Source of the DNA: Membranipora membranacea
Taxonomy: Eukaryota > Bryozoa > Gymnolaemata > Cheilostomatida > Membraniporidae
Direction of reading: 5' to 3'
Assembly: GCA_914767715.1 (NCBI GenBank)
Contig: OU612074.1
Coordinates: 14,246,062 to 14,310,061, forward strand
Length of the DNA stretch: 64,000 bases
Shown: positions 1 through 64,000 of the stretch, one piece after another
Layout of the letters: every line of letters starts with the position of its first letter
Position numbering within the stretch: the stretch's first letter is position 1
Made by a program: the position numbers and the translations under genes
The notes under the pieces: model-generated
Seen by the model: the letters and a program-made list of their open reading frames with translations, nothing else
What the model was told of the DNA's origin: nothing
Database searches by the model: none

Positions 1-572
1 CTGAAATATGTTAAACATCGAATAAAAAACAATCGATGCTAATATAATTGTTGTATTAAGGAAAAGCATAATTGTATTGTCATGCATAGTTTTATACACC
101 AAAACCAAGAACAAAGACAAACAAACGCCTCACACACAAACAGCCGCAGCCCACCAGCTTGAATTATCTTTGTCCGTTTTACTTGACAGAAGGACACCTG
201 GGAGCGAGCCCACAATTCTGCAGATCCTGGAGGTGCCATCAATTTTAGGAAAACAGAAAACTCATACATTTACCACGATAGAGCAGAACTAAAGTATAAC
301 TGTAAAGAATAACTAGCAATATCATTTTTATTCTAAAATTTGTGCAGAGGATCTGTAGGAAAATCAGATTTAAGATATTCTTCTACGAAGCGGAACTTAG
401 GTATGATGGTTTAACTATTCAAATATGTATTAAAATTATGTATTCTGTTCAGACTTGCGACTGTCATGCCAATCATGGATGATGTTGATACACTACAGCC
501 ATCACTGCTAGGTCTATTCATCACCATCATCATCATCAGCTGGCTGTGCTGGAGGCTGAAGCACGTCACCTT
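1..572. other. No gene identified (window edge)
   Basis: I see no supported gene here. Short open frames occur on both strands around 77..292, but none has a recognisable domain, a repeat elsewhere in the window or convincing splice sites. The region lies downstream of the last exon of the broken NHL gene P1 and should contain its 3' UTR. Confidence 0.5.
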
Positions 573-1980
573 CTACGTTTGCGTCAGATTCCGATCAGCA
601 GCTTTAATGTTCTCTTGAGGTGCCTCTCCCTCACCGATCCCTACATCAGCTACCTGTTGCCTGAAAACGGAGACTTTATATTGAAAAGCAGTTTTGACAA
701 TGATATTAGACACAAAGCAACAGCCAGATTACAAAAAAATGTGCTTAGACCTAGTATACTACAAATATAATGATCAGCCATAGACTTGATAATTGTTGTA
801 TTGCATCACCGCAACAGCATTCAGTTAAAAACCACTGATAAGACTATATAATTACCCGACTGAATCTGTTCGCCTCCAACACTTCCAAAGTTTTACACCT
901 GCTACTATCACAATAACAGTTGTAATTGCTGTCAACAAGTACATCTTATTCTGCTCCAACAGGTCTGGAAAATCAATTACTGCTATTATCATCATTGCAT
1001 GTTTATTATTATCATCTTTGAATAGCCACTGAACCAGTAGAATGTAGGTTTATTCGCAGTACTTTTCTCCCCTGTCAAAGAAAGCACAGTCTGAATGAGC
1101 TTTGGAAATGTCAATATCAAGTAGTTTAATACCATATGTGCTAGTGCCCGAGTGCCCCAATGGCTCATTTCAAAATATTGGTGGCCCATTTCCTTTTCTC
1201 ACAATTTCTATCAGTTCAGCACAATCATCCTCAAATTTTAACAGGACGATTTGTGTCAGATGCCTCAATTTTTATTTTAAAACCACAAATTCTTTTTGTA
1301 CCCCCTAGCAGGGATTGCTCTGCCGCCTCTCTCACACCTTCCCGCGAGCCCCTATCTCCATCGAGCAGTGCTTTTTTTATCGTATGAGAATTTACAATTA
1401 CATTACATGAAAGGTTAAGCGCTTAGTAGTTGGTGTGGTTCTGCCCGATTTGGAAATGCCGGATAAATATTTAAGAGTATAAGTATTTTTTTATCTCACC
1501 TATAACCTCGAGACGTAATATGAATATCTCATCAGTAAGTAGTATAGACGAATGATGGGGTAGATAGAGATGGGTAAGAGGATTGTGAAGGCTGCATTCA
1601 GATATGCTTCCGATGTCAATTAGGCTGGGTTTTTTCGGCTTCAGGTTACAAATTGAGGACACAAAATCTCTCGTTAAATCAACGATTCTGTAACACTGAT
1701 TGTGTTTGTCACTGATCATCAGAGTTTCATCGTTAAGTAGGGTAACATGAGAGGATTCATTGAATTGAGAGTTTATGAGAAAGCCATCTGCATGGCCAAC
1801 TTCTGATCCTCCAGATAGATGTTTGATATTATGTTTTGGACTCGGAAATGTGAATTTATGCAACCGGATTTCAGTCGTGTAGTAACCACGATTCCCTTTA
1901 AAGTCAAATGCCAATCCCAATATCGCATAGTTATCATGATCTAGAAAAGTAGACACGGTGTCTATGCAATCGAATTCAAC

Positions 1981-2042
1981 CTGGCGTCAAGTAGTAACAG
2001 GCTATACTCGCTATTACACGCTATTACTCCTCATGCTGGCGT
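1981..2042. other. 55-bp insertion with 7-bp direct repeats in P1
   Basis: CTGGCGT occurs at 1981..1987 and again at 2036..2042. Removing one copy plus the 48 bases between restores the reading frame exactly between the codons for IRQ and VEFDC, matching the paralogues. The segment has no GT...AG ends, so it is not an intron. It looks like a short insertion with target duplication. Confidence 0.6.
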
Positions 2043-2499
2043 ATATGATAGTTCTCAGTAAGATAAAGAGTTGTTGCCATTGGATTTTTGATGATTTTAT
2101 TAGGGAAGCTGAACAATGCCTGCTGAATTGTTCCATCTCTATGTCCTGGCTCACCACATACACCAACTAAGGGTTGTGGTTTTTCACAACTTCCTCGATT
2201 AAACGAAACCTAACAGTGGTGGCTACCGTCCACAATCAGAATGTTATCTTTATCCATTTGAGCAAAGCTTGGGTACCATGTCAGTTTTGTTATTGCAGGG
2301 TTTTCATCAGAATCCTATTTTAGTTTGTAGAGATTTGAGCCAGCCGAGTATATTATACTGTCAGTATCCTGTAAATCAATCTCCATATGATTCACAAACT
2401 CTCCGTCTGTTGTGTGTAGTTTGTGCTCAGATAATTTTCCAAATAATAGACTGTAAATATACTTATATTTATGAAAGGTTGTATTTACTGCTGTGTACC

Positions 2500-2592
2500 C
2501 CACTACTACCACTACCGCTACCGCTACCGCTACCGCTACCGCAACCACAACCACAACCATTACCACAATCGCTACCACAACCGCTACCACAA
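2500..2592. repeat. CCGCTA / CCACAA microsatellite
   Basis: About 90 bases of six-base units, first CCGCTA then CCACAA variants, lie in intron 2 of P1. They create artificial open frames rich in Val/Ala or Pro/Leu. Confidence 0.85.
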
Positions 2593-3148
2593 CTTTTGTG
2601 ATTTGTTTCTGGTGTTGCCAGCTACAATTCTGCGAAATATTATTCCCCATTCACAATCATGATACTCTTACGCAAGGCTTGAGATAACAAAGGAAATACT
2701 GTCTACCTCACCTCCGATCATTCATAAGCGGTTGGTCTTAGATGATGCATTCTTTATTGATCTGTGACTTACCGGTTCACTCCATTAAGAAATATTTCTC
2801 CATGATCAGAGTTTAGCTGGACCTCACCTGCCCTTAAAAGGAAAGGGTTTTAGTTCAATTTTGTGTTGTTTTATGCACAACCTAGATTCTTGATATCTTT
2901 TTAAATTCTTGGCCATGTACGTAAACTCAGTTCACTATTTGAACGACGTGATTGCTGAAGAAAGAAAGACTTTTATGAATTTAAAAGGGCTTTGGGATAA
3001 TAATTACCATCATCACTGGTGAACCATATCATTCCTGACTTGCCCTTTCAATGAAATGGTTGTTGTGTGAAAGAGCAGATGTGTAACTTACCTTACACAT
3101 TGGAAGCGGCACCAGCAAAAGTACCAGAAATAAAGTTATACAAGTCAT

Positions 3149-5462
3149 GTCTTCAAGCAATCACAGAATCTAATCCACAGTAAAGTTTACATGGGTGTGT
3201 TAAAATGGTGTTGCTGACAAAGCAGTTTGTGAGTGTTGCTGACATAATTACAATAGGTAATTCTGACAAAACAGGTGACTATAACAATAAATCCTTTCCA
3301 AACAATAATTCAAAAAAGTTTTTGAATACAATTTGATTTAGGCGCAATCATGTTGAAAAAAATTACCCAAACGCAGGCATACGCTCTATTGTGAGCATAA
3401 AGCTTTGTACATTTGTCCAAACCTAATTTTTCATCGGCTTTCATTTCAGCTGTTGTATTTATATCTCATTATAGCACACAACGGAAGTAAATGAATTATT
3501 ACGGTTTATAATCATACCAATCAACCTAGGTAGTGGAACGGGTGAAAATCTTGGCTGCTGAGTTTTGAAGTGTATATGGTATATGGTACTCTGTAGGGAA
3601 TAGCTCAAATTGTTTTTGTAATATCATCCTACAAACCAGACTTAAGCCAAAGGAGTTATACTGTCCTAAAGCGTGAGAGGACAACAGAAAACATTATAAG
3701 ATACATCATGGATTCAGTCCTTCGGTCTGGTGGAGGAGTCATATTATGGCGTTGAATAACAAGGTGCCTCCGCACAATTTGATACCCTTGGGAGTAAGGA
3801 TTGGATTTATAGTTCAGGGTTGATCTTGCATTATTTTTACTCCTGAATCAAATCACTGTGGCTATAGTGGTGCTAGATTTGGTGATGGCACATCGTTGCG
3901 GCAGTGAAAAGTTCCCCTGTGCCTGTGCAATATAAAGACTATAGGACTAAAGCGGATAAATCCTTTACATCAAAGATGATATCCTACCCTCCCTGGCCAT
4001 TTGTCATATAACAGATAAAACCTCTTGAGCTCAGTCCGTCTTCATTTACACCTGTGACTGTCAGATCAAGCTATGCTACTTATTATTGTGGCTTGTGAAT
4101 TTTTTATGTGACATAGCTTCTGTAAATCATTATGCGTAAGTAAGTAGTCATCGTTCATTTCCATCACTTGTTACCTTGTATTATGTATCTCAATTAATCG
4201 CAAGTTTGTTCCAGAATGCAGTGAGAAGTGGAGTTTTGTCACCATTAAGTTGCAACCAGAATTTCTGCAGTTCTTGTTGTCAGAAGGGTTTAAAAGTTTT
4301 GCATAATTTGTGGATGAATTAATCTATACCCTATCCTCATATTCGCTGTTGGCAGGTTGTCTGCAACCGTTTTGACAATCCTGTGAAGCATTTCACAGCA
4401 GCATAGACAGCAATTAGTATGATGAAACTCGATGCGGTAGATAAAATACAGGCAATTTCTGTTGCCAAGTTGGTTTACTATGGATATAAACTGGTAGATC
4501 AGAATCCAATTCATGCAAAATCAGAGCACTGCGGCTAAGTAGTGAAGTCCATTGTTACTTTATTTTTAATTAATCGCTAATAAAAATTTTTATACCTTTA
4601 CCCAACAAACCTCCTCATTGAGGCACATTCATTTGTTAACTTATTGTGGAAAATACCATCGGAGATCTCTTATAAGGTCTAATGTTCAGAATATATAAAT
4701 CACTAATAAGCACTCATTCAAGCCTTTTGCTGGTGAAATTTTTTGGACATCTGGGACTGACTGTACCTAATAACTACCTACTGCGTTATTCACAAGCATA
4801 CAAAACAAAGTTGACATAACATGAAAGAAACTGATGTATAAAGCAAAAGTTCCCATGACTCAATCTTTAGTTTTAAGGAGTAACAATCATTGTATTGGAG
4901 TTAATTCCACAGGCACAAATTGCTGTGGAAAAGATACCAATACAGAGGCTATAGAAAACGATCAACCAATAGAGTTGTATTATTTGTGAGTGGTTTTCCG
5001 AAAGAACTAGTAATGAGTCATGGAAATTGTCTCCAATGAGTTTTGTTGGCAAACTCATTTCACACAATGTCATCAGTGTCCTGTTTCCCAAAATACCACC
5101 CTGTCTATCAGCTGTAGTGATGGGAAATTGTCAGATTATAGCAAGACAGGACAAGACCGAGACAGCAACAAAATTCGAGACGAGACGAGACATTTATATC
5201 GATGCCGATAAAATTGAAAACTGCCACTTTATTGGCATCTAAAAATTGAATATGATACAGAACAGAAATGACTCCTTTTTTTTCAATTTTGATATAACAT
5301 CAGTCTGGGCTTCTGGACAAACATTGGGGGGGGGGGGGGGGCTTGTCCCTATACTCTGCTAGCCTTGTCACCCGGCCACGGATTTTTGTTTTTTGATTCA
5401 AAATACTCAAAAACCGTGGAAAAAACCGTGACAAAAACAGTGTTTATAACGAACAAGTCTCG
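3149..5462. other. Intergenic spacer upstream of P1
   Basis: No gene is supported. Much of it is homologous to the spacer upstream of G1 (about 3340..4560 matches 9900..11130 in the same order), so it belongs to the duplicated unit and should hold the old promoter. The part near 4860..5110 is repeated at 17620..17860, next to G2's unit. A run of 16 G lies at 5326..5341. Confidence 0.6.
5326..5341. repeat. Poly-G tract (16 G)
   Basis: Uninterrupted G run in the spacer between P1 and G1. A second run of 17 G lies at 16525..16541. Such tracts are prone to length error in assemblies. Confidence 0.9.
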
Positions 5463-5832
5463 ACCATAGACTTAATATTAAACCTAGACAGAACACTATA
5501 TGGAGCAGTAAATTGTGGGCAATGTAACGTCATTGGAAGGTGTAGAAGCAATGATGCTATCATTGATTTACTGTCCATAATCAAGGATTTTTGTTCAAAA
5601 CTGGGTCAATTTTGATCGGATTTTGAATTTGAAAATTGCTTTACAATCAGCAGCATTTTGTTATCAACTTGATGCTGTCATTTTTGCCTAAAATTAGTAT
5701 CAAACTGTTCAGGACAAGCTGCTTACTCTATTGTAATTTTCAAATTAAAAATGCGTTACGTTGCCCCATAATTAAGTGCCTCACTTCAGCTGTATATAAT
5801 GTCCTGTATAGGTTTATTATTAAGTCTATGGT
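5463..5832. mobile_element. MITE-like element with ~30-bp terminal inverted repeats
   Basis: The left end starts ACCATAGACTTAATATTAAA and the right end, read on the minus strand, starts ACCATAGACTTAATAATAAA; similarity extends inward past 60 bases. Both ends are flanked by CTCG. No open frame long enough for a transposase is present, so it is a non-autonomous element of about 370 bp. The family is not identified. Confidence 0.7.
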
Positions 5833-6128
5833 CTCGACATATATCAAGACTGTCTGTCTCGACGAGATGAGACAGTGTCTCGAGGGTACAAGGCTCACGA
5901 GACCGAGACTGGGACTTTCACATCACTAATCAGCTGAATCTTCAATCGGCCAATCATGATGTATATATAGCAAGAGACACTCTGTCAGTAATCCGAGTGT
6001 GTGGAGGGGATCGTGTTGAAAAAACCCAGGCTATTTAAAAGAACAGAACCAGAACGTGGATGAACTGATAAATATAAAAAAATACTACAAAACACAATGT
6101 ATATTTTCAACATAAATTTGGTCCAGCA

Positions 6129-6134
6129 TTTAAT
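6129..6134 (-). promoter_or_regulatory. Candidate polyadenylation signal of G1
   Basis: ATTAAA on the minus strand, about 155 bases past the G1 stop codon. The same motif is at the equivalent place downstream of G5 but not of G2. Weak evidence on its own. Confidence 0.35.
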
Positions 6135-6288
6135 AAAACTTGTGAGTCTCAGATTGAGTCTTGCATAATATAAATGTAGTGCTCTGAGGCCATTGACCAT
6201 GTTAAAGGGCTCTAACGTCTGCAAGCGAGGTTTTGTTGCATACCGTTGTTAGATACTCCTTCTTTTGGAATGGTGCAACATCTTAAGC

Positions 6289-9200
6289 CTAGTCATTATC
6301 ATTAGGATGATAAATAACACCAGGAGTGTCCATGTTCTGCGCGGGAGGCTCGGCTTCCTCTTGCTGCCTAAAATTATTACCCACAACATCTGCTAAATTA
6401 ACATAATAAAACCCAGTTGTAATGTCTGTTGGATTTTAAATGTCTCATTATTTTAAGAATGGCGTCAAACAGCATGCAACAATTAGTTTTATTCAGATAT
6501 CATCATTTCAAATTATTTGACAAAATTGGACTGCGGCTGATAGGTTTCATAATACAGGTTGTTGTCAAGCTTGTCGAAGTACTGTCAATGATGCTTACCC
6601 AAATTCATAATGGCCATTTGTCCTCCGCCATCTCCAGAGTAAGATCCCAGCTCCCACAGGAATAGTAATGCACATTATTAACCCTTGTTTCTTTATATAT
6701 CGATCCCGCTCCTTTTCCTCCCTCTCCTCGCGCTCCTTTTCCTCTCTCTCCCTACGCTCCTTTTCCTCCCTCTCCTCGCGCTCCTTATTCTCCCTCTCCT
6801 CGCGCTCCTTTTCCTCCCTCTCCTTACGCTCCTTTTCCTCCCTCTCCTTGCGCTCCTTTTCCTCCCTCTCCTTGCGCTCCTTACGCTCCTTTTCCTCCCT
6901 CTCCTTACGCTCCTTTTCCTCCCTCTCCTTGCGCTCCTTATTCTCCCTCTCCTTGCGCTCCTTTTCCTCCCTCTCCTTGCGCTCCTTTTCCTCCCTCTCC
7001 TTGCGCTCCTTTTCCTCCCTCTCCTTGCGCTCCTTACGCTCCTTTTCCTCCCTCTCCTTACGCTCATTTTCCTCCCTCTCCTTGCGCTCCTTATTCTCCC
7101 TCTTCTTGCGCTCCTTTTCCTCCCTCTCCTTGCGCTCCTTTTCCTCCCTCTCCTTGCGCTCCTTGCGCTGCTTATCCTCAAGCTCCTTACGCTGTTGATG
7201 AAGGTCTGAAAAGACAAGTTTGTTGAATTTAAGCAACAGCCAGTACCCCTACTGTCTTACAAACACAAAGCACATTGCCAATTTGCTCCTGAACTGAGCA
7301 TCAATGTGAGAAACTAAAATATAAAAACCCAAATTTTACCTTTTCAGCTTTTGTGACACGACTGCTTTATATTATTACCAGAAAGCATTAATTTATCTCA
7401 CCTGTTACCTCAAGACGTAATATAAATCTTGCATCAGTAAGTAGGATAGTTGAGCGATGGGGTAGATAGAGCTGGGTAGCGGGATTGTGAAGACTACATA
7501 GAGATATATTTCCACCGACTGTACCTTCTGATGTTTTCGGCTTCAGGTTACAAATTGATGACACACTATTATTATTCAGATCAGCAATTCTGTAACACAA
7601 ATTGGATTTGTCTGTGATCATCAGTGTTCCATTGCTGAGCAATGTAAGGTGAGAGGGCTCGTTGAATAGGGAGTTAAAGAGAATTCCATCTGAATGGCCG
7701 ACGTCTTGCCCAGTTGATAGTGCTTTGATATTAAGTTGTGGACTTTGAAGAGTGAACCGATGTAGCCGGTTTTTAGTTGTGTAATAACCGTATTTCCCCT
7801 CAAAGTCAAGTGCCAAGCCCAACAATGGGAAGTTATCATGCCGTAAGACAGTTGACACTGTATCTATATGATCAAATTCAATCCTTCGTATTCGATAGTT
7901 CTCAGTGAGATACAGAGTGTGTGCAGTTGGATTTTTGATGATTTTGTTAGGGTAGTTAAACAGTGCCTGTTGAATTAGTCCATCTTTATGCCCCTGCTTA
8001 CCACAGATACCAACTAAAGGTTCTGGTTTTTCATTACTTCCACGGTTAAACAAAACCAAACAGTGGTTGCTGCCATTCACGATCAGAATGTTGTCTTTAT
8101 CCAGTTGAGCAAAGCTTGGATACCATGACGGGATAAGAGAGCCTTCTTCTGTTAGTCTTGTTATCATCGGATCTTCATTGGAGTCCCAATATAGCTTGTA
8201 GAGATTTGAGCCAGCTAAGTATAAAATGCTCCTAGCGTCTCGTAAATCAATCTCCATATGACTAACAGCCTCCAAGGTAGAGTGTTCAACGAGTTTAGAT
8301 AGTCGCCCAAACATTAGACTGTTGAATAAATAAAAGCCTATGTGACCTTGTACTGAAAATTATGGAATCCTTACTACTTCAAGGTGCAATGGGATAACTG
8401 CAAGGCCACACAGTTTTTATGTATATCTCACTAACATAACCACTCCTGAGAGGGTATTTCTGACCCCCTCCCCCCGTTCTGCAATTTCACACACTTAAAC
8501 TTACATGCATGATAGAACAACACGTGACTATGAGATCAAAAATTACTTTTGAAGGTTTGGGTTTACTGCTTAGACTCTAATAAACAGAATTTGTCCACGC
8601 TAAGGCAAGATTATAGCTCGCATGTCCCAGAAGTTGGAAACAAGTTCTGACAAACATTTCTGACAGTATACAGTTGACCTTTGACACCAGAAAATGTTAT
8701 AATTTGTACGTAGGTCAGACCATAATTATTAAAATGATATTTATATATTAGGTGTATGTAGTAGAGGTATGCGGCTGACAATAAAATTTTGCTCAATCCC
8801 GTCAACCTTGAATTTTGACCATCCAGGTCCTTCCAAAGTGCAATGTTAGACAAATTTCATTTCTCTCTCTGTCTCTCATCATTTTCATGTCTATCAAATA
8901 TCCATACCCGTCAAGCTTGTTTTAAGAAATCAAATTTTATTTACCCATCCACTGAAAGATTTATCCACCCGCCCATGCTCGTTTAGCACAGAATGTCCGT
9001 CCAATTCCAACCGAAACATGAATAATCAAAAATGATGTATGCAGCACAATTTAGTTGGTAGTCTGATCTACGTCAAATCTGAACCGCAAGATGATAAAAC
9101 CACCCATGTCACCAGAAGAAAGCACCAAATACCCGTACACCTGGCTGAAATAACAAAGGATATGCTGCACCGAGTACCTACCCAGCCATGTTACGCGGCT

Positions 9201-9696
9201 ACAACAAAAAAGGTAGCCGCGTGACAATGCTACCTTGTACCCCTATTGTCTGAGTTGTTAGATCTTTTACCAACATTATGACTTACCCATTCACTTCATT
9301 TCGAAATGATTCTCCAGTATTGGACTGGACCTCCGATACCTGATGAAAGAAAGAATTTCGTATTATTAATGTTATTTTTTTCTAATATCTATGACGTCCT
9401 GCTGAACTGAAACCAATATTTTCAGAATCAGTGTTTGATTAGCTTTCCAAAGATATATAAAATGCCCCATTCAGACAACGCTGGTATCATAACCTTAACC
9501 AGCCAGAGAAGTAGTAGGATAGCTATCAGAGTTTTTATTCACCGGGCTTAGGAGAGATATTATCAGTCATGGGCGAGACTGGGTCAAGTGTCATCACAAA
9601 CACATAAATAAATAAAGTATTTAAATGTTCATGGGTGTACTTTACCTTGCACATTGGAGGTAGCATCAGTAGCAAAATTAAACTCATACAAGTCAT
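6289..9696 (-). CDS. G1: NHL propeller - ER/K stalk - TM surface protein
   Basis: Five exons: 9646..9696, 9287..9339, 7402..8318, 6599..7205 and 6289..6367, all GT-AG with matching phases, giving about 568 residues. Residues 1-17 (MTCMSLILLLMLPPMCK) are a signal peptide; the start is the ATG conserved in P1 and G1-G3. Residues 36-340 form a predicted beta-propeller with two clear NHL repeats: GKQGHKDG...LYLTENYRIRRIEF and GHSDG...LMITDKSNLCYRI. Residues 341-509 are nearly all Glu, Arg and Lys in units of ERKEREEK, expected to form a single alpha-helix. One membrane segment follows (GLIMCITIPVGAGILLWRW), then RR and a tail ending YHPNDND. The order implies a type I surface protein: propeller outside, rigid stalk, short tail inside. 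NHL propellers bind protein, RNA or other ligands; the ligand here is unknown. The last exon (tail) closely resembles that of G5. Function is not identified. Confidence 0.88.
6705..7185 (-). repeat. 24-bp coding minisatellite of the G1 stalk
   Basis: On the plus strand the unit reads CTTTTCCTCCCTCTCC plus TTGCGCTC, 24 bases; on the minus strand it codes ERKEREEK. About 19 units with 9-bp deletions and single-base variants. Unit and indel lengths are multiples of three, so copy-number change keeps the gene in frame. Confidence 0.92.
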
Positions 9697-11443
9697 GATT
9701 TCAAGCAATCACAGTATCAAATCCGCAGTAAAGCTTAACATGTTAGCTAAAATGGCATTGCTGACACAGCAGTTTTGTGAGTGATCGTAATACTGACAAA
9801 AAGGTGACAATAACAATAAAACAACTGTTCCTTTCAAAACATTAATTCGAAAAAAGTTTTTAAATACATATTTGATTTAGGCACAATCAATCATCTAGAC
9901 AAAATTTGACTCAAACATAGTGGCCTGGTATTCACTCTATTGTGAGCATAAAGCTTTGCACTTTTGTTCCAAACTAATTTCTTATCGGCTTTCATTTCAG
10001 CTGTTTTATTCGTATTTCACTATAGCACACAACAGGAAGTAAATGAGTTTGCTAGATTTTTCCTGTTCATAATCATACCAATCAACATAGGTAGGGAACT
10101 GGTGTAAATCTTGGCTGCTGAGTTTTTAAATGTATATGGTATATGGTAGGGAATAGCTGAAATTGTTTTTGTAATATTACCTACGAACTGGACTTTAGCC
10201 AAAGGAGTTATGCTGTCCTAAAGCGTGAGAGGACAACTGAAAACATTATAAGCTACATCATGGATTCATTCCTTCGGTCTGGTGGAGGAGTCATATTATC
10301 GAGTAACAAGGTGCCTCCACCCAGCGTGATACCCTTAGGATTAAGGATTGGATTTATAGTTCAGGGTTGATCTTACAATACTTGTCGTCTTGGATCAAAT
10401 CACTGTGGCTATAGTGATTCCAGATTTGGTGATGGCTTATTGTTGCGGGAATAGACCATGGGGTCACTGTGTGTTTGCACACTTCATATGCCCTCCCCTG
10501 TGCCTGTGCAATTTAAAGACTATAGGACTAAATCGGATAACTCCTTTACATCAAAGATGATATCCTACCCTCCCTGGCCATTTGTCATATAACAGATAAA
10601 ACCTCTTGAGTTCAGTCCATCTTCATTTACACCTGTGACTGTCAGATCAGGCTATGCTACTTATTATTGTGGCTTGTGAATTTTTTATGTGAAATAGCTT
10701 CTGTAAATCATTATGCGTAAGTAAGTAGTCATCGTTCATTTCCATCACTTGTTACCTCGTATTATGTATCTCAATTAATCGCAAGTTTGTTCCAGAATGC
10801 AGTGAGAAGTGGAGTTTTGTCACCATTAAGTTGCAACCAGAATTTCTGCAGTTCTTTTTGTCAGAAGGGTTTAAAAGTTTTGCATAATTTGTGGATGAAT
10901 TAATCTATACCCTATCCTCATATTCGCTGTTGACAGGTTGTCTGCAACCGTTTTGACAATCTTGTGAAACATTTCACAGCAGCATAGACAGCAATTAGTA
11001 TGATGAAACTCGTTGCGGTAGATAAAATACAGGCAATTTCTGTTGCCAAGTTGGTTTACTATGGATCTAAACTGGTAGATCAGAATCCAATTCATGCAAA
11101 ATCAGAGCACTGCGGCTAAGTAGTGAAGTCCATTGTTACTTGATTTTTAAATAATCGCTAATAAAAAATTCTATACTATTCAACAAACCTCCTCATTGAG
11201 GCAGGGAGAATTCAAAAGCACAGAATCAGAACATAGATGAAATAGTGAATATAAAGAAATAATACAAAAAACACAATGTATGTTTTCAACTTAAATTTGG
11301 TTTACCATTCAACTAAGCTTGTGACTCTCAGATTGAGTCTTACATAATGTAAATGTAGTGCTCCATGGCCATTGACTAAGTTAAAGGTCTCAAACGGCTG
11401 CAAGCGAGGTTTTGTTGCATACCGTTGTCAGGCACTCCGTCTT
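9697..11443. other. Spacer upstream of G1
   Basis: No gene. The sequence is homologous to the spacer upstream of P1 and, more distantly, upstream of G2 and G3. It should contain the G1 promoter; I see no convincing TATA box near the start codon. The part near 11220..11440 is the 3' flank of G2. Confidence 0.6.
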
Positions 11444-14400
11444 CTAGTCATTATCATCAGGATATTGGTTAACACCAGCAGCGTCCATGTTCTGCGCGGG
11501 AGGCTCGACTTCCTCTTGCTGCCTAAAATTATTACCCACAATTTCTGCTAATATAACATAATAAAACCTACTTGAAGTTTCTGTTGGATTTTAAATGTCT
11601 CATTATTTTAAGAATGGCGCCAAACAGCATGCAACAATTAGTTTTATTCAGATATCATCATTTCAAATTATTTGACAAAATTGGACTGCGGCTGATAGGT
11701 TTCATAATACGGGTTGTTGTCAAGCTTGTCGAAGTTCTGTCAATGATGCTTACCCAAATTCATAATGGCCATTTATCCTCCGCCATCTCCAGAGTAAGAT
11801 CCCAGCTCCCACAGGAATAGTAATGCATATTATTAACCCTTGTTTCTTTATATATCGGTCCCGCTCCTTTTCCTCCCTCTCCTTGCGCTCCTTTTCCTCT
11901 CTCTCCCTACGCTCCTTTTCCTCCCTCTCCTCGCGCTCCTTTTCCTCCCTTTCCTTACGATCCTTTTCCTCCCTCTCCTTGCGCTCCTTTTCCTCCCTCT
12001 CCTCGCGCTCCTTTTCCTCTCTCTCCCTACGCTCCATTTCCTCCCTCTCCTTACGCTCCTTTTCCTCCCTCTCCTTGCGCTCCTTTTCCTCCCTCTCCTT
12101 GCGCTCCTTTTCCTCCCTCTCCTTGCGCTCCTTTTCCTCCCTCTCCTTGCTCTCCTTTTCCTCCCTCTCCTTACGCTCCTTTTCCTCCCTCTCCTTGCGC
12201 TCCTTTTCCTCCCTCTCCTTGCGCTCCTTTTCCTCCCTCTCCTTGCGCTCCTTTTCCTCCCTCTCCTTGCGCTCCTTTTCCTCCCTCTCCTTGCGCTCCT
12301 TTTCCTCCCTCTCCTTGCTCTCCTTGCGCTGCTTATCCTCAAGCTCCTTACGCTGTTGCAGAAGGTCTGAAAAGACAAGTTTGTTGAATTTAGGCAACAG
12401 CCAGTACCCCTACTGTCTTACAAACACAAACCACATTGCCAATTTGCTCCTGAACTGAGCATCAATGTGAGAAACTAAAATATAAAAACCCAAATTTTAC
12501 CTTTTCAGCTTTCATGACACGACTGCTTTATATCATTACCAGAAAGCATTAATTTATCTCACCTGTTACCTCAAGATGTAATATAAATGCTGTATCAGTA
12601 AGTAGGATAGCTGAGCGATGGGGTAGATAGAGCTGGGTAGTGGGACTGTGAAGACTACATTGAGATATGTTTCCACTGACTGTAACTTTTGGTGTTTTCG
12701 GCTTCAGGTTACAAATTGATGACACACGATTATTAATCAGATCAACAATTCTGTAACACAAATTGGATTTGTCAGTGATCATCAGTGTTCCATTGCTGAG
12801 CAATGTAAGGTGAGAGGGCTCGTTGAATAGGGAGTTAAAGAGAGATCCATCTGAATGGCCGACGTCTTGCCCAGTTGATAGTGCTTTGATATTAAGTTGT
12901 GGACTTTGAAGAGTGAACCGATGTAGCCGGTTTGTAGTTGTGTAATAACCGTAATTCCCATCAAAGTCAAATGCCAAGCCTAGTATTGGGAAGTTATCAT
13001 GCCGTAAGACAGTGGACACTGTATCTATATGATCAAATTCAATCCTTCGTATTCGATAGTTCTCAGTGAGATACAGAGTGTTTGCAGTTGGATTTTTGAT
13101 GATTTTGTAAGGATAGTCAAACAGTGCCTGTTGAATTAGTCCATCTTTATGCCCCTGCTTACCACAGATACCAACTAAAGGTTCTGGTTTTTCATGACCT
13201 CCACGGTTAAACAAAACCAAACAGTGGTGGCTGCCATTCACGATCAGAATGTTGTCTTTATCCAGTTGAGCAAAGCTTGGATACCATGACGGGATAAGAG
13301 AGCCTTCTTCTGTTAGTCTTGTTATCATCGGATCTTCATTGGAGTCCCAATATAGCTTGTAGAGATTTGAGCCAGCTAAGTATAAAATGCTCCTAGCGTC
13401 TCGTAAATCAATCTCCATATGACTAACAGCCTCCAAGGTAGAGTGGAGAACGAGACCAGATAGTCGCCCAAACAATAGACTGTTAAATGAATGAAAAATT
13501 ATGTGACCTTGTACTGAAAATTATGGAATCCTTACTACTTCAAGGTGGAATCAGATAACTGCGAGGCCACGCAGTTTTTAAATCTCGATACCAAACATTA
13601 GCAATATATCCCTCCACCACCACAGAGGGAACAAACTTGTTCTATACTGAGAGGGTATTTCTGCCCCGTTCTGCAATTTCACGCACTCACACGTACATGC
13701 GTGAGAGACCAAACCGTGACTATGAGATCAAAAATTAATTTTGAAGTTTAAGGTTCACTGCTTCAACTCTAAATAAACAGAATTTGTCCAAGCTATTGCA
13801 AGACTTCAGCTTGCATGTACCAGAAGTTAGAAACAAGTTCTGACAGTACATAGTTTGCCTTTGACACCAGAAAATGTTATAATTTGTACGTAGGTCAGAC
13901 CATAGTTATTTAAGTGTATATTAGGTTTGTATAGTAGAGGACAGAGGTAAGCGGCGGACAATAAGATTTTGCCCAATCCTGTCATCATTGAATTTTGATT
14001 GTCCATATCTGTCCAAAGTTAGACAAATTTCATTTCTCTGTACGTCCCTCCCTTATTTTCATGTCCATGAAATATCCATACCCGTCAAGCTTGTTTTAAG
14101 AAATCAAATTTGATTTACCCAGCCACTGAAAGATTTATCCACCCTCCCATACTCGTTTAGCACAGGATGTCCGTCCAATTCCAACCGAAACATGAATAAT
14201 CAAAAATGATGTATGCAGCACAATTTAGTTGGTAGTCTGATCTACGTCAAATCTGAACCGCAAGATGATAACACCACCCATGTCATCAAAAGAAAGAACC
14301 AAATACCCGTACACCTGGCTGAAATAACAAAGGATATGCTGCACCCAGTACCTACCCAGCCTTGTTACGCGGCTACAACAAAAAGGTTGCCGCGTGACGA

Positions 14401-14870
14401 TGCTACATTGTACCCCTATTGTCTGAGTTGTTAGATCTTTTACCGACATTATAACTTACCCATTCACTTCATTTCGAAATGATTCTCCATTATTTGAGTT
14501 TATCGGGACCTCCGATGCCTGATGAAAGAAAGAATTTCGTATTATTAATGTTATTTTTCTAATATCTATGACATCCTGCTGAAACCTATATTTTCAGAAT
14601 CAGTGTTTGATTAGCTTTCCAAAGATATATAAAATGCCCCATTCAGACAACGCTGGTATCATAACCTTAACCAGCCAGAGAAGTAGTAGGATAGCTATCA
14701 GAGTCTTTTTATTCACCGGGCTTAGGAGAGATATTATCAGTCATGGGCAGGACTGGGTCAAGTGTCATCACAAACACATAAATAAATAAAGTATTTAAAT
14801 GTTCATGGGTGTACCTTACCTTGCACATTGGAGGTAGCATCAGTAGCAAAATTAAACTCATACAAGTCAT
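11444..14870 (-). CDS. G2: NHL propeller - ER/K stalk - TM surface protein
   Basis: Five exons: 14820..14870, 14460..14518, 12563..13479, 11754..12366 and 11444..11522, about 572 residues. The signal peptide equals that of G1. Exon 2 is six bases longer than in G1 and codes ASEVPINSNNGESFRNEVNG. The propeller exon has the same 917-base length as G1 and close similarity throughout. The charged stalk is about 170 residues of ERKEREEK repeats, the longest in the array. The membrane segment is GLIICITIPVGAGILLWRW. The tail differs from G1, with VEPPAQNMDAAGVNQYPDDND split over the same exon, and is shared with G3 and G4. The upstream 2.8 kb is almost the same as that of G3, so these two units duplicated recently. 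Role as for G1: inferred type I surface protein of unknown ligand. Confidence 0.88.
11862..12345 (-). repeat. 24-bp coding minisatellite of the G2 stalk
   Basis: About 20 units of the 24-base repeat, more regular than in G1, with scattered variants giving SKE, MER and DRK residues. The register is kept throughout, so the helix heptad-like charge pattern runs on without a break. Confidence 0.92.
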
Positions 14871-17144
14871 GATTTCAAGTGATCACAGAATCAAATCCTC
14901 AGTAAAGCTTAACATGTTAGCTAAAATGGCGTTGCTGACACAGCAGTTTTGTGAGTGATCGGCACAGAATGGTAATTTATCGGTAATCGATAATGATGAC
15001 AAAAAGGTGAGTATAACAATAAAACAACTATTCCTTTCCAAACATTAATTCGAAAAAAGTTTTTGAATACATATTGATTTAGGCACAATCAATCATCTAG
15101 ACAAAAATTAACTCAAACGTAGTGGCCTGGTATTCACTCTATTGCGAGCATAAAGCTTTGCATTTTTGTTCCAAACTAATTTCTTATCGGCTTTCATTTC
15201 AGCTGTTTTATTCGTATTTCACTATAGCACACAACAGAAGTAAATGAGTTTGCTAGATTTTTCCTGTTCATAATCATACCAATCAACATAGGTAGGGAAC
15301 TGGTGTAAATATTGGCTGCTGAGTTTTTAAGTGTGTATATGGTATATGGTAGGGAATAGCTGAAATTGTGTTTGTAATTTTACCTACGAACCGGACTTTA
15401 GCCAAAGGAGTTATGCTGTCCTCAAGCGTGAGAGGACAACTGAAAACATTATAAGATACATCATGGATTCAGTCCTTTGGTCTGGTGGAGTAGTCATATT
15501 ATCCAGTAACAAGGTGCCTCCACCCAGCGTGATACCCTTAGGATTAAGGATTGGATTTATAGTTCAGGGTTGATCATACAATATTTGTAGTCCTGGATCA
15601 AAACACTGTGGCTATAAGTGATTCCAGATTTGGTGATTGCACATTGTTGCGGGACGAGACCATAGGTTCACTGTGTGTTTGCACACTTCATATGCCCTCC
15701 CCTCTGCCTGTGCAATATAAAGACTATAGGACTAAAGCGGATAACTCCTTTACATCAAAGATGATGTCCTACCCTCCCTGGCCATTTGTCATATAACAGA
15801 TAAATCCTCTTGAGTTCAGTCCATCTTTATTTACACCTGTGACTGTCAGATCAAGTTATGTTTTTTGTTATTGTAGCTTGTGTACTTTTTATGTGACGCC
15901 GCTTCAGTAAATCATTATGCGTTATAGTGCTTCACAGATGGATGGTGTACATGGAATTTCATGAAGTTTGTGGAATAGATCAAGATTATTTCCCTAAGCT
16001 ATCTTTATCGCTACCATGAAAGCTATTATCACATCACAACAGCCAATACTTTCATTAGACTGAAATAACGTTGTTACGTTGTGACAAATCATTTGACCTG
16101 CAGGAGCCATCAAAACAAGCAAATTAACAAAATCGAGAGGAGCTTTTCTTATCTGGCTATATCTCAGGAAGGTACGGGCGCCCGTCCTTAAAACTTTACA
16201 ATATGTAATTTGAGACATTGATGGATATAATGTGAAAGTAAGATGGTCATTGACCAATTAGCCCAGAAGTTGTGAGTGAAAAACGATGCAGATAAGCATG
16301 ACGGTTCTACGGTAGTAAGTAGTCATTGTTCATTTCCCTCACTTGTTACCTCGTATTATGATCTCAATTAATCGCAATTTTGTTCCAGATTGCGATGAGA
16401 TGTGGAGTTTTGTCACCATAAAGTTGTAACCATGATTTCTGCAGTTCTTGTGGTCAGAAGGGCCTAAAAGTATCGCATTTTACACAATTTGTAGATGATC
16501 TCTTCTATACCCTATCCTATCACCGGGGGGGGGGGGGGGGGCCGTCGGATGGGGAGGGGGCAAGAGTCTGGGGGCTCAGACTACATCTTAGCTTTCACTG
16601 TCAACAGGTTGTCTTCAACCATTTCGACAATCCTGTGAAATCTTTGACATGGATTAGTAAATGATGAAACTCAATGCAGTAGATAAAAGGCAGCCTTTCT
16701 GTTACCATGGTTTTAAATATGAATCCCACTGCACTGCGCCTACATAGTAAAGCTCTCTGAGCCCATTGATGCTTTATTATTAGATAATCGCTTATAAATA
16801 GACTTATCTCATCAAACCTTTTTACTGAGGCTCATTCAACCAGTTGTAATTTTATTTTGGAAAAAACATCGAAGATCTCTTATAAGGCTGAGGCTCAGTA
16901 TATATAAATCACTAATAAGCCCTGAATAAGCACTCATACAAGCCTTTTGCTGGTGATGTGTTTAGGAAATCTAGTTAGGACATCTGGGACTGATTGTACC
17001 TACCAACTACCTACTACATTATGCACAGCAGAAACAAAGTTGACATAACATGAAATATGGTAAATCCAAACACCTAGATCTAGCAGACTCTTTTAGTGGA
17101 AATATATATGGAGTGAAACTGACGTATAAAGCAATAGTTCCCAT
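14871..17144. other. Spacer upstream of G2
   Basis: No gene. About 15000..17140 matches 21800..23925 upstream of G3 nearly base for base. It holds a 17-G tract at 16525..16541 and a shared short open frame near 15994..16257 that is not conserved in frame in the second copy, so I do not call it coding. Confidence 0.6.
16525..16541. repeat. Poly-G tract (17 G)
   Basis: Uninterrupted G run; the equivalent place upstream of G3 (about 23350..23363) has a shorter, interrupted G-rich stretch. Confidence 0.9.
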
Positions 17145-17617
17145 TGTAACATATAAATCAGATGACCTCACCAAGGATGCGACCACTGGCTGCTTGATAT
17201 GTTAAAACAGCGGTACTTTGAGTACCCTTAATCTCAAGGATGTAGGCTCTAGCTGGGTGTGGGAAACCGATGATCTCACTTTACTTGGTTGTATAATCTG
17301 ATGAAGTTTTATGTGATAAATAAATTAGTGAAATTAGTGAAATTATCTACGGTGTGAGTAGGGACGGATGTGACTGATTAACATATAAATTCGCTGGAAG
17401 TCAAAGTCAAGTCAGTTGTTTGTTGGCAGTTATTTTGAAAGTAAGCTGAAGTAAGCCGACTTGTTTGAGGAGCTTCTTTATTTTCTGAACATCTATATCG
17501 TCTGAATACAAAGTTGGATATAATAAAGATCATGGTAAATAAATAAGAAATCATATTGTTGGATTTCTTCTCCCCTGACCTCGTAAAAAGAACCTGATGA
17601 TGTACGAATATCGTACA
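17145..17617. mobile_element. Solo LTR with 4-bp target duplication
   Basis: The segment begins TGTAACATATAAATC and ends AATATCGTACA, so it has TG...CA ends, and is flanked by CCAT at 17141..17144 and 17618..17621. The empty site survives at 4851..4862 (reading TTCCCATGACTC), with a single CCAT. It is 473 bp with AATAAA-like motifs near the 3' part and no open frame. These traits fit a solo long terminal repeat left by recombination of an LTR retrotransposon; the superfamily cannot be set from the LTR alone. Confidence 0.8.
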
Positions 17618-18072
17618 CCATGACTCAATCTTTAGTTTTGAGGAGTAACAATCATTGTATTGGAGTTAATTCCACAGTCACAAATTGCTGTGGAAAACAT
17701 GTCAATACAAAGGCCTATAGAAAACGATCAACCAATAGAGGTTTTCCCCAGGAACTAGAAATGAGTCATGGAAATTGTCTCCAAGAAGTTTCTCTTCGGA
17801 AAACTCACTGTACACAATGTCATCAATGTCCTGTTTCCCAAAATACTACCCTGTGTCTACCAGCCGAGTCTTCAATCGGCCAATCATGATGTATATATAG
17901 CAAGACACACTCTGTTAATAATCCGAGTGTGTGGAGGGCAGGGTGTTGTAAAAACCCAGGCTATCCAAAAGCACAGAACCAGAACATAGATGAACTAGTG
18001 AATATAAAGAAATAATACAAAAAACACATTGTAGATTTTCAACTAAGCTTGAGACTCTCAGATTGAGTCTTA

Positions 18073-18565
18073 GGCTTGGTTCACATTGTCCCAGATGACA
18101 CTAGGATGCCATCCGAGATGCTTATCCCAGTCACATTTTAACATTCATCCCAGATAGCCATCCCAGATAGCCATCCCAGATAGCCATCCCAGATAGCCAT
18201 CCCAGATAGCCATCCCAGATAGCCATCCCAGATAGCCATCCTAGATAGCCATCCCAGATAGCCATCCCAGATAGCCATCCCATTCGATGTGAACCAGAAA
18301 ATGACACAATCCCAGACTGTCTGGGTCCGTCTGGGATAGCATCGGGAAAGTTCGTAAGCGTCAAACTTTCCCGATGCTATCCCAGACGGACCCAGACAGT
18401 CTGGGATTGTGTCATTTTCTGGTTCACATAAACTGGGATGGCTATCAGGGATGGCTATCTGGGATGGCTATCTGGGATGGCTATCTGGGATGAATGTTAT
18501 AATGTGACTGGGATAAGCATCTGGGACGATGGCATAGTGTCATCTGGGACAATGTGAACCAAGCA
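18073..18565. mobile_element. Foldback MITE, PIF/Harbinger-like ends
   Basis: Ends GGCTTGGTTCACATTGTCCC and, on the other strand, TGCTTGGTTCACATTGTCCC are flanked by TTA at 18070..18072 and 18566..18568. The empty site is seen at 11335..11350 and 6153..6165. TTA is the usual PIF/Harbinger target (TWA). The whole 493-bp element is one large palindrome: terminal repeats, then arms of a 14-bp minisatellite (about 10 units left, 4-5 right), then a perfect 64-bp inverted repeat (18289..18352 with 18364..18427). No transposase frame. It sits in the 3' flank of G3. Confidence 0.8.
18289..18427. repeat. Perfect 64-bp inverted repeat, 11-bp loop
   Basis: Bases 18289..18352 and 18364..18427 are exact reverse complements, separated by 11 bases. 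This is the core of the foldback element. Confidence 0.92.
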
Positions 18566-18669
18566 TTATTTAATATAAATGTAGTGCTCCATGGCCATTG
18601 ACTAAGTTAAAGGTCTCAAACGGATGCAAGCAAGGTTTTGTTGCATACCGTTGTCAGGCACTCCGTCTT

Positions 18670-21600
18670 CTAGTCATTATCATCAGGATATTGGTTAACA
18701 CCAGCAGCGTCCATGTTCTGCGCGGGAGGCTCGACTTCCTCTTGATGTCTAAAATTATTATACAAAATTTATGCTAAATTAACACAAAGAAACCCAGTTG
18801 AAATGTCTGTTGGATTGTAAATGTCTCATTGTTTTAAGAACGGCGTCAAACAGCATGCAACAATTAGTTTTATTCAGATATCGTCATTTCAAATTATTTG
18901 ACAAAATTCGTCTACAGCTGATAGGATGCATAATACAGGTTGTTCTCAAGCTTGTTGAAGTTCTATCAATAATACTTACCCGAACTTATAATGGCCATTT
19001 ATCCTCCGCCATGTCCAGAATAAGATCCCAGCTCCCACAAGAATAGTAATGCATATTATTATTAACCCTGGTTTCTTTATATATCGATCACGCTCCTTTT
19101 CCTCCCTCTCCTTGCGCTCCTTTTCCTTACGCTCTTTACGCTCCTTGCGCTGCTTATCCTCAAGCTCCTTACGCTGTTGACGAAGGTCTGAAAAGACAAG
19201 TTTGTTGAATTTAAGCAACAGCCAGTACCTCTACTGTCCTTCAAACACAAACCACATTGCCAATTTGCTCCTGAACTGATCTATCAATGTGAGAAACTAA
19301 AATATAAAAACCCAAATTTTACCTTTTCAGCTTTTGTGACACGACTGCTTTATATTATTACCAGAAAGCATTAATTTATCTCACCTGTTACCTCAAGATG
19401 TAATATTAATGTTGTATCAGTAAGTAGGATAGTTGAGCGATGGGGTAGATAGAGCTGGGTAGCGGGATTGTGAAGACTACATTGAGATATGTTTCCACCG
19501 ACTGTAACTTCTGGTGTTTTCGGCTTCAGGTTACAAATTGATGACACTCGATTATTAATCAGATCAACAATTCTGTAACACGAATTGGATTTGTCAGTGA
19601 TCATCAGTGTTCCATTGCTGAGCAATGTAAGGTGAGAGGGCTCGTTGAATAGGGAGTTAAAGAGAAATCCATCTGAATGGCCGACGTCTTGCCCAGTTGA
19701 TAGTGCTTTGATATTAAGCTGTGGACTTTGAAGAGTGAACCGATGTAGCCGGTTTTTAGTTGTGTAATAACCGTAATTCCCATCAAAGTCAAATGCCAAG
19801 CCTAGTATTGGGTAGCTATCATGCCGTAAGACGGTGGACACTGTATCTATATGATCAAATTCAATCCTTCGTATTCGATAGTTCTCAGTGAGATACAGAG
19901 TGTTTGCAGTTGGATTTTTGATGATTTTGTTAGGGTAGTCAAACAGTGCCTGTTGAATTAGTCCATCTTTATGCCCCTGCTTACCACAGATACCAACTAA
20001 AGGTTCTGGTTTTTCATGACCTCCACGGTTAAACCAAACCAAACAGTGGTGTCTGCCGTCCACGATTAGAATGTTATCTTTATCCATTTGAGCAAAGCTT
20101 GGATACCATGACGGGATAAGAGAGCCTTCCTCTGTTAGTCTTGTTATCATCGGATCTTCATTGGAGTCCCAATATAGCTTGTAGAGATTTGAGCCAGCTG
20201 AGTATAAAATACTGCTAGCGTCTCGTAAATCTATCTCCATATGACTAACAGCCTCCACGGTAGAGTGTTCAACGAGTTTAGATAGTCGCCCAAACATTAG
20301 ACTGTTGAATAAATAAAAGCCTATGTGACCTTGTACTGTAAATTATGGAATCCTTACTACTTCAAGGTGGAATCGGATAACTGTGAGGCCACGCAGTTTT
20401 TAAATCCCGATACCAAACATTAGCAATATATCCCTCCACCACCACAGAGGGAACATACTTGTTCTATACTGAGAGGGTATTTCTGCCCCGTTCTGCAATT
20501 TCACGCACTCACACGTACATGCATGAGAGACCAAACCGTGACTATGAGATCAAAAATTAATTTTGAAGTTTAAGGTTCACTGCTTCGACTCTAAATAAAC
20601 AGAATTTGTCCAAGCTATTGCAAGACTTCAGCTTGCATGTACCAGAAGTTAGAAACAAGTTCTGACAGTACATAGTTTGCCTTTGACACCAGAAAATGTT
20701 ATAATTTGTACGTAGGTCAGACCATAGTTATTTAAGTGTATATTAGGTTTGTATAGTAGAGGACAGAGGTAAGCGGCGGACAATAAGATTTTGCCCAATC
20801 CTGTCATCATTGAATTTTGATTGTCCATATCTGTCCAAAGTTAGACAAATTTCATTTCTCTGTACGTCCCTCCCTTATTTTCATGTCCATGAAATATCCA
20901 TACCCGTCAAGCTTGTTTTAAGAAATCAAATTTGATTTACCCAGCCACTGAAAGATTTATCCACCCTCCCATACTCGTTTAGCACAGGATGTCCGTCCAA
21001 TTCCAACCGAAACATGAATAATCAAAAATGATGTATGCAGCACAATTTAGTTGGTAGTCTGATCTACGTCAAATCTGAACCGCAAGATGATAACACCACC
21101 CATGTCATCAAAAGAAAGAACCAAATACCCGTACACCAGGCTGAAATATAAAAAGGATATGCTGCACCCAGTACCTACCCAGCCTTGTTACGCGGCTACA
21201 ACAAAAAAGGTAGCCGCGTGATAATGCTACCTTGTACCCCTATTGTCTGGGTTGTTAGATCTTTTACCAACATTATAACTTACCCATTCACTTCATTTCG
21301 AAATGATTCTCCATTATTTGAGTTTAGCGGGACCTCCGATGCCTGATGAAAGAAAGAATTTCGTATTATTAATGTTATTTTTCTAATATCTATGACGTCC
21401 TGCTGAAACCTATATTTTCAGAATCAGTGTTTGATTAGCTTTCCAAAGATATATAAAATGCCCCATTCAGACAACGCTGGTATCATAACCTTAACCAGCC
21501 AGAGAAGTAGTAGGATAGCTATCAGAGTCTTTTTATTCACCGGGCTTAGGAGAGATATTATCAGTCATGGGCGGGACTGGGTCAAGTGTCATCACAAACA

Positions 21601-21694
21601 CATAAATAAATAAAGTATTTAAATGTTCATGGGTGTACCTTACCTTGCACATTGGAGGTAGCATCAGTAGCAAAATTAAACTCATACAAGTCAT
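18670..21694 (-). CDS. G3: NHL propeller - short stalk - TM surface protein
   Basis: Five exons: 21644..21694, 21284..21342, 19385..20301, 18980..19187 and 18670..18748, about 437 residues. Signal peptide and linker match G2 (ASEVPLNSNNG). The propeller exon is again 917 bases. The stalk is cut to about 34 residues (LRQQRKELEDKQRKERKERK and a few more), one fifth of G2, although flanking DNA is almost identical to G2; contraction of the minisatellite is the simplest reading. The membrane segment is GLIIICITILVGAGILFWTW. The tail starts GHQEEVEPP rather than GQQ, as in G4. Reading frame and all splice phases are intact, so this looks like a working short-stalk version. Confidence 0.87.
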
Positions 21695-23928
21695 GATTTC
21701 AAGTGATCACAGAATCAAATCCTCAGTAAAGCTTAATATGTTAGCTAAAATGGCGTTGCTGACACAGCAGTTTTGTGAGTGATCGGCACAGAATGGTAAT
21801 TTATCGGTAATCGATAATGATGACAAAAAGGTGAGTATAACAATAAAACAACTATTCCTTTCCAAACATTAATTCGAAAAAAGTTTTTGAATACATATTG
21901 ATTTAGGCACAATCAATCATCTAGACAAAAATTAACTCAAACGTAGTGGCCTGGTATTCACTCTATTGCGAGCATAAAGCTTTGCATTTTTGTTCCAAAC
22001 TAATTTCTTATCGGCTTTCATTTCAGCTGTTTTATTCGTATTTCACTATAGCACACAACAGAAGTAAATGAGTTTGCTAGATTTTTCCTGTTCATAATCA
22101 TACCAATCAACATAGGTAGGGAACTGGTGTAAATATTGGCTGCTGAGTTTTTAAGTGTGTATATGGTATATGGTAGGGAATAGCTGAAATTGTGTTTGTA
22201 ATTTTACCTACGAACCGGACTTTAGCCAAAGGAGCTATGCTGTCCTAAAGCGTGAGAGGACAACTGAAAACATTATAAGATACATCATGGATTCAGTCCT
22301 TTGGTCTGGTGGAGTAGTCATATTATCGAGTAACAAGGTGCCTCCACCCAGCGTGATACCCTTAGGATTAAGGATTGGATTTATAGTTCAGGGTTGATCA
22401 TACAATATTTGTAGTCCTGGATCAAATCACTGTGGCTATAGTGATTCCAGATTTGGTGATTGCACATTGTTGCGGGACGAGACCATAGGTTCACTGTGTG
22501 TTTGCACACTTCATATGCCCTCCCCTCTGCCTGTGCAATATAAAGACTATAGGACTAAAGCGGATAACTCCTTTACATCAAAGATGATGTCCTACCCTCC
22601 CTGGCCATTTGTCATAAAACAGATAAAACCTCTTGAGTTCAGTCCATCTTCATTTACGCCTGAGACTGTCAGATCAAGTTATGTTTTTTGTTATTGTAGC
22701 TTGTGTACTTTTTATGTGACACCGCTTCTGTATGTCATTATGCGTTATAATGCTTCACAGATGGATGGTGTACATGGAAATTCATGAAGTTTGTAGGGTA
22801 GATCAAGATTATTTCCCTAGTATAGGCTATCTTTATCGCTACCATGTAAGCTATTATCACAACGCAACAGCCAATACTTCCATTAGAGTGAAATAACGTT
22901 ACGTTGTGACAAATCATTTGACCTGCAGGAGCCATCAAAACAAGCAAACTAACAAAATCGAGAGGAGCTTTTTTCTATCTGGCTATATCTCAGGAAGGTA
23001 CGGGCGCCCATCCTTAAAACTTTACAATATGTAATTTAAGACATTGATGGATAAAATGTGAAAGTAAGAAGGTCATTGACCAATTAGCCCAGAAGTTGTG
23101 AGTGGAAAACGATGCAGATAAGCATGACGGTTCTACGGTAGTAAGTAGTCATTGTTCATTTCCCTCACTTGTTACCTCGTATTATGATCTCAATTAATCG
23201 CAATTTTGTTCCAGATTGCGATGAGAAGTGGAGTTTTGTCACCATAAAGTTGTAACCATGATTTCTGCAGTTCTTGTGGTCAGAAGGGCCTACAAGTATT
23301 GCATTCTACACAATTTGTAGATGATCTCTTCTATACCCTATCCTATCACCGGGGAGGGGGGGGGCGTTGGATGGGGAGGGGGCAAGAGTCTGGGAGGCTC
23401 AGACTACAGGTTGTCTTCAACCATTTCGACAATCCTGTGAAATCTTTGACATGGATTAGTAAATGATGAAACTCAATGCAGTAGATAAAGGCAGCCTTTC
23501 TGTTACCATGGTTTTAAATATGAATCCCACTGCACTGCGCCTACATAGTAAAGCTCTCTGAGCCCATTGATGCTTTATTATTAGATAATCGCTTATAAAT
23601 AGACTGATCTCATCCAACCTTTTTACTGAGGCTCATTCAAACAGTTGTATTTTTATTTTGGAAAAAACATCGAAGATCTCTTATAAGGCTAAGACTCAGT
23701 ACTTATAAATCACTAATAAGCACTCATACAAGCCTTTTGCTGGTGATGTTTTAAGGAAATCTAGTTAGGACATCTGGGACTGATTGTACCTACCTACCTA
23801 CATTATGCACAGCAGAAACAAAGTTGACAGAACATGAGATATGGTAAATCAAAACGACTAAATCAAGCAGACTCTTTTAGTGGAAATATATATGGAGTGA
23901 AACTGTTGTATAAAGCAATAGTTCCCAT
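21695..23928. other. Spacer upstream of G3
   Basis: No gene. Close copy of the spacer upstream of G2, ending in the truncated LTR. Likely contains the G3 promoter, but no clear core element is visible. Confidence 0.6.
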
Positions 23929-24000
23929 TGTAACATATAAATCAGATGACCTCATCAAGGATGCAACCACTGGCTGCTTGATATGTTAAAACAGCGGTAC
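23929..24000. mobile_element. Truncated copy of the solo LTR
   Basis: The first ~72 bases of the LTR found complete at 17145..17617, starting at the same position after TTCCCAT. It stops at GGTAC and is joined directly to the middle of a foldback MITE. Compared with G2's unit, about 1.1 kb is missing across the junction. Confidence 0.8.
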
Positions 24001-24452
24001 TGGGATAGCATCGGGAAAGTTCGTAAGCGTCAAACTTTCCCGATGCTATCCCAGACGGACCCAGACAGTCTGGGATTGTGTCATTTTCTGGTTCACATTG
24101 ACTGGGATGGCTATCTGGGATGGCTATCTGGGATGGCTATCTGGGATGGCTATCTGGGATGGCTATCTGGGATTGCTATCTGGGATGGCTATCTGGGATG
24201 GCTATCTGGGATGGCTATCTGGGATGGCTATCTGGGATGGCTATCTGGGATGGCTATCTGGGATGGCTATCTGGGATGGCTATCTGGGATGGCTATCTGG
24301 GATGGCTATCTGGGATGGCTATCTGGGATGGCTATCTGGGATGGCTATCTGGGATGGCTATCTGGGATGGCTATCTGGGATAAATGTTATAATGTGACTG
24401 GGATAAGCATCTGGGATGGCATAGTGTCATCTGGGACGATGTGAACCAAGCA
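24001..24452. mobile_element. Half foldback MITE, right part
   Basis: Starts inside the 64-bp inverted repeat of the element at 18073..18565 and runs to the same right end (CCAAGCA, then TTA). The left terminal repeat is gone. The 14-bp minisatellite arm is expanded to about 20 units here. Confidence 0.8.
24103..24385. repeat. 14-bp minisatellite (GGATGGCTATCTGG)
   Basis: About 20 nearly perfect copies of a 14-base unit in the right arm of the truncated MITE. With 14 not a multiple of three, all frames stay open and repeat as WDGYLGWLSGMAI; this is not evidence of coding. Confidence 0.93.
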
Positions 24453-24556
24453 TTACATAATGTAAATGAAGTACTCCATGGCCATTGACTTAGTTAAAGG
24501 TCTCAAACGGCTGCAAGCGAAGTTTTGTTGCATACCGTTGTCAGGCACTCCGTCTT

Positions 24557-27500
24557 CTAGTCATTATCATCAGGATATTGGTTAACACCAGCAGCGTCCA
24601 TGTTCTGCGTGGGAGGCTCGACTTCCTCTTGATGTCTAAAATTATTATACAAAATTTCTGCTAAATTAACACAAAGAAACCCAGTTGAAACGTCTAATGG
24701 ATTTTATATGTCTCATTGTTTTAAGAATGGCGTCAAACAGCATGCAACAATTAGTTTTATTCAGATATCATCATTTCAAATTATTTGACAAAATTCGTCT
24801 ACAGCTGATAGGATGCATAATACAGGTTGTTCTCAAGCTTGTAAAAATTCTATCATTAATACTTACCCGAACTTATAATGGCCATTTATCCTCCGCCATC
24901 TCCAAAGTAAGATCCCTGCTTCCACAAGAATAGTAATGCATATTATCGACCTTTGCTTCTTTGTATACTTGTCACGCTCCTTTTCCTCCCTCTCCTTACG
25001 CTCCTTTTCCTTTTGCTCCTTTTTCTCCCTCCCCTTACGCTCCTTATTCTCCCTCTCTTTACGCTCCTTTTCCTCCTTTTTCTCCCTCTCATTACGCTCC
25101 TTTTCCTTTCGCTCCGTTTTCTCTCTCTCCTTACGCTCATTTTCCTCCCTCTTCTTACGCTCCTTTTCCTTACGCTCCTTTTCCTCCCTCTCCTTACGCT
25201 CCTTTTCCTTACGCTCCTTCTCCTCCCTTTCCTCACTCTCCTTGCGCTGCTTGTCCTCAAGCTCCTTACGCTGTTGCAGAAGGTCTGAAAAGACAAGTTT
25301 GTTGAATTTAAGCAACAGCCAGTACCCCTACTGTCTTACAAACACAAACCACATTGCCAATTTGCTCCTGAACTGAGCATCAATGTGAGAAACTAAAATA
25401 TAAAAACCCAAATTTTACCTTTTCGGCTTTTATGACACGACTGCTTTATATCATTACCAGAAAGCATTAATTTATCTCACCTGTTACCTCAAGACGTAAT
25501 ATTAATCTTGTATCAGTAAGTAGGATAGTTGAGCGATGGGGTAGATAGAGCTGGGTAGCGGGATTGTGAAGACTACATTGAGATATGTTTCCAATGATTG
25601 TAAATTTTGGTTCTTTCGGCTTCAGGTTACAAATTGAGGACACATGATTATTAATCAGATCAACAATTCTGTAACACAAATTAGATTTGTCAGTGATCAT
25701 CAGTGTTCTATTGCTGAGCAATGTAAGGTGAGAGAGCACATTAAATAGGGAGTTAAAGAGAAATCCATCTGAATGGCCGACGCTTTGCCCTGTTGATAGT
25801 GCTTTGATATTAAGTTGTGGACTTTGAAGAGTGAACCGATGTAGCCGGTTTTCAGTTGTGTAATAACCGTAATTCCCATCAAAGTCAAGTGCCAAGCCTA
25901 GTATTGGGAAGTTATCATGCCGTAAGACAGTTGACACTGTATCTATATGATCAAATTCAATCCTTCGTATTCGATAGTTCTCAGTGAGATACAGAGTGTT
26001 TGCAGTTGGATTTTTGATGATTTTGTTAGGGTAGTCAAACAGTGCCTGTTGAATTAGTCCATCTCTATGCCCCTGCTTACCACAGATACCAACTAAAGGT
26101 TCTGGTTTTTCATAACTTCCACGATAAAACCAAAGCAAACAGTGGTGGCTGCTGTCCACGATTAGAATGTTATCTTTATCCATTTGAGCAAAGCTTGGGT
26201 ACCATGACGGGTTAAGAGACCCTTCCTCTGTTAGTTCTATTATCAACGGATCTTCATTGGAGTCCCAATATAGCTTGTAGAGATTTGAGCCAGCTGAGTA
26301 TAAAATACTCCTAGCGTCTCGTAAATCAATCTCCATATGACTAACAGCCTCCAAGGTAGAGTTGTGTTTAACGAGTTTAGATAGTCGCCCAAACAATAGA
26401 CTGTTAAATAAATAAAAGCCTATGTGACCTTGTACTGAAAATTATGGAATCCTTACTACTTCAAGGTGCGATGGGATAACACAAGGCCACACAGTTTTTA
26501 TGTATATCTCACTAACAGAACCACTCCTGAGAGGGTATTTCTGACCCCTCCCCCCGTTTTGCAATTTCACACACTTACACTTACACTTACATGCGTGATA
26601 GAACAAAACGTGACTATGAGATCAAAAATTACTTTTGAAGGTTTGGGTTTACTGCTTAGACTCTAATAAACAGAATTTGTCCATGCTAAGGCAAGATTTC
26701 AGCTCGCATGTCCCAGAAGTTGGAAACAAGTTCTGACAAACATTTCTGACAGTGTACAGTTGACCTTTGACACCAGAAAATGTTATAATTTGTACATAGG
26801 TCAGACCATAATTATTGAAGTGATGTTTATATATTAGGTGTATGTAGTAGAGGTATGCGGCGGACAAAAATTTTTGCTCAATCCCGTCAACCTTGAATTT
26901 TGACCATCCAGGTCTTTCCAAAGTGCAATGTTAGACAAATTTCATTTTTCTCTCCGTCTCTCTTCATTTTCATGTCTATCAAATATCCATACCCGTCAAG
27001 CTTGTTTTAAGAAATCAAATTTGATTTACCCAGCCACTGAAAGATTTATCCACCCTCCCATACTCGTTTAGCACAGAATGTCCGTCCAATTTCAACCGAA
27101 ACAAAAATAATCAAAAAGGATGTATGTAGCACAATTTAGTTGGTAGTCTGATCTACGTCAGGTTTGATCTACGTCAGGTCTGAACCGCAAGATGATAACA
27201 CCACCCATGTCACCAAAAGAAAGAACCAAATACCCGTACACCAGGCTGAAATATAAAAAGGATATGCTGCACCCAGTACCTACCCAGCCTTGTTACGCGG
27301 CTACAACAAGAAGGTTGCCGCGTGACGACGCTACCTTGTACCCCTATTGTCTGAGTTGTTAGATCTTTTAGCAACATTATGACTTACCCATTCACTTCAT
27401 TTCGAAATGATTCTCCATTATTTGAGTTTATTTGGACTTCTGATGCCTGATGAAAGAAAGAATTTCGGATTATTAATATTGTTTTTTCTAGTTACAATGT

Positions 27501-28023
27501 ATTAACCTATATAAAGTTTAATCCAATTGCCTGTATTACAGCTGCTCCCTTCCACTGGTCACGCCGCCGCTGCCGCTGCCATAGCCTGTCTCGACTAGCT
27601 TTGTTAGGTGGGTGAACAAAGCTTGTCAACTCTTGCATGCTTGATGTCGAGCTGTTTCGATTAAGGATTGTCCCCTCTTGTGATCGGGTAGATAGCTTCT
27701 TGATCACCCCCCCCCCCCCACCAAATAAAGCTTGTCAAGGCAGGCTACCGCTGCCCCTGCAGCGTGACTAATGGATCGGGAGCAACTTGTAATGCAGGCA
27801 AATGGACCAAACTTGGTCTAGTATTTATTAGAGAAGTAGTAGGATAGCTATCAGAGTTGTTTTATTCACCGGGCATAAGAGAGATATTATCAGTCAGGTG
27901 TAAGACTGGACCAAGTGTCATCATAAACGTATAAACTTATAAAGTATTCAAATGTTTATGGTTGTAACTTACCTTGCACATTTGCTGTAGCATCAGTAGC
28001 AAAATAAAACTCCTGAATATCAT
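24557..28023 (-). CDS. G4: NHL propeller - irregular charged stalk - TM protein
   Basis: Five exons: 27973..28023, 27388..27446, 25481..26400, 24867..25284 and 24557..24635, about 508 residues. The signal peptide is MIFRSFILLLMLQQMCK, unlike G1-G3 but like G5; an in-frame ATG at 28122 would add 33 residues, but the shorter start places the hydrophobic stretch at the N-terminus. The propeller exon is three bases longer than in the others (KHNSTLEAV). The stalk, about 105 residues, is still Glu/Lys/Arg-rich but irregular, mixing 8-residue and 5-residue units (ERKEREEK and ERKEK) with Thr, Asn and Gln. The membrane segment (SIICITILVEAGILLWRW) carries a Glu inside. The tail is of the G2/G3 type, with PTQNM in place of PAQNM. 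A MITE lies in intron 1. Upstream DNA is unrelated to that of G1-G3. Confidence 0.87.
24973..25240 (-). repeat. Irregular coding minisatellite of the G4 stalk
   Basis: Mixture of 24-base and 15-base units (the difference is the 9-base CCTCCCTCT, coding REE) with many substitutions. All length steps are multiples of three. Confidence 0.85.
27511..27817. mobile_element. Foldback MITE in intron 1 of G4
   Basis: Left end AAGTTTAATCCAATTGCCTG pairs with the right end read on the minus strand, AAGTTTGGTCCATTTGCCTG; the match continues through ATTACA and GCTCCC. The inner GC-rich arms also pair, and a run of C at 27707..27719 lies in the loop. About 310 bp, no open frame. The same element is in intron 1 of G5 and absent from G1-G3. 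Confidence 0.75.
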
Positions 28024-28599
28024 ATCTACAACCAAGGAGAATTTAGATTTCTTAGTAAATTGTAGTGTAGGTTTGAAACAAGGACGCTTGAGAAGTTTTG
28101 AAAGTAATGCTGATGCAATCATGATTGGCTATATGGCTGACATGCCATGACCAAAAAAGAAACTTACTGCTTCTCCTTACAAAACATAAATTTAATCAAA
28201 CTGATATACATATATAAACAGTAGAAATGCTACAGATATGAATGCCACAAAACTCAGGTGGTGTGGATAACAGGTAGCTGTTGTATCATCTAGCTTGGCA
28301 ATGTTTAAACCAATAAAAATGTAGGTACCTGTGAGTGAATGAAGTAGACCCAGGCTATCCACAGTTTACACAGCCGACTAATTTGAATTAAGGGTTAATC
28401 CTAATAAGCTGGCAGCAGGGCTGACCTGTGAGTTAAGTGTGAGACTTATTTAGTGAAACGACTTACTGAGGTATATGCTATTGAGCTATGAGGTAAACAA
28501 GCATTCACTGTAAGCTTATCCAGGAGAGTTAATAGCGTATAAGTGAGGACTTGCTTATCTTTTTACTGAGAGCGATATGATTGTTTGATTGATTGATTG
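28024..28599. other. Upstream region of G4
   Basis: No gene. Nearly identical to 33731..34300 upstream of G5 and unlike the upstream regions of P1 and G1-G3. It is the likely promoter region of G4. Confidence 0.6.
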
Positions 28600-29262
28600 A
28601 TTGATTGTATTCTATCACTAACATAAAATAATATGTTGCGAGATAAGGGTGTTCATACTGAGAAGGAGCCAGCACATACAAGGAAAAATAAGATTAAACA
28701 CTGATGGATGATTAAAAGAGAATATCATTTAAAATATGGATAGCATGCCTCAAAAAACAGTCTTTACCAAGGGCACTTCTGTGTTTAATTGTTCGATACC
28801 TGCCTGAGGGGCATTTAGCAAGAAAGTTGTTCATAAAGTGGTCATCGTCATGGATATATCGGAGGGCAAGTGTTTTGGTATGCTTAGTCATAAGGCTGTC
28901 GAGATCATCTACTTGGAGTTTGAGCTTTGAGACCTGATCAAAAAACTTGCTCAAACGTTTCTTGTCTTTAGCAAAAATAGTAGTGTATAATACTGGTAAA
29001 CAATAAGTGAGCAGGGAAACAATAAAACTTTTAAATAACATAGTGGCAAGGGGTATGGTGCTAAGATGTACAAAATTCCTGACAATATACATTCGCTGCT
29101 CAGCTTTACTCACAACAGACTGAATGTGTTCTTCAAAGCGCAGCTAATGATCTAACATAATACCAAGATAAGTGACTTTGTCACACATAGTAATGCTTTC
29201 ACCATTTAAAACAATAGGAGGGGTATGGGGCTAGGTGTTTACCTTAGCCATAGATAACATAT
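28600..29262 (-). mobile_element. LINE relic: C-terminal reverse transcriptase part
   Basis: On the minus strand it codes VTYLGIMLDH, then RFEEHIQSVVSKAEQRMY, FKSFIVSLLTYCLPVLYTTI and AKDKKRLSKFFDQVSKLK, the typical C-terminal end of a non-LTR retrotransposon reverse transcriptase. Two stop codons interrupt the upstream part. The 3' end runs into a short GATT microsatellite at about 28584..28609, a common LINE tail. It is a 5'-truncated dead copy; the clade (CR1-like is a guess) is not certain. A near-identical copy lies at 34310..34960. Confidence 0.75.
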
Positions 29263-29264
29263 AA

Positions 29265-29640
29265 CTGAGTCCCTGATAGCAAGAGAGGGTGTTTTGGCTT
29301 AAGACTGTGAATCAGCGTCACAAAATGTTGATAATGATGAGCTAGATCAATGATTATGTAAAGATTATTGGGGTTAACGTTTATTTCCTGTTGAAGATCG
29401 TTTTTTTGAGCCGGCACATGAATTGATGGCTCAATACTAAGTTCTGGACTTTCCAGTGTAACCTTATGCAGTATGGGTATAGAGTCGTGTAGTGACCTTG
29501 ATTTCTTCTCAAGCATTTGTTGGCAGACCTTATAATGCAGAGTATTAGTTTTTAAGAGCTCTCTATATGCTGTGTGTATATGATCAAATGTTTAAAAATT
29601 TTACATGTATATATCCATCAATCATAGACATGATAAGAGT
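29265..29640 (-). pseudogene. Diverged NHL-family relic
   Basis: The minus strand codes LHKVTLESPELSIEPSI and, further on, LYIIIDLAHH and LIHSLKPKHPLL, then GTQLYV. These align in order with LHRFTLQSPQLNIKALS, LCYRIVDLINN, SICNLKPKTP and ATQLYLPH of the intact propellers. Only this part of the propeller exon is left and it ends where the LINE relic begins. It is an old dead copy, duplicated with G4/G5. Confidence 0.7.
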
Positions 29641-30167
29641 TGTCCCCCGTTGTGTATGAAAGTGGCTCCAAAATCTATTTGATCGCAGCCAGAAGATCAA
29701 CCGACTTTGGCGGTGACGGAGTTATCTTCTTTAATAGCTTTTCTACTCAGAAAATGAAAGCTTGGCCTGGACCGAGACCGAGACAGGGACTTTGCCATCA
29801 CTAATCAGCTGAATCTTCAATCGGCCAATCATGATGTATATATAGCAAGACACGCTCTGCCAGTAATCCGAGTGTGTGGAGGGGATCGTGTTGAAAAAAC
29901 CCAGGCTATTTAAAAGAACAGAACCAGAATGTGGATTAATATAAATATAAATATAAAAAAATACTACAAAACACAATGTATATTTTCAACATTAACTTGG
30001 TCCAGCATTTAATAAAACTTGTGAGTCTCAGATTGAGTCTTGCATAATGTAAATGTAGTGCTCTGAGGCCATTGACCATGTTAAAGGGCTCTAACGTCTG
30101 CAAGCGAGGTTTTGTTGCATACCGTTGTCAGGTACTCCTTCTTTTGGAATGGTGCAACATCTTAAGC
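29641..30167. other. 3' flank of G5
   Basis: No gene. From about 29780 the sequence matches 5860..6288 downstream of G1, and part of it (29815..29930) also matches 17865..17975. It contains an ATTAAA motif about 150 bases past the G5 stop. Confidence 0.6.
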
Positions 30168-33100
30168 CTAGTCATTTTCATTAGGATGATAAATAACACC
30201 AGGAGCGTCCATGTTCTGCGCGGGAGGCTCGGCTTCCTCTTGCTGCCTAAAATTATTCCCCACAATTTCTGCTAAATTAACATAATGAAACCTACTTGAA
30301 GTTTCTGTTGGATTTTAAATGTCTCATTATTTTAAGAATGGCGCCAAACAGCATGCAACAATTATTTTTATTCAGATATCATCATTTCAAATTATTTGAC
30401 AAAATTGGACTGCGGCTGATAGGTTTCATAATACAGGTTGTTGTCAAGCTTGTTGAAGTTCTGTCAATGATGCTTACCCAAATTCATATTGGCCATTTGT
30501 CCCCCACCATCTCCAGAGTAAGATCCCCGCTCCCACATGAATAGTAATGCATATTATTAACCCTTGTTTCTTTATATATCGGTCCCACTCCTTTTCCTCC
30601 CTCTCCTCGCGCTCCTTTTCCTCTCTCTCCCTACGCTCCTTTTCCTCCCTCTCCTCGCGCTCCTTATTCTCCCTCTCCTCGCGCTCCTTTTCCTCCCTCT
30701 CCTTACGCTCCTTTTCATCCCTCTCCTTGCGCTCCTTATTCTCCCTCTCCTTGCGCTCCTTTTCCTCCCTCTCCTTGCGCTCCTTTTCCTCCCTCTCCTT
30801 GCGCTCCTTTTCCTCCCTCTCCTTGCGCTCCTTACGCTCCTTTTCCTCCCTCTCCTTGCGCTCCTTTTCCTCCCTCTCCTTGCGCTCCTTACGCTCCTTT
30901 TCCTCCCTCTCCTTGCGCTCCTTTTCCTCCCTCTCCTTGCGCTCCTCTTCCTCCCTCTCCTTGCGCTCCTTGCGCTGCTTATCCTCAAGCTCCTTACGCT
31001 GTTGCAGAAGGTCTGAAAAGACAAGTTTGTTGAATTTAAGCAACAGCCAGTACCCCTACAGTCTTACAAACACAAACCATATTGCCAATTTGCTCCTGAA
31101 CTGAGCATCAATGTGAGAAATTAAAATATAAAAAACCCAAATTTTACCTTTTCAGCTTTTGTGACACAACTGCTTTATATCATTACCAGAAAGCATTAAT
31201 TTATCTCACCTGTTACCTCAAGACGAAATATGAATATCCCATCAGTAAGTAGGATAGTTGAGCGATGAGGTAGATAGAGCTGGGTACCGGGATTGTGAAG
31301 ACTACATAGAGATATGTTTCCAGCGATTGTAAATTTTGGTGTTTTCGGCTTCAGGTTACAAATTGATGACACACGATTATTAATCAGATCAACAATTCTG
31401 TAACACAAATTAGATTTGTCAGTGATCATCAGTGTTCCATTGCTGAGCAATGTAAGGTGAGAGGGCTCGTTGAATAGGGAGTTAAAGAGAAATCCATCTG
31501 AATGGCCGACGCTTTGCCCTGTTGATAGTGCTTTGATATTAAGTTGTGGACTTTGAAGAGTGAACCGATGTAGCCGGTTTTTAGTTGTGTAATAACCGTA
31601 TTTCCCCTCAAAGTCAAGTGCCAAGCCCAACAATGGGAAGTTATCATGCCGTAAGACAGTTGACACTGTATCTATATGATCAAATTCAATCCTTCGTATT
31701 CGATAGTTCTCAGTGAGATACAGAGTGTTTGCAGTTGGACTTTTGATGATTTTGTAAGGGTAGTCAAACAGTGCCTGTTGAATTAGTCCATCTCTATGCC
31801 CCTGCTTACCACAGATACCAACTAAAGGTTCTGGTTTTTTATAACTTCCACGATGAAACCAAACCAAACAGTGGTGGCTGCCGTCCACGATTAGAATGTT
31901 ATCTTTATCCGTTTGAGCAAAGCTTGGATACCATGATGGGATAAGAGAGCCTTCCTCTGTTAGTTCTGTTATCATCGGATCTTCATTGGAGTCCCAATAT
32001 AGCTTGTAGAGATTTGAGCCGGCCGAGTATAAAATACTCCTAGCGTCTCGTAAATCAATCTCCATATGACTAACAGCCTCCAAGGTAGAGTGTTTAACGA
32101 GACCAGATAGTTGCCCAAACAATTGCCTGTTAAATGAATGAAAACTTATGTGACCTTGTACTGAAAATTATGGAATCCTTACTACTTCAAGGTGGAATCG
32201 GATAACTGCGAGGCCACGCAGTTTTTAAATCTCGATACCAAACATTAGCAATATATCCCTCCACCACCACAGAGGGAACATACTTGTTCGATACTGAGAG
32301 GGTATTTCTGCCCCGTTCTGCAATTTCACGCACTCACACGTACATGCATGAGAGACCAAACCGTGACTATGAGATCAAAAATTAATTTTGAAGTTTAAGG
32401 TTCACTGCTTCGACTCTAAATAAACAGAATTTGTCCACGCTATTGCAAGACTTCAGCTTGCATGTACCAGAAGTTAGAAACAAGTTCTGACAGTACATAG
32501 TTTGCCTTTGAAACCAGAAAATGGTATAATTTGTACGTAGGTCAGACCATAGTTATTTAAGTGTAGATTAGGTTTGTATAGTAGAGGACAGAGGAAAGCG
32601 GCGGACAATAAAATTTTGCCCAATCCTGTCATCATTGAATTTTGATTGTCCATATCTGTCCAATGTTAGACAAATATCATTTCTCTGTACGTCCCTCCCT
32701 TATTTTCTGTCCATCAAATATCCATACCCGTCAAGCTTGTTTTAAGAAATAAAATTTGATTTACCCAGCCACTGAAAGATTTATCCACCCTCCCATACTC
32801 AGAATGTCCGTCCAATTTCAACCGAAACAAAAATAATCAAAAAGGATGTATGTAGCACAATTTAGTTGGTAGTCTGATCTACGTCAAATCTGAACCGCAA
32901 GATGATAACACCACCCATGTCATCAAAAGAAAGAACCAAATACCCGTACACCAGGCTGAAATAACAAAGGATTCGCTGCACCCAGTACCTACCCAGCCTT
33001 GTTACGTGGCTACAACAAAAAAGGTATCCGTATGACAATGCTACCTTGTACCCCTATTGTCTGAGTTGTTAGATCTTTTAGCAACATTATGACTTACCCA

Positions 33101-33730
33101 TTCACTTCATTTCGAAATGATTCTCCATTATTTGAGTTTATTTGGACCTCTGATGCCTGATGAAAGAAAGAATTTCGGATTATTAATATTGTTTTTTCTA
33201 GTTACAATGTATTAACCTATATCAAGTTTAATCCAATTGCCTGTATTACAGCTGCTCCCTTCCACCGGTCACGCCGCCGCTGCCGCCGCCATAGCCTGTC
33301 TCGACTAGCTTTGTTAGGTGGAGGAACAAAGCTTGTCAACTCTTGCATGCTTGATGTCGAGCTGTTTCGATTAAGGATTGTCCCCTCTTGTGATCGGGTA
33401 GATAGCTTCTTGATCACCCCCCCCCCACCAAACAAAGCTTGTCAAGGCAGGCTACCGCTGCCCCTGCAGCGTGACTAATGGATCGGGAGCAACTTGTAAT
33501 GCAGGCAAATGGACCAAACTTGGTCTAGTATTTATTAGAGAAGTAGTAGGATAGTTATCAGAGTTGTTTTATTCACCGGGCATAAGAGAGATATTATCAG
33601 TCAGGTGTAAGACTGGACCAAGTGTCATCATAAACGTATAAACTTATAAAGTATTCAAATGTTTATGGTTGTAACTTACCTTGCACATTTGCTGTAGCAT
33701 CAGTAGCAAAATAAAACTCCTGAATATCAT
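30168..33730 (-). CDS. G5: NHL propeller - ER/K stalk - TM surface protein
   Basis: Five exons: 33680..33730, 33098..33156, 31210..32126, 30478..31012 and 30168..30246, about 546 residues. Signal peptide, linker and intron 1 (with its MITE) match G4, but intron 2 is of the G2/G3 type and the last exon and 3' flank are of the G1 type (YHPNEND tail), so the gene is a mosaic. The propeller begins GQLFGQLSGLVKHSTLEAV. The stalk is about 144 residues of regular ERKEREEK repeats, then GLIICITIHVGAGILLWRW, with a His inside the membrane segment, and WGTNGQYEFG. Frame and splice phases are intact. Confidence 0.87.
30590..30980 (-). repeat. 24-bp coding minisatellite of the G5 stalk
   Basis: About 16 units of the same 24-base repeat as in G1, with ENKE, DEKE and 9-bp-deleted variants in a similar order to G1, which fits the shared 3' half of these two genes. 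Confidence 0.9.
33224..33536. mobile_element. Foldback MITE in intron 1 of G5
   Basis: Near-identical to the element in intron 1 of G4 at the same position, with a shorter C run in the loop (11 rather than 13). It was carried by duplication, not by a second insertion. Confidence 0.75.
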
Positions 33731-34309
33731 ATCTACAACCAAGGAGAATTTAGATTTCTTAGTAAATTGTAGTGTAGGTTTGAAACAAGGACGCTTGAGA
33801 AGTTTTGAAAGTAATGCTGATGCAATCATGATTGGCTATATGGCTGACATGCCATGACCAAAAAAGAAACTTACTGCTTCTCCTTACAAAACATAAATTT
33901 AATCAAACTGATATACATATATAAACAGTAGAAATGCTACAGATATGAATGCCACAAAACTCAGGTGGTGTGGATAACAGGTAGCTGTTGTATCATCTAG
34001 CTTGGCAATGTTTAAACCAATAAAAATGTAGGTACCTGTGAGTGAATGAAGTAGACCCAGGCTATCCACAGTTTACACAGCCGACTAATTTGAATTAAGG
34101 GTTAATCCTAATAAGCTGGCAGCAGGGCTGACCTGTGAGTTAAGTGTGAGACTTAATTAGTGAACCGACTTACTGAGGTATATGCTATTGAGCTATGAGG
34201 TAAACAAGCATTCACTGTAAGCTTATCCAGGAGAGTTAATAGCGTATAAGTGAGGACTTGCTTATCTTTTTAATGAGAGTGATATGATTGTTTGATTGAT
34301 TGATTGTAT

Positions 34310-34960
34310 TCTATCACTAACATAAAATAATATGTTGCGAGATAAGGGTGTTCATACTGAGAAGGAGCCAGCACATACAAGGAAAAATAAGATTAAACAC
34401 TGATGGATGATTAAAAGAGAATATCATTTAAAATATGGATAGCATGCCTCAAAAAACAGTCTTTACCAAGGGCACTTCTGTGTTTAATTGTTCGATACCT
34501 GCCTGAGGGGCATTTAGCAAGAAAGTTGTTCTAAAGTGGTCATCGTCATGGATATATCGGAGGGCAAGTGTTTTGGTACGCTTAGTCATAAGGCTGTCGA
34601 GATCATCTACTTGGAGTTTGAGCTTTGAGGCCTGATCAAAAAACTTGCTCAAATGTTTCTTGTCTTTAGCAAAAATAGTAGTGTATAATACTGGTAAACA
34701 ATAAGTGAGCAGGGAAACAATAAAACTTTTAAATAACATAGTGGCAAGGGGTATGGTGCTAAGATGTACAAAATTCCTGACAATATACATTCGCTGCTCA
34801 GCTTTTCTCACAACAGACTGAATGTGTTCTTCAAAGCGCAGCTATTGATCTAACATAATACCAAGATAAGTGACTTTGTCACACATAGTAATGCTTTCAC
34901 CATTTAAAACAATAGGAGGGGTATGGGGCTTGGTGTTTACCTTAGCCATAAATAACATAT
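34310..34960 (-). mobile_element. LINE relic, duplicate of the copy at 28600..29262
   Basis: Same reverse transcriptase C-terminal residues; an additional small deletion near 34530 shifts the frame after HDDDHF. Dead. Confidence 0.75.
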
Positions 34961-34969
34961 AACTGAGTC

Positions 34970-35345
34970 CCTGATAGCAAGAGAGGGTGTTTTGGCTTAA
35001 GACTGTGAATCAGCATCACAAAATGTTGATAATGATGAGCTAGATCAATGATTATGTAAAGATTATTGTGTTTAACGTTTATTTCCTGTTGAAGATCGTT
35101 TTTTTGAGCCTGCACATGAATTGATGGCTCAATACTAAGTTCTGGACTTTCCAGTGTGACCTTATGCAGTATGGGTATAGAGTCGTGTAGTGACCTTGAT
35201 TTCTTCTAAAGGCATTTGTTGGCAGATCTTATAATGCAGAGTATAGTTATTAAGAGCTCTCTATATGCTGTGTGTATATGATCAAATGTTTAAAAATTGT
35301 ACATGTATATATCACATCAATCATAGACATGATAAGAGTTGTCCC
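34970..35345 (-). pseudogene. Diverged NHL-family relic, second copy
   Basis: Near-identical copy of the relic at 29265..29640, with the same order of propeller fragments. It marks the right edge of the tandem array at about 35.35 kb. Confidence 0.65.
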
Positions 35346-37243
35346 CCATTGTGTATGAAAGTGACTCCAAAATCTATTTGATATTTCAACATAGACATAG
35401 ATATAGATACTGCAAAAAAGTTTCTCTGCTCTATGTGACAATAATATGGCTCACGAATTTTCAATACTGTCGATACTCAGTCCTTTGAAAAAATGATTAG
35501 TGTTTAATAGTTCTCACTTCTCATGGACATAAAAATATCATTTTCTGTAGATTCTGTTTAGATTTTTGAGCAGTGACGAATTACTGGCATCGGGAGAGAG
35601 GCAAATATTATTACCGATCCTTTGACTTAGATAAGACGTATATATATTAACAAGAGTCAACAAGGATATACGATAGTGACCACCCTTTTAAAATTCAACT
35701 TCTTTGATGAAATACCCAAATAATACAAAATTTTATGTTATAGATATATAAACCTATTTATTATCTTTTGTTGCTACACAAATTATATAGTAGTTGTGTT
35801 CTCTTTTGGTCAGAACAGGCAACTTCCAGTTTCATTCTCCGTGCAGAGAGTGTGGGGTCATCATGTCCACCCATATACAAATTAAAACCTGACTGACACA
35901 ATTAAATTTTCAGCTTTTGCTCTCATTGCACATGACAACATTGGTATCACCTTGATATACTGGTTGGATACAATAAAGTGTAAATAGCGCTATTATTATT
36001 ATCATCATAATATTTCCCACACTCTCTGCTTTGATTTGTTCACTGGTTTATACTGCCTGACCTGTCTGGGTTTGTGCTAGGTTAGGCAGAGTCATCCTGA
36101 CCACTTCATAGTAGGCAAGGAGTTTTGAAGCAAAGGTTGACAAGCTAAGTCCCACAACCCTCCCACTGGCCACTACCCAACAAAGTGTAACAACACAAGC
36201 TGCATATGCCTATGCTATCAAACTATCTATACATCTACCATTAAGATGTTAGACAAAAAATGAGGACCTGAATTGAGATTGTATCACCATGAACCATATT
36301 TTTTACATCAAACACTTTTTAACTTTGTTTGTAGTAGTATTTGCATGGTAGTGAAACTTAATGTTTTGTTTTAAATCTACTCACAACATTGATTTGGACA
36401 TGGCACAATGACCCAAAAGAATCATATAACATTATGTGTTTCGTTGTTTTGGGTCGTTGGTGGGCTAATCAAATGGGATCTCTTTTCACTCTGTAAAAAA
36501 ATGACCCTAAATATAACCAAACAAAAAGAAAACCCTAAATACGATCCCTCTAGGGAGTTTGATCCTACAACCAGGAAAAATGTATAAATAAAATCAAATT
36601 TGAGAAACAGGAATTATGCGTTCTTGGAGCTTGAGAGGACAACTGAAAACAAAATGAGAAACATGAGGTCAAGATGAACATTCCGAAATATAGTGGCTAC
36701 AGGTGATGGACTTCCGTTATAATACAAACCATTGCTGACTCATGCATTCATAACCAAAGACACTAAAAGTTCTTGATAGGTTGCTGTATATGATTTGTAA
36801 AGACCATTTAAAAAACATGTACACTACATAGGCGTCAAATTGTGTAGAGCCTTAAAAGTAAAATGTTGGAGTGTAACCAGCACCCCAATCAGCCTGTCTC
36901 ACACAATATACACCACCATCAATCAAATATCAATCGTCGCCAATTAGCTAACATGAAACAACACATACAGGTTATACCTTAAACTGTTTTATCTTTAGTG
37001 GCAACATGTTGTAGATGCCAGAGGTGTGCAGCGAACTCCACTCCAAGTGCAGTTGCAGATTTCTTTTCATGATGTATACTTGTGTAAAAGCTGTCATTAC
37101 ATCATATACCTTAGAATGGTGTTACTAATAGAAAGCAGCATTGCTTTTGTTTTGATGAAAGGATTAGCTATAGGGTTATCTTGTGCAATACTGCCACAAT
37201 CACTACGGTTCCATGCTTCGATTTTGTGGTTCACTCCAATTTC
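35346..37243. other. No gene identified
   Basis: AT-rich spacer right of the tandem array. I see no exon with domain support on either strand, no long repeat of other parts of the window and no RNA gene. Confidence 0.5.
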
Positions 37244-37276
37244 GAATGGTTAGAATCCAGTGGATTCTAACCATTC
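37244..37276. repeat. Perfect 33-bp palindrome
   Basis: GAATGGTTAGAATCCA, then one G, then the exact reverse complement. It is 30 bases from a tRNA-like sequence and its arm GGTTAGAATCC resembles a polymerase III B box. Confidence 0.85.
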
Positions 37277-37304
37277 CCATGATGGGAAAAACATGAAAAG
37301 AATA

Positions 37305-37396
37305 TGCCGCGGCCGGGACTTGAACCCCGGCCTACCGCGTGTAATCCCTTAGAAGGCATTGTGTGCAAGCGCGCTAACCATTCAGCCACGCCGGTC
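37305..37396 (-). other. tRNA-like sequence (SINE head or tRNA pseudogene)
   Basis: The minus strand has an A box (TGGCTGAATGGTTAGCGCG) and a B box (GGTTCAAGTCC) 50 bases apart. However, the acceptor arms do not pair, the T stem has a mismatch, and no good anticodon stem forms. I therefore call it tRNA-like, not a working tRNA. Confidence 0.5.
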
Positions 37397-38084
37397 GAAT
37401 AAACACGGGATGGATATTTGCGTGCAAAAAGTCATTCGTCACAATCGGAATTTGATATAAATGCCATTTCCATTAGGCGATTACTCCCGAAATCCTTACA
37501 AAATCGAACCTTGGAAACATAGTGTATGTACCCTGCTAGTCATTAAGGGTTCTACCCCTGTACGCGAAAATTCAAAGACAGTAAAAGTTGATGTTTTGCA
37601 AATAAGATTTCCTAAGAGATTAGAAAACTTTACTTCAAGAGAACACAGGTTTCTGTCTGCCACAGATACATAGATGCTCTGAAACTCTTGCCATAGGCAT
37701 CCCCCACCCTAGGTACCCTAACTTCTCATTTCCATTCATTAGAAGTTGTCGCTCTTCAACTTTTAGAGAATTTCACCATGATGTTACAAGTGTCTGGAAT
37801 TATGCTGAACTGGTGTTCGGTTGCATGTAGTCCTAATTTATACCTATTACCATGTTAATAACTTTTAATTGTGGTTATTTACCTGTCGGATTAAATGTGA
37901 ATACTTCCTTAGCTATACCTCTAAGTTTACATAGGCTTCAACCAAGGAGTAACAGCGGACTAAGGAGTTCACTCTTAAATTCAAATAAGTTACGGTGCTT
38001 TCTTGTGCAAAATAGGAAGTCGTTTGGAAGCGAGTTATGTAAATAGCATAGTCAAGGTCCTCGAATGGCTCGCTCATAACGTTG

Positions 38085-38372
38085 AATTGGTTTGAGGCAG
38101 GCGCATAGTTCTAGGGGAGGCAGGGACGCTCTGCCTCCCCTAGAATACTCAATAGAGTGGCCTAATAATGCTATAATTGAATACTCCATGCCAGAATCAG
38201 CTCATTCGGGTCTTCCATATAATATTTATTTCATTAAAACACTCGGGAGGCTGGGGATTAACTCCAGACTCCACAGAAGGACCTTGCAATACCCAACCTG
38301 GGGTTTATTTGCACCCTTTAGAATTTCCGCCTCCTCTACCATATTGTTCAAACTACGGCCCTGTGAGGTGAA
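38085..38372 (+). repeat. Interspersed repeat R, copy 1
   Basis: Begins near a hairpin (TTCTAGGGGAGGCAG, loop, CTGCCTCCCCTAGAA) and continues through GTGGCCTAATAATGC and CCTTGCAATACCC. Two other copies in inverse orientation are at 46473..46733 and 50590..50828. All three keep a short open frame in the same register, but with little conserved protein sequence. Class unknown. Confidence 0.75.
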
Positions 38373-39270
38373 ACCCAGCGGCAAATACCAGAAAGATTAG
38401 TTAGGGTGTGCCTGTAATTAGCTCTATCCACAATCCTTATATACCGCATTACATGCTAGTATCTGATTAAACACATGCCATAAATCTAATCTTCAGACCA
38501 TTTTGTGTATAACTTTTGCATGGAATGAACACAACATGATGATTCAATAGTATGTACTTTATTGGATGAGTACAACAAACTAAAAGATCCGAACTTTGAT
38601 TTAATTCTTAATAAGGTGGTTCAGTTGTTCAGATCACCTGGCAAGTTTTGAAGGTACTCGGTTTGAATACTGCTGCAACCAACTAACTGATATGTTTCCT
38701 TAGAGCCCAAAGTGTGATCCGACTTGCCTGCAAACTAAGATCAACTCAGTGAAATACTTGCTGCTCTGCCCTGACACCCTTCCTTAGGTAGGCATCTTTA
38801 TCTTGATCCTTTGATTTCTACCAACACTTGCCAACTCAATTATGCCTGTCTGCTAGACATAACGACTTGAGAAAAGTTTCTTGGTTTTTTTTTAATGTAT
38901 TATGTTTTATGGTATATGATAGTTCTATTACATTGACATCACTGAGAAGAAAAGATGCACCAAGGAGATAAAAGGCTATGAACAATGATATACGAAACAA
39001 ACAAGATATGTAACAATTGAATGTAGTAAGCAAAAAGCAGAAATCGATATGTATGGCTGAAAATAGGTAATAGGTTGTGAGGTGACTGCTTTATTCAGCC
39101 CACTGTTATCAGGGATAATTCTCTATTCTCCCTGTTTTAAGTATGAATAAGTTTTCAGAAGCATGCAAAGGGGTCAATATTTATCAAAATGCTCTAGAAT
39201 TGCTTAGGAGACATCAAAATAACTATATAATCAGTCAGATTATGGCTATTGTCTCACATTTTTCTCCAGC
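38373..39270. other. No gene; 3' flank of the IGFBP-domain gene
   Basis: No exon seen. A minus-strand AATAAA at 39090..39095, 175 bases past the stop codon, is the best polyadenylation signal for the gene to the right. Confidence 0.5.
39090..39095 (-). promoter_or_regulatory. Candidate polyadenylation signal
   Basis: AATAAA on the minus strand, downstream of the IGFBP-domain gene. Confidence 0.45.
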
Positions 39271-42200
39271 TCACATTTGTCTGCCATTGAATTGACCTTT
39301 TAGCCAACGGAAGAAGGACTCAACCCGTTCACTGTCTGATGGAAGCTCAAAATCAGGTGTTGAAGCTGTTGGCCCCTCCTCTCCTTTGGTTGGTTTTGTG
39401 GTTTCAGTTTCGCCCTCTGGCAAGCTGTCATCCTTACGGTTTACAACATCTTTTGTTGTTGGTGAGTAGCTCACTTCTTCAACTTGCTCAACAAATCCTT
39501 CTGAGCTTGTTGCAAACATGGGTGTTGTGGTGAAAGCTGCGTCTGATTGGCTGGTTTGTTCGGTGGAAGTTGTTGATTGGCTGAAAAAGTCGTTAAGTTG
39601 TACAGGAACTGCAGGTGGTGCTGGCTTAATTTCAGTTGCTGCTTTAGTGACCTCAATGGCCTTAGTGACCTCAGCAGGTGCAGCAGTAGTGCTGTCAGGG
39701 CCTGATGTTGACCCTGCGGTTGATTTAACCGTTGACTTTGTGGTTGTCACAGCTGGCTCCGTGATGATAACCTCGAGTGTTGCATCGGTAGCTGTGATCG
39801 CCTCGAGTGTTGCGTCGGTGGCCGTGACAAAAGGTGGTAGTGTTGGGGTATTGACTGCTTGAAGTCGTTGCCGCTGCTCCCATAACAGCATCTCACAGTT
39901 ACATGGAGTGGGCTCAGCGGGTAAGCTGTGGTACGTCTCGTTTGTGACACAGATTCCATTGAAAAACCATGGCAATTGAGGGTTTCTATCTAATGTATAA
40001 CAGTGTAGGTCTGCATCACATCTGTCAATCAAAATAGAATAGTCGTATAATGATACTACTAAATATAAGCAATGATAGCTAGTGTGAAGTCGCCTCACGC
40101 AATGTAGCAAAGCATCAACTAATGAAAGTTTGGTAAGTCAATACTTTTCTCCGCCAAAAATCAGATGTGGAAAAAAAGCTAAATGTTAGAATATCTGCAC
40201 ATACTTCTGTTATCGGTGGACAAAGTAAAGATTTTATGGGCTTTAGATTTTCAAGTATGTAAAAATCTAAAGACAAAGGATTCTTGATTGAGCTGTCATC
40301 AATGCATTGTTCTAACTCGTTATGCAACACAACGATAATTATAACTTGGAAATAAATGCTAAAAATAACCCGCTACAGATGTTCTATCCAGATACGCTGT
40401 TGCGTTTTGAAGTTCTTTTAAGAATAATTTACCAATTTATCAGTGGATGTTCCTGTTTTCACCCTAGTTCAAAAGATATAATATGACATCCTACTGCAGG
40501 GGCGTTAATGTCAAGGTCTCTGCTGGTCAAAGACATCAGCATACCAAACTCGTGATAAAAAAGGCATCAATTTTGTTGTGATGAAAGAGGATAGCTGAAT
40601 TCTACCAGGATGTTTTGAAGAGAAAATATTTCGGACCGAGATCAAGGAGTCACTGACTTCTTGCATAGGTTAATGTTTTCTGCTGTGATTTAAGAAGAAA
40701 GAGGACATTAAAGGGAAACGAGCAAAATAATTTCAGAGCCAATATCAAAACATTACTGAAATAAATGTTCACTTTTGTGACCCCTTGACTTAAAAAGGGA
40801 GGAGCAAGGAATTTGTCTAATTCCGGCTCTATCAGATTAAATAGGATGTCAACAATATTGATTAATAGTCTCTCAGCTAATTTTGATGTTAAATATTGGT
40901 AAAATTTATGATATTTTGGCAGTGGAACGAAACCAATTTGATCACTGATCTGATACAACCCGACACCATTACTAGGCTATTTTTAGATATTAATGGTGGT
41001 TGTGTTTAATGTCAAACGTTTTCTGTAAAAACTACTCCATTTTAACGAGCAACTTAATTGTTCTGTGGAAAGTTTCAAAATAAACCTAGTCTTTTTCAAG
41101 CTCTCTTACATCATGAAATGTATGTGTTGTTATTGTTTTTGATTTCATAAAGTAAGCCAAAAAATCAGCTGACTAAATAAACAATCAATGCACGTGTGCT
41201 TGGTACATACTTAATAAGCATTGATATTGCAAAATAGTAAGAAAAAAACTGATGATAATTACTAATTTATGAAAATTTATGACACATTTCCTGGTTATCT
41301 CAAGCCTGTTCATGACTGCCGTATCAAGCTGAGTCTGGATCTCGCTCACTGTGCCACACAAGAGAAGAAAGCAGGAAGCAAAATCCGCCAACTGCCACTG
41401 CCCCTATCTGGAGCAGACATGCTGGTTTTTCAATTTCTAACTTGGCTCAAATATTAGACATACTAACAGACAATAAAATTTCAAAATTCCTAAACCTAAA
41501 ACATGCGCCTGCCTATGAAAAGCCGTGCGTTTTTTGTCAGCAAGTATTTCAGAGATGTTTTCTGAGCATACTTAGGTGTGATTTTACCGCTAGTGATAAG
41601 TTGCCACTAGTTGCCACAAGTTACCACTGGTTGCCACAGGTTATCACCAGATATCACCAGTTGTCACCAGTAACCACGAGTTGTCACCAGTGAAAATGAA
41701 GTTACAAATGATCGGAGCACTTGCCCACTGGGCCACTTGCCATGAGAATATATTTGAGGAAGTTTGCTGCTTATTGAATTTGGCACAAAAACAATCATTA
41801 TGTCAAGCCAGAAAAATACCTCAACGATGACAGGTCACAAATTATGAAATACTCAAAATGGAAAAAAAATATGTGACATAATATCTATTACCATATTTAA
41901 TTGGCAAGGAAATAGCCACCAAAGGGAAACCTTTGTGGGAGGTTGCAACAACTTATTATTTCAATTTGTGGTCACCATGTGTTATGGAATGTTGTAAAAA
42001 CATTGACTCATTGCACTGCAGAAAAATCATTAACAGATCGTTTCTTTTCAACTTAGAAAGTCTTCAGATTAATCTGTCTGGAGGCGAAGAGAAGATGTTT
42101 TATTGTTGTGTTGTAAATTGTGCGCTATTGTAAATTGGATCACCCAAACGATACTTACATCACATCAAAACACCATAATATGTACATTTGGGTGGCTGCT

Positions 42201-45200
42201 ATGGCCATGAAAACAGTTAAAACTTTAACTACACCTGGAAATGCTCGACTTGTCCTACTCAAACTATAATAAGAAAGTGAATAAATACCATTTTCTTGAA
42301 GTTCATTGAGGATAATAGGATTTTTTAATGGATCAGCATTCTCAATCTATAGTGATCTATTGAGTGCTCTAGATTACCATATATTATGTCATAATAGTGA
42401 TGAGGTAACCTTATGCAATGTCAGTGTTTATCAATTAAATGTCATTTTGTTGCCGCAGAAAGAGATTATCGAAATTCAAACTGCAATTACACGAGATAAA
42501 AACTATTTATGGGTTTCCCTTTTTAAACCAACACAAGTATCGATAAACTAGAACTGGTCAATTAAAATTGGCCACCTCATTTAGGATTATGGGTTTTAAA
42601 TAAACAAAACATAATTTAAGCCTCAAAAACTAATGGCATCTTATCCCTTCCAATCAATACCCAATCAGTATTAAGGTGTACCGATAGCACTTGTATACCA
42701 TTTTCCATTAATTCACCCCACTGACCGACAGTCAATTATCATGAGCTATTTCAAAACATAAAAACATAAAAAGTTTTAAGTCTGGAAAACTCACAACAAA
42801 TGTACCCGATAGCACTTGTATACCCTTTTCCATTTAATACACCTGATTGACAGGCAGTCAATTATTGTGAGCTATTTATTAAAGCATTTAAAACTTTAAA
42901 AACAAACATAAAACAGTTTTAAAGCCTGGAAAACTCACAATAAATGCATCTAATCCCTCCCAGGGCCTCGTAGCAATGAGTACAGGTGGCCATTTGTTGT
43001 AAGCTTGTTAGAACGGACTCCATATTTGTGGCATTTAACTCTGAGTTATCTACGATCTCAATTTGAGTTCACTTCCACCCCTGTTCTTGACATGACAGAA
43101 ACATTTCCATCTTGAGTTGAGTCCAATCACAACAGCGGCAAAGATATTGAATACTTTGATTGACATGGGTGTGAACTGACCTAAATGGTGCATTAAATTT
43201 ACAGCTAATTGGTACTTCCCTATTTCCAGAATGAGTGATGGGATTGCAAAAATAAACTTTATGACTAATGTTGTTTGAAAAAACCATCAGTGTGTTGTGT
43301 AACATTTGAAAAAGCATCCTTCACATCGATGTATTTATGAATCAGTGGTAAGATACATAGCTTGGCTATTTGTGGAGATATGCCATCAGTATAAAGCTTT
43401 GTGTCAGGATATAAATGATGCATTGATTGACTTCCCAGTAACAACGTTTAAAAACTCACAAAAGTTTACAAGTATCAGTTTCTCTAGATTATGAACATGC
43501 GGACCAATAAAAGATGGGAAATGCGGTCCAGCAACCATACATGAATAGCCATATGCTTGCTCAGGGCCAGATATGTATCCTTCATCTTAGATTAGATCAC
43601 ATTAAAATGGGAATCAGGCGCATTGTACATGGCACACAACGTTTTAATGACACAGGAATGGGTAAAGTATTCCCAGAAGGAGAAGTTTGCCTTTTCGCAC
43701 ACTGTTGAAAAGGAAAATTGGTAGCAAACTATCATTTTCACCACCTCATTACATATAAACTCTAAATTTAGCGTAATTTGGCGCTAGCTAACATCAAGAC
43801 GCCCCCAAATTAGTTCAACTCTCAATAAGATTTACTTCTTTTGGATATTGCCAGATCGACATCCGCCATGAGACCGTTAATGGAGTGTACGACAAGGAAT
43901 TCATCGAAATGAGTAACAAATCTATTGCCAACCATGATTTAAAACTCCACTGGGTTTTATTCAGATAAACTATTGATAACAGTTTTGGCAGAGCTGTCGA
44001 ATACTTTGTTTTTATACAGGAAAATGCACTGAGGTTAGAAATATCAGGGATTCAGGGTGAATACGGCAGTTTCAGTGGACTAGTAATACCTAGCTGCCAT
44101 CACTCCATACCAATACACTAGAGGAGTGAACGTTAGCTAGATTTTAGCTTAGTTGTTTGAAGGTGACTCTATCTAAGCTAGCACAAAATTTTCACTGTTG
44201 GAGTGGCTATAGGAAAAAGGTGTTGAGTTGATGTTAGCAAGCTCCATACTTCACACTTTCAAGCTTGATAAAATGGCAATCTTTCCTCCTGCAAAAATTT
44301 TACCCCTCTAGGGTACCCATTATCTAATCTATAACTCACTTCATATTGCATAATTTAGAGCACAAGCCTGCCAGTCTTTTATAAAAAGCCTGTAACATAG
44401 CTGTATAAAAAAAAACGCCTGAATATTCCAATCCCTCACATTAATTTTAATAGCCTACGTCAGCCTATTGTTTTCCTGTGATGTTCTGACATTCTCAGAG
44501 CCATAAATCAGTTATAATTCTCTTATCGGTAGGACGATAGGCTGGCTTAATGGTTCAGTCTCTCAAGCTTACCATCCCTCTAAAGGTATCAGATCCACAA
44601 CTGAGGTCTGCTTTGTTTTATAATTGAAAGTTATGCTCGTGAGGGGGCGGGTGCCGTAAAACCCTTGTTGCCTATCAAATGCAGAATTCAGCTAGACCGA
44701 AGCCATGTTTTTATGACTTTGGAGCCAGACCATCTGAGGTTTACTTCAAAATACTAGGCTGGATTGGAAAATGTTCTAAGAAGTTTGCTTGCTTTGTCGT
44801 TTTGCGGTAGCATCCATCTTAACCATTACTAATTATATCATGGCAGTTCCAGAGCATGAAATACTGCTTTGAATCTTCTGACTTAAAATGGTAGTCTTCA
44901 AAGGCAAAGGCAGAATCTTGGCCTATCTTTGAGCTTCAGAAAAATACGCTCTGAACCTTCTTATAATCTGATTAAGCCAAACTCACTAGAACTTATGAAA
45001 AATGGCAATCCACAGAAAAGACCCATGACAGAAGGGTTTTAGGTGGTACCTATATGGTAAGCCAATAAGGCTAATCTCTTAACATTGAAATATGAGTCAC
45101 AGTTGGAGAGAGTGTCTTGTGTTTCACCCAATACCACAAATGAGTACCGCCTTTGCCGAGTTCAGCAAGGTGAGCATGAGTGGAAAATTCAGACTCTGGC

Positions 45201-46004
45201 AGCAGCATCTCTTGTCCGCTGTCAAAAGCTCTTGTCTGCAATCAGCAGCCAATAAAAATGGTACAAAATATATAAGGATGCAGTTATGAGCTACTCACGG
45301 TTGTCTTTCTGTGCATTTCTCTCCGACTTTTCTGGTGCAAACTTCACAGCACTGGCAAGCTTCAGCCGCTATCACTCTCTCCGACTTGGGACAGGACAGT
45401 TGTGGACACTACAATTATAAACCAGTTATACTTATATTGAACAGACAAAGATGGTTTTATATAAGTGATAAATGTTATGATGATAGTGTTAGATTTCGGC
45501 TAATCCAGCGGTAGCCGGTTTTTACCAAATGCATGGTGGTGTTAAACCGGATAATCCCCGACAAAATATGGTTTTGAAGACTACTTTGTAAGGCTCTGTG
45601 GCAAAATAGACAGCATAACAGTGTGCAGTGATGGATTAATGAACAGTTCGGGAGAGGGATTAAGGCTTGTCCCGATAAGATATTTGAGAAGCCAAACGGC
45701 AAAACAGTCATTAACAAGTTTGTTTAGCTTATCTAAAAGCGATTACTTTACTTTTTTAGAAATTTGATGAACAGTGAAAAAAAAAAGAGTTTGATAATCG
45801 ATAAACAGGTGACGAAACAATGAAGTCGATTCAACAACTTTTCAATTTGGAATTTAGATGAAGATCTAGGAACTGGAGAATAATAACTCTGATAGTTACA
45901 CTTACGTTCTCTAGCTGTTCAGGACGACATCTCGCACAGCTCAACGCGCTGCTGACAGCAGCCAACGCAACAACAATAGCGAGAGAAAATAACACACGAG
46001 ACAT
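39271..46004 (-). CDS. Secreted protein with IGFBP-type N-terminal module
   Basis: Three exons: 45906..46004, 45299..45408 and 39271..40021, phases 0, 2 and end, giving 319 residues. Residues 1-20 (MSRVLFSLAIVVALAAVSSA) are a signal peptide. Residues 21 to about 96 hold 12 cysteines in the insulin-like growth factor-binding arrangement: CARC...C...C...ACQCCEVCTRKVGEKC, then, across the 5.3-kb intron, QPCDADLHC...NGIC. A CNC pair follows, then about 200 residues rich in Thr, Ser, Pro and Glu with repeats such as TATDATLEAI, likely O-glycosylated, ending FFRWLKGQFNGRQM. No membrane segment. Known members of this fold bind IGF-like peptides or act in the extracellular matrix; which applies here is unknown. 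No thyroglobulin, Kazal or IG domain follows, so it is not a standard IGFBP1-6 or IGFBP7. Continuity across the large intron rests on phase and completion of the cysteine set. Confidence 0.85.
41597..41692. repeat. Degenerate ~12-bp tandem repeat
   Basis: Eight or so loose copies of GTTGCCACTAG / GTTGTCACCAG in intron 2 of the IGFBP-domain gene. Confidence 0.7.
42676..42957. repeat. Two tandem copies of a ~130-bp unit
   Basis: Both copies share GATAGCACTTGTATACC, CAGTCAATTAT and CTGGAAAACTCACAA in the same order (42680..42803 and 42806..42957). In intron 2 of the IGFBP-domain gene. Confidence 0.7.
43310..43485. repeat. Dispersed repeat, copy 1
   Basis: Similar in order to 47465..47640: AGTGGTAAGATACATAG / AGTGGTAAAATGGCAG, then GGCTATTT, CATCAGT, CCAGTAACAAC and AAAACTCA. 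Old interspersed element of unknown class. Confidence 0.5.
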
Positions 46005-46117
46005 ACTATACTATAACTTCAGTCTTTAGCTTTAACTATGATATATTCAGATGTTATTGTAACCTTATCTCTGCGAAAGTGAAAACTGTTCTAGCTCAAT
46101 ACCAGCGTCGTCTGTTC

Positions 46118-46125
46118 ATTATAAA
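46118..46125 (-). promoter_or_regulatory. Candidate TATA box of the IGFBP-domain gene
   Basis: TTTATAAT on the minus strand, 114 bases upstream of the start codon. It would place the transcript start about 80-90 bases before ATG. Only motif evidence. Confidence 0.35.
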
Positions 46126-47144
46126 CCCTATGCGGTTCTGGTCTCGTTGGCAATGATCAGTCTGTTTGGGATAGATTTCCATATCTTGGTGCTTAACTAA
46201 GATGATTAGATTAATTTATTTTAAATGTTTTCCGCTTCAGTTGGTAGAGTTCCAGCCAGAATCTTTGGATTACAACAGATACTTAGCGCTTTAATGGTTT
46301 AAATATATCAACTATGAGCATTTCAATTATAAAAAAAAACGAAATCTTAAAGATTTCAACACATGGTGGAATCTTACAAGGTAAGAGGGTCACTCCTTTA
46401 AGGTGTCAATAATAAAATCAATCACTCAAAAAGAGCTTATATCAGGTCTTAAGAGAACAACCATGTCACATTTCCCTTTTTGCTCTGCAGGGTCGTAGCT
46501 AAGGAAACATGGTAGGAGAGGCGAAAATCCTTGAGGATGTGAAGTAACACCAGGTTGGGTATTGTAAGCTCCTCCTTTAAAGTTTTAATGATATAAATAG
46601 CATATGGAAATCCCAAATAATCTGATTCTGACATGGAATATTCAATTATAGCAGTTTTAGGCCACTCTGTTGAGCATTCAAAGGGAGGCAGAGCGTCCCT
46701 GCCTCCCCTAGAACTACAGGCCTGCTCTCCCACTCACATTTGTCAGGATTTGACGGGCTTCTGATCAGAGAATAAAAGAGATTTCATTATCATAATCACA
46801 AAGAGTGACGTGTGGAATTAACATAATATTTAATAAATTACTGCATAAAACATGAAAGCCAATGACCCCATACAGATACCTACAAAATACCCTGACTTAG
46901 CATATGATTGATACATCCATAATGATATAATAAGACTGCTAAACCTTCCTTGACGACAGTTGGTATTAAATCTTTTAATTAAATGATGTTAACTAGCCTT
47001 CGAGCTAATCTTATGGATTATCATCAAGCAATTAATTTATTGTTAATCTTATATTTAAGTATTATTTTGAAGAATTGAGATTATTGACTCAATATTTAGC
47101 TAAGTCATGCAGTTGGTTGTTCAGGTTGAGAGCGTTTTGATCAT
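46126..47144. other. Intergenic
   Basis: No gene. Contains repeat R copy 2 (46473..46733). The rest is unremarkable AT-rich sequence. Confidence 0.5.
46473..46733 (-). repeat. Interspersed repeat R, copy 2
   Basis: Minus-strand copy of the repeat at 38085..38372, with the same hairpin (GGCAGGGACGCTCTGCCTCC) at its start. Confidence 0.75.
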
Positions 47145-47400
47145 ATGGATGGATGGATTTATTTCAAACAATGACAAACAAGCCGTGAAATCCGGTGTAG
47201 ACACTCGCACTGGTAAAGTAAAAGCCAAAAACATAGAAAAATCAGGTTTCTGTTGTAAAAATTGAAAATGTATCGAATGTTGTAAAAAGCAGTCTCAGCC
47301 CAAAGCACCTGTGTGCTTCATGGTGCGGTAACCGCTGATGGGCATTCACTAAGAAAGTTATTTATGAAGTGGTCCTCATCTGTCACGGGATTGGATTAAT
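47145..47400 (-). mobile_element. Decayed LINE 3' fragments
   Basis: 47330..47385 matches the 3' coding end of the LINE relics at 28810..28860 (GGGCATT..A..AAGAAAGTT..T..A..AAGTGGTC). A GATG-rich stretch at 47148..47165 and ATTGGATTTATTGATAG at 47398 look like LINE tail microsatellites. Too decayed for a protein call. Confidence 0.5.
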
Positions 47401-47664
47401 TGGATTTATTGATAGATACAGGAAAAACAAAAAAAGTAGTTCTATGTATTACCATAAACATTTCAACATTGATATGAATTCATGGATTAGTGGTAAAATG
47501 GCAGTATGGCTATTTTTGGAGAAATTACATCAGTTTATAATTTTGTGACGTAATTGGATCTAGCTAAAATTCTGGCAGATTTTATGCTATGTATTGATTA
47601 ACGCCCCAGTAACAACCTTAAAAAACTCAGATTTATTCCATTTTTCTTTTTTTAAATCGCAAGG
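47401..47664. repeat. Dispersed repeat, copy 2 (47465..47640)
   Basis: Similar to 43310..43485; see there. Confidence 0.45.
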
Positions 47665-47885
47665 TTTTTGTCTCTGTCCGAAGACTGAACAATTAAGGTG
47701 CCTTAAGGGCGCGGCCGCCATATTCAGCGCAAAGTTACTCTCAGTTTGCAGGCAGGTCGGAGCACACCTGGGGCATCAATTGAGCCCAGTAGTCGGTAGA
47801 CTGCAGCGGGATTCGAACCCGAGACCTCCAACGCTTGCGCGTTAGAGAGCAGGCGCTCTAACCAGCTGAGCTACCTCCTACTCCC
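47665..47885 (-). mobile_element. tRNA-derived SINE, most complete copy
   Basis: The minus strand begins with a tRNA-like head: A box TAGCTCAGCTGGTTAGAGCG and B box GGTTCGAATCC. The body follows (GACTACTGGGCTCAATTGAT, CCAGGTGTGCTC, GGCGGCCGCGCCCTTAAGGC) and ends TCAGTCTTCGGACAGAGAC. Two shorter copies of the same body are at 50399..50568 and 62188..62300, all on the minus strand. Confidence 0.8.
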
Positions 47886-50133
47886 TTATCCATATCTTAA
47901 ATATATATCAGTGCCTTCCCAGTTTTGGGTCCTGGTAATATGACTAATTATCGAGCTAGCGTTTCTCTCGATTCGTAAATAGTTATGGTCAGCAGACAAT
48001 GGTATGATATGGTTTTAGCAGGTACATTAATTTGCTGTATGATCAGGGAGGATAAGACACCCTCCCATCCGATGGCGTTATCCTTTCATATATAATGTGG
48101 TGTGTTTCCGAAATCAGTCACATCAAATACCAGTTTACAATGTGAGGACTCCAATATGCTTGTTTGTGATGATGTTCGATAAGGTTGTGATTCTCGTATG
48201 GGGGGACATAAATACTGCGATCATTTGACAACATCCGCTTTATCCTGGCCTCTGACACTTAACTCTTGACACTGACACAAACAATAAATAATAAAAAATA
48301 ATTAGTTTTTGGGCTTAAAATTCTGTGAGTGGGATTTTGTGACATTCCGTAATCAATTAGATGGTGTTCGATAATGAAATGCCATCAAACCCCACTTGTA
48401 GAAGTTTTACCCCACTAACTTGGCTGATTTATCTACAACATATTTTCAAAACTGTTCCTGTAATATCCGATGCTACCCGGTTTTGTGGTAAATTACAGCC
48501 ACAAACAAAATATTTACCCTGCATTACTCATTTTGACTACCCACTAGCTAGAGTTAGTGCTGTGTATTAGGGCATTTAACCGCACCCAACACCATAAAAT
48601 GAGCAGGAATTCAGGAGCTTCCTTGAGAACCTCTCCATAGTAAAATGTCAAGCTGATTTATACTAGGTAATAAAATTGTTTGAAAATGAAATAGCTACTT
48701 GTGTATGATGATTAAAAAAAAGTAAAAGCTATAAAGGGGAGGGGGGCAACACTGACATTGTGATTACTTTGTAAGAGAGTGTATCGCTGATCGTCAATTT
48801 AGTCATAGTACATGCGCCTGCATGTCATTAATGGCAACAACAGTATTCAAAGTCCCCTGACAATTGTGACCTAGTTGTCAACGACCATTGGAATTGGAAT
48901 AAACGGAATTTGCCAACTTGCAAAAAAATCCAATGAAAAAGCAAGACTTTAAAATCCAATGAAATATTACTTCCTAATATTACTTTCTGTAAAGCGACCC
49001 TGGGCAGCAGTAATAGTACTTACTGTATTTATCTACTTGAGCGATTAGTTCTCTGGACTGCACTTCCTCTCCAAAACCTTACGCACTTCGTTACGTCGGC
49101 CATAGTGTTATTGGCTCAGTTGTACTGTTCGGAAATGCGTTCAGTGACATTATTAATCCAATATTTCAAAGAAGTTTAAGCCATTTTAACTACTTCTACT
49201 TTTAAAATCTCCAATAATTCTTATAAATTGGCGGAAGGCTAAGATTAGTCTGCCAGCGTGACCGTTTAAAGTGAATAATTTATCATGTTACAAGCTTTTT
49301 TGTGCCAAGATCACATTTTGTAAGATTGGTAACAAGCCAAGATGCCACAATTATTAAATGAATTAAATCGATACTGCCACAGAATCACATTTTATATAAT
49401 AAGGTTGAGCCTTAAAAACCATTGTGAATATCAATGGGCCCCACATTTTGGCTACGTGAAATTCACCAAATTTTACTTCTGCTAATCTCTTGGCTTTGGA
49501 GAAATTCTGAATGATTTTATTAGCTTGTGAATAAATTTTCATAATCAAAATTCACTAAAAGTTCATCAATCTTCCGCCAAGTCAAAATTATAATATTATG
49601 AAACCTTTCATCACATTGTAAGGTATACACAAATTTGATTAATTTTTTTCATCAAATCTTATATAATGACCAGTGGAGGCGAGGGTTCAAGGCAACAGAA
49701 TTGACAATCGCAAAATCTTTGCATGACGCAACTGCAGCTGGGAAATGTAAATGTAAATTTATTCACACTATCAATGATATTATCAGCTCCCATTATTGAA
49801 GATTCTATTGCTCTAAAGTAAAAACAAGAGGGATTAATTTCTCAGCTTATGATCTTGTGATCCTAGGTGTGGGTCGGATTAGATGTTCTATTTATCTGAT
49901 AATCTCTTTAATGATTTGTAATGTTATAGTTTTTTGTAGTCATTAGTTAAAGACAATCGTGAAACTGCAGTTTTTAAATGACTATTATGCTGTCTTGAGG
50001 ATGTACATAGCCACTTTATTTTTCTACACCCACCTGACACAACCCACCGTGCTTATCTTAATATTGACAAAAAAGAGCCCCTGCTGTTAACTTTAAGAAC
50101 TTTGAACAACTATTTGTGATGTTTTTTCTATAT
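47886..50133. other. Intergenic, no gene identified
   Basis: No exon with domain support on either strand. It separates the metalloprotease 3' end from the IGFBP-domain promoter. Short open frames here have no codon or splice support. Confidence 0.5.
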
Positions 50134-50139
50134 TTTATT
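50134..50139 (-). promoter_or_regulatory. Polyadenylation signal of the metalloprotease gene
   Basis: AATAAA on the minus strand, 39 bases after the stop codon, followed by a T-rich plus-strand run. Confidence 0.55.
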
Positions 50140-50177
50140 GCAATTTAGAATATTCTGGATTCAACGCGGTTGGATTA

Positions 50178-53100
50178 TCAGCCGATAATTCCTGTATTAG
50201 ACCCGGTGCAGTATCTAGCCTTAGAGGCACAGCAGTGTTTGGTTACTATATCCCAGCTGCAGGCAAAGCTGTTAGAGGGTACGCTTAGATACTGAGCGCA
50301 GCTCTGACTACCGATATTCACTCCAGGCGTGTCAGCTGTGCAACCAGCCGCTAAACCTCCACCTGATAAATAAATTAAAATTGAAAATTAAAAACACATC
50401 TGTCTCTGTCCGAAGACTGAGAATTAGCAGTGCCTTAAGGGCATGGCCGTCGTATTTGGCGCCAAGTTGCTCTCAGTATGTAGGTAGATCAGAGCACACC
50501 TGGGGCATCAATTGAGCTCAGTAGTCCTTAGACTGCAGCAGGATTCAAGGGCAGGCGCTCTAACCAGCTGCTAAACCTCCAGCTGACAAAAAGGGCCGTA
50601 GTTAAAGAACAATGGTAGGGGAGGCAACAATCCCTAAGGGTGTGAAGTAACACCCGGTTGGGTACTGTAAGCTCCTCCAGAGCCCCCAGTCTCAAAAGCT
50701 TTTTAATGATATAAATAGCAAATAGCAAATAGTCCCAAATGATCTGATTCTGACATGGAATATTCAATTATAGCATTTTTAGGCCACTATATTCAACATT
50801 CTAGGGGAGGCAGAGCGTCTCTGCCTCTGCTATACCTCCACCTGACAAATAAATCAGATAAGAATAGGCCGGATACATTCTGATGTTAGATAACCATATT
50901 GTGTTTTTAAGAACACAATATGTATGATGGTTAATTGCCGATGAACTATAATGCTATACATTAGCAGTGAATTCATGCAACCCACGGGATGGTACAACAC
51001 AGCACACTCCCTTAGGGCGGCACCAGTTATTGTCTATTTTACAGCAAAAAAATGGAGTGCAAGAAAAAAAACCCTACATTATTTATTAGCTTGCAATAGC
51101 TTACAACAGCTTGCAATAGCTTTCAACAGCTTGCAATAGCTTCCAATAACCTGCATCATAGCATAAAGCACCCTTACCGTTACCAGTGTTGATTGGGTTT
51201 ACAGGGTTCTGGGGGTTGACGGGATTATTTGGGTTGCTGATCTGATTATTTGGAGTTGCTCCTCCTGCACAATACTGAGATCTTGACGCACAGCAGTGCT
51301 GTTTTACTATATCCCAGTCACAGGCGAAGGCACTTCCTCCTGTGCTGAGGAACTGTGCACAGTTCTTACCGGAGAAGTTCACACCATTTGTGTCGGCACA
51401 TGATGGATTATTTCCTAAAATATTGAATTCAATATCAACATTATTGACATAAAAGTTAATATCAATATTTATTGATATTTATTTTAATATCAATTTCCAT
51501 TATTATGAAATTTAACACCAACACACACAGGTATTAAATCTAATATCAATTTTTATTGATATTAGATTTAATATTTTTATTCAATTCATTGATTTTTTAT
51601 TGATATTATATTGAGATATATCAATTTTATTGATACTGGTTTTTTGAAGTGGGCGAACGAATGATCTGCTCAGATAAACAAAAGAATTCCCCATAGGCAA
51701 CTTCTACTGTGTGGTCAGTTTTAGTCTGTAGCAGGTAGCCAGTTTTCTGTTTTCTCACGAAGTTAGATAACCCTGTATCTTGATCAGAGAACGGCTGAGA
51801 GTGTGTCTGCCTAATGCTCAAGCCCCTCACACCAACGTGTCTACTTCCATTCTTGTCAAAACACTGTGAGATGTGATAGGTCGCTATGTAATTATACCAA
51901 ACAACCACACAATTCATGTCTTCATATCTTAACGGTCACCATTAAAAGAGAAACTACCTGGTCTGACGGGGTTGACCGGGTTGACTGGATTGACTGGATT
52001 GACTGGGTTGACAGGGTTATTAGGAGTTGCTCCTCCTGCGCAGTACTGAGATCTGGATGCACAGCAGTGGTTCTTGACTATATCCCAGTCACAGGCATAC
52101 TTGTTACCTCCGCTACTCAAGAACTGGGCGCAGTTCTTACCAGAGAAACTTACTCCCTGTGTGTCACTACAACCTAAATAATAAAAAATAATATAATTTA
52201 TTAATAATAAATAAAATTTCAATTTAATATCATATAATATAGTATGTTTTGTCTTGTCCTTGAGAAGGGACTAGCCGAGGTAACTCAAATCAACCTGGAT
52301 TTAGGTCTCGGGCCTTCCATAAAGCTGAGTTCAATCTAGCATCTTTGTTCAAAATCGGATAATTTAGTTTAAATAAAATAACACTGATGGTTAGATTTAT
52401 GTGGTCAGGCAGAGTGGATGTAAATTTCGAGCGTACCTTTTCTAGAGGAGTGGATACCAGCTAGAATTTAGTTTTGCCAGTTAGATTGTGACTTATTGTT
52501 AGCTAGCAAAGATTTTAGCTAGCTTAGATGGTATTTAATATACATTAATGAAGTTGAATAAATGTTTGCTAGCTGAGAGTTTTGATTTTGCAAACCTGTG
52601 CGAAATGGCAAACTTTGCCTCTTCTATGATGATTCATTTTATATTTATTACATTGTTTAATTGCAAATGGGAATATTACAAATATTCTACGAAAGGTATA
52701 AGGTTGTTTATGTGTTGAGTGCTCTATAGGTACAGATCTCTGCTAAGAACTGGCGGAAATGTGGTAGAATATTTTTATTCTAGCCCTGCGACTGATTGCA
52801 GATTGTCGGATTGTATTTATCACCACCTCAGCGATCTGTAGTATTTTAATATTTAATGTTTCATATTTATTATACTACTTCAGCATAATTTAATGTAAAT
52901 CAAAGTCTTACCTTGATTGGTTGGATTCACTGGATTTGCAGGATTCTGAGGGTTTACAGGGTGAGTTGGGTTGCTGATCTGATTATTAGGAGTTGCTCCT
53001 CCTGCACAATACTGAGATCTTGATGCACAGCAATGCTGTTTTACTATATCCCAGTCACAGGCGAAGGCACTTCCTCCTGTACTGAGGAACTGTGCACAGT

Positions 53101-56100
53101 TCTTACCGGAGAAGTTCACACCATTTGTGTCAGCACAACCTGCGCTGCCAGTGTTAGAGCCAGTGTTAGTGTTGCCATTAGTTCCTAAAACACAGTTTTT
53201 GATATCAAGATTGATACCTGTGGTAAATAAACAACTTAATAAATAACAACTATTACTAACAGTAATAACAATCAAGTTTTTATCCACCCCATTAGGGTGA
53301 CAGTTTCCTCCGTTCAAATTAGGCAACTGTCATTTGTTCCTAAAACACAGTTTTTGAGATCTAGATTAAGATCTGTGGTATAAATAGTTAACATATTATA
53401 GTAGAAGTAAAACCATGAATGATAATAACAACCAAATATTAGGGTTACAATTTCCTCCGCTTAAATATGGCAATTTTCAAATTTCACAAATATTTTAACT
53501 AATATTAGTCATATTTATGTACCACTATGTACCATGGTACAGCCTAATTTTGGCCCTGGTTTGATTTATATTTGTTTGTTTTGAAGAGTAATCGCCAACT
53601 TCATTTTTGAAGGTATTAGGCAATATGGCATATCCATTATCCATTAATCAATTCCAGGTCGGCTAGTGTGAATGGCTCGCAAAAGCCAAGTCAAGCAGTA
53701 CTAGACAAACAGTGCACCCAGTGGGGCTCTAACCCAGGACCATTTGATCCCAGATCAGCCGCCCCCAACACTGAGCTATCCCTACGACAATACAGGCAAA
53801 TTTATGTAGTGAAGGCAATTCATCCTCTGTAAAGACAAACTAGGTAATGACTAGTTTGAGCGCTCAAATTGTGCCGGGATAGCTGGTAGTCGCATTGCAT
53901 TATCAACAACCTTGGTCGATAATGTAATAATACTATACAGTTTAGTCTCAAACTATGTAATGACTAGTTTTTTGGCAGATCAAGCTTGATCTTAAAAGTC
54001 AGAAGAGCTAGAGTTGATAGGTCGTCTGCCCTTTGACAGCAAAAAGGCAGTAGATTGGAGGCTAAGTCTGATGCTGGTAAATTGAATCATACTCGATCTT
54101 AGTAGTTAGATTGTTTTTACCTGGTGATATAGGATTATTGGGAGTGTGAGGGATGTTAGCACAGAGTCTAGCTCGTGTTGCACAGCAGTATTTTTTGATG
54201 GATCTGTCCTCACACTTGTCAAGGTTCAGAGGCAGCCACTGCTGACAGCCCATGTTTGTGTTTCCGAGCATTACAGTCTTATCTATGCAGGGTCCTGCAA
54301 AGATCATATAACCGAAACATGTTAGCAAGGATGAGCACATCATTGGCTTTAAGTGAAATAAAATTGAAGAGAGGTAACTCCAAATTAGACGCAACTTTAA
54401 ATTCTTTGTAATCAACACATTGACTTTACTGGATCTAATCTTTAATTTCAAACAATATAGAATGTAGAAGAGGGTTATTCATCAATCATGTAATTTACTG
54501 CGTTTTTTGTTAGAAAGCAAAATTATTGTTACTGGGAAGGTGGCTAGATACGTGTGCTTATTCCCTAATCATTGTTATGATGAGATCTAAGGCTAGAGAA
54601 TTCCCTGGTCTGGGTATGGTGAGACAGAGGGTACCAGTTCATTAGTTCAAACATAAAGATTGATGAAGTTGTCATACCCTGAGTGACAGGTCCGGCAGGC
54701 CCAGGAGGAGGTTGTGTTATTCCAAGCTTAGCCGAATTCTGACACGCTCCCTGCCAGCACACCTATAATATCATACACATAATTATTGTCTTCGTCATGT
54801 TATTACCCTAGAAGAGTAAATTTGCCATTACAAGCGGGATTGAAATAATGTAATTCAGCTACCTAACATTGGCTCAATCTCATTACTTTACATAAAATTC
54901 CCCCTAAGCTAGTGCAAATTGGTGCTAGCTAGAATTAAGTCACCCCAAAACTAGCTTAACTAAGCTGTATTTACTCTGAGTTGCGTAGATTGCTGGCTTA
55001 CCATGTCATGTGTCAAATATCCCATAATGCTACTTCTGGAACTTCCTGAGTTGAGGTCAGTGGAAAATGTTTTCAGCCTTGAGTTTTGTTATGAATTGTG
55101 TTTGGCATCGTACAGTCAGGTGACTATTGTGCCAGTGTCGGTGACAATGGTTGGTTGGTTTGTTGGTTTGTTTTGTCACAAACATTAAGCATGCTGCAAG
55201 ATTTGAGTGTTTATACTGTTGCATGGTCAGGGGATAACAAAAAGAATAAAGCAAACTTGAGTATAGTAAAGTCTTACTACTAGTGGATGACAGCAGATTG
55301 ATTAAAAAATATCTTACATACATACCTCACCACTAGGTCCGCAGGGTGTACCTGGAGCAGCACCATATCCGACCTTGCAAGTCTTACTAAAGCTGTCCTG
55401 ACATGTCAGCTTGTAACAGATATCATCATTGAATTGAGCTGAAGATGATTAACAGAAAAGAATGATGAAGGCGAGACATCTGACTGTATTATAGCAGTAT
55501 AATTGCTGACATAAAAGATGGTAAATTTATATGCTGAATGCAGATAATTCAAAAAAACACATGCAGACATTATTTAAAACATTTAGATAATAAATGAAAA
55601 TTGTAAATAATAAATAACAAACAAAAATGGTAAACAATAAACTATAAATAATAAATAATAAATATCAAATAATAACATTGAATAATAAATAATAAATAAA
55701 ATGTAACCAACTCACCATTACTCTGACATGTAGAGGGAAAGGTGTAGGAGTTACCGAATCGTATCTGACACTGTCTCTGTGCTGTATGTACTGATGTCGG
55801 TGTAGAGCTGAACGCAAACTGGTTACGTGTAGGTGCGCTGTTCACACAACTGGCCTTCGCAGTACTAAAATAATTTTATAAATATGAATAATAAATTACT
55901 ACATTCCCCAATATCGGTATTATAGTGAACAACTGACTACAACCTCGAGTTACCTTACTTCGCAAATTAAGATGACAACTCCAAGAATATTGAGGCTAAG
56001 AAAACTGATACATGCTTTCATCAATCAATCTTACTAGAACAATTACGTTATGGATGATTGACATAAACATAAAGTTATAATGTCTTCATCATCATATATT

Positions 56101-59100
56101 AGGTCTATATCCTTTCCAGGTGATATGTGATTTAGTGAAACCATTACAATCAATCTGCCAATAATTAGTATCGCAAAAATGCACCTTTTTCTTGTCGACA
56201 AGTTCTGCAGTTGACAATGTCAAACTGTCAAGGCCTTTTAGCCAATTTGAGCTAGCCAAGGTTGGAGAAAATGGAAGGTATCAACAGTGTAGAAGCTTTT
56301 GATAGCGCAAATAATCACATGCTTTGCTATCAAACGAGAGGTCCCGGGTTCAATCCCAACTCTCGTCTCAAGGGATTTACCCTGGCTTCTCCCTACCCAC
56401 ATACCACAAAACTCAAAATGAACTTCAACTAGCACCTCTCACAAATCACACAAATCTCAGACAACTCTCATAATCACAAAACTGACTGATGAAACTATCC
56501 TCCCATCCTTCTAACATCAGGGATGTGTTCTATCAGTAATAATCAAAATTGTCCAGGGGTCTTTGAGCACTAGGCGTGTCAGTCACCTGTTCTCTGGATA
56601 GTACGGTTTCATACCACTACCCTCCCCCACATAAGACAAAACAAGACAACAGTGGCCTACCTGACCCAGTATTGAAGCTGACGCAGAGAACAATCAGACC
56701 ACTTTGTGTGCACTTTGATAGTTTTCTGATCTCCCATAATATAAGCATCATCAAAGTTACACTGCTCAGATGTGGGAGCTCCTGTATAATCACCCGGGTC
56801 ACTGTCATGTGACATTCCGAGTCTGTAATATTGAGCAGACTCTATAACGTTCAAGTAAATGGTTCATGGACCTTCTTTTTGAGGTGGTCAAAATTCAGGT
56901 CGAGTTTATGCGATAGAACTACCTGACTAATGGTCCAATCGCATTTGGCAGTATCTGTCAGAAATGGCACACTAAGAAAACCAAACAGACCCGTGTCGCT
57001 GTCTTTATTGAGTAAATTAATAAAGAACTTTGGCTCAACCAAAGTTGGCAGTATCATGTGCATGCATCATGTGCATGTTAATTTTTGATGGATTGGAATT
57101 TTGTTTTGTAGATATTCACACAAAAGAATTAAACTCCGATATGGTTCTATGTTGTTTTGGTTAATAATCCAGCCTAGGTCGTACCCAGTTTGCAAGTCTA
57201 CATGCTCAAACTGTCCCGGGATATCTGGTAGGAGCATCTCATCAACCACTGATAATAAAGTGCTACTACCAGCTGTCCCAGCACAGTTTGAGCGCTTAAA
57301 CTACCAGTTTGAAAATTAATATAAAAACTGTTGACCAAATATAGCTTACAGATGTCCGACTTCGTGAGTAGTAGCAATAACTCCTGTATAAGCGTAATCA
57401 TCCAGAGCGATACCGACTCTCCAGGTCTGTCCGGCGTATATCGCACCATACGGGCTACAGCCAGCACCACCATAAGCTAATCCAGCAATGTCTGATAATA
57501 AAGAAATATATAGAAAAAGGTTAATAATATGAAGATTATTAGAAAAAGTTTTATCTAATTTGCCAGCATTCCGATTGTTCCTATTCTACTGGTGAGCAGT
57601 AGGCAAATGATCTATGTCAACTCAAAATCTAGGCAATTTGGATCATACTTTATCTAAAAGATTGCCACAGTACATCGAGGGAGGCTTTGTGATTTCCCCC
57701 AATGATACAAACAACAGCAAAAGTAGGTTGTTGTTGTATTCCTTTTCTAAATTGGTTATCAAAGATTGGAGTAATAATATACTCACTTCGGCAATCGCTT
57801 AATCCAACTCCATGGGGCTGGCTACACATAATCTTTGTTCTGAAAAGGACAAGCAATGACTCAGAGGATAGCACATACCATTACCTATACAGAAAAACTA
57901 GCTACCAGCTACCACCAACCAACTAGCTACTATCAAACACTCCTTATACTCAAAAATCAAAAAATAAATCTGACCCAGAAGCAATGTTCAAGGTGCCTAG
58001 GCTAGTTGAGCTACATCTTGCCTATGAAACAAACTCGACCCATGCACCATATTACTCGTGCACTAGTTGAGGGATTAAGTCAATAATTTATCATTATAAT
58101 CCCAAGACTAACCCAGTCATGATGATGACAGCGACAAAGTCTCCGGTTTTCTCCAGTCTCTGTCTGTTGTTGAATGTCCAGCTTCTGAATGTCTCGAGGA
58201 CTTTACCAGCGATGAGACCTCCCGAGGGATGTCTGTGCTGCTCTATAACCTGAGCGGCAGCTGGTGTCTGTCAATAAAAACCACAGTGCAGTTCACTTAA
58301 TTCAAACCTCTGGGGACCACAAAAATTTGTTCTACTTAAGCAGAGTCTAAATTAAGATCTGGTTGAAGGGACCAATTTTCCTTGTCTGACTTATCAGGAG
58401 TTTTGAATTATGAAGTTTGAATTAACCAGCTTACACTGTATTATATCAAACTCATATAACGTAACAGAATTCCATCTAGATTGGAGCATCAATTGTCATT
58501 TCTCTTGGAAGTGTGATATGCGTGAAAGGTATACATGATAAAGGGTTTCTAATGAAAGTGAAAAGACAACTACCACTCATTGAAATAAATCCAGACGTAT
58601 CATAGCAAAAGGGGTTTGGGACAAGTCCGACAAACTTACTGGTAGCAAAGAGAAAGGGGTTTGTGAATTTTAGTCCTGATATATAATAGAAGGTTGACTG
58701 GCAACTGCTGAAAGGTGATCGGAGCTGTGTCAACTCTTGCAATGAATTGCACACATACATCAGGGAGTAAAGCAGATTTTACACTTTTCTTAAAATATTA
58801 TGCAATGGGCTTGAGAATGCCTGTTACCTTGAATATATCGATGGAATGAATGCTGACAGTGGTTCTTGGGGAAGCGATCAGATTGAAATAAGAGTAGATA
58901 GAGGCAAAGTAGCTCTTCACATAGGCTATACAGGCAGCCTCATTAAGTCCCATCAGTACATACCAGTCATAATTTACCTGGAAATAGGGCCAATCACGTT
59001 GTCACATAGAATATAGTACCATCCAGTTGAAACTGAAATCATATCTCCTGTTAAACCAATCAGTGCCGTGTTAGATACCACTTGGTTAATTTCATTGCGG

Positions 59101-62100
59101 TTGGAGATGCATCAATTTTAATATTGTTTAACAGGGAGGTGGTTAAAGCAGGTGCCTTCTCTGAATTTAGCGTTGACTTTCCCTTGTTTCGCTAAAAATA
59201 ACTGAACCTTTGTGCTTCCTTTCCCTTCCTGTTAACTGTGCCTAATATAACAACGTTGAGAAATAGCCACCACCTATTCTTTGACGAGTATATTCTAGCC
59301 ACATTTTAGATTTTACCATAAGCGATGCGCTGCCGTTAAATTAATTTGAAGGTTTCTAGCAGTAGCCTGGTCACGCGGCCACTGGTTTCGGCTTTATTGG
59401 CCGCATGACAAGGCTATTCTAGCAGTGTTAAATTTTCAAGGCCATTTACCAAATGTGTATTGCAATTCCGTTACATTTCATAATGATTTTAGGAGGAAAT
59501 GATAAAACATACATACATACATACATATCTAGTTTGCACGATTTTATAATACATTGTAATGACGACAATAACATCTTACCACAATATGTAGAGGTACATA
59601 GATTTGGGAGACCTGCTGTCTTTTCTCATAAGTCGATGAGCTGTCCTTCTCTTCAGTAGATACCCTCACATCAAACGGCATATGAGCTACAATCATACAC
59701 GTAATATAATATACTGACGTGTACAGATCGATAACCTTGTGAATTGTATGAACTCAGTGCTAGTACATAATATACCGACGTGTACACATCGATAATCTGT
59801 ATGCTCGCTCATTGGTATGAACTCTATGCTAGTGCTAGAACTCAAGGTCATTCAGTGTGGTATCTTATCAGCTCAGTTCATGATGAAGTCCTGAGCGACA
59901 GGGCTCCAAACCATACAGCTCGATCAATGACTATATATCTATGAAGTCTATGACCAACCAACTTGTTGGTGATAGTTATAAGACTTGCTCTGTTTTTACC
60001 GACGATGCCTTTTACTCCTGCTTGCAACTTATCAATTTTCCTATATCCTATAGGCAGACATTTTCATGTCGTAGATCAAATTCTGCAATTTCATTTATGG
60101 TCATGTTTTCTCAACTCAAATTCCTATATAATTTGTAATTGGTAATTTCTGCTTTGACAGCATGTATGTGTGGATTTTTTTTTCAATATTTTCAAAAATC
60201 ACTAAATACTTGAGTTTTATTGGAATATTTTTGGCCAGCTTGATCAATTTAATGCGCTTTTCTGTCCTCTATAGCATTTATTGAAATTAAATAAATATTC
60301 ATAAGTTAAAATATAAGATATATGTTAGATGCAAGATATATACAGGTTGATCAATCTAATGCTCTTTTCATCACGTACCTCAATTTTTAAAATCTATAAT
60401 AAGTTTAAATATAAAAATAATAATAAAACTGAATTCTACTAAGGGTCACTTGGACTGGACTTACCCACATCAGCTCTGCTGGCGTCTGGTATAGGTGATG
60501 ATTTTATTTTGTATACTTTGTGTTTGATGACCGTCACATGATCAGAGCTTCTCTTCTCCACCTGAGAGTCTGTAGAAGGCTCAATAACCAGATCATGGCT
60601 CAATCTACCTCTCTATAGGTTAAAAAACAACACATACGCTTACTGTTAACTTTATTGTGCGGTCACCGCCTTTATTGATTTCTCCACCATTGACCAAAGT
60701 TACAAAACAGACACATAATATGTCTTTGTGTATGAAATTTCAGATCCTGATGGACAGACCAGACCAGACACCAATAACCAAGATCGTCAGTAAAGTTTCA
60801 AAAACTCTGAAACTTGGCTCATCTCCTGATAATCTAATCTTTGGATACAAGTGGCTGGAATATTGCACCTCACAGCAGGCTCTATGAAGATAGCTCTAAG
60901 TTATTTTATAGAAAGAGCTCTAGTTGAGTCTTGCGTCATGGAACCTGTTACAACGATGGTATAATTTTTCTTCCTTTCAATAATCTAATGAATAATGCAA
61001 ATTTTTATAATAATAATAATTGCCATTATGTTTTTGAAATGAAATTACAACACCAGACTGACCAGCTGTGGGGTTGAGTTGTCCTCTTCTTCGATAATAA
61101 GTGAGGCAGATTTATCGGCGTCCACATAAATCTCTCTACCCATTCCAGTCTGATAAAAATAGCAGCAATGCAGTTGTAAAAGAGGCTAGATGTATCTAAT
61201 GTTAAGTGCTGACCACAATTTATGAAATTGGTCAACCTCTTTCATTTGTATTTTGTCAATCATTTCTTACTGGAGTCTCCTACTGGTAGTCAAATATTTG
61301 AGCTTTCAATAATTATTAAGCATGCAGGCCCCACAGATATATTGCAGTCAACCTTGCAATGATGGTACGAGAGATACATTTGTTATAGTAACAAGTTGCA
61401 AAAAAAGCTCTGACTAGGTATTTATTTATTTTTTGCAATTTTAACAAAGAGTTCAGTATTCACAGGAGGAAATGTTCGCTGTCGCTTTGTTTCATGGCTA
61501 GCTAACATTTACCCAGCCTGTTTACGTTATATAAACTTAGCGAAATTTGATGTAAGCTGACATTAAGTCACTACTAAACTAGCTTAAACAAAATGTAGCT
61601 AATATAAACGCCTCCAGGTAGAAAACAAATTGGCTAGCCTCCAGGGTATACTAATCTACTCACAGTATGGGTCCAGTCCTCTATGACAGTTTTACCGTTC
61701 TTATCTACATCTATAACACTGACGGGTAGAGTCTGAGGCAGGAAGCCGTCACCTCGTCTCAGGTTTAACTCTATATCCTCACCAAGAGCTCGGATCTTAA
61801 ACCTCCTCCTCCCATCCTCTGATCTCTTCACTGAATCTATCTCTATAATCTCTGCCTCACCTTCATCTGTCACAGAAACAGAAATATAAAACTCTCTCAC
61901 CCAAATTTTAATTTTTCGCGCAATTTCAACCTGAGAGACATGTTCAAGCTACACCCAACTTCAAATTATTTTTTAGATATCATGTTAGCATCTACTTTTA
62001 ACAATATACCATTAAATTTACTTTCAATAATCAATTTGAGTCATTCAAGCGTATTTTTTCTGATTATCTTTTTTTGTCATCTTGATTGAAATTTTTATTT

Positions 62101-63328
62101 TTCTATTATTTTGTTTTTCTTAATGGCTGATTTTGCAAAACATTCGCATCGAATGAAAATTATGCCAATAAAGTGAAAAAAAGAAGGTTCTGTCTCAGTC
62201 TGAAGACTGAGGAACAAAGGGTACGGCCGCCATATTCAGCGCCTAGTTGATCTCAGATGAAAGGCAGGTTGGAGTCAGAGTGGTGATGTCATGTCAGCCA
62301 GCTCACACTGCTGATCGACATTGAGATGTGAGTCTCACGGTACTAGTGGCAGGGTCAGAAGAAGGGCAAATTCAGTTTAATTTTGCAATTGTCAGTTTAG
62401 AAGCATCAGCACATTTGCTGTTTGCTGTTTAGTAAGAAACAGAAGATTAGGCTGCCCCTAAAAATGCCCAAAATCATGATTTTTAGGGTGTGATACATCC
62501 TAGAAGTGACAGACTTCCTGAACTTGAGTGTGCAGAAAGCTGCCAAAAACTGAAAACTGGCACTTATCACCCATTGGCAGTGACATTTTGATCTTAGCCA
62601 AAAGACTGAAAGTCAGATTTGACAAAAAATGGTTCAGGTTACGTTGTCCGGCTATGTTGAACAGTTGGATATATGGATTAATCGTTGAAATAGCGCAGTA
62701 TGATTACTAGCAGTCTCAAACGCTTGGGACTCACTACCACCACACCCGCACCATCTACACACACAATGTTATCAGATCATACAATCAGGAAGGACAAGTC
62801 CAGCAAGCTTATCGACAACACAAATCTTACCACTGTATACTGGAGGAGCTGACTACAATAAATATGACATTCCTGGTCCGTAAATATTTGTAACCTTAAC
62901 AAAGGAAACTATGCACAGTCTATTATGCAACATTTTACTGGAGTTCATATCTGTTTTCACCTCTGATTTGAACATGAGGCAAAAAAATTTTTGTATTTGA
63001 AATTTTTTGTGTAGGTGCAAATATAAAAGAAATTAATTCATACTACATAGAACATCAATCAGCACAAAAATCAAGTCGACTTTCTTTTTAGCAATAGTGA
63101 AGGCGTGAACAGAGTGTATTTCGAGTACATTTTTACAACCTGAGTTCATGTGAGTAAGTTTCACAATATTGAACAGTTGTTTTCAGATCAAAATAATTTA
63201 GCAATGTTAAGCAACAAGTACAAGTGTACATACTGCCTAGAATTCCATATAGCAATAACTGTATTTACCTGTACAAATAAGAATATGACGCTGACAAGCA
63301 GAATCGCCACAAACAGAGACACCTTCAT
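50178..63328 (-). CDS. Secreted ADAM/ADAMTS-like metalloprotease with six-Cys modules
   Basis: Nineteen exons: 63269..63328, 62831..62852, 61664..61866, 61063..61149, 60465..60612, 59580..59686, 58828..58977, 58113..58267, 57787..57839, 57350..57491, 56661..56822, 55716..55864, 55326..55438, 54678..54762, 54121..54294, 52912..53184, 51958..52173, 51178..51414, 50178..50362. They total 2721 bases with every phase matching: 906 residues. Residues 1-20 are a signal peptide. An M12B-type prodomain (DGRRRFKIRALGEDIELNLR...LSHDLVIEP) ends near EKR, a likely processing site. The catalytic domain (about 190-430) carries the zinc motif HEVGHLLGMSHD and a Met-turn CNFDDAYIMGD. An ADAM-type cysteine-rich region (QCQIRFG...CYKLTC...APGTPCG...VCWQGAC) follows. 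Five modules with six cysteines (C-x12-13-C-x10-12-C-x8-CC-x6-C), joined by Asn-Pro-rich linkers, end the protein. No disintegrin, thrombospondin or membrane segment is seen. It should act outside the cell on matrix or surface proteins. The modules resemble ShKT domains, but the assignment is tentative. Exon 4 uses a weak donor (GTCAGT). Confidence 0.9.
50399..50568 (-). mobile_element. tRNA-derived SINE, partial copy in intron 18
   Basis: Body matches 47665..47885 from TCTGTCTCTGTCCGAAGACT onward; most of the tRNA-like head is deleted. Flanked by copies of TAAACCTCCACCTGA (50352 and 50570), a probable target duplication. Confidence 0.75.
50590..50828 (-). repeat. Interspersed repeat R, copy 3
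   Basis: Minus-strand copy of the repeat at 38085..38372, in intron 18. It lies between two direct repeats of about 19 bases (at 50570 and 50828), so it inserted by a process that duplicates the target. Confidence 0.75.
51087..51150. repeat. ~20-bp tandem repeat
   Basis: Three copies of AGCTTGCAATAGCTTNCAAC next to the donor of exon 18. Confidence 0.75.
51415..51640. repeat. TATTGATATT-rich low-complexity stretch
   Basis: Intron 17 sequence built of many loose copies of ATATTGATATT and its complement, able to fold on itself. Confidence 0.7.
53700..53790 (-). mobile_element. tRNA-like SINE head, second family
   Basis: The minus strand reads GGGATAGCTCAGTGTTGGG (A box) and CCTGGGTTAGAGCCCC (B-box like). 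Different from the SINE at 47665. In intron 15. Confidence 0.5.
53837..53970. mobile_element. Short MITE-like inverted-repeat element, copy 1
   Basis: AAACTAGGTAATGACTAG at the left pairs with CTAGTCATTACATAGTTT-type sequence at the right. The inner part (GAGCGCTCAAA, GGGATAGCTGGTAGT) is related to 57195..57305. In intron 15. Confidence 0.55.
56290..56365 (+). mobile_element. tRNA-like SINE head
   Basis: GATAGCGCAAATAATCACATG resembles a worn A box and CCCGGGTTCAATCCC is a good B box, on the plus strand, in intron 11. It cannot form a complete tRNA. Confidence 0.4.
57195..57305. mobile_element. Short MITE-like inverted-repeat element, copy 2
   Basis: CTCAAACTGTCCCGGGATAT and CTACCAGCTGTCCCAGCAC...GTTTGAG form inverted repeats around a short centre. 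Related to 53837..53970. In intron 10. Confidence 0.55.
62188..62300 (-). mobile_element. tRNA-derived SINE, 3' fragment in intron 2
   Basis: Matches the SINE body from TCTGTCTCAGTCTGAAGACT through GGCCGCCATATTCAGCGCC; the tRNA-like head is missing. Confidence 0.65.
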
Positions 63329-64000
63329 ATTGTCAGCTGTTGTCTGCGTACCTAATTGTGGTCTTAATGTCAAATGATATGGTAATTGTTAACTATTACA
63401 ATTGACACATAAACAGCTGTGGTACTTTCGCTTTGTCTCTCCTTGGATGGTCTTTAGTACACATGCACTCGTTTAATATGATAAGATGCGGCATGAGCTT
63501 AATCTCAATGACACAAGCTTGTTGCTGGTTAATTCTGGCATTGATAAACATTCAGGTAAAATACTCGTAGATGAATATGTTGATTGAAGTTTTCAATGCA
63601 TCTGATCACGAGACAAATACAATTTACTCCAAAATTATTTATTTTCACTATAATAACATCAACAGATGACTCTTGTTAAAATAGAGTATAACCTCCAAAA
63701 TCCTCTGATCAATTCCAAAAATGAATAATATATTGGCCAAATGACATACCTCATTGCATGCATACATCTCATTGCAACGATATTAAGTGTATGCATGTGA
63801 CAGAAATACATCGATGAGGCATGTGAGAAAATTGACTCTCGGGCAGAATTCAACCAGATTAATAAAATCAAGGAAGAAAGTTATTTTCGGCTGACCAAAT
63901 CTACATTGTGCATGTGCAACCGATCAGTTCAGGTTGGTTTTCTTTACTAACACCGTAGTGTTTGGATTAATTCGAATGTGCTTGAGTTCTCAAACTGAAT
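63329..64000. other. 5' flank of the metalloprotease gene
   Basis: Expected to contain its promoter and 5' UTR. I see no clear TATA box and no other gene up to the window edge. Confidence 0.5.

Follow-up and report, generated by a model that had tools for sequence, protein, structure and literature searches.

A tandem array of genes from Membranipora membranacea predicted to encode NHL propellers on charged stalks of different length

Five intact genes were found in a row on the minus strand of the analysed stretch of 64,000 nucleotides (the window), and the largest difference between the copies is the length of a charged stalk behind a nearly constant propeller head. We regard it as a little better than an even chance that one shared NHL head is shown at different heights on a rigid stalk, in the manner of a periscope. 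The models of the five copies (c1 to c5) were as follows.

c1 (568 aa), 9696-6289, minus strand: exons 9696-9646, 9339-9287, 8318-7402 (propeller), 7205-6599 (165-aa stalk and membrane segment) and 6367-6289 (tail)
c2 (572 aa), 14870-11444, minus strand: exons 14870-14820, 14518-14460, 13479-12563 (propeller), 12366-11754 (167-aa stalk and membrane segment) and 11522-11444 (tail)
c3 (437 aa), 21694-18670, minus strand: exons 21694-21644, 21342-21284, 20301-19385 (propeller, the head modelled), 19187-18980 (31-aa stub and membrane segment) and 18748-18670 (tail)
c4 (508 aa), 28023-24557, minus strand: exons 28023-27973, 27446-27388, 26400-25481 (propeller), 25284-24867 (102-aa irregular stalk and membrane segment with a Glu) and 24635-24557 (tail)
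c5 (546 aa), 33730-30168, minus strand: exons 33730-33680, 33156-33098, 32126-31210 (propeller), 31012-30478 (141-aa stalk and membrane segment) and 30246-30168 (tail)

In all five models the reading frame ran uninterrupted from the ATG to the stop codon, all splice sites were GT-AG, and the exon phases 0, 2, 1, 2 were common to the copies (for c5, from the exon lengths). Thus, the five intact genes with identical phases described in the first-pass annotation were borne out exon by exon. The introns indicated that the window is eukaryotic. An earlier AG (TACAAGG) as the start of exon 3 was rejected, since the phases then disagreed; the acceptor ...CAACAG or TAACAG restored them in all five. 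Each protein began with a hydrophobic leader of 17 residues, followed by a linker of 17 (c1) or 19 residues (c2 to c5) and a junction Gly, giving 35 (c1) or 37 residues (c2 to c5) ahead of the propeller exon. Exon 3 encoded 305 aa of propeller in c1, c2, c3 and c5 and 306 in c4, exon 4 the charged stretch and the membrane segment, and exon 5 the acidic tail. The signal peptide and topology were assigned by eye and hydropathy; the leader annotated earlier as a signal peptide was present in each copy, and the proteins are presumably exported. The single membrane segment claimed for each copy was likewise found in all five, but its hydropathy was borderline in c1 (1.58) and in c4 (1.38), where a Glu lies inside the segment, and better in c2 (1.72), c5 (1.63) and c3 (2.43). 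The parts follow the order of a type I membrane protein.

Upstream of c5 and c4, two near-alike ORFs (34449-34841 and 28712-29143, minus strand) were noted, which by eye resemble the terminal part of a reverse transcriptase from a retroelement; in Pfam, they had only weak matches, to Pdc1_Ge1. These ORFs apparently belong to the duplicated unit.

The NHL-type propeller of about 305 residues proposed earlier was supported by profile comparison and structure prediction. The model of the c3 head, predicted with confidence, was a closed six-bladed beta-propeller, and the heads of c1, c2, c4 and c5 were 88-92% identical to that of c3. A first model from 7 sequences had a pLDDT of 39.9, and a second from 38 sequences was used, comprising the five copies, the database proteins P0001-P0009 and 24 of 80 bacterial loci. 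For the bacterial rows, 79 of the 80 loci had an ORF of >380 aa and gave, with P0010 and P0011, 81 sequences, of which 31 were non-redundant; P0010 and six loci were left out of these, and L001 stands for P0011. The head model leans on these rows, which were 19-24% identical to c3. With the NHL repeat profile (PF01436), c3 (24.2 bits) and c5 (21.3 bits) reached the cut-off of 20, and c1 (17.6), c2 (15.4) and c4 (15.3) were below it. Furthermore, P0001 and P0003 were under the cut-off, and P0002 and a 171-aa piece of a sixth, decayed copy gave no match.

The nearest known propeller, by sequence profile and by fold, was that of SOQ1/NHLRC2, which combines a thioredoxin-like domain with NHL. In contrast, c1 to c5 had no thioredoxin-like domain, for which the residues before the propeller exon leave no room, and possessed the leader, stalk, membrane segment and tail. 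Teneurins own a very large ectodomain, in which the NHL propeller is followed by further domains, and have a different membrane order. Their solved chains, at 1395-1982 residues, are far larger than the proteins of the array, in which the stalk and membrane segment come directly after the propeller; the match of c5 to TEN_NHL had an E of only 0.21.

A database of 5.8 billion proteins was searched, and 2, 4 and 10 matches were obtained at E limits of 1e-3, 0.01 and 10 (11 proteins overall), with just the candidates sharing short words being scored (7992, 3446 and 3611). The closest relatives were P0001 (68% identical), P0002 (59%), P0004 (53% over half the query) and P0003 (43%). The relatives within the family were single-exon ORFs on short contigs, and the stalk region lies beyond what such ORFs show. 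Many core residues and four Cys were kept among c1 to c5 and P0001-P0003, down to about 43% identity, indicating that the family has been constrained over longer times. The farthest matches, P0010 and P0011, carried Pfam domains that, by their accession numbers, are of thioredoxin type and NHL. Query A1 gave no match in the genome-contig and viral-contig collections. Moreover, no match was obtained in Rfam at the gathering score, and the tRNA search returned none. Among the titles and abstract starts listed in limited searches of the open-licence PMC literature, none described a propeller-stalk family of this order. The components are of known kinds; combined, and with a series of lengths within a single array, they form a variant that is new as far as these searches show.

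The stalks of c1 to c5 spanned a roughly five-fold range of length, and would extend 24.8, 25.1, 4.6, 15.3 and 21.1 nm, respectively, if they formed an unbroken helix throughout. Varied stalks had been noted earlier and are now measured; the stub of c3 had gone unmentioned. Because c3 has almost no stalk, a long one is not essential. Glu, Arg and Lys made up 94, 94, 81, 87 and 93% of the stalks, respectively, and just one or two hydrophobic residues were present. At i,i+4, opposite charges outnumbered like charges by more than in composition-matched shuffles, with z values of 10.9, 11.7, 2.9, 6.1 and 9.6. The combination expected of a single alpha-helix (SAH), that is, richness in E/R/K, opposite charges at i,i+4 and no hydrophobic seam, was clear in c1, c2, c4 and c5, and the stub of c3 had its z of 2.9; the assignment was made from composition and charge-pair statistics. 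The pattern is that of a predicted single alpha-helix and not of a coiled coil, in agreement with the earlier proposal of a near-pure Glu/Arg/Lys stretch fit for such a helix. Its suggested role as a spacer holding the head off the membrane stands as the simplest reading and is a reasonable one.

The composition and i,i+4 charge pairing are shared with the SAH (ER/K) domains of proteins such as myosins and drebrin. According to part of a published account (PMC5812594), most reported proteins with a single alpha-helix belong to the nucleus, to RNA-related processes or to the cytoskeleton, and the functions given for human ones include adhesion-related binding, whereas the stalk of c1 to c5 would lie outside the cell.

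In four of the five copies the stalk was encoded by a tandem repeat array, as follows.

c1, 6707..7164, minus strand: coding 24-base repeat array, unit reading ERKEREEK, about 19 copies
c2, 11862..12325, minus strand: coding 24-base repeat array, about 19 copies
c4, 24974..25272, minus strand: degenerate coding repeat array with periods of 24, 39 and 63
c5, 30588..30971, minus strand: coding 24-base repeat array, about 16 copies

In c3, the tandem-repeat scan gave no array at the score threshold used for the other copies. Since 24 bases are a multiple of three, the gain or loss of a unit keeps the reading frame. Several further frames of the repeat were also open, which we regard as incidental; the neighbouring exons determine which frame is the true one.

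A sixth, decayed copy was found outside the range 6289..33730 covered by the first-pass annotation.

sixth, decayed copy, ~3148-573, minus strand: exon 1 from 3148, exon-2 remnant ~2827-2773, exon 3 ~2450-1500, exon 4 964-856 and exon 5 660-573 (coordinates by our own reading)

By tblastn, its propeller pieces were 67-68% identical to c3 and contained two in-frame stops; by our own reading, exon 3 also had a deletion and a break, and exon 2 was broken. In exon 4, a DLLEQNK junction ran straight into the membrane segment (hydropathy 2.08) without an E/R/K repeat, and exon 5 had a good acceptor and a tail that could be aligned, again by our reading, to that of c2. Because this copy has the propeller, membrane segment and tail and no stalk, the stalk looks like an added module. 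The simplest reading would be its addition by repeat expansion of the coding 24-base unit; possibly, the stalk was instead lost in the decayed copy. In addition, an ORF at 34942-35205 (minus strand) was faintly similar to the propeller (tblastn E 0.067), and 29262-29471 held a comparable piece (E 0.47). These are perhaps older relics or chance matches.

Judged from its segments, the array is a recombinant mosaic. Intron 1 set c4 and c5 apart from c1 to c3 (83 sites), and the 600 bases upstream of c4 and c5 could not be aligned to those of c1 to c3 (difference of about 0.55). However, different groupings appeared elsewhere: intron 2 grouped c1 with c4 (70 sites), intron 4 grouped c3 with c4 (16 sites) and c2 with c5 (5 sites), exon 5 grouped c1 with c5 (8 sites), and exon 3 was mixed.

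The head substitutions were close to the neutral expectation. Among 110 distinct substitutions, 81 were nonsynonymous, 29 synonymous and none a stop, compared with 76.4, 29.8 and 3.8 expected. The pooled dN/dS-like ratio was about 1.09, and the pairwise values ranged from 0.62 to 1.44 over 10 pairs, the highest being that of c1 and c2. The absence of stops (P = 0.02) indicated that the ORFs were kept, though the residue changes were near neutral. A near-neutral picture likewise emerged for the codon variants of the stalk: 24 distinct single-base types comprised 13 charge-breaking, 7 synonymous and 4 same-charge ones, against expected fractions of 0.59, 0.22 and 0.14, respectively, with 0.05 for stops. 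Five more types needed two changes, and four of these were charge-breaking.

Such figures would suit a relaxed or dying array, that is, young tandem duplicates of little function in which the repeat length drifts neutrally and the sixth copy is the end state. The decay of one copy in six and the Glu inside the membrane segment of c4 would also fit. Nevertheless, five copies had no stop or frameshift, every splice site was kept, and the core residues and four Cys point to longer-term constraint; we consider this explanation improbable, though it is still compatible with the substitutions. It was also proposed earlier that tandem copies with varied stalks would suit a recognition or adhesion system. 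Diversifying recognition receptors, with heads differing in ligand specificity and the stalk being secondary, might account for the 59 of 305 head positions that varied among the copies, for their mild clustering along the sequence (p of 0.02 for the variance and 0.04 for the maximum), for the dN/dS of up to 1.44 and for the shuffling of segments by recombination. However, neither face of the propeller was enriched in variable residues (25 of 101 loop positions on the membrane-distal face vs 11 of 56 on the other face, p = 0.55), and the comparison of loops (36 of 157) with strands (20 of 142) gave only p = 0.055; in both tests the strand limits were set by hand from the structure model, and the membrane-distal face follows from the presumed orientation. 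The pooled ratio was about 1 and not clearly higher, and the heads are very similar. The neutral-like changes in head and stalk and the lack of face enrichment argue against diversified recognition; that proposal was not supported, and we hold it to be unlikely. The least probable explanation, for which we see very little room, is that the charged stretch does not form a mast. It might be a binding or disordered segment, for example a polyampholyte that attaches to nucleic acid, matrix or membranes, or it might lie in the lumen or inside the cell as part of a protein that is not exported. The mainly nuclear, RNA-related and cytoskeletal settings given in part of PMC5812594 and the short leader judged by eye might suggest this, but the i,i+4 pattern was far above shuffles in four copies and the invariant Cys would fit an oxidising compartment.

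The preferred explanation, one head shown at several heights, would work as follows. The tandem genes would each encode a type I membrane protein with the closed six-bladed NHL propeller as the outward head, which presumably binds a ligand. The last propeller strand would run directly into the E/R/K single alpha-helix, acting as a rigid mast, and the mast would lead into one membrane helix, with which it may be continuous, and then into a short acidic cytoplasmic tail. Owing to the in-frame 24-base unit, unequal crossing-over could change the mast length without breaking the gene, and recombination between copies reshuffles segments. Nearly the same head would thereby be held at membrane distances of about 5, 15, 21, 25 and 25 nm, which would set the partners or surfaces within reach. 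The near-neutral changes in head and stalk, the stub of c3, the weak membrane segments of c1 and c4, and the NHL cut-off being reached in two of the five copies count against this explanation.

A similar way of working has been reported for the Periscope Proteins of bacteria (SasG, Rib and Sgo_0707), in which, according to part of the source (PMC8201768), near-identical coding repeats form a stalk of variable length that sets the distance of a functional head from the surface. Like these proteins, c1 to c5 had a stalk of variable length (31-167 residues in five paralogues), with repeat arrays in four of the five, and projection from the surface would be expected. The likeness concerns the way of working only, as c1 to c5 are intron-bearing eukaryotic genes. 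Moreover, their stalk is a predicted charged single helix, whereas that of Periscope Proteins is an array of folded domains, and the length variation is known between paralogues in the former and occurs between strains in the latter.

Exon 5 might allow further forms. In an alternative frame, it codes for a hydrophobic run with basic residues on either side (WTLLVLFIILMIM in c1), which was weaker in c2 to c4 than in c1 (6289-6367) and c5 (30168-30246). The run was unusual for the codons (P of 0.003-0.047 over the five copies with exon-3 codon usage; 0.0007 for c1 and 0.009 for c2 with uniform codons). As the main frame of exon 5, this alternative was rejected: it met an immediate stop in the decayed copy, where the acidic-tail frame aligned, by our reading, to c2. 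Furthermore, the exon-4 donor makes an in-frame TAA, and an AATAAA lies in intron 4, 106 bases after exon 4, in all five copies; a short-tailed isoform could possibly end within intron 4. An end at this TAA as the main form was not adopted, as the exon-5 homologue found in the decayed copy speaks for the longer one. Exon 5 and its frame are supported because the decayed copy has this exon with a good acceptor and an alignable tail; on the other hand, exon 5 was more divergent than intron 4 in six of the 10 pairs among the five copies. It is conceivable that skipping of exon 4 would drop the stalk and membrane helix and join exon 5 in its hydrophobic frame, giving a stalkless anchored form.

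The fuller proposal of a eukaryotic periscope, with one NHL head at several fixed heights, a recombining array, the SAH repeat as an evolvable ruler, and exon-4 skipping and the AATAAA of intron 4 as possible switches, is speculative, and we would give it a minor chance. If it were true, eukaryotes too could adjust how far a surface receptor reaches through the number of repeats, a single helix serving as the ruler in place of folded repeats. The natural series of heights on nearly one head would then offer a test of membrane distance against the contacts formed, and protein design could draw on the stalks as naturally occurring rigid spacers.

Several other features were observed in the window. 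Two 13-base minisatellites (18146-18282, 10.5 copies, and 24102-24381, 21.5 copies) overlapped the arms of an inverted repeat with 98% complementarity. A 288-residue ORF (39274-40137, minus strand), whose start contains Cys and which has a long tract rich in Thr, Ser and Pro, was mucin-like by eye and had no Pfam match. Pieces of a reprolysin-type metalloprotease were located at 57349-57585 and 61637-61948 (minus strand), both below the Pfam cut-offs: an ORF ending in THEVGHL matched PF13582 with an E of 8e-4, and a propeptide was weakly matched with an E of 0.034. In addition, three alike Cys-rich repeats with the pattern CAQFLS..G...ACDWDIVK.HCCASRSQYC were found at 51101-53329 (minus strand). 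NP-rich tracts come after them, and these are perhaps exons of one gene.
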